DNA of 64,000 nt, from NCBI GenBank assembly GCA_003313425.1, contig NHZP01000061.1:237353-301352 (forward strand), read 5' to 3'. The notes under the pieces are model-generated. The model did not search any database, was not told the origin of the DNA, and worked only from the letters and a program-made list of their open reading frames with translations. Below, in pieces: positions 1-64,000 of this stretch; position 1 is the first letter of the stretch, and each line of letters starts with the position of its first letter. Made by a program: the position numbers and the translations under genes. The DNA comes from Pseudopyrenochaeta lycopersici (taxonomy: Eukaryota; Ascomycota; Dothideomycetes; Pleosporales; Pseudopyrenochaetaceae).

Positions 1-396
1 GTGTCCTGCCCGCCCCCCGTGTCTATGTTCATAGACCAATTAGATCGAAGATCAAAGCGTGCCACACCATGTCAGATGACCACACGTCCGTGCTTTGCTG
101 TGGTTACTAAGTGCAGCGCCCCTAGTCTTTAAAAAGACTAACACTCCGTTGCGATCTCCAATCGCGGGCTCTGCTTACAGGTAAAGTGTCAGGGGTCAAG
201 GAGCACGGGGCTCCTCGACCACTTGACAACTTTCTAGTGAAAGGAATCATATATACGCAAAACGCCACACTAGAAAGTTGTCGGAGGGGCCCGTGCCCCA
301 ACTCGACCCATGTCTGCGCTCTCTCGAGCCACACCCCCATGTGACCCAGCCTGTCTTCCAGCCACAGGGAAAATGAACTTACGCAATTTTTTTTTT
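1..396 (+). ncRNA. Structured RNA element R1 (5' end outside window)
   Basis: Helices seen: H1 GTCTAT/ATAGAC; H2 GATC/GATC; P3 GCCACA/TGTGGT; H7 AGTCTT/AAGACT; H9 GCGAT/ATCGC; H10 GGAGC/GCTCC; core 227-280 (long form); terminal hairpin AAATG..GCAATTT followed by a T-run ending at 396. The missing 5' part is seen in the overlap copy at 63109. Confidence 0.6.
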
Positions 397-611
397 GAGA
401 GTTGGTATTCCATCCCAGGGAGGGCTCACACCATTAACAAATTCAGCCTACGCTACCAACCCATTTACATCCCACACTGTGTACTGTAAACACATCAGAA
501 TACAATAACATATAAATAATACAAATCTGTATACTTCCAACGAGAAGTAGAAAACACGATGCTCCCTACATCAGCATGCGCCCAACCGCAAACACCTACC
601 AGTGTCACATA
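397..611. other. AT-rich filler, cassette 1
   Basis: Lies between the RNA T-run and the stop codon of the KESG gene. No ORF is supported. It contains the post-terminator hairpin seen in every cassette and then AT-rich sequence. Confidence 0.6.
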
Positions 612-1410
612 TCAACATCGTAAGACTCGCTGACGAGGACATGACAGCCAGTCTTCGCCTCCCGGGTGTACTTTTCCTACGGCATCGCTGATCCCAGCAA
701 ACCAACCAGACATTTTATCTGGATATACACAAGAAAACGCATCCCAACGTTCAAACCTGGAGTGAACCCCCAACACTTCGCTACACGGCTTGCACACAGC
801 CTGTAAATGGCATTCGCATAACGAGCCGCTAGAGAGACCCCCCAGGTCCAACAGAACGAACAACATACTAATAAGAGTAGCATCCGCAGCCTGCCCATCC
901 GGCAAGACAATAAGAGGCAGCACCCGCTGCAGAAACACATCGAATGTCTGCACAGAAAGCTTCGCAAACGCAACAAGGCTCCGCACTTCGCCATTCTGGA
1001 CAACGTCCACCTTTACCACAAAGAGTGCGCATCGACAACCATCACTTGCGCAAAACTCCATGTAGTCCTCTAGACAAGATGCGTGTTGTTCGTCCACGCA
1101 CTGCTGAGGAGGCTTCCCGCTCTCCTTGGTGCACCACCAACGCACCTCGCCATTGAGTGCAAGGTGGCAGGTAATCGAAACACCGCGTTCTACAAACACT
1201 ACACCTACGTCAGATGATCTTGTTTTTAACTTCTACAGTAAAAAGATCAAGACACCTACGGGGCACGTGATCCCTCACAGCCTGAAAAGTATTACCGCTC
1301 CACACAGAAGGAACCCCTCTTTCACCTACACGTAAAGTGTACGGGCAAAATACAACGGATGGTCTACCAACCGTACCTACCAGAAACCTTTGTCCAGGCC
1401 GCGACACCAT
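612..1410 (-). CDS. KESG-family protein, cassette 1
   Basis: Unrecognised family. Exon 1 is 1410-1260 and exon 2 is 1198-612; the 61-nt intron has donor GTAGGT and acceptor after CTGACGTAGGTGTAG. Both exons join in phase 1, giving 245 residues. Visible motifs are WWCTKESG, C-x4-H-x2-C (QCVDEQHASC), CEC....C..C and WFAGISDAVG. The TATA box is near 1516-1521 and the cap-like CATCCATG near 1482. The start is the first ATG of the exon that keeps frame with exon 2 and sits in the GCGATGG-type context used by its relatives. The cysteines and histidine suggest zinc binding; no signal peptide or membrane segment is seen. A second, frameshifted reading begins at 63749. Confidence 0.8.
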
Positions 1411-1533
1411 CGCTATCACATATACTCCCTAGGAACAAGAGAAGAAGACAAGCGCTACACGCTAATGCTACACAAGCACCACATCCATGGATGATATAAA
1501 GACAAGAAAAGACTCTTATATGTCCCTCCAGAC

Positions 1534-1955
1534 CTTGCGCAACGCCAAGAGCACCTAGTCCCTAGCAGGCAATGTGGTGCCCCGTCCCTGCGTCCATGTT
1601 CATAGACCAATCAGACTGACGTTCTGAAAAAGAGTGGGCAAGCAGTGATCATCTGACCCACACAGTCCGTGCTCTGCTTTGCTTACAGGGGACAGCGCCT
1701 CTAGGCTTTAAAAAGCCTAACCCTTCGGTACTCCCTCCAGTCGTAGGCTCTGCTTACAGTAAAGTGTCAGGGGTCAAGGAGCGCAAGGCTCCTGACCACT
1801 TGACAACTTTCTAGTGAAAGGAATCATATATAGGCAAAACGCCACACTAGAAAGTTGAGTCGGGGCCCGTGCCCCCTCCATGCGCCACACTCCATGTGAC
1901 CTGGGATCGCCTCCAGCCACAACAAAATTGGACTTAGCCAATTTTTTATTTTTTT
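1534..1955 (+). ncRNA. Structured RNA element R2 (reference description)
   Basis: Helices in order: an outer stem near TTGCGC; CTAGTCCCTAG; H0 around GGCA; H1 (hairpin ending ATAGACC); H2 CAGA/TCTG overlapping a CCAAT box; P3 GCAAGCAG/CTGCTTTGC enclosing H4 GATC/GACC and H5 GCAC-like/GTGC; H6 GGGGAC..GCCTC; H7 TAGGCTTT/AAAGCCTA; H8 CC-TTC-GG; H9; H10 GGAGC-GCAAG-GCTCC inside GTCA/TGAC; core 1804-1857; GGGGC/GCCCC; CTGG/CCAG; terminal hairpin AAAATTGG/CCAATTTT and a T-run. The same layout recurs in all cassettes with different but complementary stem bases. This supports RNA (or single-strand DNA) structure. The T-run favours plus-strand Pol III-type transcription; wobble pairs do not settle the strand. 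The family is unrecognised. Confidence 0.65.
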
Positions 1956-2248
1956 CTGAGAGATGGTGTTCCATCCTGAGGGCTCCCACACCCTTACTGA
2001 CCAAGCTGCGCACCACAAATTCTGATTTGTTGTAAGGGCCCTGCCATTACTACATTAATACTCTTTTCGAAGAGATAAAAATAATTACACTGCTAGTATA
2101 ACAAACATACCTAGGACGCTACACTACTACTACACACCGATGCGGATTCCTGCACCTATGATTACTAAAAACACACGTGGATTACAAGATCACACCATTG
2201 TTAACAATACCATAGTATACTCCGTACCTTAGATAAACATGATGCCAC
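1956..2248. other. AT-rich filler, cassette 2
   Basis: Non-coding stretch of about 290 bp downstream of the KESG stop codon. It starts with the conserved block carrying GAGGG..CCCTT just after the RNA T-run. No gene seen. Confidence 0.55.
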
Positions 2249-3025
2249 CTACAGACTGGAACAGGAAAGCCACTCACACCGCAAGGGATGGACTTCTCCT
2301 ACCGCATCGCTGCGTCCAGCAAACCACACGGACTCTCCAAAAGGCCATACACAATGGAATCGGTCTAGACGAACAAACCTTTGAGATTTATAAGATAAAA
2401 ACCCACAAGGCTCACATGCCCTGTGCAGCGTACACGCGCAGTCCACGCTGGTGCTATACCATCCATTGTCTAACAACTGAAGCACTTCGTCAACAACAGA
2501 AGCCTCCGCCCTCTGCCCTCCAGGTAGTATAAGAAGAGGTAAAATGCGCTGTACAAGCACATCAAGTCCCTCTATTGAGAGCTCCGCAAACGCAACAAAG
2601 CTCCGCTCCACCCCATACAAGCGTGCGTCTACCTTGAGCACAAGGAGCGACTGTCGAATAAATCTCTGCGCATAACGTTCCTTGTAGTCTTCCGGACATA
2701 ATCTGCGCTTATGAGAAAGGCATTGGATAGGAAGGCATCCGCTTTCTTTGGTGAGCCACCAAGACTGTTCTCCCGACAATTCCATACAGAAGGTAAGGGA
2801 CACAGCTTGCTCCACCAGCTCTATTATTCTATTAGTTGGGGAAGCCCAACCTAACGAAAGAAGTACATACTTACTAGGAATGTGCCTCCGCACCTCTTGA
2901 ATGTTTGCCGCTGTCCCAGGGAAGGGGGAGCCCCTCTGACCCGGCCGAAGCTGGTCGAGTGACAGTAAATCACCATCACCAACAGCCTTGACCAGGCTAG
3001 TTCCCTGCCCGGTATACGATGCCAT
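2249..3025 (-). CDS. KESG-family protein, block A copy 1
   Basis: Exon 1 is 3025-2875 and exon 2 is 2820-2249. The 54-nt intron (donor GTAAGTATG, acceptor after AATAATAG) is in frame and stop-free, so the unspliced form is also open. The spliced protein has 240 residues: WW at 71-72, TKESG at 74-78, C84/C92 with a nearby histidine, C178xC180, C186 and C189, and SDAVG at 221-225. TATA box at 3081-3088; cap-like ACTCCGTG near 3050. The protein is identical to those at 6988-7764 and 30638-31414. Function unknown; a zinc-binding intracellular protein is an inference from the cysteines. Confidence 0.82.
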   Translation of the reverse strand: MASYTGQGTSLVKAVGDGDLLSLDQLRPGQRGSPFPGTAANIQEVRRHIPSKYVLLSLGWASPTNRIIELVEQAVSLTFCMELSGEQSWWLTKESGCLPIQCLSHKRRLCPEDYKERYAQRFIRQSLLVLKVDARLYGVERSFVAFAELSIEGLDVLVQRILPLLILPGGQRAEASVVDEVLQLLDNGWYSTSVDCACTLHRACEPCGFLSYKSQRFVRLDRFHCVWPFGESVWFAGRSDAVGEVHPLRCEWLSCSSL

Positions 3026-3100
3026 CGCAATGAAGTTTTAAAAAACACACTCCGTGCCAACAGCAGAGACGCTGTTGTAGTTATATACATCTCTTCCTTG
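3022..3100 (-). promoter_or_regulatory. Gene promoter with TATA box and adjacent hairpin (example)
   Basis: Minus-strand reading: TATA box (3081-3088); inverted repeat AACAGC/GCTGTT; CACGGAGTGTG near 3045-3055; start codon at 3025. The same order recurs in most cassettes. The stem between TATA and the cap-like motif is replaced elsewhere by ACAGA/TCTGT or GGGGAG/CTCCCC. The structured RNA starts about 20 bp on the other side, so the TATA box could serve both directions; that is an inference. Confidence 0.6.
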
Positions 3101-3543
3101 TGCACCGCCAAGAGAAACTACTACATAGTACGCAACAGGGTGCCCACTCCATGCGTCTACATCCATAGACCAATCAGAAACCCGATTGAGAGGGTGGTGG
3201 GGCCAGGTGTGTCTCCCACGTGCAACACAAGGTCAGATGACCGCACTGCCCGTGCGTTGTGTTACTTACAGGGGGCAGAGGCCCTAAACTACTCGTAGTT
3301 TAACGCTCCGCTGCCTAGTCCCTAGGCGTGCCCTGCTTAACGGTAAAGCCGTCGTAGCCAGGAGCACAAGGCTCCCGACCACTTGACAACTTTCTAGTGA
3401 AAGGAATCATATATAGGCAAAACGCCACACTAGAAAGTTGAGGCCGGGCCCGTGCACCCCGTGTGCCACACCTCCATGTGACCCAGCATCGCCTCCAGCC
3501 ACAGTTCCTGTGGACTTAGCCAAAAATTTTGGGATTTTTTTTT
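3098..3543 (+). ncRNA. Structured RNA element R3
   Basis: H2 CAATC/GATTG; extra helix GTGGG/CCCAC; P3 AACACAA/TTGTGTT; H7 AAACTAC/GTAGTTT; H8 GC-TCC-GC; H9 GCCTAG/CTAGGC; H10 GGAGC/GCTCC; core 3387-3440; the 3' end is the variant CCTGTGGACTTAGCC followed by a T9 run. Confidence 0.6.
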
Positions 3544-4956
3544 GACTTACCGTTTTTTTTTTGGTTGTTCCACAACAATAACTTACCTTACTGAGTCCAA
3601 CTAAATTCATACGACGTTCCCCGTCTACTACCAATACGATACTCTTGCACTACCCTTATTATTATAAGGTATATTCCTAAAAAATTAAATAAAATTTAAA
3701 ATTCAATTATTCTAAGACACTTACTGTATAAGCGCTCCCGCCCTTACCATGCCAATTCTTAACATCGTAGCAAAACTTCGTTTATATACTGCATAAAAAA
3801 CACTCCCAGTTAACACTGAGATGCATCCGCATACCAACAACGCAGCCACTCGACCCCAAACGGGTACACTGTACCAGGAGCATCACTGACCCCAGCGAAC
3901 CACGCTGAGTCTTCGTTCGGACGTATGCAGTGAAATCTATCCCAACGCTCGAACCGCCACTGCTTTCTCGTGAGCGCCGCACAGCATACGCAACCTTCAT
4001 ACAAGGTACAACCACACAACGCGCTGCTAGAAAACCGCCCGTTCTCCAACGCAGCGCACACTGCGAGCAACAACTGCACATCTGCAGCGTGCCCTCCTGG
4101 CAACACCACAAGAGGCAACACACGTTGCACAAACACATCGAGTGTCTCTTCCGAGAGCCGAGCAAAGAAGACAATGCTCTGGCAGCGACCACTTATCGAG
4201 GTATCCACCTTAAAAACAAGCAAGGCCTGCCGACTATCGCCGAGGGAAATAGAATCAACATGGCCCCTAAGACATCCGTCATGTTGTTCCTCCACGCACT
4301 GCTGAGGAGGCTTCCCGCTCTCCCGAGTGAGCCACCACAATACGCGGCCATCTTCTCTATTATGGCACGTCATCGATATTCTTTGTTCCACAAGCTCTGT
4401 CCCAGAAAACAAAATCAAGTTAGTTAGTCATCTCTAACTTGTTTACAACGAAAAAGCGCCTACCGTGCAAGTGCTCCCGCACCCACTGTATATTAACATC
4501 AGTCCCTTCAAACGGCTCTCCGCGCACACCTGGTTCCAGTGTGTCTATCGACCGCCTCTTGGTGGAAGCAAGAGAACTCACTCCATGCGGCGACTCCATC
4601 ACCCATCGCAGTCAACGAGGAGTTGACCAAGGAAAGACACCACCTCCGTGAATGGAGGGAGGGCCTCCCGTCTTATACATCCAGCTCTTGCGCGCCGCCA
4701 AGATAGTCTAGTCCCTAGTAAGCACGAGTGTGCCTAGTCCCTGCGTCTACGTCCATAGACCAATCAGAAGTCCGATTGAAAAAAAGAGTGGCAAAGAAGC
4801 GTCATCTGACTCACACGGTCCGTGCTCTGCTCTGCTTACTAAGTACTTGCCCCTAAACTAATTCTAGTTTAACGCTCCGCTGCCCACTCCGTAGGCGTGA
4901 CAAGTTTAACGGTAAAGCCGTCGTAGCCAGGAGCACAAGGCTCCTGACCACTTGAC
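3387..4956. repeat. Cassette block B, copy 1 of 3
   Basis: Recurs at 14434-16003 and 19145-20714 (offsets 11,047 and 15,758). Beyond the right core the three copies continue as ATATACACAAG, ATATAGCACAAG and ATATAGGCTGCGCC. The exchange point is therefore inside the core. Confidence 0.85.
3810..4599 (-). CDS. KESG-family protein, block B copy 1
   Basis: Exon 1 is 4599-4464 and exon 2 is 4396-3810; the 67-nt intron has donor GTAGGC and acceptor GGGACAG. The protein has 240 residues. Motifs are WWLTRESG (K replaced by R), QCVEEQHDGC, CGC....C..C and WFAGVSDAPG in place of SDAVG. TATA box at 4673-4679. An in-frame ATG lies one codon upstream (4602). The same gene occurs at 14857-15646 and 19568-20357. 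A GTAAGT donor lies downstream of the stop near 3725, so the transcript may be spliced again in its 3' part. Confidence 0.8.
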
Positions 4957-5107
4957 AACTTTCTAGTGAAAGGAATCATATATACACAAGAAAGTTGACA
5001 GAATGGGCCCGTGCCCATCACAACCCGTCTGTGCGCAGAACCCGCCACAGCTAACGTGACCCTGCGTGACTGTCAGCCACAGGGAAATTGGACTTAGCCA
5101 ATTTTTT
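4688..5107 (+). ncRNA. Structured RNA element R4
   Basis: H2 CAATC/GATTG; H5 CACGG/CCGTG; H7 AAACTA/TAGTTT; H8 GC-TCC-GC; H10 GGAGC/GCTCC; core 4956-4997 is the short form lacking the inner GGC..GCC hairpin; terminal AAATTGG/CCAATTT then T7. Confidence 0.6.
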
Positions 5108-5400
5108 GAAGACTCGATGTTCCATCCTGAGGGCTCCCACCCTTACTAACCAAGCTCCGCCATACAAATTCTTTGTTACTCTTCCTACTGCCGTATAACC
5201 CCTACATTATAACGTTAGTATATATTAGACTAAATAGTAACTCAATTTTCAAGGAAAATAAATAAAATAAAAGACATATACAACACATACTTGCTATTCA
5301 AAAATCTACACCCATAACCATAGCTTTAAAGGCGCCACCGGTCCCTTACTAAGACATGACACTGACTGAATACGTCCTCCTATAACAACCTGCCTATTCT
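5108..5400. other. AT-rich filler, cassette 4
   Basis: About 290 bp of AT-rich sequence with no supported ORF between the RNA end and the KESG stop codon. Confidence 0.5.
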
Positions 5401-6185
5401 TCATAGCCGGCACGTTAACCACTGCTCTCCTTCCGGCTGCATTATCCCTACTGCATCACTGATCCTAATAAACCAATAAAGCTTTGACACCGGCCTTACA
5501 GAAGAAAATCCTTCTGAACGATTAAACCGCCGTTTTTCATAAGACACTGACTCGCACTCTTTGCAACGCTTATCGAGCTTGCACCCGCAGTCCACGGAAG
5601 TTCCATAACACCCAAGGTCTAACCCGTAAAACACTGTAGTAACAACAGAGACATCCGCCGTCTTGCCGGAGGGCAATACGAGAAGAGGTAGGACGCGCTG
5701 CACAACCACCTCCAGTACCTCTACCGAGAGCTTCGCAAAAGTAACATGGCTCCGCACCACCCTATCCTGATGGAGCGCCTCCACCTTGAGGACCAGGAGC
5801 GACTGCCGGGTAACCCCCTCTGCACACAGTTCCTTGTGGTACTGTAAACACTCCGTGTGCTTCTGAGAAACGCATTCGCGAGGAAGCCGTCCACTCTCTT
5901 TGGTCACCCACCAAGATTGTCTCCCCGACAAATCCAAGGAGAGAGTGAGAGAAATACCGCGTTTCATGAATACTGCACTCATGTCAGATAGGCTCCCCTA
6001 CTGCCATCGCCAACGACACAAAGAGATCACCTACCCGGCACGTGACCCCTCACTACGTTAAACTCTGCCTCTGTCTCTACCGACACCGCGCAAGAAGATC
6101 CTTCTTGCAGCCCATCTATCGTCGATGGGAGGATAGGGGTGCCAGCGAAACCCGCCTCAGCCTCTTGCCCAGTGTGCGATGCCAT
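5401..6185 (-). CDS. KESG-family protein, cassette 4
   Basis: Exon 1 is 6185-6035 (151 nt) and exon 2 is 5972-5401 (572 nt), the same exon sizes as block A. The 62-nt intron has donor GTAGGTGA and acceptor after CTGACATGAGTGCAG. The protein has 240 residues with WWVTKESG, ECVSQKHTEC, CGC....C..C and a variant WFIRISDAVG. The start is in GCGATGGC context. TATA box near 6253-6259, with GGGGAG/CTCCCC beside it. Single copy in the window. Confidence 0.8.
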
Positions 6186-6276
6186 CGCAGTGTAGAAAAG
6201 ATGAAACTACACAAAGTAGAACACTCCGTGCGCGGGGAGGGGGCTCCCCTCTTTTATATGTCGATGTCTATGCTGT

Positions 6277-6694
6277 CTTTGCCAAGAGACACTAGTCCCT
6301 AGCAGGCAATAATGTGCCCCTTCCATGCTGTCTACGTTCATAGACCAATCACAGTACTGATTGAGAGAAAAGTGGGCAAGCAGTGATCATCTGACCCGCG
6401 ACGTCCGTGCTCTGCTTTGCTTACAGGGGCTTTTGCCTCTAGCCTCTAAAGAGCCTAACCCTTCGGTACTCCCTCCAGTCGTGGCAACGCATACAATGTA
6501 AAGTGTCAGGGGTCAAGGAGCGCAAGGCTCCTGACCACTTGACAACTTTCTAGTGAAAGGAATCATATATAGGCAAAACGCCACACTAGAAAGTTGAGTC
6601 GGGGCCCGTGCCCCCTCCATGCGCCACACTCCATGTGACCTGGGATCGCCTCCAGCCACAACAAAATTGGACTTAGCCAATTTTTTATTTTTTT
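6277..6694 (+). ncRNA. Structured RNA element R5
   Basis: H2 CAATCA/TGATTG; P3 GCAAGCAG/CTGCTTTGC; H7 with CTCT/AGAG; H8 CC-TTC-GG; H10 GGAGC/GCTCC; core 6543-6596; terminal AAAATTGG/CCAATTTT plus T-run. Confidence 0.6.
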
Positions 6695-6987
6695 CTGAGA
6701 GATGGTGTTCCATCCTGAGGGCTCCCACACCCTTACTGACCAAGCTGCGCACCACAAATTCTGATTTGTTGTAAGGGCCCTGCCATTACTACATTAATAC
6801 TCTTTTCGAAGAGATAAAAATAATTACACTGCTAGTATAACAAACATACCTAGGACGCTACACTACTACTACACACCGATGCGGATTCCTGCACCTATGA
6901 TTACTAAAAACACACGTGGATTACAAGATCACACCATTGTTAACAATACCATAGTATACTCCGTACCTTAGATAAACATGATGCCAC

Positions 6988-7764
6988 CTACAGACTGGAA
7001 CAGGAAAGCCACTCACACCGCAAGGGATGGACTTCTCCTACCGCATCGCTGCGTCCAGCAAACCACACGGACTCTCCAAAAGGCCATACACAATGGAATC
7101 GGTCTAGACGAACAAACCTTTGAGATTTATAAGATAAAAACCCACAAGGCTCACATGCCCTGTGCAGCGTACACGCGCAGTCCACGCTGGTGCTATACCA
7201 TCCATTGTCTAACAACTGAAGCACTTCGTCAACAACAGAAGCCTCCGCCCTCTGCCCTCCAGGTAGTATAAGAAGAGGTAAAATGCGCTGTACAAGCACA
7301 TCAAGTCCCTCTATTGAGAGCTCCGCAAACGCAACAAAGCTCCGCTCCACCCCATACAAGCGTGCGTCTACCTTGAGCACAAGGAGCGACTGTCGAATAA
7401 ATCTCTGCGCATAACGTTCCTTGTAGTCTTCCGGACATAATCTGCGCTTATGAGAAAGGCATTGGATAGGAAGGCATCCGCTTTCTTTGGTGAGCCACCA
7501 AGACTGTTCTCCCGACAATTCCATACAGAAGGTAAGGGACACAGCTTGCTCCACCAGCTCTATTATTCTATTAGTTGGGGAAGCCCAACCTAACGAAAGA
7601 AGTACATACTTACTAGGAATGTGCCTCCGCACCTCTTGAATGTTTGCCGCTGTCCCAGGGAAGGGGGAGCCCCTCTGACCCGGCCGAAGCTGGTCGAGTG
7701 ACAGTAAATCACCATCACCAACAGCCTTGACCAGGCTAGTTCCCTGCCCGGTATACGATGCCAT
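6988..7764 (-). CDS. KESG-family protein, block A copy 2
   Basis: Identical protein to 2249-3025, shifted by 4,739. Exons 7764-7614 and 7559-6988, 54-nt in-frame intron, TATA at 7820-7827. No differences were seen in the coding sequence, so duplication or gene conversion is recent. Confidence 0.82.
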   Translation of the reverse strand: MASYTGQGTSLVKAVGDGDLLSLDQLRPGQRGSPFPGTAANIQEVRRHIPSKYVLLSLGWASPTNRIIELVEQAVSLTFCMELSGEQSWWLTKESGCLPIQCLSHKRRLCPEDYKERYAQRFIRQSLLVLKVDARLYGVERSFVAFAELSIEGLDVLVQRILPLLILPGGQRAEASVVDEVLQLLDNGWYSTSVDCACTLHRACEPCGFLSYKSQRFVRLDRFHCVWPFGESVWFAGRSDAVGEVHPLRCEWLSCSSL

Positions 7765-7836
7765 CGCAATGAAGTTTTAAAAAACACACTCCGTGCCAAC
7801 AGCAGAGACGCTGTTGTAGTTATATACATCTCTTCC

Positions 7837-8278
7837 TTGTGCACCGCCAAGAGAAACTACTACATAGTACGCAACAGGGTGCCCACTCCATGCGTCTACA
7901 TCCATAGACCAATCAGAAACCCGATTGAGAGGGTGGTGGGGCCAGGTGTGTCTCCCACGTGCAACACAAGGTCAGATGACCGCACTGCCCGTGCGTTGTG
8001 TTACTTACAGGGGGCAGAGGCCCTAAACTACTCGTAGTTTAACGCTCCGCTGCCTAGTCCCTAGGCGTGCCCTGCTTAACGGTAAAGCCGTCGTAGCCAG
8101 GAGCACAAGGCTCCCGACCACTTGACAACTTTCTAGTGAAAGGAATCATATATAGGCGGAACGCCACACTAGAAAGTTGATTTCTGGTCTGTGCGCGAAA
8201 TCCGCGCCACACCCAGGTGACTCTGCATGGCCTCCAGCCACTGTGAAATTGGACTTAGCCAATTTTTTATTTTTTTTT
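7837..8278 (+). ncRNA. Structured RNA element R6 (chimeric relative of R3)
   Basis: The 5' half is identical to R3 as far as the core at 8126-8179. Beyond it the sequence changes: inner hairpin GGCGGAACGCC, then GTGCGCG/CGCGCCAC in place of R3's 3' domain, then AAATTGG/CCAATTT and a T-run. This is a clear 5'/3' swap at the core. Confidence 0.6.
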
Positions 8279-8555
8279 GATGTTCCATCCCAAGGGCGCC
8301 CACACCCTTCCTGACCAAGCTACGCACCACAACTTCTTCGTTCCTCGAATAGCCATACCATTACTACATTAGTACCTATTCCTATATATACTATACTAAA
8401 GAATATTAGTCTATAATCATAATCTCATAGCGTAATACATGAAATACTTCATCCTACTAACGTACCGTTTCTACTACCTTAGCATACTCCATATACACGC
8501 TTAACCATGAAAGGAACCTACAACTACTATGTTACTATAACATATGGCAACTTAA

Positions 8556-9318
8556 CTAGTTATCTCCTGATGGTTCTACTATGCCAACAGCCTCACTGAT
8601 CCCAGCAAACTAGTCAAACTCCGTGCGCGGCCATACACCGCAAAACCCATCTGAAAGGACAAACTATGATAGAGTGACATGTATTCTCACTACGCTCACA
8701 CATCGTATCTTCACGGTACACACCCTTACTAGAATACCCATCCTCCAACAAGTCGAACAAACTATCGACAACCAACGCATGAGCAGCGTGCCGATTACCG
8801 GGTGTCAGACAAGGTAAGATGTGCCTTTGCAGCGCATGTAGTGCTTCCTCAGACAATAGCCCAAATGCAACAGAGCTCCGCACTTGACCCCTATAAGGGA
8901 TATCCACCTTAAAAACTAGAACTGACTGCCAGGTGCCCCCCTGGCTACTAAAGCGCTCGTAGTCTTCCAGACAAAGTGTATGCTGTTCCTCTACACACTG
9001 CCGAGGGGGCTGCCCGCTCACCTCTGTAAGCCACCAAGACTGGCTTCCCGACAACTCCACGTGAACCGTGAGAGACACATTGCGTCCCACAAGCTCTGCT
9101 ACTCCGTTAGTTGGGGGGCCTCCCCTACTGACATCTCCAACGAGACAAAGAGAAAGAGATCACCTACCCGACACGTGATCCATCACGACTCCATATTCTA
9201 TACCTGTCCCTAGAAGTACCCCACGGGAAGTCCCTTCCTTTAACGCTTCTAAAAGATATAAGAACCTTCTTGTAGCACTAGGACCCGCCATAGTGCCCTG
9301 TCCAGGCCGCGACACCAT
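8556..9318 (-). pseudogene. KESG-family pseudogene, cassette 6
   Basis: Exon 1 (9318-9168) and the splice signals (donor GTAGGTGA, acceptor after CTAACGGAGTAGCAG, exon 2 from 9095) are intact, as are WWLTEVSG (K to V change) and QCVEEQHTLC. In the C-terminal third the normal CxC....C..C segment is lost, the frame shifts, and the current frame ends near 8614. The old frame still shows a GVWP and FAGISEAVG-like segment, interrupted by TAG at the position of the conserved W. TATA near 9388-9393. Either a pseudogene or a C-terminally altered protein of about 200 residues. Confidence 0.65.
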
Positions 9319-9408
9319 CGCAGTATAGTAGAGAGAAAAACCTATACAGTATAGAACACCTCCGTGAAGGGGAGGGTGTCCCCCCTCTTATATCTCTCGA
9401 TATCTGTC

Positions 9409-9843
9409 TTGCGCAATGCCAAGACCACCTAGTCCCTAGTTGGCACGAGTGTGCGCCCTCCATGAATCTATCTCCATAGACCAATCAAACAACTGATTGA
9501 GAGCGTGGTGGGGCCAAGAGTGTCTCCCACGTGCAAACCAAGGTCAGATGACCCGCACAGTCCGTGCTTCGCGTTGCTTACAGGGGCTCTTGCCTCTAGG
9601 CTTTAAAAAGCCTAACCCTTCGGTACTCCCTCCAGTCGTGGCAACGCATACGTGTAAAGTGTCCAGGGTCAGGCAGCACGAGGCTGCCGACCACTTGACA
9701 ACTTTCTAGTGAAAGGAATCATATATAGGCAAAACGCCACACTAGAAAGTTGAGGCCTGGCCTGTGCGCGAAGTCCGCGCCACACCCAGGTGACCCAACG
9801 TGACTTCCAGCCACAGTAAAATTGGACTTACGCATTTTTTTTT
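9409..9843 (+). ncRNA. Structured RNA element R7
   Basis: Outer stem TGCCAA/TTGGCA; H2 CAATCA/TGATTG; extra GTGGG/CCCAC; H7 AGGCTTT/AAAGCCT; H8 CC-TTC-GG; H10 GGCAGC/GCTGCC (compensatory against GGAGC/GCTCC); core 9699-9752; GTGCGCG/CGCGCCAC; terminal hairpin with CATTTT then a T-run. Confidence 0.6.
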
Positions 9844-10076
9844 GGAAACTCCGTGATCTTCTCAACTCACATTGAGACCCGACAATGAGAGACACGCTGT
9901 CCCCAACGTAAACTGCCCTGCCACTCAACACACTCCCGTGAACACTTTACTACCGTCCCATACACTATATTTTAACAACAACGTTCCTTTATTTTTTTTT
10001 TAAGAAAATAATAACATACTAACAATAAATGTTATAAATGTTGTATTGTGTTTGAAATAACGCAAACGCATACTTA

Positions 10077-10922
10077 CTATTTCCTAGTCGTACCCCATAA
10101 ATACGACAAGAGAAAAGACTCCTTGTATCGTTCTAACAGATCCTCATAGACTACCCTGCACGTCAACCAATCCATACCCAATGGGAACAATGTCCCTACT
10201 GCATGACTGATCCCAGAAAACCACCCAAGAAGTCCATCGGGATATACACCGTAAAACCTGTCGCAACGTGTAAACCGCCAATCCTCGTACGGCACCGCCT
10301 CACACAGTTTACAACACTTATCGAACTCGCAACCGCAGTCCATACTACTGGAGAAGCACCCTTCACCGAGCGACGTAAACAATGTCTCCACAAATGAAGG
10401 TTCCACAATCTGCCCCGACGGCGGCGACACGACAAGCGGCAGTACCCGCTCTACAAACACATCCAGTGTCTCTAGGGAGAGCTTCGCAAAGACAACACTG
10501 CTCCACAGTACATTATCCGTCTTAGTATCCACCTTGAACACAAGAAGCGCACACACTCTTGCACCCGCAGGAAACGGCAGAGGGTATCCCTCCAAGCACC
10601 TGCAAGAACCAGATAGACCACAAGTAAGCGGAGGCTGCCCGCTCTCCTTGGTAAACCACCAGAACTTCCCGCCACCCGGCTGAACGTGACACGTCAACGA
10701 GACACCTTGCTCTACCAGGTCTACACTACCGTTAGCCGTTGGGTCCCCAACGTCAGACAAGAAAAGAAAAAGACACTTACCGTGTATGTGAGTCCTCACC
10801 CACTCTATCTCAGCAGGTTCCCCTGTAAAACATAGGCGTTGGGTACCCACAACCAACGTGTCTGTCGACAATCCTAAAGGACCTTCGTCCAATTCTCTAC
10901 ACACACTGTGTAGCGATGCCAT
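10077..10922 (-). CDS. KESG-family protein with C-terminal tail, cassette 7
   Basis: Exon 1 is 10922-10781 and exon 2 is 10720-10077. The 60-nt intron (donor GTAAGTGT, acceptor after CTAACGGTAGTGTAG) is in frame and open. The protein has 261 residues. WWFTKESG, CGC....C..C and WFSGISHAVG are present, but the histidine finger is altered (TCGLSGSCRC). After the usual WLTC end comes a ~25-residue tail rich in L, Y and charged residues. A GTAAGTATG donor overlaps the stop codon (near 10078), so the natural C-terminus may come from a further exon. Confidence 0.78.
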   Translation of the reverse strand: MASLHSVCRELDEGPLGLSTDTLVVGTQRLCFTGEPAEIEWVRTHIHGKCLFLFLSDVGDPTANGSVDLVEQGVSLTCHVQPGGGKFWWFTKESGQPPLTCGLSGSCRCLEGYPLPFPAGARVCALLVFKVDTKTDNVLWSSVVFAKLSLETLDVFVERVLPLVVSPPSGQIVEPSFVETLFTSLGEGCFSSSMDCGCEFDKCCKLCEAVPYEDWRFTRCDRFYGVYPDGLLGWFSGISHAVGTLFPLGMDWLTCRVVYEDLLERYKESFLLSYLWGTTRK

Positions 10923-11011
10923 AGCATTCAACTCTACGTTGACAAAAGAAGAGCGACAGCACACCACCTCCGTGGGTGGCTACATCTTAAGCTATCTATA
11001 TCCATCCAGGT

Positions 11012-11423
11012 CATGGCACCGCCAAGAGGAGTTATTCCATACTAGACACCAATGTGCCCATTCCATGTTGTCTATGTCCATAGACCAATCAGAAGCCTGA
11101 TTGAAGAAAGAGTGGGCAAACCATGGTCATCTGACCCGCGACGTCCGTGCTCTGGCTTACTTAAGAGTGCAGTGCCTCTAGTCTTATTCAAGACTAACAC
11201 TTCGTTGTTCCCTCCAGTCACAGGCTCTGCTTACAGGTAAAGTGTCGAGGGTCTCCAGCGCAAGGCTGGTGACCACTTGACAACTTTCTAGTGAAAGGAA
11301 TCATATATAGGCGGTTCGCCACACTAGAAAGTTGAGTCGGGGCCTGTGCCCCCTCCATGCGCCACACTCCATGTGACCCAACGTGACTTCCAGCCACAAC
11401 AAAATCGGACTTACGCATTTTTT
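11012..11423 (+). ncRNA. Structured RNA element R8
   Basis: H2 CAATCAG/CTGATTG; H7 AGTCTT/AAGACT; H8 AC-TTC-GT; H9 outer pair GT/AC; H10 CCAGC/GCTGG; core 11281-11334 with inner GGCGGTTCGCC; terminal AAAATCGG..GCATTTTTT. Confidence 0.6.
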
Positions 11424-12847
11424 GAAAAATAATTTTCAATGTTCCATCCCAGGGCGTCCACACCCTTACCAAATTCAGCCTACGCCAACAGCAACGATTG
11501 TTCCAAAAACACCACTCCATGCCTAAAAATACTGCGTCCAACAAAAACCTCAGGTATTTCAAAAAGTACTATAAGACAATACTATTAGCCATACACGGAC
11601 TACACCAATATCAATCCCAATACTACACAAACGTACCTGTGCATATCCACCTATCTACGCTACACGTATTGAACAAAATAAGGGTCTCCAAGATAACCAA
11701 AACCATCATCTAAGCATTTAAGCCAGTTCTGTCCTGATGGTTGTATTTCTCCTACCGCATCGCTAATCCCAGCGAACCAGTCAAGCTTTCCAAACGCCCA
11801 TACACGGGAAAATCCATCTAAGCGAACAAACCTCGATGAAATCCGGTGTGCACACACACAAGGCTCACACTGTGTGTAGAAGGTACATGCGCAGTCGACC
11901 CGCGTACTATAGTACCCGAAGCGCAGTCGATAGAACAACGCCTCCACATCTTCGATATCCAGCCTCTCCCCCGACGGCGTTGCGATAAGAGGTAAAATGC
12001 GCTGCAAAAGCACATCAAAGGCCTCTACCGAAAGCTCCGCAAACACAACAGAACTCCGCACTTGATCCCTGGCCAGGGTATCCACCTTGAGCACAAGGAC
12101 CGACTGTGCTCTACCGCCTCGTTCACAGAACTCCTTGTAGTCTTCCAGACACTCTGTATGGTCCCAAGAAACGCATTCGCTAGGAAGGCATCCGCTCTCC
12201 TTGGTGAGCCACCAAGATTGTTTTCCCGACAGTTCCACATGAACGGTAAGAGAAACAGAGTCCTCCACAAACTCTGTCATCATGTTAGTTGGGGAGGGCC
12301 CAACCTGAGAAAAGAAGTAGATACCTACTAGGAATGTGCCTCCGCACCTCTTGAATGTTTGCCGCTGTCCCAGCGAAGGGGGAGCCCCTCTGACCCGGCA
12401 GAAGCGTGTCCAGTGACAGTAAATGACCGTCACCTGTAACCTCTACAGTACTGCCCTGTCCCAGGAGCGACCCCATCGCATTGTAAAAGCAAATAATAAA
12501 AGAGAATGTTCATTCCCTACAAACAGTAACACTCCGTGAACGGGGAAGGGGCTCCCCTCTTATATATCGATGTCCATGCTATCTTCGCCAAGACCACCTA
12601 GTCCCTAGATAGCAGAGCGCTGCTCCCTCCATGTCTCTATGTACATAGACCAATCAGACTAAAGATCTGAGAAAATGTGGGCAAGCAGTGATCAGATGAT
12701 CAGCACGCGCCCGTGCTCTGCGTTGCTTACTAAGTGCATGCCCCTAAACTAATTCTAGTTTACCGCTTCGCTACTCGTTCCACTCGCCGGCCCTGCTTAA
12801 TTGTAAAGTGACAAGGGTAGGCAGCACGAGGCTGCCGACCACTTGAC
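11281..12847. repeat. Cassette block D, copy 1 of 2
   Basis: Recurs at 42829-44395 (offset 31,548). The left core is preceded by CCACTTGAC here and CCACATTGAC in the other copy. The right core continues as GGCTGCGCC here and GGCAAAACGCC there. Exchange at both ends is in the core. Confidence 0.85.
11660..12476 (-). CDS. KESG-family protein, block D copy 1
   Basis: Exon 1 is 12476-12329 and exon 2 is 12273-11660; the 55-nt intron has donor GTAGGTAT and acceptor after CTAACATGATGACAG. The protein has 253 residues with WWLTKESG, ECVSWDHTEC, CAC....C..C, WFAGISDAVG and a tail ending FVQYV after WLKC. The tail is shared with the gene at 17953-18777, whose front half differs. TATA at 12560-12567 next to a GGGGA..CCCC inverted repeat. 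Same gene at 43208-44024. Confidence 0.82.
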
Positions 12848-12987
12848 AACTTTCTAGTGAAAGGAATCATATATAGGCTGCGCCTCACTAGAAAAGTTGA
12901 GTCCGGGTCTGTGCGCGAAATCCGCGCCACACCCATGTGACTCTGCATGGCCCTCCAGCCACAGGGAAATCGGACTTGGCCAATTTT
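12578..12987 (+). ncRNA. Structured RNA element R9
   Basis: Outer stem GCTATCT/AGATAGC; H0 AGCAG/CTGCT; H1 TCTATGTACATAGA; H2 CAGA/TCTG; H5 GCACG/CGTGC; H7 AAACTA/TAGTTT; H10 GGCAGC/GCTGCC; core 12847-12899; terminal hairpin ends with only four T. Confidence 0.58.
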
Positions 12988-13413
12988 CGAGAGGTTTAAT
13001 CTTCGGTATTCCATCCCAAGGGCGCCCACACCCTTACCGACTGAGCTCCGCACCACAACTCTCCGATTTTCCTCACAACCATACAAAAGTATAGCAATTA
13101 CAAAAATCAAATTAACGTAACAGTCGTATCCTAGATACTACTTCTATGTTAAAACAACACCTTTATCAACTCAATGCCTACCTATCGAAAAATAACGAAA
13201 ACTTACCATATTCATCCAAATAGCTTCTCCGAATACACCGTACAAAATTTCCATATACCACAAAACTACAACTCCTTATTAGCAGACAGTAACTGAAACG
13301 CTTTGCCTAGCCCAACAAACCTAACCTTCTATTTCCCTTACAGTCACTGCCTCCACGCAGACAAATAAAGAGAGTAACGGATATGTTACTTCCAATAACC
13401 ATAATCCTCCGGT
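12988..13413. other. AT-rich filler, cassette 9
   Basis: About 425 bp without a supported ORF. Contains a GTAAGT-type donor on the minus strand near 13205. Long filler here accompanies a short gene. Confidence 0.5.
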
Positions 13414-13989
13414 TTACTCAATAGCTCCACTCATTCTCACACGGAACAACGCAGCTCCAGACTGCGAATAGGGAACACGCTCCCCCATGTCATTAAACCA
13501 CGACTCCGCGCCACAGTCGCTCTTCCATAAAAGCCGCCCTCCACTCGAAGGCAACACCCGCGTTGCCCCTGAACGATCATACAACTGCACATAGCTGACT
13601 ACCCACTGCTCCTCTACACGAGCACCTTGACACGACTCGCGCGTACACAAGGAAGTGCAAGAATGGCACACCACAACCTCGCGCTCCCACGCTCTAGAAA
13701 AGGACTCCCGCCGCACAACCTCTCTAAAAAAAGGCGGCTGGTGCACTAACGAAGATGGCTTCGTGCGAAGACCACGACGCTCCCGCTTCCTACGTTTCGA
13801 GAGCTTCACGGAATCTCCCGCAACAGGTCCCCTAACAGCCCCTTCTGAGTTGCCAGTACCATCCGTACCTTCCCATTCCATGGCATCTGAGTCCATCGCG
13901 TCCGAACCCGGACTACTACTACAAGCGCGGCTCGTGACAAAAGTCTGCAGTACTGCAGGACAAAAGATCAGCCTAAGCTTCCCAAACAT
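13414..13989 (-). CDS. Orphan basic/cysteine-containing protein, cassette 9
   Basis: Not recognised. Single ORF of 191 residues from the first in-frame ATG downstream of a TATA box at 14148-14155 and cap-like CACTCCGTG near 14113. It has an acidic, serine-rich stretch, then a basic cluster KLSKRRKRERRG that looks like a nuclear localisation signal, and a CxxCxxxCxxxxC cluster near the middle that could bind metal. No KESG motif. An AG-rich region near the start resembles an intron 3' end, so the first ~20 residues are uncertain. Confidence 0.6.
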   Translation of the reverse strand: MFGKLRLIFCPAVLQTFVTSRACSSSPGSDAMDSDAMEWEGTDGTGNSEGAVRGPVAGDSVKLSKRRKRERRGLRTKPSSLVHQPPFFREVVRRESFSRAWEREVVVCHSCTSLCTRESCQGARVEEQWVVSYVQLYDRSGATRVLPSSGGRLLWKSDCGAESWFNDMGERVPYSQSGAALFRVRMSGAIE

Positions 13990-14169
13990 CAATGCGCTCC
14001 ACGCGAGAAAAACCTACAGAACCTAAGCCCCAGCCTTCGGCTTGGTGGAACTTTAAAAAACCCTACAGAAAACGGGCTCCACCCTAAATCAAAAAGAAGT
14101 ATTCTATAAAAACACACTCCGTGCCAACAGCAGAGACGCTGTTGTGGTTATATATCGATGTCCACCCTG

Positions 14170-14590
14170 TCTTTGCCAAGACACACTAGTCCCTAGTAGG
14201 CAGAGGCATGCCCCTTCCATGCTGTCTACGTTCATAGACCAATCAGGACTCTGATTGAATAAATGTGGGTAAACTGAGGTCAAGTGACCCGCACAGTCCG
14301 TGCTTCGTGTTACTTACCAGGGCTTTTGCCCCTAGTCTCCAAGGAGCCTAACCCTTCGGTACTCCCTCCAGTCGCGGGCAAAGCTTAGAGTAAAGCCGTC
14401 GTGGTCCCGAGCGCAAGGCTCTCGACCACTTGACAACTTTCTAGTGAAAGGAATCATATATAGGCAAAACGCCACACTAGAAAGTTGAGGCCGGGCCCGT
14501 GCACCCCGTGTGCCACACCTCCATGTGACCCAGCATCGCCTCCAGCCACAGTTCCTGTGGACTTAGCCAAAAATTTTGGGATTTTTTTTT
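14170..14590 (+). ncRNA. Structured RNA element R10
   Basis: H0 GGCA/TGCC; H5 GCAC/GTGC; H8 CC-TTC-GG; H10 CGAGC/GCTCTCG; core 14434-14487; 3' half identical to R3. Confidence 0.6.
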
Positions 14591-14856
14591 GACTTACCGT
14601 TTTTTTTTTGGTTGTTCCACAACAATAACTTACCTTACTGAGTCCAACTAAATTCATACGACGTTCCCCGTCTACTACCAATACGATACTCTTGCACTAC
14701 CCTTATTATTATAAGGTATATTCCTAAAAAATTAAATAAAATTTAAAATTCAATTATTCTAAGACACTTACTGTATAAGCGCTCCCGCCCTTACCATGCC
14801 AATTCTTAACATCGTAGCAAAACTTCGTTTATATACTGCATAAAAAACACTCCCAG

Positions 14857-15646
14857 TTAACACTGAGATGCATCCGCATACCAACAACGCAGCCACTCGA
14901 CCCCAAACGGGTACACTGTACCAGGAGCATCACTGACCCCAGCGAACCACGCTGAGTCTTCGTTCGGACGTATGCAGTGAAATCTATCCCAACGCTCGAA
15001 CCGCCACTGCTTTCTCGTGAGCGCCGCACAGCATACGCAACCTTCATACAAGGTACAACCACACAACGCGCTGCTAGAAAACCGCCCGTTCTCCAACGCA
15101 GCGCACACTGCGAGCAACAACTGCACATCTGCAGCGTGCCCTCCTGGCAACACCACAAGAGGCAACACACGTTGCACAAACACATCGAGTGTCTCTTCCG
15201 AGAGCCGAGCAAAGAAGACAATGCTCTGGCAGCGACCACTTATCGAGGTATCCACCTTAAAAACAAGCAAGGCCTGCCGACTATCGCCGAGGGAAATAGA
15301 ATCAACATGGCCCCTAAGACATCCGTCATGTTGTTCCTCCACGCACTGCTGAGGAGGCTTCCCGCTCTCCCGAGTGAGCCACCACAATACGCGGCCATCT
15401 TCTCTATTATGGCACGTCATCGATATTCTTTGTTCCACAAGCTCTGTCCCAGAAAACAAAATCAAGTTAGTTAGTCATCTCTAACTTGTTTACAACGAAA
15501 AAGCGCCTACCGTGCAAGTGCTCCCGCACCCACTGTATATTAACATCAGTCCCTTCAAACGGCTCTCCGCGCACACCTGGTTCCAGTGTGTCTATCGACC
15601 GCCTCTTGGTGGAAGCAAGAGAACTCACTCCATGCGGCGACTCCAT
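14857..15646 (-). CDS. KESG-family protein, block B copy 2
   Basis: Identical protein to 3810-4599 (offset 11,047). Exons 15646-15511 and 15443-14857; TATA at 15720-15726. Confidence 0.8.
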
Positions 15647-15734
15647 CACCCATCGCAGTCAACGAGGAGTTGACCAAGGAAAGACACCACCTCCGTGAAT
15701 GGAGGGAGGGCCTCCCGTCTTATACATCCAGCTC

Positions 15735-16183
15735 TTGCGCGCCGCCAAGATAGTCTAGTCCCTAGTAAGCACGAGTGTGCCTAGTCCCTGCGTCTACGTC
15801 CATAGACCAATCAGAAGTCCGATTGAAAAAAAGAGTGGCAAAGAAGCGTCATCTGACTCACACGGTCCGTGCTCTGCTCTGCTTACTAAGTACTTGCCCC
15901 TAAACTAATTCTAGTTTAACGCTCCGCTGCCCACTCCGTAGGCGTGACAAGTTTAACGGTAAAGCCGTCGTAGCCAGGAGCACAAGGCTCCTGACCACTT
16001 GACAACTTTCTAGTGAAAGGAATCATATATAGCACAAGAAAGTTGTCGGAGAGGCCTGTGCGCACAATCTGCGCCACAGCAACCCATGTCTGCGCTCTCC
16101 CGAGCCACACCCCCAGGTGACTCAGCATGGCCTCCAGCCACACATAATTAGACTTAGCCAAAAAAACTTGGGATTCTTTTTTT
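15735..16183 (+). ncRNA. Structured RNA element R11
   Basis: 5' half as R4. Core 16003-16045 is short form. 3' half has GTGCGCA..TGCGCCAC and a long CAGCC/GGCCTCCAGCC region, then ATTAGACTTAGCC and a T-run ending 16183. Confidence 0.57.
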
Positions 16184-16456
16184 GACTTACCATTTTTTTG
16201 GGTTTCAGTTGTTCCACAACTCGATACACTGATTCTGTACTCCTACCACAGTAAAATACTGCCACTTTACAGGAAAAACTCTCCCTTATACAATAATTCC
16301 TAGTCCCCTCTCTAAAAACACGAGAGATAACCATACATTTATTGCTAATTCTTATCAACAACCTATACTCGCTTCACGTATATAGCCAAACGTACAGTAT
16401 GCAACATACACACTTCGTGCAAAATAATTGTCCTACACACAAACAATGCCTTGCAT

Positions 16457-17173
16457 CTAAAACTCTACCACATAACGCGCCTTACTCCCCAGCGCCGGCT
16501 GATAACACAAAGGACGTACGGGTCTCAAGACACATTCACATCTTGCATCTACGGCACGGAACCCCTCCAACAGTGCCACTAGTTCAGTAAACCTGGAACC
16601 GGTGCCTCCTCCATAGAGACATGGTAGCACATGCAGTACCAGATAACCAAACGCTGCCTCCGTCAACGGCACATACGTACCAGTCTCCCTCATCTCTTTC
16701 ACAGTCGATCCACACCGGTGGCCTGCATACGTGATGACAAGGTGCGACCCCTTCGTACAGGGTCGGCCCTTACTAACAACTCCAAATTGCCCATAACGCT
16801 GGGCATACTCTTCCTCCTCTCCGTCGGATAAACCGTCCACGGTCAATTTATCATCCTCTACAAGGTTCCACTTGACAGTACCAGAAGGCTCCGCCTCGCA
16901 CCAGACTGACGTTCCTTGCTTCACAAACTCTGTCCCAGAGAACAAGACCAAGTTAGTTACTTCGAGATCCCTCAACCTCCTTTGGACAAGGTAGCACTCA
17001 CCGTGCAAATTGGCCCTCAACCGTTCCACTTCCTCGCTATCCAGCTTCAACGCATTACTGCACCACGTTCCGCAGTTTCCCAACGTATCCTCTTTACACT
17101 CGATACTCTTATCAGAGAAATGTACTCCGTCCTCCGATAGAGTCGCAGGGAACTTCTCTATGTATTCCCACAT
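16457..17173 (-). CDS. KESG-family subfamily B, short form, cassette 11
   Basis: Exon 1 is 17173-17002 and exon 2 is 16929-16457. The 72-nt intron (donor GTGAGTGC, acceptor after GGGACAG) is in frame. The protein has 214 residues. The N-terminal half aligns by position (VKWNLVEDD replaces WWxTKESG), and a CEC....C..C element is retained, but the protein ends soon after it and lacks the WFxGxSDAVG module. Acidic stretch DGEEEE after the first motif. Closest relative is 24377-25062. TATA at 17271-17280 with a GGAG..CTCC repeat beside it. Confidence 0.75.
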   Translation of the reverse strand: MWEYIEKFPATLSEDGVHFSDKSIECKEDTLGNCGTWCSNALKLDSEEVERLRANLHGECYLVQRRLRDLEVTNLVLFSGTEFVKQGTSVWCEAEPSGTVKWNLVEDDKLTVDGLSDGEEEEYAQRYGQFGVVSKGRPCTKGSHLVITYAGHRCGSTVKEMRETGTYVPLTEAAFGYLVLHVLPCLYGGGTGSRFTELVALLEGFRAVDARCECVLRPVRPLCYQPALGSKARYVVEF

Positions 17174-17300
17174 CGTTCAAACACTCCGTGAAACCTGTAC
17201 ACACAGACACACTACCCGTGCGATAAAGAAGACAAAAAGCAGGAGGAGAGGAGGAGGGCGCTCCCCTCTCTTATATATATCAGTCTGTCTCTCCCAGACC

Positions 17301-17745
17301 CTTGGCAATACCAAGAAACGTCATTCCATGTAGTTATATCCATAGACCAATCACAGTACTGATTGAGAGGGTGGTGGGGCCAAGAGTGTCTCCCACGTGC
17401 CCACTACGATCAGATGATCTCGCGCTACGTCCGTGCGCTAGCGGGCTTACTAGTGCTTATGCCCCCAAACTACAAGTAGTTTGACGCGTCCGCTTCTCCC
17501 TCCAGTCGTAGGCAAAGCTTACAATGTAAAGTGGCAAGGGTAAGGAGCGCAAGGCTCCTGACCACTTGACAACTTTCTAGTGAAAGGAATCATATATAGC
17601 ACAAGAAAGTTGTCGGAGAGGCCTGTGCGCACAATCTGCGCCACAGCAACCCATGTCTGCGCTCTCCCGAGCCACACCCCCAGGTGACTCAGCATGGCCT
17701 CCAGCCACAACAAAATCGGACTTAGCCAATTTTTTATTTTTTTTT
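17301..17745 (+). ncRNA. Structured RNA element R12
   Basis: Begins at the palindrome CTTGG..CCAAG; H2 CAATCA/TGATTG; extra GTGGG/CCCAC; P3 GCCC/GGGC; H5 GCGC/GTGC; H7 AAACTAC/GTAGTTT; core 17570-17612 short form; terminal hairpin then T-run to 17745. Confidence 0.58.
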
Positions 17746-17952
17746 GAGAGGTTTGATGTTCCATCCCAAGGGCGCCCACACCCTTACTAATGAAGCTCCA
17801 CACAATAAACAACTACAATGGAATAACGTTCCTTACAAAATAAACAGTTCAACCAAACCTGTACACAATGTAAACATATTGACTACACCAATAAAAATCC
17901 CAATACTACACAATACTACACAAACATACCTGTATATATCCACCTATCTACG

Positions 17953-18777
17953 CTACACGTATTGAACAAAATAAGGGTCTCCAAGATAACCAAAACCATC
18001 ATCTAAGCATTTCAGCCAGTTCTTTCCTGATGGCTGTATTTCTCCTACCGCATCGCTGAGTCCAGTAAACCAGTCTCGCTTTCCAGGCGGGCATACACAA
18101 GAAAAATAATTTTGCCAAATAAACCTTGGTAACTCACGGCTTACCACCAATGCGCAGGGCTCACACCTTATGTACAAGGTACACACACAGTCGACCCGCG
18201 TACTATAGTGCCCGAAGCGCAGTCGATAGAACAACGCCTCCACAACTTCGATATCCGGCCTCTGCCCCGACGGCGTTGCGATAAGAGGTAGAATGCGCCA
18301 TATAAGCACATCAAAGGCCTCTACCGAAAGCTCCGCAAACACAACAGAACTCCGCACTTGATCCCTAACCAACGTATCCACCTTGAGCACAAGGACCGAC
18401 TGTGCTCTACCGCCTCGTTCACAGAACTCCTTGTAGTCTTCCAGACACTCTGTATGGTCCCAAGAAACGCATTCGCTAGGAGGCTGCCCGCTCTCCTTAG
18501 TATACCACCAACGTTGTCTGCCATCCGGCTTTAGATGGCAGGTGAGAGAAGTCAATCGCTCCACCAGCCCTGTAACTCCGTAAGTTGGGGAGAACCCAAC
18601 CAGACGAGGGAGAAAACAATACTTACTAGGAATGTGCCTCCGCAGGTATTCAATGTTTGCAACTGTCCCAGGGAAGGGCTCCCCCCTTTGACCCGACACA
18701 AGCGTGTCCAGTGACACTACATGACTATGATCCATAGTAGAGGCTACGGTACTGCACTGTCCCAGGAGCGACCCCAT
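17953..18777 (-). CDS. KESG-family protein, cassette 12
   Basis: Exon 1 is 18777-18627 and exon 2 is 18569-17953. The 57-nt intron is in frame (donor GTAAGTAT, acceptor after CTTACGGAGTTACAG). The protein has 255 residues with WWYTKESG, ECVSWDHTEC, CVC....C..C and WFTGLSDAVG. The middle and the tail (LGDPYFVQYV) match block D almost exactly, while exon 1 and the start of exon 2 resemble the gene at 54305-55087. This is a mosaic, which suggests conversion inside genes as well as cassette exchange. Confidence 0.8.
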   Translation of the reverse strand: MGSLLGQCSTVASTMDHSHVVSLDTLVSGQRGEPFPGTVANIEYLRRHIPSKYCFLPRLVGFSPTYGVTGLVERLTSLTCHLKPDGRQRWWYTKESGQPPSECVSWDHTECLEDYKEFCERGGRAQSVLVLKVDTLVRDQVRSSVVFAELSVEAFDVLIWRILPLIATPSGQRPDIEVVEALFYRLRFGHYSTRVDCVCTLYIRCEPCALVVSRELPRFIWQNYFSCVCPPGKRDWFTGLSDAVGEIQPSGKNWLKCLDDGFGYLGDPYFVQYV

Positions 18778-18877
18778 CGCACTGTAAAATAAGGGAATAA
18801 AAGAGAATGTTCAGTCCCCACAAACATTCACACTCCATGAGCGGAGAGGGAGCTCCCCTCTTATACATCTCTGTCTC

Positions 18878-19301
18878 TTGCATCCTGCCAAGACACACTA
18901 GTCCCTAGATAGCAGAGCGCTGCTCCCTCCATGTCTCTATGTACATAGACCAATCAGATAAGAAATCTGAAAAGAGTGGCAAAGAAGAGTCAGATGACCC
19001 GCACTGTCCGTGCTCTGCTTTGCTTACCGGGGTCTCTTGCCCTAAACTACAAGTAGTTTACCGCTTCGCTGTTCGCTCCACTCACGGCCAGAGCTTACAG
19101 TAAAGTGTCAGGGGTCAAGGAGCGCAAGGCTCCTGACCACTTGACAACTTTCTAGTGAAAGGAATCATATATAGGCAAAACGCCACACTAGAAAGTTGAG
19201 GCCGGGCCCGTGCACCCCGTGTGCCACACCTCCATGTGACCCAGCATCGCCTCCAGCCACAGTTCCTGTGGACTTAGCCAAAAATTTTGGGATTTTTTTT
19301 T
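18878..19301 (+). ncRNA. Structured RNA element R13
   Basis: H0 AGCAG/CTGCT; H2 CAGAT/ATCTG; P3 GCAAAG/CTTTGC with AGAG/CTCT; H5 GCAC/GTGC; H7 AAACTAC/GTAGTTT; H8 GC-TTC-GC; core 19145-19198; 3' half as R3. Confidence 0.6.
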
Positions 19302-19567
19302 GACTTACCGTTTTTTTTTTGGTTGTTCCACAACAATAACTTACCTTACTGAGTCCAACTAAATTCATACGACGTTCCCCGTCTACTACCAATACGATAC
19401 TCTTGCACTACCCTTATTATTATAAGGTATATTCCTAAAAAATTAAATAAAATTTAAAATTCAATTATTCTAAGACACTTACTGTATAAGCGCTCCCGCC
19501 CTTACCATGCCAATTCTTAACATCGTAGCAAAACTTCGTTTATATACTGCATAAAAAACACTCCCAG

Positions 19568-20357
19568 TTAACACTGAGATGCATCCGCATACCAACAACG
19601 CAGCCACTCGACCCCAAACGGGTACACTGTACCAGGAGCATCACTGACCCCAGCGAACCACGCTGAGTCTTCGTTCGGACGTATGCAGTGAAATCTATCC
19701 CAACGCTCGAACCGCCACTGCTTTCTCGTGAGCGCCGCACAGCATACGCAACCTTCATACAAGGTACAACCACACAACGCGCTGCTAGAAAACCGCCCGT
19801 TCTCCAACGCAGCGCACACTGCGAGCAACAACTGCACATCTGCAGCGTGCCCTCCTGGCAACACCACAAGAGGCAACACACGTTGCACAAACACATCGAG
19901 TGTCTCTTCCGAGAGCCGAGCAAAGAAGACAATGCTCTGGCAGCGACCACTTATCGAGGTATCCACCTTAAAAACAAGCAAGGCCTGCCGACTATCGCCG
20001 AGGGAAATAGAATCAACATGGCCCCTAAGACATCCGTCATGTTGTTCCTCCACGCACTGCTGAGGAGGCTTCCCGCTCTCCCGAGTGAGCCACCACAATA
20101 CGCGGCCATCTTCTCTATTATGGCACGTCATCGATATTCTTTGTTCCACAAGCTCTGTCCCAGAAAACAAAATCAAGTTAGTTAGTCATCTCTAACTTGT
20201 TTACAACGAAAAAGCGCCTACCGTGCAAGTGCTCCCGCACCCACTGTATATTAACATCAGTCCCTTCAAACGGCTCTCCGCGCACACCTGGTTCCAGTGT
20301 GTCTATCGACCGCCTCTTGGTGGAAGCAAGAGAACTCACTCCATGCGGCGACTCCAT
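19568..20357 (-). CDS. KESG-family protein, block B copy 3
   Basis: Identical protein to 3810-4599 (offset 15,758). Exons 20357-20222 and 20154-19568; TATA at 20431-20437. Confidence 0.8.
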
Positions 20358-20445
20358 CACCCATCGCAGTCAACGAGGAGTTGACCAAGGAAAGACACCA
20401 CCTCCGTGAATGGAGGGAGGGCCTCCCGTCTTATACATCCAGCTC

Positions 20446-20827
20446 TTGCGCGCCGCCAAGATAGTCTAGTCCCTAGTAAGCACGAGTGTGCCTAGTCCCT
20501 GCGTCTACGTCCATAGACCAATCAGAAGTCCGATTGAAAAAAAGAGTGGCAAAGAAGCGTCATCTGACTCACACGGTCCGTGCTCTGCTCTGCTTACTAA
20601 GTACTTGCCCCTAAACTAATTCTAGTTTAACGCTCCGCTGCCCACTCCGTAGGCGTGACAAGTTTAACGGTAAAGCCGTCGTAGCCAGGAGCACAAGGCT
20701 CCTGACCACTTGACAACTTTCTAGTGAAAGGAATCATATATAGGCTGCGCCACACTAGAAAAGTTGTCAGAGGGGCCTGTGCGCGACCCGCACCGCCACC
20801 CATATTTGTCCTTCGCCAAATTTTTTT
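20446..20827 (+). ncRNA. Structured RNA element R14
   Basis: 5' half as R4. Core 20714-20766 with inner GGCTGCGCC. The 3' domain is shortened: after GTGCGCG..CGCCAC the CCAGCCAC segment is missing, and the RNA runs straight to TCCTTCGCCAAA and T8. Confidence 0.55.
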
Positions 20828-21090
20828 GTCGAAACATCCTAGGGTTCGCACCCTTAACAACAACGCTCCGCACCGAAAATCCTTTATTGTTATCGCTCCT
20901 CTACAAAACCGCACAACACGATTAGGTAGTATTATAACTAACCAACAATTAAAAATAAAAATAGTTCCCACAATATCACATGGACAATATCGCATACACA
21001 ATAAATATATAACGAAAAGTGCAGTACTACAATAACCAACGATTACACCCTAACACGCACATTCCGAGCTATAAGTAGAACACTCAAAAA

Positions 21091-21865
21091 CTACTCTATA
21101 ACAACAAAACACCTTACATCAGAGCGATCGCAGGGGCAACGCATCCAAGGGCGCGATCCGAGCTGGCGATCACCTACAGCATCTGATACACCTGCCCACC
21201 ACGTTGGCAAAGGAGCAGGATTGAGCTCAGGGAGTCGAACAAGCCTCCAGCCACATAAGTCCCACAGTTGCTGCTCAACACAGCGAGTCCCAGCACCTAC
21301 ACAAGGGCAGGGAACGGGGGACACAAGCCATGAGCAGATCTGCTGCACAGAACCCCAAGTGTCATGTCGAACATGTACCAACACCATAGGCGCAATCTCC
21401 GCGTAAAGCCACTCAACGGCAGAGGAAACCAAGGGCGCAACCAACACCTCGCACTCCTGCGGCCCGCGCATAAACTTCGCAACCAATGCAGCCCGTCGTC
21501 GCCGGGGCATCAACCCGCCTGGCACACTCCGTAAAAATGATATACAATCATCACACAACGGCGGGAGCCTACCGCTCTCCTTTGTAAACCACCACTTTAC
21601 ACCACATTGCTGCGAAACCTCGCACGTGACAGAAACGGCAGCGTCTTGAAACACTACCTTACCGTTAGCAAAACACAGGACCAAGCATGGCCTGTGTGCC
21701 ACAAACGTAGCACACGTATGAGTCGAACCAACCTTGGATGTTCTCCACTAGAGATACGATCTCAGCCTCGCTCCCCGAGAAAGGAGCTACGCGACTCTCT
21801 TCAAGTGCGTGCACTGCCCGCTGCACAGTATAACAGTCCCACTGAGCAAATCCTTTGCTAAACAT
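21091..21865 (-). CDS. Divergent KESG-family protein, cassette 14
   Basis: Exon 1 is 21865-21733 and exon 2 is 21653-21091; the 79-nt intron has donor GTTGGT and acceptor after CTAACGGTAAGGTAG. The protein has 231 residues. It keeps VSVTCEV, WWFTKESGRLPPLC, a CPC....C element and WWAGVSDAVG, but little else. It lacks the histidine finger (LCDDC instead) and ends with an acidic/cysteine tail. It lies downstream of a 5'-truncated RNA element. No convincing TATA box in the usual place. Confidence 0.72.
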
Positions 21866-22147
21866 GCTCCGCTAGACAACCGAAACGACTCCACCGTGAA
21901 AAATATCGCGTCCGCGCGAAATGGAAAGCCAACCTCGCAGTCCCTGAGGGCGTGCAAAAATAGCACGACACTTCCCGTTAAGAAGAGCGCGCCTCCGCTG
22001 CGGCTAAATATGACAAACCTTACAGGATTTGATCATGAAAAGAATTGGATAAAAAGGCGCAAAGAGAGTACTCTCCGAGATGTCGTGGTACCCAGACAAC
22101 TCCTCCTCCGTCATACAACTCGCTGATCGCTCGACCAACCCCTCACG

Positions 22148-22446
22148 TCCGTGCTCTGCTTTGCTTACTAATGGCTTTTGCCCCTAGTCTCCAAGGAGCC
22201 TAACCCTTCGGTACTCCCTCCAGTCATGGGCAAAGCTTAGGGTAAAGTTACATGGGTCAGGCAGCACAAGGCTGCCGACCACATTGACAACTTTCTAGTG
22301 AAAGGAATCATATATAGCACTCGAAAGTTGATTTCTGGTCTGTGCGCGCAGAATCCGCGCCACAGCTGACTCTCCCGAGCCACAGCCAACCTGACTCGGC
22401 GTGCCCCCCCAGCCACAGCAAAAATGGACTTATGCATTTTTTTTTT
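22148..22446 (+). ncRNA. Structured RNA element R15, 5'-truncated
   Basis: H0, H1 and H2 are absent; the first recognisable parts are CCGTGCTCTGCTTTGCTTAC and H7. The basal stem is CATG/CATTG where others have CAAG/CTTG, a compensatory change. Core 22288-22330 is short form. T-run to 22446. Confidence 0.5.
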
Positions 22447-22619
22447 CTTTGGAGATGGTGTTCCATCCCAAGGGCGCTCACACCCAAAATGAAAAATCTT
22501 GCGAATACAACATAGGTATTCTACATAATCCAGTCCATCAAAACAGATCGTACACAATGGTAGACCAACTGCACAATAAGTCAACCATAAAATAGACATA
22601 CCCTACAATAATTCCATAC

Positions 22620-23502
22620 CTACGAATACTCCCCTAACAACAGATCCCCACTACGATCATACAACACATCCGTAAGAGCCCCCAGCTCCCAGTCCTCCAT
22701 CTCTACAAGACCAAGACCACCCTCTCCTTCATCGCTGTTAAAGGGTTCTGGTGCTAATGACATCCAATCAGCGGAATCGTAATCAGAAGCCACACTGTCA
22801 GAGTGGCCAGGAAGTACAAAACTACTAGCATAACAACAAAACCCTTCCGGGGGCTCCAGCCAAGCAGGGTCGACATAAGCGCATCCACCACCACCGGATC
22901 CAAAACCGGACAGTCCCGGGGTTTCCACAATATCCATAGAGGCAGCATTCACTGGCCCGCAACCATCGCCGACACTCAACGGCGGGTACTCCCCCGTGAA
23001 TACAGAGGGATAACATCTCAGTGTATCCGCTCCATACATGAGGCTTCCCATAACAGAGGGAGCAGACAGGCCTTCTAAATTTCGCACCACGTTATACTCT
23101 GCAAGGTCCACCTTGGCACGTAAAAAGCTCTCCACCAAAGCGACTTCTTCGCTCCCACAAGATCTAAGAAACCCCCACTTCGTGGATATAGTTGACAGAC
23201 GTTCTAGGAACCACTTCGCGGGCCCTTCGAGCAATTTATCGACCTTCTGTACCTTCGGAACCTGCAAAAACGAAGGAGTCAGCATTATCATGCTACACAA
23301 GCGCCAAACAGAGACCTACTCTGGAGAGACCCGGATCACTACCGGGCTTACGCCTCCGCTTCCCAAGTAAAGCTGTCCCAGCAGCAACGACAGTAGCAGC
23401 GTACAACGCCCCACCTTGCAAACAAGACGTAAACATAGAGCTCCACCGTCCGTCAGCTCCCTGACTCGAAACAAGTGTGCAGACATTCCATCGTGCATCC
23501 AT
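22620..23502 (-). CDS. Acidic nuclear-type protein with MDARWN start, cassette 15
   Basis: Not recognised. Exon 1 is 23502-23320 and exon 2 is 23261-22620; the 58-nt intron has donor GTAGGT, CTGAC branch and TTTTTGCAG acceptor, and both sides are phase 0. The protein has 274 residues: MDARWN start; a basic LGKRRRKPG cluster just before the splice; a central Gly-rich stretch; and a strongly acidic C-terminal third with DSDEGEG-type runs and aromatic residues. The layout suggests a transcription regulator (inference only). The first ~25 residues resemble the start of the gene at 35809-36027. TATA near 23574-23580. Confidence 0.7.
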
Positions 23503-23664
23503 AATAAGGCACACTCAAAGAGTGAGGAAAAGAAGAACCTCCGGTGCCACGAGACCCGTGGGAACGAGCACCATTTATACAACGCGCAGACACCGCGCCG
23601 CAGTGACACGTCCGTGCACAAGTAAACCAACGCTCCCAACCCAATCGCGCACCTACATCACCTC

Positions 23665-24060
23665 CGTGCATCCCTGCATCCACAGGCCAATTAGGTCAGA
23701 GACCAAAAATGTGGCAACCCGGAGATCAGATGATCTCGCGCTACGTCCGTGCGCCGGGTTACTTAAGCGTGCATTGCCCCTAGCCTCTAAAGAGACTAAC
23801 GCTTCGCTACTCCCTCCAGTCGTAGGCAACGCATACGTGTAAAGTGTCTAGGATCAGAAGCGCAAGGCTCCTGACCACTTGACAACTTTCTAGTGAAAGG
23901 AATCATATATAGGCTTTTCGCCACACTAGAAAGTTGAGGGAGGGTCTGTGCGCGAAATCCGCGCCACACCCCCAGCGCGTGCTCTCTCGAGCAACCGTGA
24001 CTCAGCATCGCCTCCAGCCACACACAATCGGACATAGCCAAAAAAATTTGCGATTTTTTT
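23665..24060 (+). ncRNA. Structured RNA element R16, atypical 5' end
   Basis: H0/H1 are replaced by a TGCATCCCTGCA segment. H2 is GGTC/GACC beside the CCAATTAG motif. P3 AACCCGG/CCGGGTT is a perfect and unique stem. H5 GCGC/GTGC; core 23883-23936 with inner GGCTTTTCGCC; ends in T7. Confidence 0.57.
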
Positions 24061-24376
24061 CTTGGACTTACCGTTTTTTGTTTTTGGTTGTTCCACATCT
24101 CAATCTACTGACTCTGTTTACACACCCCGCTCCCTGAGCTCCTACAGCCGCAACATACTGCAACACAAATATCATGTGTGCTACAACAACTATTCCTAGT
24201 TCCCTCTCTACAGACACGAGAGAAAATCATCATCTTTACTGCTAATTCTTAGCAACAACCTATACTCGCTTCACGTATACAGAGTACAAAACCTGTCACT
24301 CACAGCCCAACGTACAGTATACAACATACACACTTCGTGCAAAATAATTGTCCTACATACGAACAATCCCTTCCAT
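24061..24376. other. AT-rich filler, cassette 16
   Basis: 316 bp, no supported ORF. Closely resembles the filler of cassette 11 (shared stretches such as the TATACTCGCTTCACGTAT region), consistent with common ancestry of these two cassettes. Confidence 0.5.
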
Positions 24377-25062
24377 CTAAGTCTCCAGCGCCGCCTGATC
24401 AGACAAACAACGAGTAGGTCTCAAGACACATTCGCATGTTATATCCATGACACCAAACCCCTCTAATAGTACCACTAATACGCTAAACCTGGAACCTTCG
24501 ACGACTTTATAGACGTTCGGTAGCACACTCTGTACCAGAAAATCAAACGCTGCGTCCGTCAACGGCACACACATACTAATCTCCCTCATCCCTAACCCAG
24601 TCCGTCCACGCCCGTGGCCTGCATACGTGATGACAAGGTGCGACCCCTTCGCACAGGGTCGGCCCTTACTAACAACCTCAAAGTGCCTATAACGTTGCAA
24701 AAACTCTGGCGAAATCTCTTTCTCGTCTTCGTCGGATACACCGCGGCCAGGAACCTGTTGATCCTTTACAAGGTTCCACTTGACAGTACCAGAAGGCTCC
24801 GCCTCGCACCAGACTGATGTGCCTTGCTTCACAAACTCTGTCCCAGAGAACAAGACCAAATTAGTTGGGGATCTCCCAACTTATATAGAGAGATAAGAGA
24901 GCACTCACCGTGCAACTGCGCCTTCAACGTATACACCTCCTCGCTATCCAGCTTCAACGCAGTCCCTGGGTCTATCTTCATAGACCAATCAGATAAGAAA
25001 TCTGAATCCGACTTAGGCGTGCTACCCTTTGTCCAGGACCATGATCCGGCTTGCATCTCCAT
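24377..25062 (-). CDS. KESG-family subf. B with RNA-derived insert in exon 1, cassette 16
   Basis: Exon 1 is 25062-24909 and exon 2 is 24837-24377; the 71-nt intron has donor GTGAGTGC and acceptor GGGACAG. The protein has 204 residues and no WFxGxSDAVG module, like 16457-17173. Exon 1 contains, antisense and in frame, an H1-H2 segment of the structured RNA (24970-25012: GTCTATCTTCATAGAC, CCAAT, CAGAT/ATCTG), translated as part of SDFLSDWSMKID. The sister gene has unrelated sequence there. TATA near 25175-25183. Confidence 0.72.
24962..25012 (+). repeat. Internal fragment of the structured RNA (H1-H2) inside a coding exon
   Basis: Contains GTCTATCTTCATAGACC followed by CAATCAGATAAGAAATCTG, a near copy of the H1-H2 portion of R13. 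It lies in exon 1 of the cassette 16 gene. The cassette's own full H1-H2 is separately present near 25257-25292. Confidence 0.75.
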
Positions 25063-25200
25063 CGCAATCAACTACCCGTTGAAATTAAGGAAAGGATATG
25101 AAAAATACTACAGAGAAACTGTAGATTTAGATACGCTCACTACCCGTGAGAAGAGATGGAGGGCACTCGCCTCTCTTATACATCTCTGTCTTCTCAGACC

Positions 25201-25624
25201 CTTGCCAATGCCAAGCTAAACTATTCCATACTTGGCAGGGTTCTGCCCACTCCATGCTGTCTATGTTCATAGACCAATCAGACTAAAGATCTGAAAAAGA
25301 GAGTGGCAACCCAGCGTCATCTGACTCACACGGTCCGTGCTGCGTGTTGCTTACAGGGGGCAGCGCCTCTAGCCTACAAGTAGTCTAACACTTCGTTACT
25401 CGCTCCACTCGCAGGCTCTGCTTAATTGTAAAGTGGCAAGGGTAACCAGCGCAAGGCTGGTGACCACTTGACAACTTTCTAGTGAAAGGAATCATATATA
25501 GCACAAGAAAGTTGAGAGAATGGGCCCGTGCCCAAAAACGACCCATGTCTGCGCTCCCCGCGCCACAGCTAACGTGACCCTGCGTGACTGTCAGCCACAC
25601 ACAAAATGGACTTACGCATTTTTT
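25201..25624 (+). ncRNA. Structured RNA element R17
   Basis: H0 GGCAG/CTGCC; H1 CTATG/CATAG; H2 CAGA/TCTG; P3 GCAAC/GTTGC plus CAGC/GCTG; H5 CACGG/CCGTG; H10 CCAGC/GCTGG; core 25472-25514 short form; terminal AAAATG..GCATTTT. Confidence 0.6.
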
Positions 25625-27047
25625 CTTCAGATTTGATGTTCCATCCTAAGGGTTCACACCCTTACTATATACCATAGTACATAACCACCATCCATACCTG
25701 AAAACAAAAATTAGCTACCGCCAACTACTACCACAAATTAATTGTTTCATGTAGAGTCTGTCCGACAGAAATCGTGCACCTATCATGCTTGACAATAATA
25801 GTCCATACTAAACAATACTTAACTGAGCAACTCGTCTACAGAGTACTTACTAAGTGCACCCTCGAGAGGCGAGATAGAATTGAGCGCAGTATACGGGCAT
25901 GTAAGCCAGTCAAGCGCCAACGGTTCTACGATTCCAACCGCATCGCTGTACCCAGAAAACCAGCCATCTGGACCGCATGGGAATGGCCCACTAAACATGT
26001 CCCATCTCGTGAAACGTTGCTGATTAGAACGTAACGACAAACAGGACAAACAATGCTCTCGCAATTTGCACCCGCACCCAACGCTACTGGAAAATCGCCC
26101 TTGATCAAGTGCGTCAAAGAGCGTATCGACCTCCTCCGCCTGCACGTGATCTCTCCCATGTGTATACACACAGGGCAATACGCTTTCGATGAACACCTCC
26201 AGTGTTTCCGAGCAAAGACGTGCAAATGCAACCATGCTCCGCATCTGATTGTACTGTCCTACAACGTCTGCTTTCCAAACAAGAAATGCCATCGGGGCAT
26301 TATCGGCAGAAGTACAACTTCCAAAATAACACCCACACACATTGGGCGCAGAACACTGGCGAGGAGCCTGCCCGCTCTCCTTGGTCAGGCATACCTCCAG
26401 CGCGCCATCCGGCTGTAGGTGAAACGTAAGAGACACGCGTTGCTTCACCAACACTACCACTCCGTCAGTTGCAGCCCCCAACTGTTGAAAGATAGACAGA
26501 GAGAAAAGCCTACTGTCCATGTGGCTCCGCAAACAATCTAAATCAGATGCACTCCATGTAACAAATTCTCCTAACTTGCCTTCTACAAGGCAGTCGATCC
26601 CCGACAGAGCAAGCTCGAGCTGTACGCTACCTACACGGCCATCACAATCCGTACGAATATGCCCTCCGGTTGACGACACCATCGTCATTTAGAGTGAGCT
26701 GGAACACACTCCGTAAATGAGGCAGAGGGCCCCCCCCCCCTCTTATACATCCAGCTCTTGAACCATGCCAAGACCACTAGTCCCTAATGAGCAACCTAAT
26801 GCACATTCCATGCGTCTATAGCTATAGACCAATCAGACAACTGATTGAGAGAGTAGCGAGGGCAGGGGTGCTCCTCACGTGCAAAGCAGCGTCATCTGAC
26901 CCGCGACGTCCGTGCTCTGCTCTGCTTACAGGGGCTCTTGCCTCTAGTCTCCAAGGAGCCTAACGCTTCGCTACTCCCTCCAGTCGTAGGCAACGCATAC
27001 GTGTAAAGTGTCTAGGATCAGAAGCGCAAGGCTCCTGACCACTTGAC
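25472..27047. repeat. Cassette block C, tandem pair (first copy)
   Basis: Directly followed by a second copy at 27047-28622 (offset 1,575), core to core, with the core between them. This is the arrangement expected from unequal exchange at the core. Confidence 0.85.
25819..26682 (-). CDS. KESG-family protein, block C copy 1
   Basis: Exon 1 is 26682-26514 and exon 2 is 26453-25819. The 60-nt intron is in frame (donor GTAGGCTT, acceptor after CTGACGGAGTGGTAG). The protein has 267 residues. It keeps TKESG, but the WW pair is replaced by VC; it has CGC....C..C and WFSGYSDAVG, and a tail after WLTC containing a GTAAGTAC donor about 30 nt before the stop. TATA at 26741-26750 beside a ten-C run. 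Tandem copy at 27394-28257. Confidence 0.8.
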   Translation of the reverse strand: MVSSTGGHIRTDCDGRVGSVQLELALSGIDCLVEGKLGEFVTWSASDLDCLRSHMDSRLFSLSIFQQLGAATDGVVVLVKQRVSLTFHLQPDGALEVCLTKESGQAPRQCSAPNVCGCYFGSCTSADNAPMAFLVWKADVVGQYNQMRSMVAFARLCSETLEVFIESVLPCVYTHGRDHVQAEEVDTLFDALDQGRFSSSVGCGCKLREHCLSCLSLRSNQQRFTRWDMFSGPFPCGPDGWFSGYSDAVGIVEPLALDWLTCPYTALNSISPLEGALSKYSVDELLS

Positions 27048-27199
27048 AACTTTCTAGTGAAAGGAATCATATATAGCACAAGAAAGTTGAGAGAATGGGC
27101 CCGTGCCCAAAAACGACCCATGTCTGCGCTCCCCGCGCCACAGCTAACGTGACCCTGCGTGACTGTCAGCCACACACAAAATGGACTTACGCATTTTTT
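26758..27199 (+). ncRNA. Structured RNA element R18
   Basis: H1 TCTATAG/CTATAGA; H2 CAATCAG/CTGATTG; extra stem in AGCGAGGGC..CTCACGTGC; H8 GC-TTC-GC; H10 AGAAGC..GCTCCT with one mismatch; core 27047-27089 short form; terminal AAAATG..GCATTTT. Confidence 0.58.
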
Positions 27200-27393
27200 C
27201 TTCAGATTTGATGTTCCATCCTAAGGGTTCACACCCTTACTATATACCATAGTACATAACCACCATCCATACCTGAAAACAAAAATTAGCTACCGCCAAC
27301 TACTACCACAAATTAATTGTTTCATGTAGAGTCTGTCCGACAGAAATCGTGCACCTATCATGCTTGACAATAATAGTCCATACTAAACAATAC

Positions 27394-28257
27394 TTAACTG
27401 AGCAACTCGTCTACAGAGTACTTACTAAGTGCACCCTCGAGAGGCGAGATAGAATTGAGCGCAGTATACGGGCATGTAAGCCAGTCAAGCGCCAACGGTT
27501 CTACGATTCCAACCGCATCGCTGTACCCAGAAAACCAGCCATCTGGACCGCATGGGAATGGCCCACTAAACATGTCCCATCTCGTGAAACGTTGCTGATT
27601 AGAACGTAACGACAAACAGGACAAACAATGCTCTCGCAATTTGCACCCGCACCCAACGCTACTGGAAAATCGCCCTTGATCAAGTGCGTCAAAGAGCGTA
27701 TCGACCTCCTCCGCCTGCACGTGATCTCTCCCATGTGTATACACACAGGGCAATACGCTTTCGATGAACACCTCCAGTGTTTCCGAGCAAAGACGTGCAA
27801 ATGCAACCATGCTCCGCATCTGATTGTACTGTCCTACAACGTCTGCTTTCCAAACAAGAAATGCCATCGGGGCATTATCGGCAGAAGTACAACTTCCAAA
27901 ATAACACCCACACACATTGGGCGCAGAACACTGGCGAGGAGCCTGCCCGCTCTCCTTGGTCAGGCATACCTCCAGCGCGCCATCCGGCTGTAGGTGAAAC
28001 GTAAGAGACACGCGTTGCTTCACCAACACTACCACTCCGTCAGTTGCAGCCCCCAACTGTTGAAAGATAGACAGAGAGAAAAGCCTACTGTCCATGTGGC
28101 TCCGCAAACAATCTAAATCAGATGCACTCCATGTAACAAATTCTCCTAACTTGCCTTCTACAAGGCAGTCGATCCCCGACAGAGCAAGCTCGAGCTGTAC
28201 GCTACCTACACGGCCATCACAATCCGTACGAATATGCCCTCCGGTTGACGACACCAT
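27394..28257 (-). CDS. KESG-family protein, block C copy 2
   Basis: Identical protein to 25819-26682 (offset 1,575). Exons 28257-28089 and 28028-27394; TATA at 28316-28325. Confidence 0.8.
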   Translation of the reverse strand: MVSSTGGHIRTDCDGRVGSVQLELALSGIDCLVEGKLGEFVTWSASDLDCLRSHMDSRLFSLSIFQQLGAATDGVVVLVKQRVSLTFHLQPDGALEVCLTKESGQAPRQCSAPNVCGCYFGSCTSADNAPMAFLVWKADVVGQYNQMRSMVAFARLCSETLEVFIESVLPCVYTHGRDHVQAEEVDTLFDALDQGRFSSSVGCGCKLREHCLSCLSLRSNQQRFTRWDMFSGPFPCGPDGWFSGYSDAVGIVEPLALDWLTCPYTALNSISPLEGALSKYSVDELLS

Positions 28258-28332
28258 CGTCATTTAGAGTGAGCTGGAACACACTCCGTAAATGAGGCAG
28301 AGGGCCCCCCCCCCCTCTTATACATCCAGCTC

Positions 28333-28775
28333 TTGAACCATGCCAAGACCACTAGTCCCTAATGAGCAACCTAATGCACATTCCATGCGTCTATAGCTAT
28401 AGACCAATCAGACAACTGATTGAGAGAGTAGCGAGGGCAGGGGTGCTCCTCACGTGCAAAGCAGCGTCATCTGACCCGCGACGTCCGTGCTCTGCTCTGC
28501 TTACAGGGGCTCTTGCCTCTAGTCTCCAAGGAGCCTAACGCTTCGCTACTCCCTCCAGTCGTAGGCAACGCATACGTGTAAAGTGTCTAGGATCAGAAGC
28601 GCAAGGCTCCTGACCACTTGACAACTTTCTAGTGAAAGGAATCATATATAGCACTCGAAAGTTGAGAGAATGGGCCCGTGCCCATCACAACCCGTCTGTG
28701 CGCAGAACGCGCCACAGCCCCCATCTGACTCAGCCTGTCTTCCAGCCACACACAATTGGACTTCGCCATTTTTTT
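28333..28775 (+). ncRNA. Structured RNA element R19
   Basis: 5' half identical to R18. Core 28622-28664 short form (CACTCG variant); different 3' half ending AATTGG..CGCCATT and T7. Confidence 0.57.
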
Positions 28776-29175
28776 GAGAAGAATGGATGTTCGATATTCC
28801 ATCCTAAGGGTGGGAGCCCTTACTAACCAAGCTCTGCCATACAAATTCTTTATTCTTCGCAATAACCCTACCTTTACTACAGTAGTACTTATTTCCAGGA
28901 AAATTAAACGTACAACTATAATTATGTATAGATATGTACATCCTATAAAGCAACCTAGTAACATGGTTAAAGCATACTTAATACTAACTACATACCTAGC
29001 AGAAGGAATGTTATTACTTACCTTACTCTCGATAGAACGTTACATACGTACCTTAAACAAATGTACGTGTTCCTACAATAGATACTAACACATAGCATAA
29101 AACACATACCATGCCTCACCCAGATCGTAACGCAGTCCGCGACCACCATAGCAAATAACAAGATCTACAAAAGAT
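28776..29175. other. AT-rich filler, cassette 19
   Basis: 400 bp AT-rich. On the minus strand it carries GTAAGT-like donors near 29020 and 29090. No gene seen. Confidence 0.5.
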
Positions 29176-29847
29176 CTAATGTGTAGTACTATAATCATTC
29201 TCTACCTCTTCGAGATCGTGCACACGAGAATTACGCCCTTGCGGACTAACAGCGTTTCTTTGCCTTGCCAATACAGCATCTAGGGATAACTCTCCGAGTG
29301 GTAAACGCCGACTTCCGTCCTGCACGAGAGAATCCAACTGGTCTCTCCAAGAAACCGTATACTGCGCATACAGACTACTGCTGCCTACCAACTCTGCAAC
29401 TCGATCCCTAAAGCCGTTAACACGAGCATGCAACCATCTTCTCTCATGATCCTCCAGATATGCACCACATATCGATAAATGCGACAACAAGAGACGAATC
29501 CGTCCTCTGAAAAAAACTGTTGTATAAGCACACGCTCCACTGGCAGGACACTACGTGATACATACCGCCACACACCTAGTCGTGTTGTGTCGAGCACAGA
29601 CGTGGACGAGTTGCTACCACTAACTGGATATACAGCCTGTATAGTTTGCAGCAAGAAACACTCCGTTGTTGTTAATCTTCGATGTGCTTCGCCAAACCGT
29701 CGCCACGCTCTCGCCCCCGAACTTGCCCGGGGTAAACGTAGGCATTCCACGCTGGTGCTGTGCCGTCCAGCCATCCGCCCCTCTGCGTACTACAAATGCT
29801 GTTTTCAAAGTAAAACAACCTTCAACAACTGTCTCCGAAACACGCAC
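29176..29847 (-). CDS. Orphan spliced gene, structure uncertain, cassette 19
   Basis: Not recognised. TATA at 29884-29892 and the first ATG at 29847 open a frame of 75 codons. A GTTAGT..CGACTAG intron of about 49 nt near 29595 would join it in phase to a second open frame down to about 29385, and a third frame continues to 29176. The third frame looks helical and charged (RFxDRVAELVGSSS). Either two small introns or a frameshift separates the parts. No KESG motifs. Coordinates are the outer limits. Confidence 0.4.
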
Positions 29848-29901
29848 TCCCTGCGTCTCAGTACTCTGTGAGCGGGCTCCCCTCCTATATAGATCTCTGT
29901 C

Positions 29902-30344
29902 TTGCGCAACGCCAAGAGCACCTAGTCCCTAGGGAGCAGCGGAGTGCCCATTCCATGAATCTATGTCCATAGACCAATCAGAACTTCAGTCTGACCGTGT
30001 TGTGGGGGCAGGGGTGCCTCCCACGGGTAACCCTGCAGTCATCTGACTCACACGGTCCGTGCTGCGTGTTACTTAAGCGTGCAGCGCCTCTAAACTAATT
30101 CTAGTTTAACACTCCGTTGTTCCCTCCACTCACAGGCTCTGCTTACAGGTAAAGTGTCGAGGGTCTCCAGCGCAAGGCTGGTGACCACTTGACAACTTTC
30201 TAGTGAAAGGAATCATATATAGGCAAAACGCCACACTAGAAAGTTGAGTCGGGGCCCGTGCCCCCTCCATGCGCCACACTCCATGTGACCTGGGATCGCC
30301 TCCAGCCACAACAAAATTGGACTTAGCCAATTTTTTATTTTTTT
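29902..30344 (+). ncRNA. Structured RNA element R20
   Basis: H2 CAGA/TCTG; extra stem GTGGGGG..CTCCCAC; P3 GTAAC/GTTAC with GCAG/CTGC; H5 CACGG/CCGTG; H7 AAACTA/TAGTTT; H8 AC-TCC-GT; H10 CCAGC/GCTGG; core 30193-30246; 3' half as R2. Confidence 0.6.
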
Positions 30345-30637
30345 CTGAGAGATGGTGTTCCATCCTGAGGGCTCCCACACCCTTACTGACCAAGCTGCGC
30401 ACCACAAATTCTGATTTGTTGTAAGGGCCCTGCCATTACTACATTAATACTCTTTTCGAAGAGATAAAAATAATTACACTGCTAGTATAACAAACATACC
30501 TAGGACGCTACACTACTACTACACACCGATGCGGATTCCTGCACCTATGATTACTAAAAACACACGTGGATTACAAGATCACACCATTGTTAACAATACC
30601 ATAGTATACTCCGTACCTTAGATAAACATGATGCCAC

Positions 30638-31414
30638 CTACAGACTGGAACAGGAAAGCCACTCACACCGCAAGGGATGGACTTCTCCTACCGCATCGCT
30701 GCGTCCAGCAAACCACACGGACTCTCCAAAAGGCCATACACAATGGAATCGGTCTAGACGAACAAACCTTTGAGATTTATAAGATAAAAACCCACAAGGC
30801 TCACATGCCCTGTGCAGCGTACACGCGCAGTCCACGCTGGTGCTATACCATCCATTGTCTAACAACTGAAGCACTTCGTCAACAACAGAAGCCTCCGCCC
30901 TCTGCCCTCCAGGTAGTATAAGAAGAGGTAAAATGCGCTGTACAAGCACATCAAGTCCCTCTATTGAGAGCTCCGCAAACGCAACAAAGCTCCGCTCCAC
31001 CCCATACAAGCGTGCGTCTACCTTGAGCACAAGGAGCGACTGTCGAATAAATCTCTGCGCATAACGTTCCTTGTAGTCTTCCGGACATAATCTGCGCTTA
31101 TGAGAAAGGCATTGGATAGGAAGGCATCCGCTTTCTTTGGTGAGCCACCAAGACTGTTCTCCCGACAATTCCATACAGAAGGTAAGGGACACAGCTTGCT
31201 CCACCAGCTCTATTATTCTATTAGTTGGGGAAGCCCAACCTAACGAAAGAAGTACATACTTACTAGGAATGTGCCTCCGCACCTCTTGAATGTTTGCCGC
31301 TGTCCCAGGGAAGGGGGAGCCCCTCTGACCCGGCCGAAGCTGGTCGAGTGACAGTAAATCACCATCACCAACAGCCTTGACCAGGCTAGTTCCCTGCCCG
31401 GTATACGATGCCAT
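30638..31414 (-). CDS. KESG-family protein, block A copy 3
   Basis: Identical protein to 2249-3025 (offset 28,389). Exons 31414-31264 and 31209-30638; TATA at 31470-31477. Confidence 0.82.
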   Translation of the reverse strand: MASYTGQGTSLVKAVGDGDLLSLDQLRPGQRGSPFPGTAANIQEVRRHIPSKYVLLSLGWASPTNRIIELVEQAVSLTFCMELSGEQSWWLTKESGCLPIQCLSHKRRLCPEDYKERYAQRFIRQSLLVLKVDARLYGVERSFVAFAELSIEGLDVLVQRILPLLILPGGQRAEASVVDEVLQLLDNGWYSTSVDCACTLHRACEPCGFLSYKSQRFVRLDRFHCVWPFGESVWFAGRSDAVGEVHPLRCEWLSCSSL

Positions 31415-31486
31415 CGCAATGAAGTTTTAAAAAACACACTCCGTGCCAACAGCAGAGACGCTGTTGTAGTTATATACATCTCTTCC

Positions 31487-31917
31487 TTGTGCACCGCCAA
31501 GAGAAACTACTACATAGTACGCAACAGGGTGCCCACTCCATGCGTCTACATCCATAGACCAATCAGAAACCCGATTGAGAGGGTGGTGGGGCCAGGTGTG
31601 TCTCCCACGTGCAACACAAGGTCAGATGACCGCACTGCCCGTGCGTTGTGTTACTTACAGGGGGCAGAGGCCCTAAACTACTCGTAGTTTAACGCTCCGC
31701 TGCCTAGTCCCTAGGCGTGCCCTGCTTAACGGTAAAGCCGTCGTAGCCAGGAGCACAAGGCTCCCGACCACTTGACAACTTTCTAGTGAAAGGAATCATA
31801 TATAGGCTGCGCCACACTAGAAAAGTTGATTTCTGCCCCGTGCGCACAATCTGCGCCACACCCCCAGGTGACCCAACATGGCCCTCCAGCCACAACAAAA
31901 TGGACTTAGCCAATTTT
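31487..31917 (+). ncRNA. Structured RNA element R21
   Basis: 5' half as R3. Core 31776-31828 with inner GGCTGCGCC. 3' half GTGCGCA..TGCGCCAC and AAAATGG..CCAATTTT with only four T. Confidence 0.55.
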
Positions 31918-32214
31918 CGACGATTGATTTTTCAAAACATCGTCCATCCAACAAAAACATTCCATAGTTACCACGACCATAACATACAGACAACAGCTGA
32001 AAAAAACGAGCTTTCCGATTACTTGTAAAATACGCAGACTGCTCTGCATCACAAACACTTAAAATAAGTATCATTAATACTACACTCTGATATTACATAG
32101 GAAGACATTCTACATACGTACAAAATTAACACAATAGTAAATTGCATGCCGCCCATACTCATGTCGACACTGTCATAGTGTAAACCTACACAACATAGTG
32201 AACACCCTAAACTC
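31918..32214. other. AT-rich filler, cassette 21
   Basis: 297 bp, no supported ORF; contains short inverted repeats but no conserved element beyond the RNA end. Confidence 0.45.
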
Positions 32215-32960
32215 CTATGGTACTCCATACACAGACCCTGTAGATGTAGTAAAACAACAACTAAGCCACGGGAACTTAGTAATATCTCTCACCTTCGGGA
32301 TATCGAGCGCATCTGTAACCCCAGTAAACCACCTCCGCTCTGGACACGGATATACACCTGTAAATCCATTCCGCCACACCCACATCGCTCCGCTTCCTAC
32401 GTTACTTCGGCAAGCCTGACAAACAGCGGCTAATGGACTACAGTCACACTCTGTAGACACCCCGTATCCACCTCTTGACAAGAACGACGACATAAGCTGC
32501 GCCGCGTCCGCTGACGAAGCCACAACATCCCATTGGGGCAATACTCGCCCAAGTAGATTACACACGCTATACGTAGAAAGCTCCGCAAGACAAACCTCCG
32601 GTTGTTGGCTGTCAATGACAAAAACAACAGCAAGATACGCTGTTGGATAAGGCTGTCGAGCTTCATCCCATACACAACTCGAACATTCTGTCTCCCGACA
32701 ACGCTGGGGCAGCTGCCCGCTCTCCTTGTTGAGCCACCACTGTACAGACTCTGCACGAGCTACGCAGGTCACAGACACAGACCGTACCACAAAGTCTGTG
32801 ACTCCATTAGCGACTGGCCAGCCGGCGCACTACGATACAAACCGTTGAGATACACCTCTAACAACTTCAGCGTATCCACTGTGGAAAGCGGCCCTACCGG
32901 CACACCTGAAGTAATAGATGCCACGCTCCCGCTGCCACAACACTCCGTAGAGCGATCCAT
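32215..32960 (-). CDS. Divergent KESG-family protein, cassette 21
   Basis: Exon 1 is 32960-32843 and exon 2 is 32795-32215; the 47-nt intron has donor GTTTGT and acceptor after CTAATGGAGTCACAG. The protein has 232 residues with WWLNKESG, RCRETECSSC, CDC....C..C and WFTGVTDALD. Exon 1 is short and Ser/Cys/Gly-rich at the start. TATA near 33104-33111. The adjoining RNA element has lost its 5' domain. Confidence 0.74.
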
Positions 32961-33134
32961 CGCACCTAAGCTATGTACAACATGTACTGTCGTATGACGC
33001 TTATCTAAGCTTCATCATATTAACTCCATACCCTTCGCTCCCGAAGAAAAAAAGGACATACCTTAACGCACTCCTTGCGTGATTGCACAGTGGCGCAAAC
33101 CACTTTTATATTGAAAAGCGTCTATCCAGCAATT

Positions 33135-33491
33135 GGACTACGCCAAGAGAAGATCATTCCATAACAAGCGATGAACCGCCCACTCCATGTGTTCCCGCCT
33201 CCACGTGACAAAAAGGCTAGCGCTTACAGGGGGCAGCGCCTCTAGGCTTTAAAAAGCCTAACCCTCCGGTGCTATCTCCAATAGCAGGCCCTGCTTAACG
33301 GTAAAGTGGCAAGGGTAACCAGCACGAGGCTGGTGACCACTTGACAACTTTCTAGTGAAAGGAATCATATATAGGCAAAACGCCACACTAGAAAGTTGAG
33401 TCGGGGCCCGTGCCCCCCCATGTGCCACATCTCCTGCTGACTCGGCGTGCCCTCCAGCCACACGGAAAATGGACTTACGCATTTTTTTTTT
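33135..33491 (+). ncRNA. Structured RNA element R22, 5'-truncated
   Basis: H0 to H5 are missing or unrecognisable; intact from GCTTACAGGGGGC onward. H6 GGGGC/GCCTC; H7 AGGCTTT/AAAGCCT; H8 CC-TCC-GG; H9 GCTAT/ATAGC; H10 CCAGC/GCTGG; core 33345-33398; T-run to 33491. Confidence 0.53.
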
Positions 33492-33747
33492 CTTTGGAGA
33501 TGGTGCTCCATCCCAAGGGCGCCCACACCCTTACTAATGAAGCTCCGCACTACCATTGTTCATTTTTTTGTTCTCATCACCCTACCATTACCATGTTAGC
33601 AACTATATGTAAAAAAGTAAATACACTTACCATAATATACTTTACTATAACATACCATATGGACTTGATACTTTTTGTATCCTACTGAGATATATTATTA
33701 CCATTACATGGACACAGGGACTACGTACTCTTACCATCACGATATTC

Positions 33748-34530
33748 TTACCAAAAACGAGTGCAACTCAACCAGTTCCTTCCCGATGGTAGTACTGCTC
33801 CCACAGCGTCACTGATCCCAGTAAACCAATACGACTCTCTACATGGCCGTACCCCGGAAAATTCATCTACTCGAACAAACCTAGCCTTAAAAAATTGTAC
33901 ATACGCACAAGGCTCACACTTTCTACGCGCCGTACATGCGCAATCGACACACGTACTGTACCACCCATTGTCCAACGAGTACAACAATATAGAAGACGTC
34001 ATAAAAGTATCCGCCCTCTGCCCTTCTGGTAGGATGAGAAGGGGTACTATGCGTTCCACGACCACATCGAGTGCCTCTACCGAGAGCTGCGCAAAAGCAA
34101 CCTGGCTCTCGACCACCCCATCCGGGTGGAGTGCATCCACCTTGAGGACCAGGAGCGACTGCCGGGTCCCACCTTCGGCACTAAGTTCCTTATAATCTTT
34201 TAGACAAAATATATGCTGTTGCTCCACACACTGTTGAGAGAGTCGTCCACTTTCTTTAGTTACCCACCAAGATTGTCTCCCCGACAAATCCAAGAAGATT
34301 GTGAGAGACATCCCGCGTTCCACTAGCGCTGCTACTCCGTCAGTTTTAGAAGACGAGTGGGAAAAAAGACACTGACTATGCACGTGACCTCTCACGCATT
34401 GCCGCTCCGCACCTGTCTCTACAGACAATAGGAAAAAACTTCCTTCCTCCAACGCTTCTAGAAGAGACAAGAAGCTTATAGCAGAAACAGCCTCCGCATT
34501 GCCAGTGCCCTGCCCGGCTTGCGACTCCAT
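33748..34530 (-). CDS. KESG-family protein, cassette 22
   Basis: Exon 1 is 34530-34377 and exon 2 is 34328-33748. The 48-nt intron is in frame (donor GTCAGTGT, acceptor after CTGACGGAGTAGCAG). The protein has 244 residues with WWVTKESG, QCVEQQHIFC, CAC....C..C and WFTGISDAVG. The start in GCGATGG context is preferred over an in-frame ATG 93 nt upstream. TATA-like GATATAT near 34608. Confidence 0.8.
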   Translation of the reverse strand: MESQAGQGTGNAEAVSAISFLSLLEALEEGSFFLLSVETGAERQCVRGHVHSQCLFSHSSSKTDGVAALVERGMSLTIFLDLSGRQSWWVTKESGRLSQQCVEQQHIFCLKDYKELSAEGGTRQSLLVLKVDALHPDGVVESQVAFAQLSVEALDVVVERIVPLLILPEGQRADTFMTSSILLYSLDNGWYSTCVDCACTARRKCEPCAYVQFFKARFVRVDEFSGVRPCRESYWFTGISDAVGAVLPSGRNWLSCTRFW

Positions 34531-34624
34531 CGCGCGGTAATACAAGAAGAAAACAAACCCTTGAGGAAGTGAAGCACATCCGTGAACACAGATTCTCTGT
34601 TCGTGTGATATATTCATGTCCATG

Positions 34625-35044
34625 CTGTCTTCGCCAAGAAATGCTAGTCCCTAGTGAGCAACCAAATGCACATTCCATGCGTCTATAGCTATAGACCAAT
34701 CAGACAACTGATTGAGGACGGAGTGGGGGCAGGAGTGCCACCCACGGGTAACCCAGCGTCATCTGACTCACACAGTCCGTGCTTCGTGTTACTTAAGCGT
34801 GCATGGCCCCTAGGCTTTAAAAAGCCTACCGCTTCGCTGTTCCCTCCAGTCACAGGCCCTGCTTAGGTGTAAAGTGTCAGGGGTAAGGAGCGCAAGGCTC
34901 CTGACCACTTGACAACTTTCTAGTGAAAGGAATCATATATAGGCTGCGCCACACTAGAAAAGTTGAGTCGTGGCTGAAAAATTTTTCAGCACCCCGGTAA
35001 AACGTGACCTCCAGCCACAACAAAAATGAACTTAGCCATTTTTT
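34625..35044 (+). ncRNA. Structured RNA element R23
   Basis: H1 TCTATAG/CTATAGA; H2 CAATCAG/CTGATTG; extra stem GTGGGGG..CACCCAC; P3 GTAAC/GTTAC; core 34913-34965. The 3' domain carries GCTGAAAAA/TTTTTCAGC in place of the GTGCGCG hairpin, an independent stem in the same position. Confidence 0.58.
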
Positions 35045-35808
35045 CGAGAGGTCTGATGTTCCATCTTCCATCCCAAGGGCTCCCACCCTTAACAATGAAG
35101 CTCCGCACTTCCTAACGTACTATGCCCCACCACAAGCAACGCACGTCTAACGCATAGTACCTCTTACCTAGTTCCTATATAACACAAATTAGTAAAAACA
35201 CCCATGATAGAGACAAAACAAATAGCCTCGCAATTCTAAAAAAAAAAAAAGAACCTACGACATAGATACCATCAACGTATTGTAAAAAAGCAAGTAGGGT
35301 AGGAAATACCCTAAACACAGAACACAAGGCTACTACCTAGCCTATCAGTAGGGAAATAAAACATTTACAGAAACAAACACTCACGTAATAGACGCTGCCC
35401 TAACATTATAGCTACGCATTATGAGAAAAACAGTACTACGCACATACTGCATCCTCAAATAGGGAAGAGTAAAGATAACTCTATACGTTACAGGCTACAC
35501 GACATATGCTTCCCGCAGTACAACCACATATCGTAGAGAACTACGAAGACAGAAACGTCAGTAACATGATACACAAGCCTTCTTAACTTGTCGCAATAGA
35601 CAAGGCGGTATACTTACCAAAAAGCCCACACCTTCGGCGCAGCAACCATCCCTACCCACTGCGTCCACAGTGCGTCCGCTTCCGCAAGTAACTCTCCGAG
35701 GCCGACCGATCACCAACCCAGCACATCCGTGACAGGCAAGTGCAACAGAGTAAAGCACTCTGTAGGACGCTCACGAAAATCACCCCAAGCGCCTCCAACG
35801 CAATCGAG
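35045..35808. other. Long AT-rich filler, cassette 23
   Basis: About 760 bp, the longest filler in the array. Contains A/T runs, a GTAAGTATAC donor near 35620 on the minus strand, and alternative short frames at 35652-36080. It may hold further exons of the MDARWN gene, but none can be assigned safely. Confidence 0.45.
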
Positions 35809-36027
35809 CTACACTCGACCGATATCGCGGCCTTCCCGCTCTCCAGCACCTTCATCCAGTGTTGTGACTGGGCCTGCGCCTTCCAAACCATTGTTCGCTC
35901 CCGCCGAAGAACGACCATCGTAAAGTATTCCGCTCTGCATCCAGGTCTGCCAACCGGGAGACACGCTCCACGCACCACTCGTGCTTTGCATAAACACCTC
36001 TTGGGGCCGGTTCCACCGTGCGTCCAT
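35809..36027 (-). CDS. MDARWN-start protein, first exon or truncated gene, cassette 23
   Basis: Opens at ATG 36027 and runs 72 codons to a stop at 35809. The N-terminus shares MDARWN, a QS..G.WS pattern and a following MQSG.LY segment with the protein at 22620-23502. In that gene the equivalent stretch is exon 1 and is followed by an intron and a long acidic exon. Here no matching exon 2 was found; another frame is open from about 36080 to 35652. It could be spliced into that region, or be a broken copy. Confidence 0.45.
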   Translation of the reverse strand: MDARWNRPQEVFMQSTSGAWSVSPGWQTWMQSGILYDGRSSAGANNGLEGAGPVTTLDEGAGEREGRDIGRV

Positions 36028-36309
36028 GTCCAATATGTGCGGCGCACAAGGAATACGATATGCGAGGCTCCGCCGTACAATGAGAAAACGTCCCTTTTCG
36101 TTGCAATTCTTGCTCAATGCGTCCGCGATGGAAGAGTTAAAGAAGTCTTTGCGATAACCCCGCAACAGACAGAAGCCGCGAGCCTCCGCCAGCCCCGCGG
36201 AAAAACGGCGGAAAAACACCGGTGCCCCGCCTTGATGTCATCCGACCAATAAGCATACCAGTAGATACCTAACCCACGTCCGTGACCCGCTACTAGCTCC
36301 CAACGCTCC

Positions 36310-36669
36310 CGCTAACAAATCAGACCAAAGATCTGAGAGAGAGTGGGCAACCCTGCGGTCATCTGACTCACACGGTCCGTGCTGCATGTTGCTTACCGGG
36401 GCTTTTGCCATTAAACTACAAGTAGTTTGACGCGTCCGCTGTTCCCTCCAGTCACAGGCAAAGCTTACAGTAAAGCCGTCGTGGTCCCGAGCGCAAGGCT
36501 CTCGACCACTTGACAACTTTCTAGTGAAAGGAATCATATATAGCACAAGAAAGTTGAGTTGTGGCCTGTGCGCGCACAATCTGCGCCACAGCAACCCATG
36601 TGCGCTCTCCCGAGCCACAGCCAACGTGACTGTCAGCCACAGGGAAAATGGACTTACGCATTTTTTTTT
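36310..36669 (+). ncRNA. Structured RNA element R24, lacking H0/H1
   Basis: Starts at H2 TCAGA/TCTGA; P3 GCAAC/GTTGC; H5 CACGG/CCGTG; H7 AAACTAC/GTAGTTT; H10 CGAGC/GCTCTCG; core 36514-36556 short form; terminal AAAATG..GCATTTT and T9. Confidence 0.55.
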
Positions 36670-36825
36670 GAAGATTTGATGTTCCATCCCAAGGGCGCCC
36701 ACACCCTTCATGACGAAGCACCACGCAATAAACAACTACAATGGAATAACGTTCGTTACCAAATGAACAGTTCCACCAAACCTGTACGCAATGTAAACGT
36801 AATACAAAAAATGGTTACATTGTAC

Positions 36826-37674
36826 CTAATTGAACTCCCCCATATCATAATCAAAATCATCTGAATCAAATATATCAGCGTCCCCACCAAGCCGTTCCAC
36901 CTCTTTTTCCTGCTTAACAGGAGACCTCGTAACAGGCACAGCCACCCGAGAAGCCAATGCACTGGTAGATCCACCAGCGGGACATCGATCACTGCCTGCG
37001 TCATCCAAACGCACAACTTCATCCATAGAAAATCTCTTCCTAGCACACTCGCCGCTCCGCATAACACGCTGTGCCCAGGCGAGATAGGCATGATCCTTAA
37101 AACAGTTCCCTGTAGCCTCGCCAAAAAAAATCAACGCTCGCTTTATGCCATCCGTCACAGACTCCTTCGCTGCGTTCTCAATGGCTACGAGTTTACTAGC
37201 AGCTGTGGCCTTCCCATAGCCCCAATCCTCATGGCGCGCCCCTCCTAAGTGCTCCGCCAGTGTGACTGCTATCTTCGATCGCCAATAGACCGTCGTAGTC
37301 GTAGTCGTAGTAGACTGCCTAGTCTTAGACACCGGCCCCGGTTCCTCTCCAAGCCGTTCATCTTCGAGAATTTCGTTTGCCCATCCGTCAAAACCAAACA
37401 CCCTGTTAGCAAGGCGGATAGCATCCGTTGCTGAAAGATACGACACCGAGCCTCCCCCACCAGGTCGGCTAGACATCAGCGATGGCTCCGGAACACGTGA
37501 TAACAAATCCTCTACGACTTCCTTGCTCCGCAATAGAGAGACAACACCTCCAGTGGGATCGTCCCGACAAAGCTTCGCCCTCTTCCCATTGCTGGTTATC
37601 CCTACAGCAGTACCAGACCCGCCATCCTGGCCCGCGACGCCTGCCGCTCTACTATCGCTGATGCGGTGATCCAT
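36826..37674 (-). CDS. Rad52-family single-strand annealing protein
   Basis: Intronless ORF of 282 residues. Residues about 68-100 (SSRPGGGGSVSYL, ANRVFGFDGWANEI) and 148-200 (HEDWGYG, KESVTDGIKRALIFFGEATGNC) match the conserved core of the RAD52/Rad22 annealing domain, including the GW and the VTDGxKRAL..FG..xGN segments. Rad52 proteins anneal complementary single strands and load recombinases. The N-terminal 65 residues and the Ser/Pro, acidic C-terminus (IFDSDDFDYD) are not recognisable; an acidic end could contact partner proteins (inference). A run of seven Thr at 122-128 interrupts the domain. ATG 37674 is preferred because the longer frame opens only with GTG. TATA at 37802-37809; cap-like ACTTCGTG near 37775. 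Confidence 0.88.
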   Translation of the reverse strand: MDHRISDSRAAGVAGQDGGSGTAVGITSNGKRAKLCRDDPTGGVVSLLRSKEVVEDLLSRVPEPSLMSSRPGGGGSVSYLSATDAIRLANRVFGFDGWANEILEDERLGEEPGPVSKTRQSTTTTTTTVYWRSKIAVTLAEHLGGARHEDWGYGKATAASKLVAIENAAKESVTDGIKRALIFFGEATGNCFKDHAYLAWAQRVMRSGECARKRFSMDEVVRLDDAGSDRCPAGGSTSALASRVAVPVTRSPVKQEKEVERLGGDADIFDSDDFDYDMGEFN

Positions 37675-37823
37675 TCTTAAACAAGAATCAAATGGGACAA
37701 TCTCCGTACGCACTTAATCAGTGCAAGCGATACAATCGCAGCGTAGAAGAAAAGAAACTACACAAAGTAGAACACTTCGTGAAAACAGCTCCACTGTTAG
37801 TCTTATATAGGTATCTACCTCAA

Positions 37824-38258
37824 GCTACGCCAAGAAAACCTAGTCCCTAGGGAGCACGAGTGTGCCCCGTCCCTGCGTCTACGTTCATAGACCAATCAGA
37901 AACCCGATTGATAAAAAGAGTGGCAAAGAAGAGTCATCTGACCCGCGACGTCCGTGCTCTGCTTTGCTTACAGGGGCTTATGCCTCTAGTCTTATTCAAG
38001 ACTAACCCTTCGGTACTCGTTCCACTCGTTGGCAACGCATACGTGTAAAGTGTCAGGGGTAACCAGCGCAAGGCTGGTGACCACTTGACAACTTTCTAGT
38101 GAAAGGAATCATATATAGGCAAAACGCCACACTAGAAAGTTGATTTCTGGTCTGTGCGCGAAGTCCGCGCCACAGCAACCCATGTGCTCTCCCGAGCCAC
38201 ACTGACTCAGCCTGTCTTCCAGCCACAGTTCCTGTGGACTTGGTCAAAATTTCTTTTT
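37824..38258 (+). ncRNA. Structured RNA element R25
   Basis: H2 CAATC/GATTG; P3 GCAAAG/CTTTGC with AGAG/CTCT; H7 AGTCTT/AAGACT; H8 CC-TTC-GG; H10 CCAGC/GCTGG; core 38089-38142; 3' end CTGTGGACTTGGTC with T5. Confidence 0.57.
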
Positions 38259-38794
38259 GACTTTTCGTTGTTCCACAACAACACTTCCATCGTAATGGTA
38301 CACAAACCTACTCCCTCGTCTCAACAACCTGCGTACATTAAGCATTACACACTTCACAGTAACAAATACTGTTACTTACATATAACATAAAACACAAAAT
38401 ACTTATACCTACTTACTTATAAATCAGTTACACCTAACGTTATACATCCCCGTAGAGACCGTTACACGATAAACAAACGCGCCTCCGAGCAGCAAGGACC
38501 ATACTATACAATAACGCGCTACGCAAGCCGCGAACACTAAATCAATTATTAACCGCGTTCCCTATACAATAGCATTATACGACGTACAGACAATCGATTT
38601 TATTGTTCCACAAAATACAAACACTAATTCGTTCCACGACCTGGATATATCAGTCGTTTATAGCCCTAGCGAAAAGATAGACTATACGTCAGATACCTAT
38701 AACCAATATCTAGACAGTCGCAAACTTTCGGGGGAAAGCAAGTATCGCTGCGAACCATCGCATCCACAAACAACCACACAGCACGCTACACGCA
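38259..38794. other. AT-rich filler, cassette 25
   Basis: About 535 bp, long filler beside a short (F-box) gene. A GTAAGTAAC donor lies near 38368 on the minus strand. No gene seen. Confidence 0.5.
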
Positions 38795-39267
38795 CTACAC
38801 CCTGCCGTTTGACCAATATACACCAACAGGTATATTGGCCCTAGAGACTGGCTGTCCCCGCCACCGTGTCTGCGCAAAAGAAAAGAACGCCGCCTCCGGT
38901 TCAGTACCACTTCGTATTGTAGACCACATCTCCACGCCACGTCGATGCATCGCTGCAACTACATTAGCACAACATGCAACACAACAAATATGGCATCCGC
39001 CAACGACTCCTACTGACCAACTTCGTCGTCCATAATATAAGCAATAGATCGTTCAACAGAACGAACCAGCCCACAACCAAGATGCACTACCGGCGGTTGC
39101 CCATCCAGCCAGCAAACTAAAGACCCGCGTCTCCACGCTGCGAAGAGCTTACAAACCTGTCCCAGGCGCACAAACTCTGAAAGAGAGACTCCGTCTGCGC
39201 ATATCTCCAGCGCCGCAAACCAGAGCTCCGCGGGGAGCATAGACAACGGATCTACGCCCCCACCCAT
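38795..39267 (-). CDS. F-box protein
   Basis: Exon 1 is 39267-39018 and exon 2 is 38958-38795; the 59-nt intron has donor GTCAGT and acceptor after GCTAATGTAG, giving 137 residues. Residues about 10-57 fit the F-box pattern: MLPAELWFAALEI, then a loop, LSEFVRLGQVCKLFAAW and SLVCW. F-box proteins bind Skp1 and recruit substrates to SCF ubiquitin ligases. The remaining ~80 residues have no recognised substrate domain. The longer frame upstream opens with GTG, so ATG 39267 is used. TATA at 39373-39382. The call rests on one motif. Confidence 0.68.
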
Positions 39268-39391
39268 CCTGCACACGTAACGGATGTAAATAAAAGGCAC
39301 TGCCAGCTACGTCCTACGTAGTGGAGGAACTCCCTCCAAACCACTCCATGCCAACAGATTCTCTGTTGCTCTTATATATACCTCTCTGTCT

Positions 39392-39830
39392 TGCGCGCCG
39401 CCAAGAGAACCTAGTCCCTAGTGCGCAACAGAGTGCCTAGTCCCTGTGTCTATGTCCATACACCAATCAAAGAATCGATTGAGAGAGTAGTGGGGGCAAG
39501 GGTGCCTCCCACGTGTAACCCAGCGTCAAACGACCCGCACCGTCCGTGCTCTGGCTTACTTACAGGGGCTTTTGCCCTAAACTACGAGTAGTTTACCGCT
39601 TCGCTACTCGCTCCACTCGTGGCAACGCATACGATGTAAAGTGGCAAGGGTAACCAGCGCAAGGCTGGTGACCACTTGACAACTTTCTAGTGAAAGGAAT
39701 CATATATAGGCAAAACGCCACACTAGAAAGTTGAGGGAGGGTCTGTGCGCGAAATCCGCGCCACACCCAGCTGACCCAACGTGCCCTCCAGCCACAACAA
39801 AATTGGACTTAGCCAATTTTTATTTTTTTT
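39392..39830 (+). ncRNA. Structured RNA element R26
   Basis: Outer stem TTGCGC/GCGCAA; H2 CAATC/GATTG; extra GTGGGGG..CTCCCAC; H5 GCAC/GTGC; H7 AAACTAC/GTAGTTT; H8 GC-TTC-GC; H10 CCAGC/GCTGG; core 39680-39733; GTGCGCG/CGCGCCAC; AAAATTGG/CCAATTTT plus T-run. Confidence 0.6.
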
Positions 39831-40108
39831 CGACAGGATTGACGTTCCATCCTGAGGGCTCCCACCCTTACTGACTGACCTCCGCACCACAACTTCTTTA
39901 GTGTTCCTGCTTTCTGCGGGGCCTGTACGCTACCGTTAGTATATCGTAAAATGTACAATGACTTTATTTTGGGGGAAAGAAAATAAACCATATACTGTAT
40001 AAAATACATACTTGCTGTTACAGGCCGTACTACGTCCTATCCTACTACTCAACACCTATCTCCATAGATTTGCTAGATATCTGTGTCTTACTCTTCCTAT
40101 CGCTGTCC

Positions 40109-40894
40109 CTATACACAACTCAGCCAGTCTTCGCCTTCCGGCTGAACTTCTCCAACAGCGTCACTGATCCCAGCGAACCAGTCAGACCTTCCGAATGGCC
40201 ATACCTCATAAAATCTATCCAGCCAGTGAAACCTCGATGAAATCCGTTGCGCACACGCACAAGGCTGACAGATCCTATCGAGAATACATGCGCAGTCCAC
40301 CCGCGTACTGTAGTACCCTTCCTCTAAAACGTAGAACAATCTACGTACCGTAACAGAAGAAGCAACCGCAGCTTGCCCACTAGGCAATGCGATAAGCGGC
40401 AGTACCCGCTGCAGAAACACATCTAGTGTCTCCAGAGAGAGGTCCGCAAATGCAACGCGGCTCTGCACTACACCCCTAACCAAGGTATCCACCTTGAAGA
40501 CCAGGAGAGACTGCCGGATGGGACCCTGTGCACAGAGTTCCTTATGAGCGTTTAAACACTCCGCGTGCTTCTGAGAAATACACTGTCGAGGGAGCTGCCC
40601 GCTCTCCTTGGTCAACCACGCGGATTGTCTCCCCGACAAATCGAAATAGAGAGTAAGAGATACTCCACGCTCCACCAGCTCTACTACTCCGTCAGTTTGG
40701 GAATCCCCAACTACTTCCGTGTCTAGAAGACAAAGACACTGACTGTGCACGTGATCTCTCACGCGGTGCAGTTCCACAGCTGTCTCTACAGACAATGAAC
40801 AGGAACTCCCTTCCTGTAACGCATCCACAAGGGATAAGAACGTTCTTGCAGCACTAGGACCCGCCATAGTGCCCTGTCCAGAGCGCGACTCCAT
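40109..40894 (-). CDS. KESG-family protein, cassette 26
   Basis: Exon 1 is 40894-40744 and exon 2 is 40680-40109 (same sizes as block A). The 63-nt intron is in frame (donor GTCAGTGT, acceptor after CTGACGGAGTAGTAG). The protein has 240 residues. The tryptophan pair is reduced to AW in AWLTKESG; it has QCISQKHAEC, CAC....C..C and WFAGISDAVG. TATA at 40961-40970 next to AACAGC/GCTGTT. Confidence 0.82.
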   Translation of the reverse strand: MESRSGQGTMAGPSAARTFLSLVDALQEGSSCSLSVETAVELHRVRDHVHSQCLCLLDTEVVGDSQTDGVVELVERGVSLTLYFDLSGRQSAWLTKESGQLPRQCISQKHAECLNAHKELCAQGPIRQSLLVFKVDTLVRGVVQSRVAFADLSLETLDVFLQRVLPLIALPSGQAAVASSVTVRRLFYVLEEGYYSTRVDCACILDRICQPCACAQRISSRFHWLDRFYEVWPFGRSDWFAGISDAVGEVQPEGEDWLSCV

Positions 40895-40978
40895 CGCAAT
40901 GTAGTAAAAGAACTACATAGTGTAAAACATGTCCATGAACACAGCAGAGACGCTGTTGTAGTTATATACATCTCGGTC

Positions 40979-41389
40979 TTGCGCACCGCCAAGAGAGCCT
41001 AGTCCTTACGAGGCAGGGTCCCGCCCATTCCATGTAGTTATATCCATACACCAATCAGACAACTGATTGATAAAAAGAGTGGCAAAACATGAGTCACCTG
41101 ACAACATATCCATGTTCTGCTTTGCTTACAGGGGGCAATGGCAGTAAACTCTAAAGAGTTTAACGCTCCGCTGTTCCCTCCAGTCACGGCCAAAGCCTAC
41201 GTGTAAAGTGACAAGGGTAAGGAGCGCAAGGCTCCTGACCACTTGACAACTTTCTAGTGAAAGGAATCATATATAGGCTGCGCCACACTAGAAAAGTTGA
41301 GGACGGGTCTGTGCGCGTCAAATCCGCGCCACAGCTAACGTGACTCAGCGTGTCTTCCAGCCACACATAATTGGACTTAGCCAATTTTT
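40979..41389 (+). ncRNA. Structured RNA element R27
   Basis: H2 CAATCA/TGATTG; H4 GTC/GAC; H5 AACAT/ATGTT, a full replacement of the usual GCAC/GTGC; P3 GCAAAACAT with CTGCTTTGC; H7 AAACTCT/AGAGTTT; core 41247-41299; terminal AATTGG/CCAATT with T5. Confidence 0.6.
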
Positions 41390-41752
41390 GAGACACAAAA
41401 CTATTGTTCCTCCAAACGTAGTGTACCCACTAACAATATAGCCTACGCTACCATAAGATAATAGCTTCCGCCATTACCAATACATCAATTCCTAAAACGA
41501 TACAAAAATATAGTACCTTAATACAAATATGACTGCATGACCAGTAGCATACAAAAAATTGCATACCGGGCTTGAAAAAGCATACAACGCATACTACCGT
41601 AACACATTACGCATAACATGACAAAGCAATAAACCTCTGCGAGCACGCCATAACAAAGGATAAAGCAGAGCTTGAACAACATCAAAGTACTGATATGGTC
41701 AGTACTACCCTATAGAATATTGTTAGCAACCGCCAAAATACAACTCCGTTTG
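41390..41752. other. AT-rich filler, cassette 27
   Basis: About 360 bp; no supported ORF or conserved element past the post-terminator hairpin. Confidence 0.5.
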
Positions 41753-42346
41753 CTACACACCTGATGTATGTACAGCAGACTCGTCTTGCCTAACGACCAA
41801 AGGATCGCGAACGAGCCCCACAAGACCACGCCACCGCTCGATGCGCCTCTGCCACATTGCAACTGAGGCTAACGCTTCACGATGCCACTGTACGTTCGAT
41901 CCACGAGTGCCTGGCCGGCCACAAAGTCCTGCAATTATCCCCGAAGACTCCGCAACACGGAAGGGACTCTCATGCAGCCAAACCACTGTCCGCACTGACA
42001 CAGGGCCAAAGTCCACCAAGGCATACACACAGCGTAACCACCTCCGGTCATGCAGTTCCACACGCAGACTCGCATAAAACTCAGCCTCCGCAGGTAAAAC
42101 ATTGGACAACTCCTGTTCCACATTGTTGACGCCCCACGGGCCTGTCCAAGGCGCATAGTGGACGAGAAAGAACCTATCACGGGGCATAAAGACACCCTCA
42201 ATGCCCCATAACTCGAACCTGGACCGAAAACGACGCGGTTCATGCACACTCTGTAAACCCGATCCGGGTGGCATGGAAACAGGTTGACCTGATGTGCCTC
42301 CAACACGACGGCTCCTACAAGAACGCTGCCTACGCGAGCGGGACAT
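41753..42346 (-). CDS. Orphan arginine-rich protein, cassette 27
   Basis: Not recognised. Intronless ORF of 197 residues from ATG 42346. The first ~45 residues are very basic (MSRSRRQRSCRSRR), typical of nucleic-acid binding or nuclear import. The middle is aromatic and mixed (FFLVHYAPWTGPWG), and the rest is Arg/Trp-rich. No cysteine motif of the KESG type. A weak TATA (TTTTATC on the minus strand) lies near 42539-42546. The adjoining RNA element is degenerate at its 5' end. Confidence 0.62.
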   Translation of the reverse strand: MSRSRRQRSCRSRRVGGTSGQPVSMPPGSGLQSVHEPRRFRSRFELWGIEGVFMPRDRFFLVHYAPWTGPWGVNNVEQELSNVLPAEAEFYASLRVELHDRRWLRCVYALVDFGPVSVRTVVWLHESPFRVAESSGIIAGLCGRPGTRGSNVQWHREALASVAMWQRRIERWRGLVGLVRDPLVVRQDESAVHTSGV

Positions 42347-42614
42347 AGGGACGAGCTACCCGCAAGCCTCCACTATAAACCTGATATGCGATCTTCGCAA
42401 CCCCACTGACCGTGGTGGAGTTGGTAAGGATAGAACCAACGATCCCGCAGCCTGCTCTTTTTCATTGGAAAAGACGTCGAATCCCCTGAAGCACTTCCGT
42501 GCCAAACAGTCCTGCGTGGTGCCCAGCCCCGCAGACAAGATAAAAGATCAACTACGTTAAGAATGCCTTCGCAGGCAACGAAAACCAGCCGGTACCTCAC
42601 CTCCGTTCACAGTA

Positions 42615-42971
42615 ACCCCGCATCCACGTGACGAGAGCACGGCAGCGCCCTTGCCTGCAATGACTCAACCATGCTCCACAAGGACCGTATCCACGTCATG
42701 CATTGCATAAATAGTGCATTGCCTCTAAACTAATTCTAGTTTAACACTTCGTTGTTCCCTCCAGTCACAGGCAAAGCTTACAGTAAAGTTACATGGGTCA
42801 GGCAGCACAAGGCTGCCGACCACATTGACAACTTTCTAGTGAAAGGAATCATATATAGGCGGTTCGCCACACTAGAAAGTTGAGTCGGGGCCTGTGCCCC
42901 CTCCATGCGCCACACTCCATGTGACCCAACGTGACTTCCAGCCACAACAAAATCGGACTTACGCATTTTTT
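42615..42971 (+). ncRNA. Structured RNA element R28, degenerate 5' half
   Basis: H0 to H2 are absent; a GACC..GTC and ATGC/GCAT region replaces P3-H5. H7 AAACTA/TAGTTT; H8 AC-TTC-GT; basal stem CATG/CATTG; H10 GGCAGC/GCTGCC; core 42829-42882; 3' half as R8. Confidence 0.5.
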
Positions 42972-43207
42972 GAAAAATAATTTTCAATGTTCCATCCCAG
43001 GGCGTCCACACCCTTACCAAATTCAGCCTACGCCAACAGCAACGATTGTTCCAAAAACACCACTCCATGCCTAAAAATACTGCGTCCAACAAAAACCTCA
43101 GGTATTTCAAAAAGTACTATAAGACAATACTATTAGCCATACACGGACTACACCAATATCAATCCCAATACTACACAAACGTACCTGTGCATATCCACCT
43201 ATCTACG

Positions 43208-44024
43208 CTACACGTATTGAACAAAATAAGGGTCTCCAAGATAACCAAAACCATCATCTAAGCATTTAAGCCAGTTCTGTCCTGATGGTTGTATTTCTCC
43301 TACCGCATCGCTAATCCCAGCGAACCAGTCAAGCTTTCCAAACGCCCATACACGGGAAAATCCATCTAAGCGAACAAACCTCGATGAAATCCGGTGTGCA
43401 CACACACAAGGCTCACACTGTGTGTAGAAGGTACATGCGCAGTCGACCCGCGTACTATAGTACCCGAAGCGCAGTCGATAGAACAACGCCTCCACATCTT
43501 CGATATCCAGCCTCTCCCCCGACGGCGTTGCGATAAGAGGTAAAATGCGCTGCAAAAGCACATCAAAGGCCTCTACCGAAAGCTCCGCAAACACAACAGA
43601 ACTCCGCACTTGATCCCTGGCCAGGGTATCCACCTTGAGCACAAGGACCGACTGTGCTCTACCGCCTCGTTCACAGAACTCCTTGTAGTCTTCCAGACAC
43701 TCTGTATGGTCCCAAGAAACGCATTCGCTAGGAAGGCATCCGCTCTCCTTGGTGAGCCACCAAGATTGTTTTCCCGACAGTTCCACATGAACGGTAAGAG
43801 AAACAGAGTCCTCCACAAACTCTGTCATCATGTTAGTTGGGGAGGGCCCAACCTGAGAAAAGAAGTAGATACCTACTAGGAATGTGCCTCCGCACCTCTT
43901 GAATGTTTGCCGCTGTCCCAGCGAAGGGGGAGCCCCTCTGACCCGGCAGAAGCGTGTCCAGTGACAGTAAATGACCGTCACCTGTAACCTCTACAGTACT
44001 GCCCTGTCCCAGGAGCGACCCCAT
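43208..44024 (-). CDS. KESG-family protein, block D copy 2
   Basis: Identical protein to 11660-12476 (offset 31,548). Exons 44024-43877 and 43821-43208; TATA at 44108-44115. Confidence 0.82.
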
Positions 44025-44125
44025 CGCATTGTAAAAGCAAATAATAAAAGAGAATGTTCATTCCCTACAAACAGTAACACTCCGTGAACGGGGAAGGGGC
44101 TCCCCTCTTATATATCGATGTCCAT

Positions 44126-44554
44126 GCTATCTTCGCCAAGACCACCTAGTCCCTAGATAGCAGAGCGCTGCTCCCTCCATGTCTCTATGTACATAGACCA
44201 ATCAGACTAAAGATCTGAGAAAATGTGGGCAAGCAGTGATCAGATGATCAGCACGCGCCCGTGCTCTGCGTTGCTTACTAAGTGCATGCCCCTAAACTAA
44301 TTCTAGTTTACCGCTTCGCTACTCGTTCCACTCGCCGGCCCTGCTTAATTGTAAAGTGACAAGGGTAGGCAGCACGAGGCTGCCGACCACTTGACAACTT
44401 TCTAGTGAAAGGAATCATATATAGGCAAAACGCCACACTAGAAAGTTGAGTCGGGGCCTGTGCGCACGATCTGCGCCACAGCCAACGTGACTCTGCATGG
44501 CCTCCAGCCACTGTGAAATTGGACTTAGCCAAAAAAACTTGGGATTTTTTTTTT
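44126..44554 (+). ncRNA. Structured RNA element R29
   Basis: 5' half identical to R9. Core 44395-44448 with inner GGCAAAACGCC. 3' half GTGCGCAC..TGCGCCAC, AAATTGGACTTAGCC and T10. Confidence 0.57.
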
Positions 44555-44816
44555 GAAGATTTGATGTTCCATCCCAAGGGCGCCCACACCCTTCATGACG
44601 AAGGCTCCGCAAAATTACAAAGTAATATTATACAAACAAGACATACTTACTATGTAAAATAGGTAAAACAGCAAAGCATGTAGTACGAAAAAAGATAAAC
44701 ACGACATGAAATAAGCAAACTACTTATACATGTACGTCGCACAATAAACATATAGACCTACCAGTCGCACATACATTACCATAAAAAACTTTTACCATAA
44801 AGAAGACAAAAAGATA

Positions 44817-45633
44817 TCATTCTGAGGAACACCTCAACCATAGACTCCGCGAAGAGTTTACTTCTCCCACAGCATCCGTAACACCGCTCCACCAGTGTTG
44901 TACCCCAAACGGCCAAACGCCTTCAAAGGATGATGCCAATACAAAGCCTTCTGCGACTATATGGACATCGTCAATGCTTATCTCCGTGCTCAGTGGCAAC
45001 GCACCACGGGAACGCCCACGCTGACGCAACATCTTCAACCGAACGTACCCTAAATGCCTCCCGCATATAGACCAGAAAACCTCTCGTGCCCTCCAGACAG
45101 CATCCTGGGAAAGCCTCGATACAAGCACATCGCATGACTCAGGCAACAAAGTGTTCTTACCAAACACCTTCAACACCATGTATCCACCAGAAGGGGAAGC
45201 ACTCCATGACCTAACCCCCTGACAATCACATCCTTTACGTACGCCGCATCCGCGAGGCAGTCGACCACTTTCCTTCGTGAGCCACCAGCTACTCTTATAC
45301 CCTGGAAACGCTTCGCAAGTAACAGACACATTGTGCTCAGCAAGTACTGTTACCCATTAGCGATCCGAGAGAGCATCCATGCCTCTCTCCACATGCTTCT
45401 ACAAAAGACGTTACTCCATACGTACTCGGCGCATACCTCGTAACAAACAAAATGTTCTCCCCAACAGGTCGAAACGCCAGCGCGACGCCAGTAGGCTGAG
45501 ATGGAAGAGCGCGTTGTAGTGACAGACCAACGCATACTCCGTTGCGCGCGCTCTCCAAAAGCTCTTGAATCAACAACCCTCCAGGACCAGCACTGCCAGT
45601 GCTTCTAGGCAACAACCTACTCCGTGTACGCAT
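44817..45633 (-). CDS. Divergent KESG-family protein, cassette 29
   Basis: Exon 1 is 45633-45426 and exon 2 is 45346-44817; the 79-nt intron has donor GTACGT, GCTAAT branch and GTAACAG acceptor, in phase 1 as elsewhere. The protein has 245 residues. WWLTKESG and WWSGVTDAVG are kept, but the CxC....C..C element is missing and the first finger is rearranged (GCGVRKGCDC). Exon 1 is longer and Arg-rich, with no similarity to other first exons. TATA at 45746-45754. Confidence 0.7.
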
Positions 45634-45764
45634 CAGATCCCCTGATGGCGATATCCGCCAATGCGTGATGGTTGTGCACGCTCCGCTCAACGCACACTGA
45701 AAAAAATGCTACGCAAAACCAGCCATCCGCAGGCGGGAAGAAGCCTTATATATCTATCCAGACC

Positions 45765-46119
45765 TTAGCAAATGCCAAGCCACGCTATTCCATAGAAAAA
45801 ACGAGAGTGGCAAAACATGAGTCACCCGACAACATATCCATGTTCTGCTTTGCTTACAGGGGCTTATGCCTCTAAACTCTAAAGAGTTTAACCCTTCGGT
45901 ATTCGTTCCACTCATAGGCAACGCATACGTGTAAAGTGTCCAGGGTCTCCAGCGCAAGGCTGGTGACCACTTGACAACTTTCTAGTGAAAGGAATCATAT
46001 ATAGGCTTTTCGCCACACTAGAAAGTTGAGTCGGGGCCCGTGCCCCCTCCATGCGCCACACTCCATGTGACTTAGTGTGTCTTCCAGCCACAAGGAAAAT
46101 GGACTTACGCTTTTTTTTT
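45765..46119 (+). ncRNA. Structured RNA element R30, lacking H0-H2
   Basis: ATTCCATAG joins directly to the GAGAGTGGC of P3. H5 AACAT/ATGTT as in R27; H7 AAACTCT/AGAGTTT; H8 CC-TTC-GG; H9 AT/AT outer pair; H10 CCAGC/GCTGG; core 45975-46028; T9 at the end. Confidence 0.53.
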
Positions 46120-46506
46120 CCTGAGCGAAGGGCATCCACACCCTTACCAACCAAGCTCTGTAATACAATTTTTCAACTGTTTAGTGTTCCACGATAAAAG
46201 AGTCCCTCTTACTGTACCACATAAAACTATGTACTTTATTAGTTATTACGTATAACTCAATGTATAACATGTAAAAACTATACCTTGTTAATTTTCATCC
46301 CTCTTTTTTTTTTTTTTTTTTTTTTCAAAAAGAGATCAATATAGTATAAACACTGTAACTATCTCTTGCACACAGCTCGTAACCCTACTCCCTTAACAAA
46401 TTCCATTATTCCTTCCATGATTTCATTCCATCACTGCCAACAGACAATGCATTCGCTTCACGCATCTGGTACACAGTAAGAACGATGGTACCCATATAGC
46501 TACAAT
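46120..46506. other. AT-rich filler with T22 run, cassette 30
   Basis: About 385 bp. A run of 22 T occupies 46304-46325 (A22 on the gene strand). No ORF supported. Confidence 0.6.
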
Positions 46507-47045
46507 TTAACAGCAGCTTCGCGCAACCCACGCCACCGCTAGACTGTGGAATAGGTGCAAAAGAGACACATACGCTTCAGACGCGTCACGCATACCACGA
46601 ACTCCGTCAAATGGCCAGGATACCACGGCCGTGGCAAGTAAGACACCGCTCTGCGCTGCACCCGCAACTTGTAACCACACAAGAACGCCCTTCATGCCCT
46701 TTACAGGAGGCTGACATCGAGGTGACCATGCCACCCAACTCAACCAGGGAGCAAACGCAAGACCTGCTAATACTCCAATGAAAGTGACGGCAAGACTGCC
46801 AGTCACCACAGCCCATACACGCGCCGCGCACTGTGCTAGAGTCAACCACACTACGTGTTGCAATAAAAGCAATCACTTACACGCTCGTCGCTCCGCACCC
46901 TCCTCCAGACGGAAGACGCCCTACATAGCGTCCACAAACCAAGCGCAACTTGGGCATAGAGCAGGACGTACACTGCTCTTGAGGCATCAAACACGCTGCC
47001 CGCCTTGCAAGACCCCTCAACCAGGGCCGCTGTTCCAGCTCGCAT
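46507..47045 (-). CDS. Multi-pass membrane protein, cassette 30
   Basis: Exon 1 ends at 46881 and exon 2 is 46830-46507; the 50-nt intron has donor GTAAGT, TTGAC branch and CACAG acceptor (phase 0). Hydrophobic segments: VYVLLYAQVALGLW before the splice, then VTGSLAVTFIGVLAGLAF, LQVAGAAQSGVLLATAVV and LLHLFHSLAVAWV, so about four membrane spans. From ATG 47045 it has 163 residues. The frame stays open upstream to about 47219 with cysteines and N-glycosylation sequons (NLS, NWT) but no ATG, so a non-AUG start or an unseen exon is possible. TATA near 47241-47250. Confidence 0.58.
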
Positions 47046-47291
47046 CTCTTCACAGAGACGACAACACGGATTGCGTGTCCAGTTGTCCAATTGTACTACG
47101 TCCAGGTTGCCAGCATACGCCGACAGATTGCGCGTCGGCCGCTCAAACAATCCACACACTTCCAGTGCTTCTAGAGAGGGCTCCGCAGAAAGGCCAACAA
47201 AACACACCTCCGTGTACAAAACGAGGGGAGGGCGCCCCCCTCTTATATAGACATCTCTGTCTCTTATATGTTTCTGTCACACGTTCCACTA

Positions 47292-47693
47292 CTTGGCAAT
47301 GCCAAGACTATTATTCCATGTCATGCCCACTCCCTGTGTCTATATTCATAGCCCAATCAGAAGCCTGATTGAAAGAAAAGAGGCAAAGCAGGGTCAAGTG
47401 ACCCGCACCGTCCGTGCTCTGCGTTGCTTACAAGGGTCTTTGCCCCTAAACCCCAAGTGGTTTAACACTTCGTTATTCGTTCCACTCATAGGCAAAGCTT
47501 AGAGTAAAGTTGCAAGGGCTGGCAGCACGAGGCTGCCGACCACTTGCTCAACTTTCTAGTGAAAGGAATCATATATAGGCGGAACGCCACACTAGAAAGT
47601 TGAGGGAGGGTCTGTGCGCTCTCCGCGCCACAGCTAACGTGACTCTGCATCGCCCTCCAGCCACAGCAAAATCGGACTTACGCATTTTTTTTT
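47292..47693 (+). ncRNA. Structured RNA element R31
   Basis: H2 CAATCAG/CTGATTG; P3 GCAA/TTGC with AGCAG/CTGC; H4 GGTC/GACC; H5 GCAC/GTGC; H7 AAACC/GGTTT; basal stem TTGCAAG with CTTGC..CAA, changed on both strands together; H10 GGCAGC/GCTGCC; core 47549-47602; T9. Confidence 0.6.
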
Positions 47694-47978
47694 GCAGATG
47701 GTGTTCCATCCCAAGGGCGCCCACACCCTTCCTGACCAAGCTCCGCACCTCAAATTCTTAGTGCTTAACAACGCACTACCATTACAATATTCGTACTATT
47801 TTCTAACAGAAAAAAAAACTAGAGTACTATACATACTCACAACATAACATAAATAATAGTCATAGTCAACTTCTGCTGTAAAACAAAAAGTGTTCCATCT
47901 TAAGGTACGGCGTTTTCCACGCACATATACTACTCCGTACCCATACGTAAAGACAAAGAACACCCAACACAACTGTCC

Positions 47979-48766
47979 TTACAAGCAGCAAGTCAACCAG
48001 TCTTCTCCTGACGGCTGTATAATGCCTACTGCATCGCTGAGTCCACCAAACCAACCGCTCCATTCTTCCGGATAAATACCCATAAATTGTTCAACAGACT
48101 GAAATCGGGCAAACGCCCACTGTGCCGATGCGCAAGGCTCACATATAATGTCCAAAGTGCACGCGCAATCCACGACACTACCGTAGTGCCCAATGAACAA
48201 TGCATCAAACAATGCTTCCACAGCTGACGCGTCCGCCATACGACAACCCGGTGATAGTACCACAAGCGGTAGAATGCGCTGCACCAACACATCCAGTGCC
48301 TCTAAGCAGAGCTGCGCAAACGCAACATGGCTCCGCACCTCCCCATCCGGGTGGAGTGCATCCACCTTAAAAACCAAGAGTGACTGTCTTGCGCGCCCCC
48401 ATGCACAAAGTTCCTTGTGATGCTTTAAACACTCCGTATGTTTCTGAGAAACGCACTGCGGAGGAGGCTTCCCGCTCTCTTTGGTAATCCACCAAATCCG
48501 TCTACCCGAAAACTCCACATGAAACGTGAGAGAAACACCACGTTCCATAAATACTACGTTCATGTCAGATGGCTCCCCGACTGACATCTACAACGAGAGA
48601 AAGAGAAACACTTACTGGGCACGTGATCTCTCACGGATTGCCACTCTATGGGTGTCGAGACATACACCATGCAGGAAGTCCCTTCCTCTAACGCTTCTAC
48701 AACAGAGAATAAATCTGTTGCACAACTAGCCTCCGCGTAAAAAACCTCTCCAGATTGCGATTCCAT
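47979..48766 (-). CDS. KESG-family protein, cassette 31
   Basis: Exon 1 is 48766-48616 and exon 2 is 48553-47979; the 62-nt intron has donor GTAAGTGT and acceptor after CTGACATGAACGTAG. The protein has 241 residues with WWITKESG, QCVSQKHTEC, CAC....C..C and WFGGLSDAVG. TATA at 48851-48860 beside ACAGA/TCTGT. Confidence 0.82.
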
Positions 48767-48868
48767 CTTAAACGAACGAAAAAAAAAACCCGTAATGTTC
48801 AGTCCCTTCAGAACATGCAGCACCTCCATACAAACAGATCCTCTGTTGTGTCTTATATATCCCTCTAC

Positions 48869-49296
48869 ATTGGTGTATACCAAGAGTTACTAGTCCCTAG
48901 AGAGCAACCAAGTGCACATTCCATGCCTCTACGTCCATAGGCCAATCAGAAAGCTGATTGAAAAAAGAGTGGGCAAGCAGCGATCATCTGACCCGCACCG
49001 TCCGTGCTCTGCTCTGCTTAGTAAGTGCAGCGCCCTAAACTACTCGTAGTTTAACGCTCCGCTGCCTAGTCCCTAGGCGTGCCCTGCTTAACGGTAAAGT
49101 GTCCGTAGTCAGGAGCACAAGGCTCCCGACCACTTGACAACTTTCTAGTGAAAGGAATCATATATAGCACTCGAAAGTTGATTTCTGGTCTGTGCGCGCA
49201 GAATCCGCGCCACACCACCCCCTGTCCGCTCATCGCGCCACGCTGTCCCAACGTGACTGTCAGCCACACGCCCTGTGGACTTAGCAAATTTTTTTT
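48869..49296 (+). ncRNA. Structured RNA element R32
   Basis: H2 CAATCAG-like/CTGATTG; P3 GCAAGCAG with CTGCTCTGC; H5 GCAC/GTGC; H9 GCCTAG/CTAGGC; core 49138-49180 short form; CTGTGGACTTAGC and T8 at the end. Confidence 0.57.
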
Positions 49297-50718
49297 GGAA
49301 ATTCCATCTGAAGGGCTCACACCCTTAACAACTGAGCTCCGCACCCAACATTCTTTGCTCTTCTTCCCGAATCTACAAACCTTACATCGTACCATTAGTA
49401 ACTATTCTATAGTTTTTGGGTTATCCTTATTTTAATGAATTTGGAATACTGTAAATAAACAAAAAGTACTTACTATTACCAAATGTACTTTTTTTGGGTT
49501 ACTACATCTTAACCTGTCTCTTACTAGATACGACTCTGATAGACCACGTCTTCTTATAACCATCTAGCTGTCCTATAGACATGACTGCTACTCCATAACC
49601 TTATGGCTGTACTACTCCTACTGTGTTGCTGATCCTACTCAACTACATACGCTTCCTATTGAGATAAACTCTATCAAATCCATTGGAATGGGAAAACCTC
49701 CCTGACGCGGGCCTTATGCGTCTGCAAGGCCTACAGAAACCGAACTCGTTACATCCGCAGTCTACACTGCTGAGGAGGTTTCTCTAGCAGTATATGGAGC
49801 ATACTCCATCAAGCTCTACAGCGTCTGCCCTCTGCCCCGACGACAGAATGAGAAGGGGTAAAATACTCTGCAAGACGATGTCTAATGCCTCTAGAGAGAG
49901 CTTCGCAAATACAACGAGACAAAGAGTCTCGCCCTAGTAGTTCGTATCTGCCTTGAATACAAGGAGCGACTGTTGCGTCCCTCCCTGTCTACAGAGTTCT
50001 CCGTAGCGGTGAAGACACTCCGTGTGTTTCTGCGAAATGCATTCGCGGGGAGGCTGCCCGCTCTCTTTGGTTACCCACCAATGTCGTCTGCCTGGCAAAT
50101 CTGCCTAGGTAGTTAGTGACACACGCCGCTCCACTAGGGCTACTACTCTATCAGTTACAGTACCCAACTGATTGCGTGTCAGAAGAGAAAGATACTCACT
50201 GTGCACGTGATCTCTCAACGCTGTGGATGTCCCTACAGACACTGGGCAGCGACATCCTGCCTGTACCCCATCTACTATAGATAGGAGGGTGGTTGTGCAA
50301 GCGGACCCCGCAAAAGCACACTATCCAGTATGCGACCCCATCGCAAAGTAGAAATAAAAAAGGATCCCTCAAGGGACTGCCACACTCCGTAGAAACAGAT
50401 CCTCTGTTGTTCCTATATACCTCTCTCTCTTGAGCGCTGCCAAGAAATACTAGTCCCTAGTAAGCAATAGAATGCACATTCCATGACTCTATAGACATAG
50501 ACCAATTAAATCATAGATTTAGCTGGAGTGGGGCCAAGAGTGTCTCCCACGTGCCCACAACAGTCAGATGACCCGCACAGTCCGTGCTTTTGTAGGCTTA
50601 CAAGGGGCAGAGGCCCTAGCCTACAAGTAGTCTAACACTCCGCTTCTCGTTCCACTCGTGGCCACAGCTTAAGGTAAAGTTACATGGGTCAGAAGCGCAA
50701 GGCTCCTGACCACTTGAC
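49138..50718. repeat. Cassette block F, copy 1 of 2
   Basis: Recurs at 55455-57035 (offset 6,317), including the pseudogene and its stops. The right core continues as ATACACTCG here and GGCTGCGCC in the second copy. Confidence 0.85.
49568..50341 (-). pseudogene. KESG-family pseudogene, block F copy 1
   Basis: Exon 1 (50341-50200), a 60-nt intron (donor GTGAGTAT, acceptor after CTGATAGAGTAGTAG) and exon 2 from 50139 can all be aligned with the family, and WWVTKESG, ECISQKHTEC and DCGC remain. Six in-frame stops interrupt it: TAG after MGSHTG, TAG before the WW motif, TAG in the middle, TAG after YC, TAG at the W of the SDAVG module, and a late TAA. No frameshift was found. TATA at 50411-50420 is kept. 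Same at 55885-56658. Confidence 0.72.
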
Positions 50719-50873
50719 AACTTTCTAGTGAAAGGAATCATATATACACTCGAAAGTTGACAGAATGGGCCCGTGCCCCAACTCGACCCGTCTGTGCGCA
50801 GAACGCGCCACAGCTAACGTGACTCTGCATGGCCCTCCAGCCACAGGGAAAATGGACTTACGCATTTTTTTTT
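50430..50873 (+). ncRNA. Structured RNA element R33
   Basis: H2 AAATC/GATTT; extra GTGGGG..CTCCCAC; P3 GCC-ACAA/TTGT-GGC; H5 GCAC/GTGC; basal stem is a mismatch (CATG against CTTG), a likely chimera; core 50718-50759 short form; T9. Confidence 0.57.
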
Positions 50874-52302
50874 GAAGATTCGATGTTCCATTTTAAGGGT
50901 TCACACCCTTACTAACCAAGCTCTGTAATACAATTTTTTCAATTGTTTAGGGTTCTGTATAAGTTCTATATAATACGATCAATACAAATAACTATATGCT
51001 ACGTTTATTTCAAATTCAACAAAAACAATAACTTAAGAGAGTCGCTTACTATTTCGTACTACTTCATCAAAAACAGCCGCCCCTTTGGCATAACCTGGCA
51101 CAGTGGTATAACCATCCCACCAATCGCTCCCGTCCACAATGCCATTAACATCGTCAACGGTCAAAACCTTTATGTCCACAGACAGAGCAGCAAAGGCACA
51201 TGCTCCGCACACAGAACCAGCTACTGTGCAGACACACCCTACTGCCCCCATAAAGCCTCCGATCTCCACATGACGGAACACCTCTTGCACAGCTGTCACC
51301 GCAACTACCGTGCGCTTACGACGCAACACAGTGCGATTAGGATTCTTTACAATTCTCCCATAGAGAACACCGGCTAGGACCGGCCCGATCCCCCGTGCTA
51401 CAGCCAGTAGCGAGCTCTTACATAGCGGCAACACTGCAACCGCACCAGCCGCAGTAACCACTACATGGGCACGCATTACGCGTGAGGAAGATCCTTCATA
51501 ACTTATCGATGTGTCTCCACCACAAGAGCGCTGGTCTTTCATAAGCAGCCACTTCATTGTGCCACCGTCAGTGACAACACAGCTCACTGAAACACAGTGA
51601 TGCAGAAGCACTACGTGATGTTCAGCATAGCATAGATGTACCATGTTCTACACTCACATTCCATGTGTGCTACAACAAATGCAAATGGGACCTCCATCCC
51701 ATTACCACACCAGCGCTGACAACTGTCACGTATTTGCTCCAGCCACGCTCTTGCTCGGGCATCCACCCATAAGCGCAAATATCTCTTGCTCCACAACACC
51801 GCGACATCTCTCCAAGTCGCATTACTCAAACGTTCCACATCCCATTTCATAGGAGCCCCGTTGGGCGAGGGTCCCAAAAGGGTACCCATAAAGGCCTTCG
51901 ATGGTGCACTAGGAGCACATCCGTGAAAAGTGTGCCACACAATATCCACCAGAATATTATGCGTATCCCAAGGGAATGTAAAACACACTCCGTGCCAACA
52001 GCAGAGACGCTGTTGTTATATATGTCCCCGTCTTGCGCGCCGCCAAGAAATACCAGTCCCTAGTGGGCAGTATACTGCCTAGTCCCCGTGTCTATGTTCA
52101 TAGACCAATCAGACTAACGTCCTGAAAAAGAGTGGGCAAACCAAGGTCAAACGACCCGCACCGTCCGTGCTCTGGCTTACTTACAGGGGGCAGCGCCTCT
52201 AGTCTTATTCAAGACTAACCCTTCGGTACTCGCTCCACTCACAGGCTCTGCTTAATTGTAAAGTGTCTAGGATCAGAAGCGCAAGGCTCCTGACCACTTG
52301 AC
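50718..52302. repeat. Cassette block E, tandem pair (first copy)
   Basis: Followed directly by an identical copy at 52302-53886 (offset 1,584). Left of the first core the RNA 5' half differs from that left of the second, so the duplication joined at the core. Confidence 0.85.
51033..51889 (-). CDS. Highly divergent KESG-family protein, block E copy 1
   Basis: Exon 1 is 51889-51658 and exon 2 is 51610-51033; the 47-nt intron has donor GTGAGTGT and acceptor after CTGAACATCACGTAG, in phase 1. The protein has 269 residues. VSVSCVV..MKWLLMKD occupies the place of the WWxTKESG region, CVC....C..C is kept, and the end has WWDGYTTVPG. The longer frame upstream opens only with GTG. A three-codon upstream ORF follows the cap site. 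A GTAAGCG donor sits just before the stop. TATA at 52017-52025. Tandem copy at 52617-53473. Confidence 0.72.
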
Positions 52303-52457
52303 AACTTTCTAGTGAAAGGAATCATATATACACTCGAAAGTTGACAGAATGGGCCCGTGCCCCAACTCGACCCGTCTGTGCGCAGAACGCGCCACAGCTA
52401 ACGTGACTCTGCATGGCCCTCCAGCCACAGGGAAAATGGACTTACGCATTTTTTTTT
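52033..52457 (+). ncRNA. Structured RNA element R34
   Basis: H0 GGCAGT/ACTGCC; H1 GTCTAT/ATAGAC; H4 GGTC/GACC; H5 GCAC/GTGC; H7 AGTCTT/AAGACT; H8 CC-TTC-GG; core 52302-52343 short form; T9. Confidence 0.58.
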
Positions 52458-52616
52458 GAAGATTCGATGTTCCATTTTAAGGGTTCACACCCTTACTAAC
52501 CAAGCTCTGTAATACAATTTTTTCAATTGTTTAGGGTTCTGTATAAGTTCTATATAATACGATCAATACAAATAACTATATGCTACGTTTATTTCAAATT
52601 CAACAAAAACAATAAC

Positions 52617-53473
52617 TTAAGAGAGTCGCTTACTATTTCGTACTACTTCATCAAAAACAGCCGCCCCTTTGGCATAACCTGGCACAGTGGTATAACCATC
52701 CCACCAATCGCTCCCGTCCACAATGCCATTAACATCGTCAACGGTCAAAACCTTTATGTCCACAGACAGAGCAGCAAAGGCACATGCTCCGCACACAGAA
52801 CCAGCTACTGTGCAGACACACCCTACTGCCCCCATAAAGCCTCCGATCTCCACATGACGGAACACCTCTTGCACAGCTGTCACCGCAACTACCGTGCGCT
52901 TACGACGCAACACAGTGCGATTAGGATTCTTTACAATTCTCCCATAGAGAACACCGGCTAGGACCGGCCCGATCCCCCGTGCTACAGCCAGTAGCGAGCT
53001 CTTACATAGCGGCAACACTGCAACCGCACCAGCCGCAGTAACCACTACATGGGCACGCATTACGCGTGAGGAAGATCCTTCATAACTTATCGATGTGTCT
53101 CCACCACAAGAGCGCTGGTCTTTCATAAGCAGCCACTTCATTGTGCCACCGTCAGTGACAACACAGCTCACTGAAACACAGTGATGCAGAAGCACTACGT
53201 GATGTTCAGCATAGCATAGATGTACCATGTTCTACACTCACATTCCATGTGTGCTACAACAAATGCAAATGGGACCTCCATCCCATTACCACACCAGCGC
53301 TGACAACTGTCACGTATTTGCTCCAGCCACGCTCTTGCTCGGGCATCCACCCATAAGCGCAAATATCTCTTGCTCCACAACACCGCGACATCTCTCCAAG
53401 TCGCATTACTCAAACGTTCCACATCCCATTTCATAGGAGCCCCGTTGGGCGAGGGTCCCAAAAGGGTACCCAT
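52617..53473 (-). CDS. Highly divergent KESG-family protein, block E copy 2
   Basis: Identical protein to 51033-51889 (offset 1,584). Exons 53473-53242 and 53194-52617; TATA at 53601-53609. Confidence 0.72.
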
Positions 53474-53616
53474 AAAGGCCTTCGATGGTGCACTAGGAGC
53501 ACATCCGTGAAAAGTGTGCCACACAATATCCACCAGAATATTATGCGTATCCCAAGGGAATGTAAAACACACTCCGTGCCAACAGCAGAGACGCTGTTGT
53601 TATATATGTCCCCGTC

Positions 53617-54038
53617 TTGCGCGCCGCCAAGAAATACCAGTCCCTAGTGGGCAGTATACTGCCTAGTCCCCGTGTCTATGTTCATAGACCAATCAGACTA
53701 ACGTCCTGAAAAAGAGTGGGCAAACCAAGGTCAAACGACCCGCACCGTCCGTGCTCTGGCTTACTTACAGGGGGCAGCGCCTCTAGTCTTATTCAAGACT
53801 AACCCTTCGGTACTCGCTCCACTCACAGGCTCTGCTTAATTGTAAAGTGTCTAGGATCAGAAGCGCAAGGCTCCTGACCACTTGACAACTTTCTAGTGAA
53901 AGGAATCATATATAGGCAGAACGCCACACTAGAAAGTTGAGTCGGGGCCCGTGCCCAACACGAGCCACATCTCCATGTGACCTGGGATCGCCTCCAGCCA
54001 CAACAAAATTGGACTTACGCATTTTTTTATTTTTTTTT
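53617..54038 (+). ncRNA. Structured RNA element R35
   Basis: 5' half identical to R34. Core 53886-53939 is long form with inner GGCAGAACGCC. 3' half GGGGC/GCCC, CTGG/CCAG, AAATTGG..GCATTTT and a split T-run. Confidence 0.58.
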
Positions 54039-54304
54039 GATGTTCCATCACAGGCCTCACGCCCTTACCAATACAGCTCCACACAACAAATCCTTCGTTT
54101 TTCGGATGGCCCTACCATTACAAAATCAGTAACTACACCTGATACTAATAACAATTAATCTATCAACGTACTTCACCACAACGTACTAAATACAGCTACT
54201 ACACAAAAATGTATTTCTCATCATAACAAGAGTACATAATAACTACTACCTTAGTACACACCATACATAGGAATAAAGACCAGAAGAACTTACTGGTACC
54301 CATC

Positions 54305-55087
54305 TTACCAACAACTTCTGCAACTCAGCCATTGCACACGCAACGGATGTATTTCTCCTACCGCATCGCTAATCCCAGTAAACCAATCCGACTTTAACGA
54401 CCGCTTTATACCGGTAAAACAATTCGCCCAAACAAACCTGGACAAGGACTCATCACATACCAATGCGCAGGGCTCACACCTCCTGTGCAGCGTGCATGCG
54501 CAGTCTACACGCGTACTATAATACCCAAAGCGCAGTTGATGGAACAATGCCTCCACAACTTCGACATCCGGCCTCTGCCCCGACGGCGTTGTGACAAGAG
54601 GTAAAATGCGCTCCACGACCACATCCAGTGCCTCTACCGAAAGCTCCGCAAACACAACCTGGCTCCGCACTTGATCCCTAACCAACGTATCCACCTTGAG
54701 GACCAGGACCGACTGTACTCTACCGCCTCGTTCACAGAACTCCTTGAAGTCATCGAGACACACTGCGTGTTTAGGAGAAACGCATTCGCGAGGAAGCCAC
54801 CCGCTCTCTTTTGTTAGCCATACGTCTAAGGCACCATCCGGCTTTAGATGGCAGGTGAAAGAAATCAGTCGCTCCACCAGCCCTGTAACTCCGTAAGTTT
54901 GGGGAAACCCAACCAGAGGAGAGAGAAAACAGTACTTACTAGGAATGTGCCTCCGCACCTGTTCAATGTTTACAGCTGTCCCAGGGAAGGGGGAGCCCCT
55001 CTGACCCGGCCGAAGCTGGTCGACTGACAGTGATTTACTGTCACCTGTACCCTCCGCATTACTGCACTGTCCCAGGAGCGACCCCAT
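54305..55087 (-). CDS. KESG-family protein, cassette 35
   Basis: Exon 1 is 55087-54940 and exon 2 is 54882-54305. The 57-nt intron is in frame (donor GTAAGTAC, acceptor after CTTACGGAGTTACAG). The protein has 241 residues. The WW pair is replaced by VW in VWLTKESG; it has ECVSPKHAVC, CAC....C..C and WFTGISDAVG. Exon 1 and the region around the splice resemble 17953-18777. TATA at 55169-55179. Confidence 0.8.
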   Translation of the reverse strand: MGSLLGQCSNAEGTGDSKSLSVDQLRPGQRGSPFPGTAVNIEQVRRHIPSKYCFLSPLVGFPQTYGVTGLVERLISFTCHLKPDGALDVWLTKESGWLPRECVSPKHAVCLDDFKEFCERGGRVQSVLVLKVDTLVRDQVRSQVVFAELSVEALDVVVERILPLVTTPSGQRPDVEVVEALFHQLRFGYYSTRVDCACTLHRRCEPCALVCDESLSRFVWANCFTGIKRSLKSDWFTGISDAVGEIHPLRVQWLSCRSCW

Positions 55088-55186
55088 CGCGTTATAAAAG
55101 AAGGGAATAAAAGAGAATGTTCAGTCCCTGCAAACATTCACACTCCATGAACGGGGACATCCTCCCCTCTTATATACATCTCTGTC

Positions 55187-55613
55187 TTGCGCAATGCCAA
55201 AACACGCTAGTCCCTAGTCGGCAAAGGGCTGCTCACTCCATGACTCTATGTCCATACACCAATCAGAAGCCTGATTGAAAGAAAATGCGGCAACCCAGCG
55301 TCATCTGACCCGCGACGTCCGTGCTCTGGCTTACTTAAGAGTGCAGTGCCCCTAGCCTACAAGTAGTCTAACACTTCGTTGTTCCCTCCAGTCACAGGCT
55401 CTGCTTACAGGTAAAGTGTCCAGGGTAACCAGCGCAAGGCTGGTGACCACTTGACAACTTTCTAGTGAAAGGAATCATATATAGCACTCGAAAGTTGATT
55501 TCTGGTCTGTGCGCGCAGAATCCGCGCCACACCACCCCCTGTCCGCTCATCGCGCCACGCTGTCCCAACGTGACTGTCAGCCACACGCCCTGTGGACTTA
55601 GCAAATTTTTTTT
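55187..55613 (+). ncRNA. Structured RNA element R36
   Basis: H2 CAATCAG/CTGATTG; P3 GCAACCCAGC with GCTCTGGC; H8 AC-TTC-GT; H9 GT/AC outer pair; H10 CCAGC/GCTGG; core 55455-55497 short form; 3' half as R32. Confidence 0.57.
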
Positions 55614-55884
55614 GGAAATTCCATCTGAAGGGCTCACACCCTTAACAACTGAGCTCCGCACCCAACATTCTTTGCTCTTCTTCCCGAATCTACAAACCTT
55701 ACATCGTACCATTAGTAACTATTCTATAGTTTTTGGGTTATCCTTATTTTAATGAATTTGGAATACTGTAAATAAACAAAAAGTACTTACTATTACCAAA
55801 TGTACTTTTTTTGGGTTACTACATCTTAACCTGTCTCTTACTAGATACGACTCTGATAGACCACGTCTTCTTATAACCATCTAG

Positions 55885-56658
55885 CTGTCCTATAGACATG
55901 ACTGCTACTCCATAACCTTATGGCTGTACTACTCCTACTGTGTTGCTGATCCTACTCAACTACATACGCTTCCTATTGAGATAAACTCTATCAAATCCAT
56001 TGGAATGGGAAAACCTCCCTGACGCGGGCCTTATGCGTCTGCAAGGCCTACAGAAACCGAACTCGTTACATCCGCAGTCTACACTGCTGAGGAGGTTTCT
56101 CTAGCAGTATATGGAGCATACTCCATCAAGCTCTACAGCGTCTGCCCTCTGCCCCGACGACAGAATGAGAAGGGGTAAAATACTCTGCAAGACGATGTCT
56201 AATGCCTCTAGAGAGAGCTTCGCAAATACAACGAGACAAAGAGTCTCGCCCTAGTAGTTCGTATCTGCCTTGAATACAAGGAGCGACTGTTGCGTCCCTC
56301 CCTGTCTACAGAGTTCTCCGTAGCGGTGAAGACACTCCGTGTGTTTCTGCGAAATGCATTCGCGGGGAGGCTGCCCGCTCTCTTTGGTTACCCACCAATG
56401 TCGTCTGCCTGGCAAATCTGCCTAGGTAGTTAGTGACACACGCCGCTCCACTAGGGCTACTACTCTATCAGTTACAGTACCCAACTGATTGCGTGTCAGA
56501 AGAGAAAGATACTCACTGTGCACGTGATCTCTCAACGCTGTGGATGTCCCTACAGACACTGGGCAGCGACATCCTGCCTGTACCCCATCTACTATAGATA
56601 GGAGGGTGGTTGTGCAAGCGGACCCCGCAAAAGCACACTATCCAGTATGCGACCCCAT
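55885..56658 (-). pseudogene. KESG-family pseudogene, block F copy 2
   Basis: Same sequence and the same six in-frame stops as 49568-50341 (offset 6,317). Exon 1 begins at 56658; TATA at 56728-56737. Confidence 0.72.
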
Positions 56659-56746
56659 CGCAAAGTAGAAATAAAAAAGGATCCCTCAAGGGACTGCCAC
56701 ACTCCGTAGAAACAGATCCTCTGTTGTTCCTATATACCTCTCTCTC

Positions 56747-57165
56747 TTGAGCGCTGCCAAGAAATACTAGTCCCTAGTAAGCAATAGAATGCACATTCCA
56801 TGACTCTATAGACATAGACCAATTAAATCATAGATTTAGCTGGAGTGGGGCCAAGAGTGTCTCCCACGTGCCCACAACAGTCAGATGACCCGCACAGTCC
56901 GTGCTTTTGTAGGCTTACAAGGGGCAGAGGCCCTAGCCTACAAGTAGTCTAACACTCCGCTTCTCGTTCCACTCGTGGCCACAGCTTAAGGTAAAGTTAC
57001 ATGGGTCAGAAGCGCAAGGCTCCTGACCACTTGACAACTTTCTAGTGAAAGGAATCATATATAGGCTGCGCCACACTAGAAAAGTTGAGTCGTGGCTGAA
57101 AAATTTTTCAGCACCCCGGTAAAACGTGACCTCCAGCCACAGCAAAAATGGACTTACGCATTTTT
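56747..57165 (+). ncRNA. Structured RNA element R37
   Basis: 5' half as R33. Core 57035-57087 with inner GGCTGCGCC. The 3' domain has GCTGAAAAA/TTTTTCAGC, shared only with R23. T5 end. Confidence 0.56.
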
Positions 57166-57475
57166 CGAGAGGTTTGATGTTCCATCTGAAGGGCTCCCAC
57201 CCTTACTGACCGAGCTCCGCACTACAATTTCTTCATTGTTCTTACTACTATGCAGAATCTGTACAACATAATTAATTTGTGTTACAATATATACGGATTT
57301 TTTTTTTTTTTTAAAAAAAGAAACAGGAAATAAAATACCTATACCATGAGACAGGTACTTACCATTCCAAGCTATACAACTTCGTATACATCGACTCAAC
57401 ACCTATATCTATAGGTATAAAGGACCACCCCTCTTTAATTACAATAGAGTACTGCCACTCCATGAGCCACATAAA
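57166..57475. other. AT-rich filler, cassette 37
   Basis: 310 bp with a run of about 14 T near 57299-57312 and a GGTAAGTACC donor on the minus strand near 57360. No gene seen. Confidence 0.5.
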
Positions 57476-58269
57476 CTACATCCTACTTGGACAAGTCAGC
57501 CAGTCAACACCATGCGGCTGTACTACTCCAACTGCATTGGTAACACCGCTCCACCAGTTACACCCTGTACATAAGAATAGATTATCAAATCTACTGATCC
57601 AAAGGAACCTCCGCGAAGTATGGCTTACAAACCCACAAGGCTCACACCTTCTCTGCAGCGTACAGGCGCAGTCCACGCACGTACTGTACCACCCATGGTT
57701 CAACATAATGAACAATCTGTTCTCAAATAGGGCATTTGCCAACTGCCCCTCCGGCAATGCAAGAAGAGGGATAACGCGCTCCACCAGCACATCCAGTGCC
57801 ACTACTGAGAGCTGAGCAAAAACAACGAAACTCCATACACGCCCATGGGCCGGTGCATCCACCTTAAGAACCAGGAGCGACTGCTGTGCGGCTCCCGAAA
57901 CACAACCTTCCTTGTGACCTTCTAGACACTCCATGTGGTGTTGTTCCACACACTCGGCAGGAAAGCGTCCACTCTCTTTGGTAATCCACCAAGATCGCCT
58001 ACGCGAAAGACCTACGTAGACAGTAAGGGACATCCCATACTCCACAAACTCTGTGATGATGTTAGTCGGGGCCCTCCCCCAACTTCTTCCGTGTCTAGGG
58101 AAAAGGCAAGACACTGACTGGGCACGTGATCTCTCACGCCTTCAAACTCCATGGGCGTCTCTACAGACAATGTACAGGAACTTCCTTCCTGTATCCTATC
58201 TATTGCAGATAGAAAGGTGGATGTGCTAGTGGTCCCCACATCAGCACCCTGCCCGACACGCGACTCCAT
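57476..58269 (-). CDS. KESG-family protein, cassette 37
   Basis: Exon 1 is 58269-58119 and exon 2 is 58050-57476; the 68-nt intron has donor GTCAGTGT and acceptor after CTAACATCATCACAG. The protein has 241 residues with WWITKESG, ECVEQHHMEC, CAC....C..C and WWSGVTNAVG. TATA near 58345-58352 beside ACAGA/TCTGT. Confidence 0.8.
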
Positions 58270-58368
58270 CGCAATATAGCAGTAGAACAAAAGAAAACAC
58301 TACATAATGTAGGACACATCCGTGAAAACAGATCCTCTGTTGTTCTTATATAGACATGTCCATGCTAT

Positions 58369-58789
58369 CTCTGCCAAGACACACTAGTCCCTAGCAGGCA
58401 GAGGGCAGCCCATTCCATGACTCTATATTCATAGTCCAATCAGAAGCCTGATTAAATAAAATGTGGGTAACCTGAGATCAGATGACCCGCACAGTCCGTG
58501 CTTCGTGTTACTTACCAGGGCTCTTGCCTCTAGCCTCTAAAGAGCCTAACCCTTCGGTACTCCCTCCAGTCGCGGGCAAAGCTTAGAGTAAAGCCGTCGT
58601 GGTCCCGAGCGCAAGGCTCTCGACCACTTGACAACTTTCTAGTGAAAGGAATCATATATACACTCGAAAGTTGACGGAATGGGCCCGTGCCCATCACAAC
58701 CCGTCTGTGCGCAAAACGCGCCACAGCAACCCAGCGTGACTCTGCATGACCGTCAGCCACACGGAAAATGGACTTACGCATTTTTTTTT
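58369..58789 (+). ncRNA. Structured RNA element R38
   Basis: Outer stem CTCTGCC/GGCAGAG; H2 CAATCAG/CTGATT; P3 GTAAC/GTTAC; H4 GATC/GACC; H5 GCAC/GTGC; H10 CGAGC/GCTCTCG; core 58632-58673 short form; T9. Confidence 0.6.
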
Positions 58790-59384
58790 GATCTTCGGTA
58801 TTCCATCCCAAGGGCGCCCACACCCTTCCTGACTGACCTCTGCACCACAAATCCTTTGTTGCTCTTACCACCGTACAAAGCCTACGCAATACAATTACTA
58901 TACTTTACAATACACCATAACTTTATTTTAAAGAAACAGAAAATAAAAGACATAAACCGTAAAATAGGTACTTACCAATACAAACTATACTACGTCCCTC
59001 TGTAACTCCAACGTAAATACTCAGTATTTTTTTTTGTGAATTTACTGAGTACTAACAGAAACAAACAACCGGCATTCACCGTTCCCAGCAAGAGACTAGC
59101 TCTGCAGCTATATTGTACCATACACCAAACGCTCCCACAGCGCAAATCCTTGACGCAATATGTATAACACCTACACGGTGAACGAAGCCTTAACAGAGGA
59201 CGCATCCTGCCTGCCGTGTCCCACTATTGAGACCCTATGCATACAACCCAGAATCGCTGCTCCACAGCTAAGAGAGTCAAAACAACTTATAGAAGCGCAC
59301 CGTGCTACCAAAAAACGGAGCATGGTAGGGCATGTTTTTGTTTTGCCCCTAGCAGAAACGACATTGCCGTGAAATGTAGATGCT
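58790..59384. other. Long AT-rich filler with inverted repeat, cassette 38
   Basis: About 595 bp. Contains TACTCAGTA..TACTGAGTA (about 59018-59052) flanking a T-run, and a GGTAAGTACC donor on the minus strand near 58975. Plus-strand ORFs here overlap the gene and lack support. Confidence 0.5.
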
Positions 59385-59868
59385 CTACACCAGAGCACGC
59401 GCGTAATACCTTCCCGTGCATCGCCATAAAACCAACGAGAGCGCCACCAGCGCTGCCACAAAAGCAACAACCGCAAGAACGGTTGCTAACAACACATCGC
59501 TCGCTCCACGGCTACCAGTTGAGCCGCCTCCTCCGTTCATACCACTAGGTAGAGGCAACGTAGTCACGTGCGGCCACGACGTGCTTGCCACCCAAGTAGC
59601 CACTGTCTTGCTACTCGTATCATCCCTCCGGAAGAACACGCTTTCATGTGAGCGGGTTGGCGAACCCCCCTCGTCCACACTACGTAAAAGTGTGGTACCC
59701 ATGGCTATGAGCATACCATCCGTACGCATTGCGCGCGACAACAGCGTCCCGCGCTCGAGACAATTGGCCAATTCTGTAACACACCTCCGTGTGACGCACC
59801 GCAGCTGTGCAAAAAAAGGCCCCGCATAGCACAGCCAAAGAAGAGAACAGAATCACGGCAGACGCCAT
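59385..59868 (-). CDS. Type I membrane protein with signal peptide, cassette 38
   Basis: ATG 59868 follows a TATA box (59928-59935) and cap-like CAGTCCGTG. Residues 1-22 form a signal peptide (SAVILFSSLAVLCGAFFC). A small intron (46 nt from GTACGG at 59725, or 37 nt from GTATGC at 59716, both ending ACGTAG at 59680) restores frame to the second segment. The ectodomain is Ser/Thr/Gly-rich. A membrane segment, LLATVLAVVAFVAALVALSLVLW, lies near the end, followed by a ~12-residue tail. About 145 residues. No homologue recognised; a surface or envelope-type role is only a guess from topology. Confidence 0.6.
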
Positions 59869-59955
59869 TCTCTTTATAATTCTGCTACAAGCACAGTCCG
59901 TGCAGAAGCTAAGCGCTAAAGAACACCCTATATAGCGCCCTACCGACTGGTCCTC

Positions 59956-60356
59956 TCTGCCGAGATATACTATTCCATACTTGGCAGGGTTCTGCCCACT
60001 CCATGCTGTCTATGTTCATAGACCAATTAGATCACAGATCAAAGCGTGCCACACCATGTCAGACGACCACACGTCCGTGCTTTGCTGTGGTTACTAAGTG
60101 CAGCGCCCCTAGTCTTATTCAAGACTACCGCTTCGCTACTCCTTCCAGTCGTTGGCCCTGCTTACATGTAAAGTGTCAGGGGTCAAGGAGCACGGGGCTC
60201 CTCGACCACTTGACAACTTTCTAGTGAAAGGAATCATATATAGGCAAAACGCCACACTAGAAAGTTGAGGATGGGCCCGTGCCCCCCCCATGTGCCACAC
60301 ATCCATGTGACTCAGCTTGGCCTCCAGCCACAGGGAAATTGGTCTTCGCCAATTTT
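59956..60356 (+). ncRNA. Structured RNA element R39
   Basis: H0 GGCAG/CTGCC; H1 CTATG/CATAG; H2 GATC/GATC; P3 GCCACA/TGTGGT; H7 AGTCTT/AAGACT; H8 GC-TTC-GC; core 60214-60267; terminal AAATTGG-TCTTCG-CCAATTT ending in four T. Confidence 0.58.
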
Positions 60357-60719
60357 GACAGAGAACAAGTGATTTTCCAAATCACAACGCTCCTAAACTA
60401 TACCTATTGAAGCATTAAAATTCATCCTCACCATTTTGGTAGGACTGCAAACAGAGAACACACCCTGATATGAGTATCATACAAGTACATTGTCGCCCTA
60501 CTATAATAAGCTACGCATTAAACAAACAGGAAAAAGTAACGCCGTACATTACCACAATCATCGGTTGCAACACCACAATGACCCACTGGCCATGTCCCAC
60601 AAAGGCACCCGCCTGCTTATACAACACGTCTCTACATAACATTTCATAGCGTAACGTCCTGTCTCTACCAGAAGAAAAACAAGAACTAATACAGTAGGGG
60701 ACACCTCTTGTACTACGTA
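60357..60719. other. AT-rich filler, cassette 39
   Basis: About 360 bp. A 97-codon minus-strand frame overlaps 60511-60804 but has no upstream signals of its own. It is better read as 3' UTR or last-exon sequence of the coiled-coil gene. Confidence 0.45.
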
Positions 60720-61401
60720 CTAATAACCCACTGAGCGTGCACGCAGCGTTGTAACAAGATAATGTAGTTCCACGTGACTCTCCAAGCCCTCTGCAATATA
60801 GCAAAGTATCAGATTAAAGAGACTCACGACCAATGTGAGCCTCGACAATTGCATAAAGCCGTTCCACTTCTACGCGTAACGCTTCCACCGACTGTAATAG
60901 TTCGGTACCACCGCCACGCCCTCTTCCGGGCTTACGACAAACACAAACACGCCGTGATGGAGACGTTCTCTCCATACGCGTACGCTTCGCATTCCTTGTC
61001 CCATCAGAGCCCTGATCGGAAGAAGACTCTTCAGAATCTACGATGCACCACCGCTTCCGTCGCGGCTTACCCCTCGCCACCCGGTCTCGTGCAAACAATG
61101 GTGATGCACCTACAGCAGTACAGTTGATACTGTTAGGACCATCCGCCCCATTCGCTTCGCTGCAAGAGGTACCCTGCGATGCATCCAGCACGCACTCATC
61201 ATCGCCAACGATAAACCCATCGAGATCAGTATCCTCTGAATCTCCATCCGGCTCAGTACTAGACATTCCGTCATGGTTACGTGAACGCGCAGCCGCTGAA
61301 ACCATGTAAGCTACTCCATATCAAACGCTATACATAACTGTATACAGCTACTACTTACAAGACTCCGTTATAAAATAAGACGCAACACTTGTTTGCGCCA
61401 T
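60720..61401 (-). CDS. Acidic/basic nuclear-type protein with coiled coil, cassette 39
   Basis: Exon 1 is 61401-61359; the 63-nt intron has donor GTAAGT, CTTAC branch and TTTCAG acceptor; exon 2 starts at 61295. Exon 2 may end at a stop at 60814 (174 residues) or be spliced at GTGAGT (60827) by a 37-nt intron to 60790-60720 (193 residues); both keep frame. The protein has an acidic segment with DTDLDGFIVGDDE, basic clusters GKPRRKRW and NAKRTRMER, and a C-terminal heptad-like helix LLQSVEALRVEVERLYAIVE. It looks like a nuclear regulator or chromatin-associated protein, but no family is recognised. TATA at 61501-61508. Confidence 0.65.
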
Positions 61402-61518
61402 AACAATAGTACGCTGTACACCCACCTCCGTGTACTCTTAGTTAAGAGTGTTGCTGGAAAACATCCGTCCCACCTCCGTGAAAACAGAGAAGCTGTTATG
61501 ATTATATACCTCTCTATC

Positions 61519-61919
61519 TTGCGCACTGCCAAGACACACTAGTCCCTACGAGGCAGAGGCGTGCCTACTCCCTATGTCTACATTCATAGACCAATCAGAA
61601 TTTTATTCTGAGAAAGAGTGGGCAAGCAGTGATCATCTGATCAGCACGCGCCCGTGCTCTGCGTTGCTTAGTAAGTGCAGCGCCTCTAGTCTTTAAAAAG
61701 ACTAACCCTTCGGTACTCCCTCCAGTCGTAGGCTCTGCTTAGATGTAAAGTGTCCAGGGTCTCCAGCACGAGGCTGGTGACCACTTGACAACTTTCTAGT
61801 GAAAGGAATCATATATAGCACTCGAAAGTTGAGGGAGGGTCTGTGCGCGAAATCCGCGCCACAGCTAACGTGACTCTGCCTGGCCCTCCAGCCACAACAA
61901 AATGGACTTACGCATTTTT
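61519..61919 (+). ncRNA. Structured RNA element R40
   Basis: H0 GGCA/TGCC; H2 CAGAAT/ATTCTG; P3 GCAAGCAG with CTGCGTTGC; H5 GCACG/CGTGC; H7 AGTCTTT/AAAGACT; H10 CCAGC/GCTGG; core 61789-61831 short form; T5 end. Confidence 0.6.
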
Positions 61920-62264
61920 CGAGAGGTTTGATGTTCCATTAACAGGGCGCCCACACCCTTCATGACGACAGCTCCGCCATACAAATTCTTTTTTCTTGGC
62001 TTCTGTACAAAACCTACATACAATAATTAGTGAATAATACAAACCAATCTAAAACTGTGCATAATACTACTCTATTTCTTTGGCTAGGAGTAGTATACAA
62101 CTCAAATAGTACCTCTACCGATAATATGGCGTCCGCAAAAAAAACATAAAACTGGCTCTACCTACCAAAATTAACCCATACTGCGTAAAGCTATGAAAAA
62201 CAAGCCTATTCAGTAACATACCCTAACGCTTCTACTAAGGCTAGTTTACCAGTAACATCTACTG
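61920..62264. other. AT-rich filler, cassette 40
   Basis: 345 bp including an inverted repeat ACTACTC..GAGTAGT near 62066-62096. No gene seen. Confidence 0.5.
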
Positions 62265-63018
62265 TTACAAGCATAAACCATCAACATAACAATTAACTTC
62301 CTCGAGAAGACGTGTAAGACGACACATCTCTAAAAAAATGGCCTCTAGCTCCGCAGTAAAAGATACCATCTGCCGATACTCTTGACGTTTCTTATCATCA
62401 ACAGCGCTCCTCGTGCTCAACAACGTGTACCCGCCACTATCGTAACGTCGAAATCCCCCACGAACGGCCACTTCATAGCCAGACTGGTTTACGCCGACAG
62501 CCTCGAGTCCGGTGCCAAAACAACCGGCAGAAAAGGGAGCTCCACGACTCCATCGCTCGAGTTCATCGCGGAAAAACTCCTTCCGCACCTTGCCATGACA
62601 CGGTACCCGCTCAATAGTAACATTCCACTCGCTCCGCTGCAGATGGAGACGTCGAGACGAATGCGCTACCCGAGTCCGCTGCGCAAAACGACACCAACAC
62701 TTCATACTCCGTACAGGAACCTATCGGGGACACTCCATGAGAACCCACGGGTCTCACTGCGGCTACCAACCATGATGGCGCTTCCCAGCGCACCGTACGC
62801 CCACCGATACTATTCAGAACACCTCCCAGTAGTTGAGGCAAACTCAACCTCGCTAAGCGCGGCGGTGGGAACAGACGTCGAGTAACGCATACGCCCACTC
62901 TGAAGCCGGGTCTCCAATTGTCGCATCCTGACAACAACCCTACTCGGATGCACCACTGTGCAGACGCAGAGGACACGCCGACCACGGCGTACAATATGAC
63001 TAGAACTGTACAGTCCAT
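62265..63018 (-). CDS. Secreted or membrane-associated orphan, cassette 40
   Basis: ATG 63018 starts a hydrophobic N-terminus (CTVLVILYAVVGVSSASA) that reads as a signal peptide. Exon 1 is 63018-62715 and exon 2 is 62665-62265; a 49-nt intron (donor GTACGG, acceptor GGGTAG) keeps phase. The protein has 234 residues: an Arg/Pro-rich middle, one NVT sequon, and a C-terminal amphipathic helix (FTAELEAIFLEMCRLTRLLEE). No second membrane span. No clear TATA box. The frame upstream of the ATG opens only with GTG. Confidence 0.55.
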
Positions 63019-63108
63019 GAAGACCGCTCCGCTGCCCACTCTCTAACACTACCATGTGTCCGCTCCACAGACAAATCTCAGCCGGGTGTATCCAAACAGC
63101 CAGCACTA

Positions 63109-63534
63109 CCAGGAGTGACTAGTCCCTAGTTGGCAGTGTCCTGCCCGCCCCCCCGTGTCTATGTTCATAGACCAATTAGATCGAAGATCCAAAGCGTGCC
63201 ACACCCATGTCAGATGACCACACGTCCGTGCTTTGCTGTGGTTACTAAGTGCAGCGCCCTAGTCTTTAAAAAGACTAACACTCCCGTTGCGATCTCCAAT
63301 CGCGGGCTCTGCTTACAGGTAAAGTGTCAGGGGTCAAGGAGCACGGGGCTCCTCGACCACTTGACAACTTTCTAGTGAAAGGAATCATATATACGCAAAA
63401 CGCCACACTAGAAAGTTGTCGGAGGGGCCCGTGCCCCAACTCGACCCATGTCTGCGCTCTCTCGAGCCACACCCCCATGTGACCCAGCCTGTCTTCCAGC
63501 CACAGGGAAAATGAACTTACGCAATTTTTTTTTT
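63109..63534 (+). ncRNA. Structured RNA element R41 (= R1 with its 5' end)
   Basis: Same locus as R1, complete here: CTAGTCCCTAG, GGCAG..CTGCC, H1 GTCTAT/ATAGAC, P3 GCCACA/TGTGGT, core 63365-63418, T10 to 63534. Single-base indels against R1. Confidence 0.6.
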
Positions 63535-64000
63535 GAGAGTTGGTATTCCATCCCAGGAGGGCTCACACCATTAACAAATTCAGCCTACGCTACCAACCCA
63601 TTTACATCCCACACTGTGTACTGTAAACACATCAGAATACAATAACATATAAATAATACAAATCTGTATACTTCCAACGAGAAGTAGAAAACACGATGCT
63701 CCCTACATCAGCATGCGCCCAACCGCAAACACCTACCAGTGTCACATATCAACATCGTAAGACTCGCTGACGAGGACATGACAGCCAGTCTTCGCCTCCC
63801 GGGTGTACTTTTCCTACGGCATCGCTGATCCCAGCAAACCAACCAGACATTTTATCTGGATATACACAAGAAAACGCATCCCAACGTTCAAACCTGGAGT
63901 GAACCCCAACACTTCGCTACACGGCTTGCACACAGCCTGTAAATGGCATTCGCATAACGAGCCGCTAGAGAGACCCCCCAGGTCCAACAGAACGAACAAC
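63135..64000. repeat. Terminal overlap, right copy
   Basis: Second reading of bases 1-866, cut by the window end. A one-base deletion relative to the left copy shifts the frame of the KESG gene here (near 63903, CCCC versus CCCCC), which is best read as a sequencing error. Confidence 0.85.
63749..64000 (-). CDS. KESG-family protein, partial (overlap copy of cassette 1)
   Basis: C-terminal part of the gene at 612-1410, cut by the window end. A one-base deletion in a C run breaks the frame, probably a sequencing error in the unpolished overlap. Confidence 0.6.

What the first reader, a model, noticed from the sequence alone, without database searches (positions are those of the whole stretch)
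227..63418. Forty cassettes of almost fixed length (1,566-1,601 bp) in one array
Distances between successive cores are: 1577, 1583, 1569, 1587, 1583, 1573, 1582, 1566, 1587, 1569, 1567, 1575, 1569, 1574, 1595, 1589, 1575, 1575, 1571, 1583, 1569, 1568, 1601, 1575, 1591, 1567, 1582, 1566, 1580, 1574, 1589, 1580, 1584, 1584, 1569, 1580, 1597, 1582, 1575, 1576. Contents differ widely (Rad52-like, F-box, membrane proteins, pseudogenes). Gene length and loss of RNA parts are offset by AT-rich filler of 160-760 bp. Selection for unit length is the natural reading: each cassette may be released, replicated or packaged as a ~1.58 kb molecule, or phased on a higher-order structure (8 x 197 bp nucleosomes is one numerical coincidence). 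I know of no described eukaryotic element with this layout.
Basis: partly seen in the sequence, partly recalled or inferred. Interest (0 to 1): 0.96.

Follow-up and report, generated by a model that had tools for sequence, protein, structure and literature searches.

The report
Telomere-capping many-part ssDNA virus array
Chromosome ends of what is probably a filamentous fungus carry long rows of near-equal 1.58-kb DNA units, one type of which encodes a rolling-circle replication protein, and these rows join the telomere repeats at one exact base; the units are likely segments of an unusually many-part single-stranded DNA virus that would be added to chromosome ends one at a time.

Summary
In detail: 41 exact cores, spacing 1566-1601 bp, mean 1578, SD 8.9. 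The window ends a 301-kb contig (C61) that is array wherever it was read. Units are exact core-to-core copies of about 80 types in near-random order. Other units of C61 encode an intact CRESS-type Rep (13 database relatives, two in Pyrenophora) and a capsid candidate; one window unit encodes Rad52. On the coding strand the core is a stem-loop with invariant TATGATT^CC in the loop. C61 itself shows no telomere or host joint, but sister arrays lie at chromosome ends and meet TTAGGG repeats exactly at that point: at 5 of 5 host junctions chosen blind, in 19 of 20 tracts between units (1-5 whole repeats), and at 4 of 11 capped ends. I conclude that each cassette is a full-length segment of a multipartite, genomovirus-like ssDNA element. 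Rep probably joins the segments head to tail onto telomeric 3' ends (inferred). [quoted passage not shown] Circles and particles were not testable.

The parts
227..64000 (+). Head-to-tail array: 40 complete units and a truncated 41st (a near-copy of unit 1 that runs off the contig end)
   Evidence: window is C61:237353-301352, the end of contig C61
227..255 (-). Core / predicted replication origin of unit 1. Coding strand reads TATATATGATT^CCTTTCACTAGAAAGTTG; predicted nick between + strand 244 and 245. Same at 1804, 3387, 4956, 6543, 8126, 9699, 11281, 12847, 14434, 16003, 17570, 19145, 20714, 22288, 23883, 25472, 27047, 28622, 30193, 31776, 33345, 34913, 36514, 38089, 39680, 41247, 42829, 44395, 45975, 47549, 49138, 50718, 52302, 53886, 55455, 57035, 58632, 60214, 61789, 63365
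   Evidence: 41 of 41 exact; TATATGATTCCTT identical at 161 of 161 cores read; telomere junctions of sister arrays at the same base
227..280 (-). Stem-loop of the origin: 13-bp arms CAACTTTCTAGTG / CACTAGAAAGTTG in unit 1; one arm invariant, the other in 16 variants over 161 cores
   Evidence: sequence; variants
26..226 (.). Hairpin-rich common region beside the core (example at core 1), with stems that change on both sides between types
   Evidence: sequences; stem variants
281..396 (.). Second hairpin-rich part of the common region, ending in a T-run at 387-396 (example in unit 1)
   Evidence: a T-run of 5 or more within 260 nt of the core in 82 of 87 sequences
2249..3025 (-). ORF of the dominant orphan family (258 aa); identical copies at 6988-7764 and 30638-31414
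   Evidence: this member has no relative at E<=0.01 in 5.8 billion proteins
3810..4373 (-). Same family (187 aa); identical copies at 14857-15420 and 19568-20131
5401..5982 (-). Same family (193 aa)
10077..10922 (-). Same family (281 aa)
11660..12283 (-). Same family (207 aa); identical copy at 43208-43831
17953..18777 (-). Same family (274 aa)
25819..26688 (-). Same family (289 aa); identical copy at 27394-28263
33748..34623 (-). Same family (291 aa)
40109..40894 (-). Same family (261 aa)
47979..48587 (-). Same family (202 aa)
54305..55087 (-). Same family (260 aa)
57476..58033 (-). Same family (185 aa)
36826..37674 (-). Rad52-like protein (282 aa)
   Evidence: Pfam PF04098 E 7.2e-28; PDB RAD52 E 5.6e-20; one database relative at E 2.4e-14
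13414..13989 (-). Orphan ORF (191 aa) in unit 9
   Evidence: no Pfam family over its cut-off
22620..23291 (-). Orphan ORF (223 aa) in unit 15
   Evidence: no Pfam match
41753..42346 (-). Orphan ORF (197 aa) in unit 27
   Evidence: no Pfam family over its cut-off
51033..51644 (-). Orphan ORF (203 aa) in units 33 and 34 (identical copy 52617-53228)
   Evidence: no Pfam match
60814..61305 (-). Orphan ORF (163 aa) in unit 39
   Evidence: no Pfam match

Best explanation
The window is a row of exact, near-equal (1.58 kb) units of a kind whose sister rows end at telomere repeats, and the units are likely full-length segments of a many-part, Rep-encoding circular single-stranded DNA (CRESS-type) element of a probable filamentous fungus, predicted to be joined head to tail onto chromosome ends by its own Rep. 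Shown: unit boundaries, exact copies, near-random order, one orientation, an intact Rep gene in the same contig, an invariant stem-loop core, and, in sister arrays, junctions with TTAGGG repeats at one base of that core. Inferred: Rep nicks the coding (virion) strand at TATGATT^CC and stays on the 5' end. It then transfers that end to a chromosomal 3' end finishing in ...TT, either telomeric ...TTAGGGTT or the ...TATGATT end of the unit added before. The new 3' end receives the next unit or is extended by telomerase. A junction without telomerase restores a complete origin, so Rep could later cut out exactly one unit between two origins. Unit length is then fixed by what replicates and is packaged, not by gene content.
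For: Rep: an intact 392-aa ORF in a unit type read at C61:100-102 kb, C61:114-116 kb and the right end of C23, with rolling-circle and helicase motifs; 13 relatives at E 3e-125 to 3e-39, including proteins from Pyrenophora seminiperda and P. tritici-repentis (the latter on a 1600-bp contig); 5 of the 13 carry precomputed geminivirus-type Rep domains. At least 11 copies, on contigs that carry arrays. Unit copying: in 123 pairs of identical units, identity stops within 48 nt left of the core start in 121 and within 61 nt right of the next core start in 121; the exceptions are two shared two-unit blocks. Order: repeated ordered neighbour pairs 2 against 1.5 in shuffles, P 0.43. Orientation: + at left ends and - at right ends in 8 of 8 array blocks on large contigs among the first 100 places listed (the length of C4 was not seen). 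Telomere: 5 of 5 array-to-host boundaries picked before the rule was known read GGAA|(CCCTAA)2-3|host (a sixth stretch, C5, did not reach the host). A pattern search gave 40 such sites: 20 host boundaries (n=1: 1, 2: 13, 3: 6) and 20 between units, 19 of them with 1-5 whole repeats. 4 of 11 telomere-capped array ends in a capped listing, and 3 more found by pattern, start at the same base. C17 shows the empty site: the same flank, identical over 140-144 nt to C101, C120 and C124, under 22 plain repeats. Purifying selection on the dominant family: dN/dS below 1 in 57 of 57 usable pairs (66 pairs of 12 ORFs), median 0.35. Precedent: BcssDV1 has four segments of 1690, 1690, 1669 and 1707 nt with common regions and origin TACTCTT^CA (TACTCTT^AG in DNA-C) (PMC10731770).
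Against: No free circle, ssDNA or particle was seen; only an assembly was available. The window's own contig C61 shows no telomere repeat, host flank or Rep-telomere joint in the 214 kb read and none in the genome-wide pattern lists, so the telomere link is taken from sister arrays with the same units. The capsid candidate (unit at C61:26307-27913) has no Pfam or PDB match, so packaging is unproven. The local Rep pieces score below Pfam cut-offs; the assignment rests on motifs and relatives. 7 of 11 capped ends in the listing do not start at the nick. Some neighbour orders are shared between places (window units 1-2 recur together on C120 and at C61:139.9 kb), so block copying also happens. 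Identical neighbours are slightly too common (5 against 1.8, P 0.03). About 80 types is far more than the 3-4 segments of the multipartite genomoviruses that I read about.
Confidence: 0.8

Rival explanations
1. The units are inserted by Rep into double-stranded telomeric DNA or into existing origins, Helitron-like, rather than added to chromosome tips.
For: Insertion at GGTT^AGGG would give the same junctions; most junctions have no repeat between units, as insertion into an existing origin would give (832 exact cores against 20 tracts between units).
Against: Only 1-3 repeats remain at 20 of 20 host boundaries, while 7 capped ends at the nick carry tracts of about 29-144 nt. This is weak evidence, since interstitial tracts of three or more repeats break easily in Magnaporthe (PMC7367193, passages).
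Confidence: 0.2
2. An ordinary subtelomeric tandem gene family, equal in length because all units descend from one recent unit by unequal crossing-over and gene conversion.
For: Tandem, subtelomeric, one dominant gene family; some blocks shared between places; a few internal recombinants.
Against: Unrelated contents share the same length. Identity stops at the core in nearly all copy pairs. Telomere joints fall at one base. The arrays encode a Rep.
Confidence: 0.06
3. A domesticated system: the host keeps the virus arrays as a gene repertoire or as a telomere buffer, and units are no longer infectious (polydnavirus- or HeT-A-like).
For: Units lie under 11 of 13 telomeres in the listing; a large orphan family is under purifying selection; no autonomous virus was seen.
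Against: Rep and other units are 100% identical copies with open frames, which points to recent amplification; five Rep relatives on unnamed jgi/lgn contigs and the P. tritici-repentis one lie on contigs of 1.4-1.9 kb, near unit length, though contig length alone proves nothing.
Confidence: 0.25
4. Assembly artefact: reads of free viral circles were strung together by the assembler.
For: The contig-end unit carries indel differences (core 41 against core 1); contig C61 is all array wherever it was read and has no host joint.
Against: Independent host-telomere-array structures on many other contigs with the same base-exact joints and an empty site.
Confidence: 0.03

Closest known systems
Multipartite genomoviruses of fungi (Botrytis cinerea ssDNA virus 1; FgGMTV1)
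   Same: Rep on one segment, near-equal segments (1669-1707 nt in BcssDV1), one gene per segment, shared common regions, stem-loop origin cut after ...TT (PMC10731770)
   Different: 4 or 3 segments there against about 80 types seen here (Chao1 about 95); the passages and sections read do not report telomeric arrays; capsid not confirmed here
MoTeR and FoTeR telomeric retrotransposons
   Same: Fungal elements at chromosome ends; MoTeRs form head-to-tail arrays in one orientation with (TTAGGG)n tracts between elements (PMC7367193 passages; PMC12857005 abstract)
   Different: Those are non-LTR retrotransposons; here the enzyme is a DNA Rep, and no reverse transcriptase was hit in the 28 unit ORFs scanned with Pfam
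Geminivirus-like transposon of Tuber melanosporum
   Same: Rep-bearing repeated element in a fungus (PMC3198968 section 8)
   Different: 37-bp terminal inverted repeats, interspersed copies, transposase ORFs; no fixed-length array or telomere joint described in that section
Helitrons and other HUH transposons (recalled)
   Same: HUH-type nicking, insertion without duplication, 3' end and acceptor share bases
   Different: Different helicase and ends (recalled 5'-TC...CTRR-3'); here 5'-CC...TT-3' and telomeric target
HHV-6 telomere integration; Drosophila HeT-A (recalled; start of one HeT-A review abstract seen)
   Same: Virus DNA in telomeres; elements added to chromosome ends
   Different: HHV-6 is a large dsDNA virus with its own TTAGGG repeats; HeT-A uses reverse transcription

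Membership tests
CRESS-DNA element / genomovirus-like | Rep with HUH motifs and helicase | tested here: met
   Motifs VLVTWSQ, HYHAV, YCFK, GPSRLGKT, NDIDF, VTCNAD (motif names recalled); 13 relatives, 5 with PF00799/PF08283/PF23343. Own pieces are under Pfam cut-offs
CRESS-DNA element / genomovirus-like | Stem-loop origin with conserved nick sequence in the loop | tested here: met
   TATATGATTCCTT in 161 of 161 cores, arms; the nick itself is inferred from telomere joints
CRESS-DNA element / genomovirus-like | Capsid protein | tested here: inconclusive
   398-aa ORF with basic N-terminus; no Pfam family over cut-off, no PDB match
CRESS-DNA element / genomovirus-like | Free circular ssDNA, virions | not testable with these tools
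   no reads or samples
Genomoviridae (taxon) | Rep falls in the genomovirus clade | not tested
   no named genomovirus Rep was compared; no tree made
Telomeric retrotransposons (MoTeR/FoTeR) | Reverse transcriptase | tested here: not met
   none in 28 unit ORFs scanned with Pfam (30 queries); the remaining ORFs were not scanned
Telomeric retrotransposons (MoTeR/FoTeR) | Head-to-tail in telomere, TTAGGG tracts between copies | tested here: met
Integron-like cassette array | Tyrosine integrase and attC sites | not tested
   not searched for; no integrase among the Pfam hits listed
Structured-RNA gene family known to Rfam, tRNA arrays | Match to a covariance model | tested here: not met
   none in the window

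The most novel reading that the evidence does not exclude
A hyper-multipartite CRESS virus with 80-100 equal segments treats telomeric 3' ends as if they were its own origin ends. Its Rep welds segment after segment onto chromosome tips, making the chromosome ends at once its archive, its replication template and a substitute telomere extension of up to hundreds of kilobases.
Probability: 0.6. Interest if true: 0.97.

Novelty: categorically new. Interest (0 to 1): 0.95.

Why it matters
If true, it would be, as far as my searches show, the first ssDNA virus or element found to add itself to telomeres. It would raise the number of segments of a multipartite ssDNA virus about tenfold, and give a reverse-transcriptase-free way for a mobile element to lengthen chromosomes. 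The tracts between units would keep a layered record of successive additions, so order and rate of insertion could be read from the sequence. It makes testable why segments of multipartite viruses are equal in size, because 79 of 87 unit sequences, with or without a long minus-strand ORF, lie within a 36-bp range.

Tried and rejected
Nucleosome phasing (8 x 197): not needed once the unit is an origin-to-origin molecule; not tested. RNA-gene reading of the hairpins: no Rfam or tRNA match in the window; stems do covary, but the same strand would be virion ssDNA, so RNA against ssDNA stays open. Thraustochytrid host (a recalled idea): papers listed, not supported; later evidence is fungal. One unit against plasmids, one ORF, the core and the Rep alignment against viral contigs, the core against prokaryote genomes: no match. 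Fold of the dominant family: mean pLDDT 51.5, no useful PDB match. Literature: searches; in none of the listings did I see a paper on ssDNA viruses in fungal telomeres. I saw listings and abstract openings only, apart from PMC3198968 (passages, section 8), PMC12774355 (abstract and section list), PMC12857005 (abstract and section list), PMC7367193 (passages) and PMC10731770 (abstract, passages, section 14).


Full report
What is there. The window is the last 64 kb of contig C61 (301 kb) in a 62.7-Mb, 188-contig assembly. The first 150 kb of C61 is the same array (95 cores, spacing 1536-1609); 150-237 kb was not read, apart from the short overlap in locus L007. The assembly has at least 832 exact cores; the forward count is exactly 500 and may be a cap.

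The host is probably a filamentous ascomycete: at least 150 HET domains at E <= 1e-10 (520 candidates, 150 scored), none in 14 control genomes (that HET domains mark these fungi is recalled), TTAGGG telomeres, and Rep relatives in Pyrenophora. No rRNA could be read, because the search machine failed.

Units are exact copies of a limited pool. Of 157 complete units read, 87 sequences are exact-distinct and form 79 clusters; Chao1 estimates about 95. Two copies of a unit are identical from core to core and then differ. In 123 pairs of identical units, identity ends within 48 nt left of the core start in 121, and within 61 nt right of the next core start in 121; the exceptions are two shared two-unit blocks. 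Order looks near random: 2 repeated ordered neighbour pairs against 1.5 in 2000 shuffles (P 0.43). Identical neighbours are mildly enriched (5 against 1.8, P 0.03). Window units 1-2 recur together on C120 and at C61:139.9 kb, so blocks are also copied.

Length is held constant against content. In 49 of 87 sequences with a minus-strand ORF of at least 150 aa, ORF length varies with SD 175 nt and unit length with SD 12.5. Nineteen of 87 without a minus-strand ORF of 100 aa have the same length (introns were not modelled). One member of the dominant ORF family was searched and has no relative at E <= 0.01 among 5.8 billion proteins. The family is under purifying selection: dN/dS below 1 in 57 of 57 usable pairs, median 0.35; 9 of 66 pairs had no finite dS (12 window ORFs). 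One unit encodes a Rad52-like protein, and another an F-box-like protein below the Pfam cut-off.

The key was outside the window. A unit type present three times in the units read (C61:100-102 kb, C61:114-116 kb, C23 right end) encodes an intact 392-aa protein with the motifs of CRESS-DNA Rep proteins. Its pieces hit Rep models weakly (E 4.6e-4 to 8.3e-3, below cut-off). Searched against 5.8 billion proteins it has 13 relatives, 35-58% identical. They include Pyrenophora seminiperda (named 'Geminivirus AL1 replication-associated catalytic domain', on a 242-kb contig), P. tritici-repentis on a 1600-bp contig, and proteins of unnamed jgi/lgn contigs of 1.4-24.9 kb, five of them 1.4-1.9 kb. The tyrosine of motif III is missing in three relatives (P0009, P0010, P0012). 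The assembly has at least 11 copies, on contigs that carry arrays. A second unit type encodes a 398-aa protein with a basic N-terminus, a capsid candidate without any database support.

The core is a stem-loop origin. On the coding strand the arms CAACTTTCTAGTG and CACTAGAAAGTTG enclose TATATATGATTCCTTT; TATATGATTCCTT is identical at 161 of 161 cores read, while the far arm has 16 variants. The published origin of BcssDV1 is TACTCTT^CA (TACTCTT^AG in DNA-C) in a stem-loop (PMC10731770); geminiviruses cut TAATATT^AC (recalled). By position the cut here would be TATGATT^CC. Flanking hairpins have alternative stems that change on both sides (GGAGC/GCTCC, CCAGC/GCTGG, GCAGC/GCTGC; TAAACTA/TAGTTTA, TAGTCTT/AAGACTA, TAGGCTT/AAGCCTA). 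A minority of the first hairpin carries mismatches. So the common region is folded, as ssDNA or RNA.

Sister arrays stand on telomeres, at the predicted cut. C61 itself shows no telomere repeat in the 214 kb read and no joint in the genome-wide lists, so what follows comes from other contigs with the same units. Eight array blocks on large contigs among the first 100 places listed all have the same orientation relative to the end (the length of C4 was not seen): the coding strand runs outward, like the G-rich telomere strand. Five array-to-host boundaries, chosen from the core list before any rule was known, all read TAGTGAAAGGAA|(CCCTAA)2-3|host; a sixth stretch (C5) did not reach the host. 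A pattern search then found 40 such sites, and all were read. Twenty are host boundaries over 12 flank classes (grouped by eye) with 1-3 repeats. Twenty lie between two units: seven with one repeat, two with two, five with three, four with four, one with five, and one irregular (three repeats and a damaged core). These 40 are at the cut by construction of the search; the five blind ones are not. Of 13 telomere-bearing contig ends in the listing (100 of 203 positions shown), 11 have units directly under the telomere and 4 of these begin exactly at the cut (C18, C50, C92, C99); the other 7 do not (C5, C54, C65, C83, C89, C98, C102), and C17 and C95 have no unit in the 1.0-1.2 kb read. Three further ends at the cut came from a pattern search (C77, C118, C119). 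Contig C17 carries a plain 22-repeat telomere over a flank identical (140-144 nt) to that under the arrays of C101, C120 and C124: the empty site.

Mechanism. Nearly every junction read can be written on the coding strand as ...TATATATGA(TTAGGG)nTT|CC..., with n = 0 in most. Whatever the 3' end is, the tip of a unit or a telomere, it ends in TT where the next unit's 5'-CC begins. That is what is expected if Rep, held on the 5' end after cutting GATT^CC, rejoins it to a 3' end that looks like the one it made (inferred from the known chemistry of HUH Reps, recalled), and if telomerase sometimes adds repeats in between. This single step accounts for exact unit boundaries, near-random order, one orientation, restored origins at n = 0, and the tracts between units. 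The fixed length then belongs to the molecule that is joined: a replicating, probably packaged, segment. BcssDV1 segments span 1669-1707 nt (PMC10731770 section 14).

Limits. Terminal addition and insertion into telomeric or origin DNA leave the same scars. The short tracts may be what survives breakage, since in Magnaporthe tracts of three or more repeats break (PMC7367193, passages). Infectivity, circles and capsids are untested. Whether about 80 types are one genome or a helper with many satellites cannot be told; I lean to a helper (Rep, capsid candidate, few others) with a swarm of dependent segments.

Novelty. Each part has a known analogue, but the sources I saw (named in Tried and rejected with how much was seen) describe no ssDNA element joined to telomeres through its origin and no ssDNA virus with tens of segments. 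I therefore rate the system categorically new, with confidence 0.8 in the explanation as stated with its hedges and 0.6 in the boldest form, Rep-mediated joining to telomeric ends.

Noticed in passing
L029 (C23:60001-64000): The sequence inland of the left array of C23 reads like a hAT-type transposase gene with an intron, judged by eye; no family search was run.
   Followed up: no
G000, many contigs: At least 150 HET-domain matches at E <= 1e-10 (520 candidates, 150 scored), a very large heterokaryon-incompatibility repertoire.
   Followed up: no
C61:1071-4215 (L009): Units of 1536 and 1609 bp are reciprocal internal recombinants of two other types, or a contig-end chimera; a third short unit (1542 bp) shares its last 263 bp with another type.
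   Followed up: partly
C65:246635 (L078): One tract between units has three repeats and then a core that lacks its first bases (TATATAGGC), a possible mis-joined or healed end.
   Followed up: no
C65 and C89 outer ends (L042, L048): Two contigs share the same truncated unit-telomere joint, a sign of copying between chromosome ends.
   Followed up: no
63170-64000: The partial 41st unit and its upstream region differ from unit 1 by small indels, mostly in homopolymers, probably contig-end sequencing error.
   Followed up: no
C61:87830, 120944, 135160 (L017, L021, L022): Three cores read CATATAAG instead of CATATATA and have the stem variant TAAGGGCGAAACGCC.
   Followed up: no
last 330 bp before the next core, 80 of 87 sequences: A CCAAT motif lies on the + strand (no chance expectation computed); TATA-like boxes upstream of several ORFs were seen by eye only.
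   Followed up: partly
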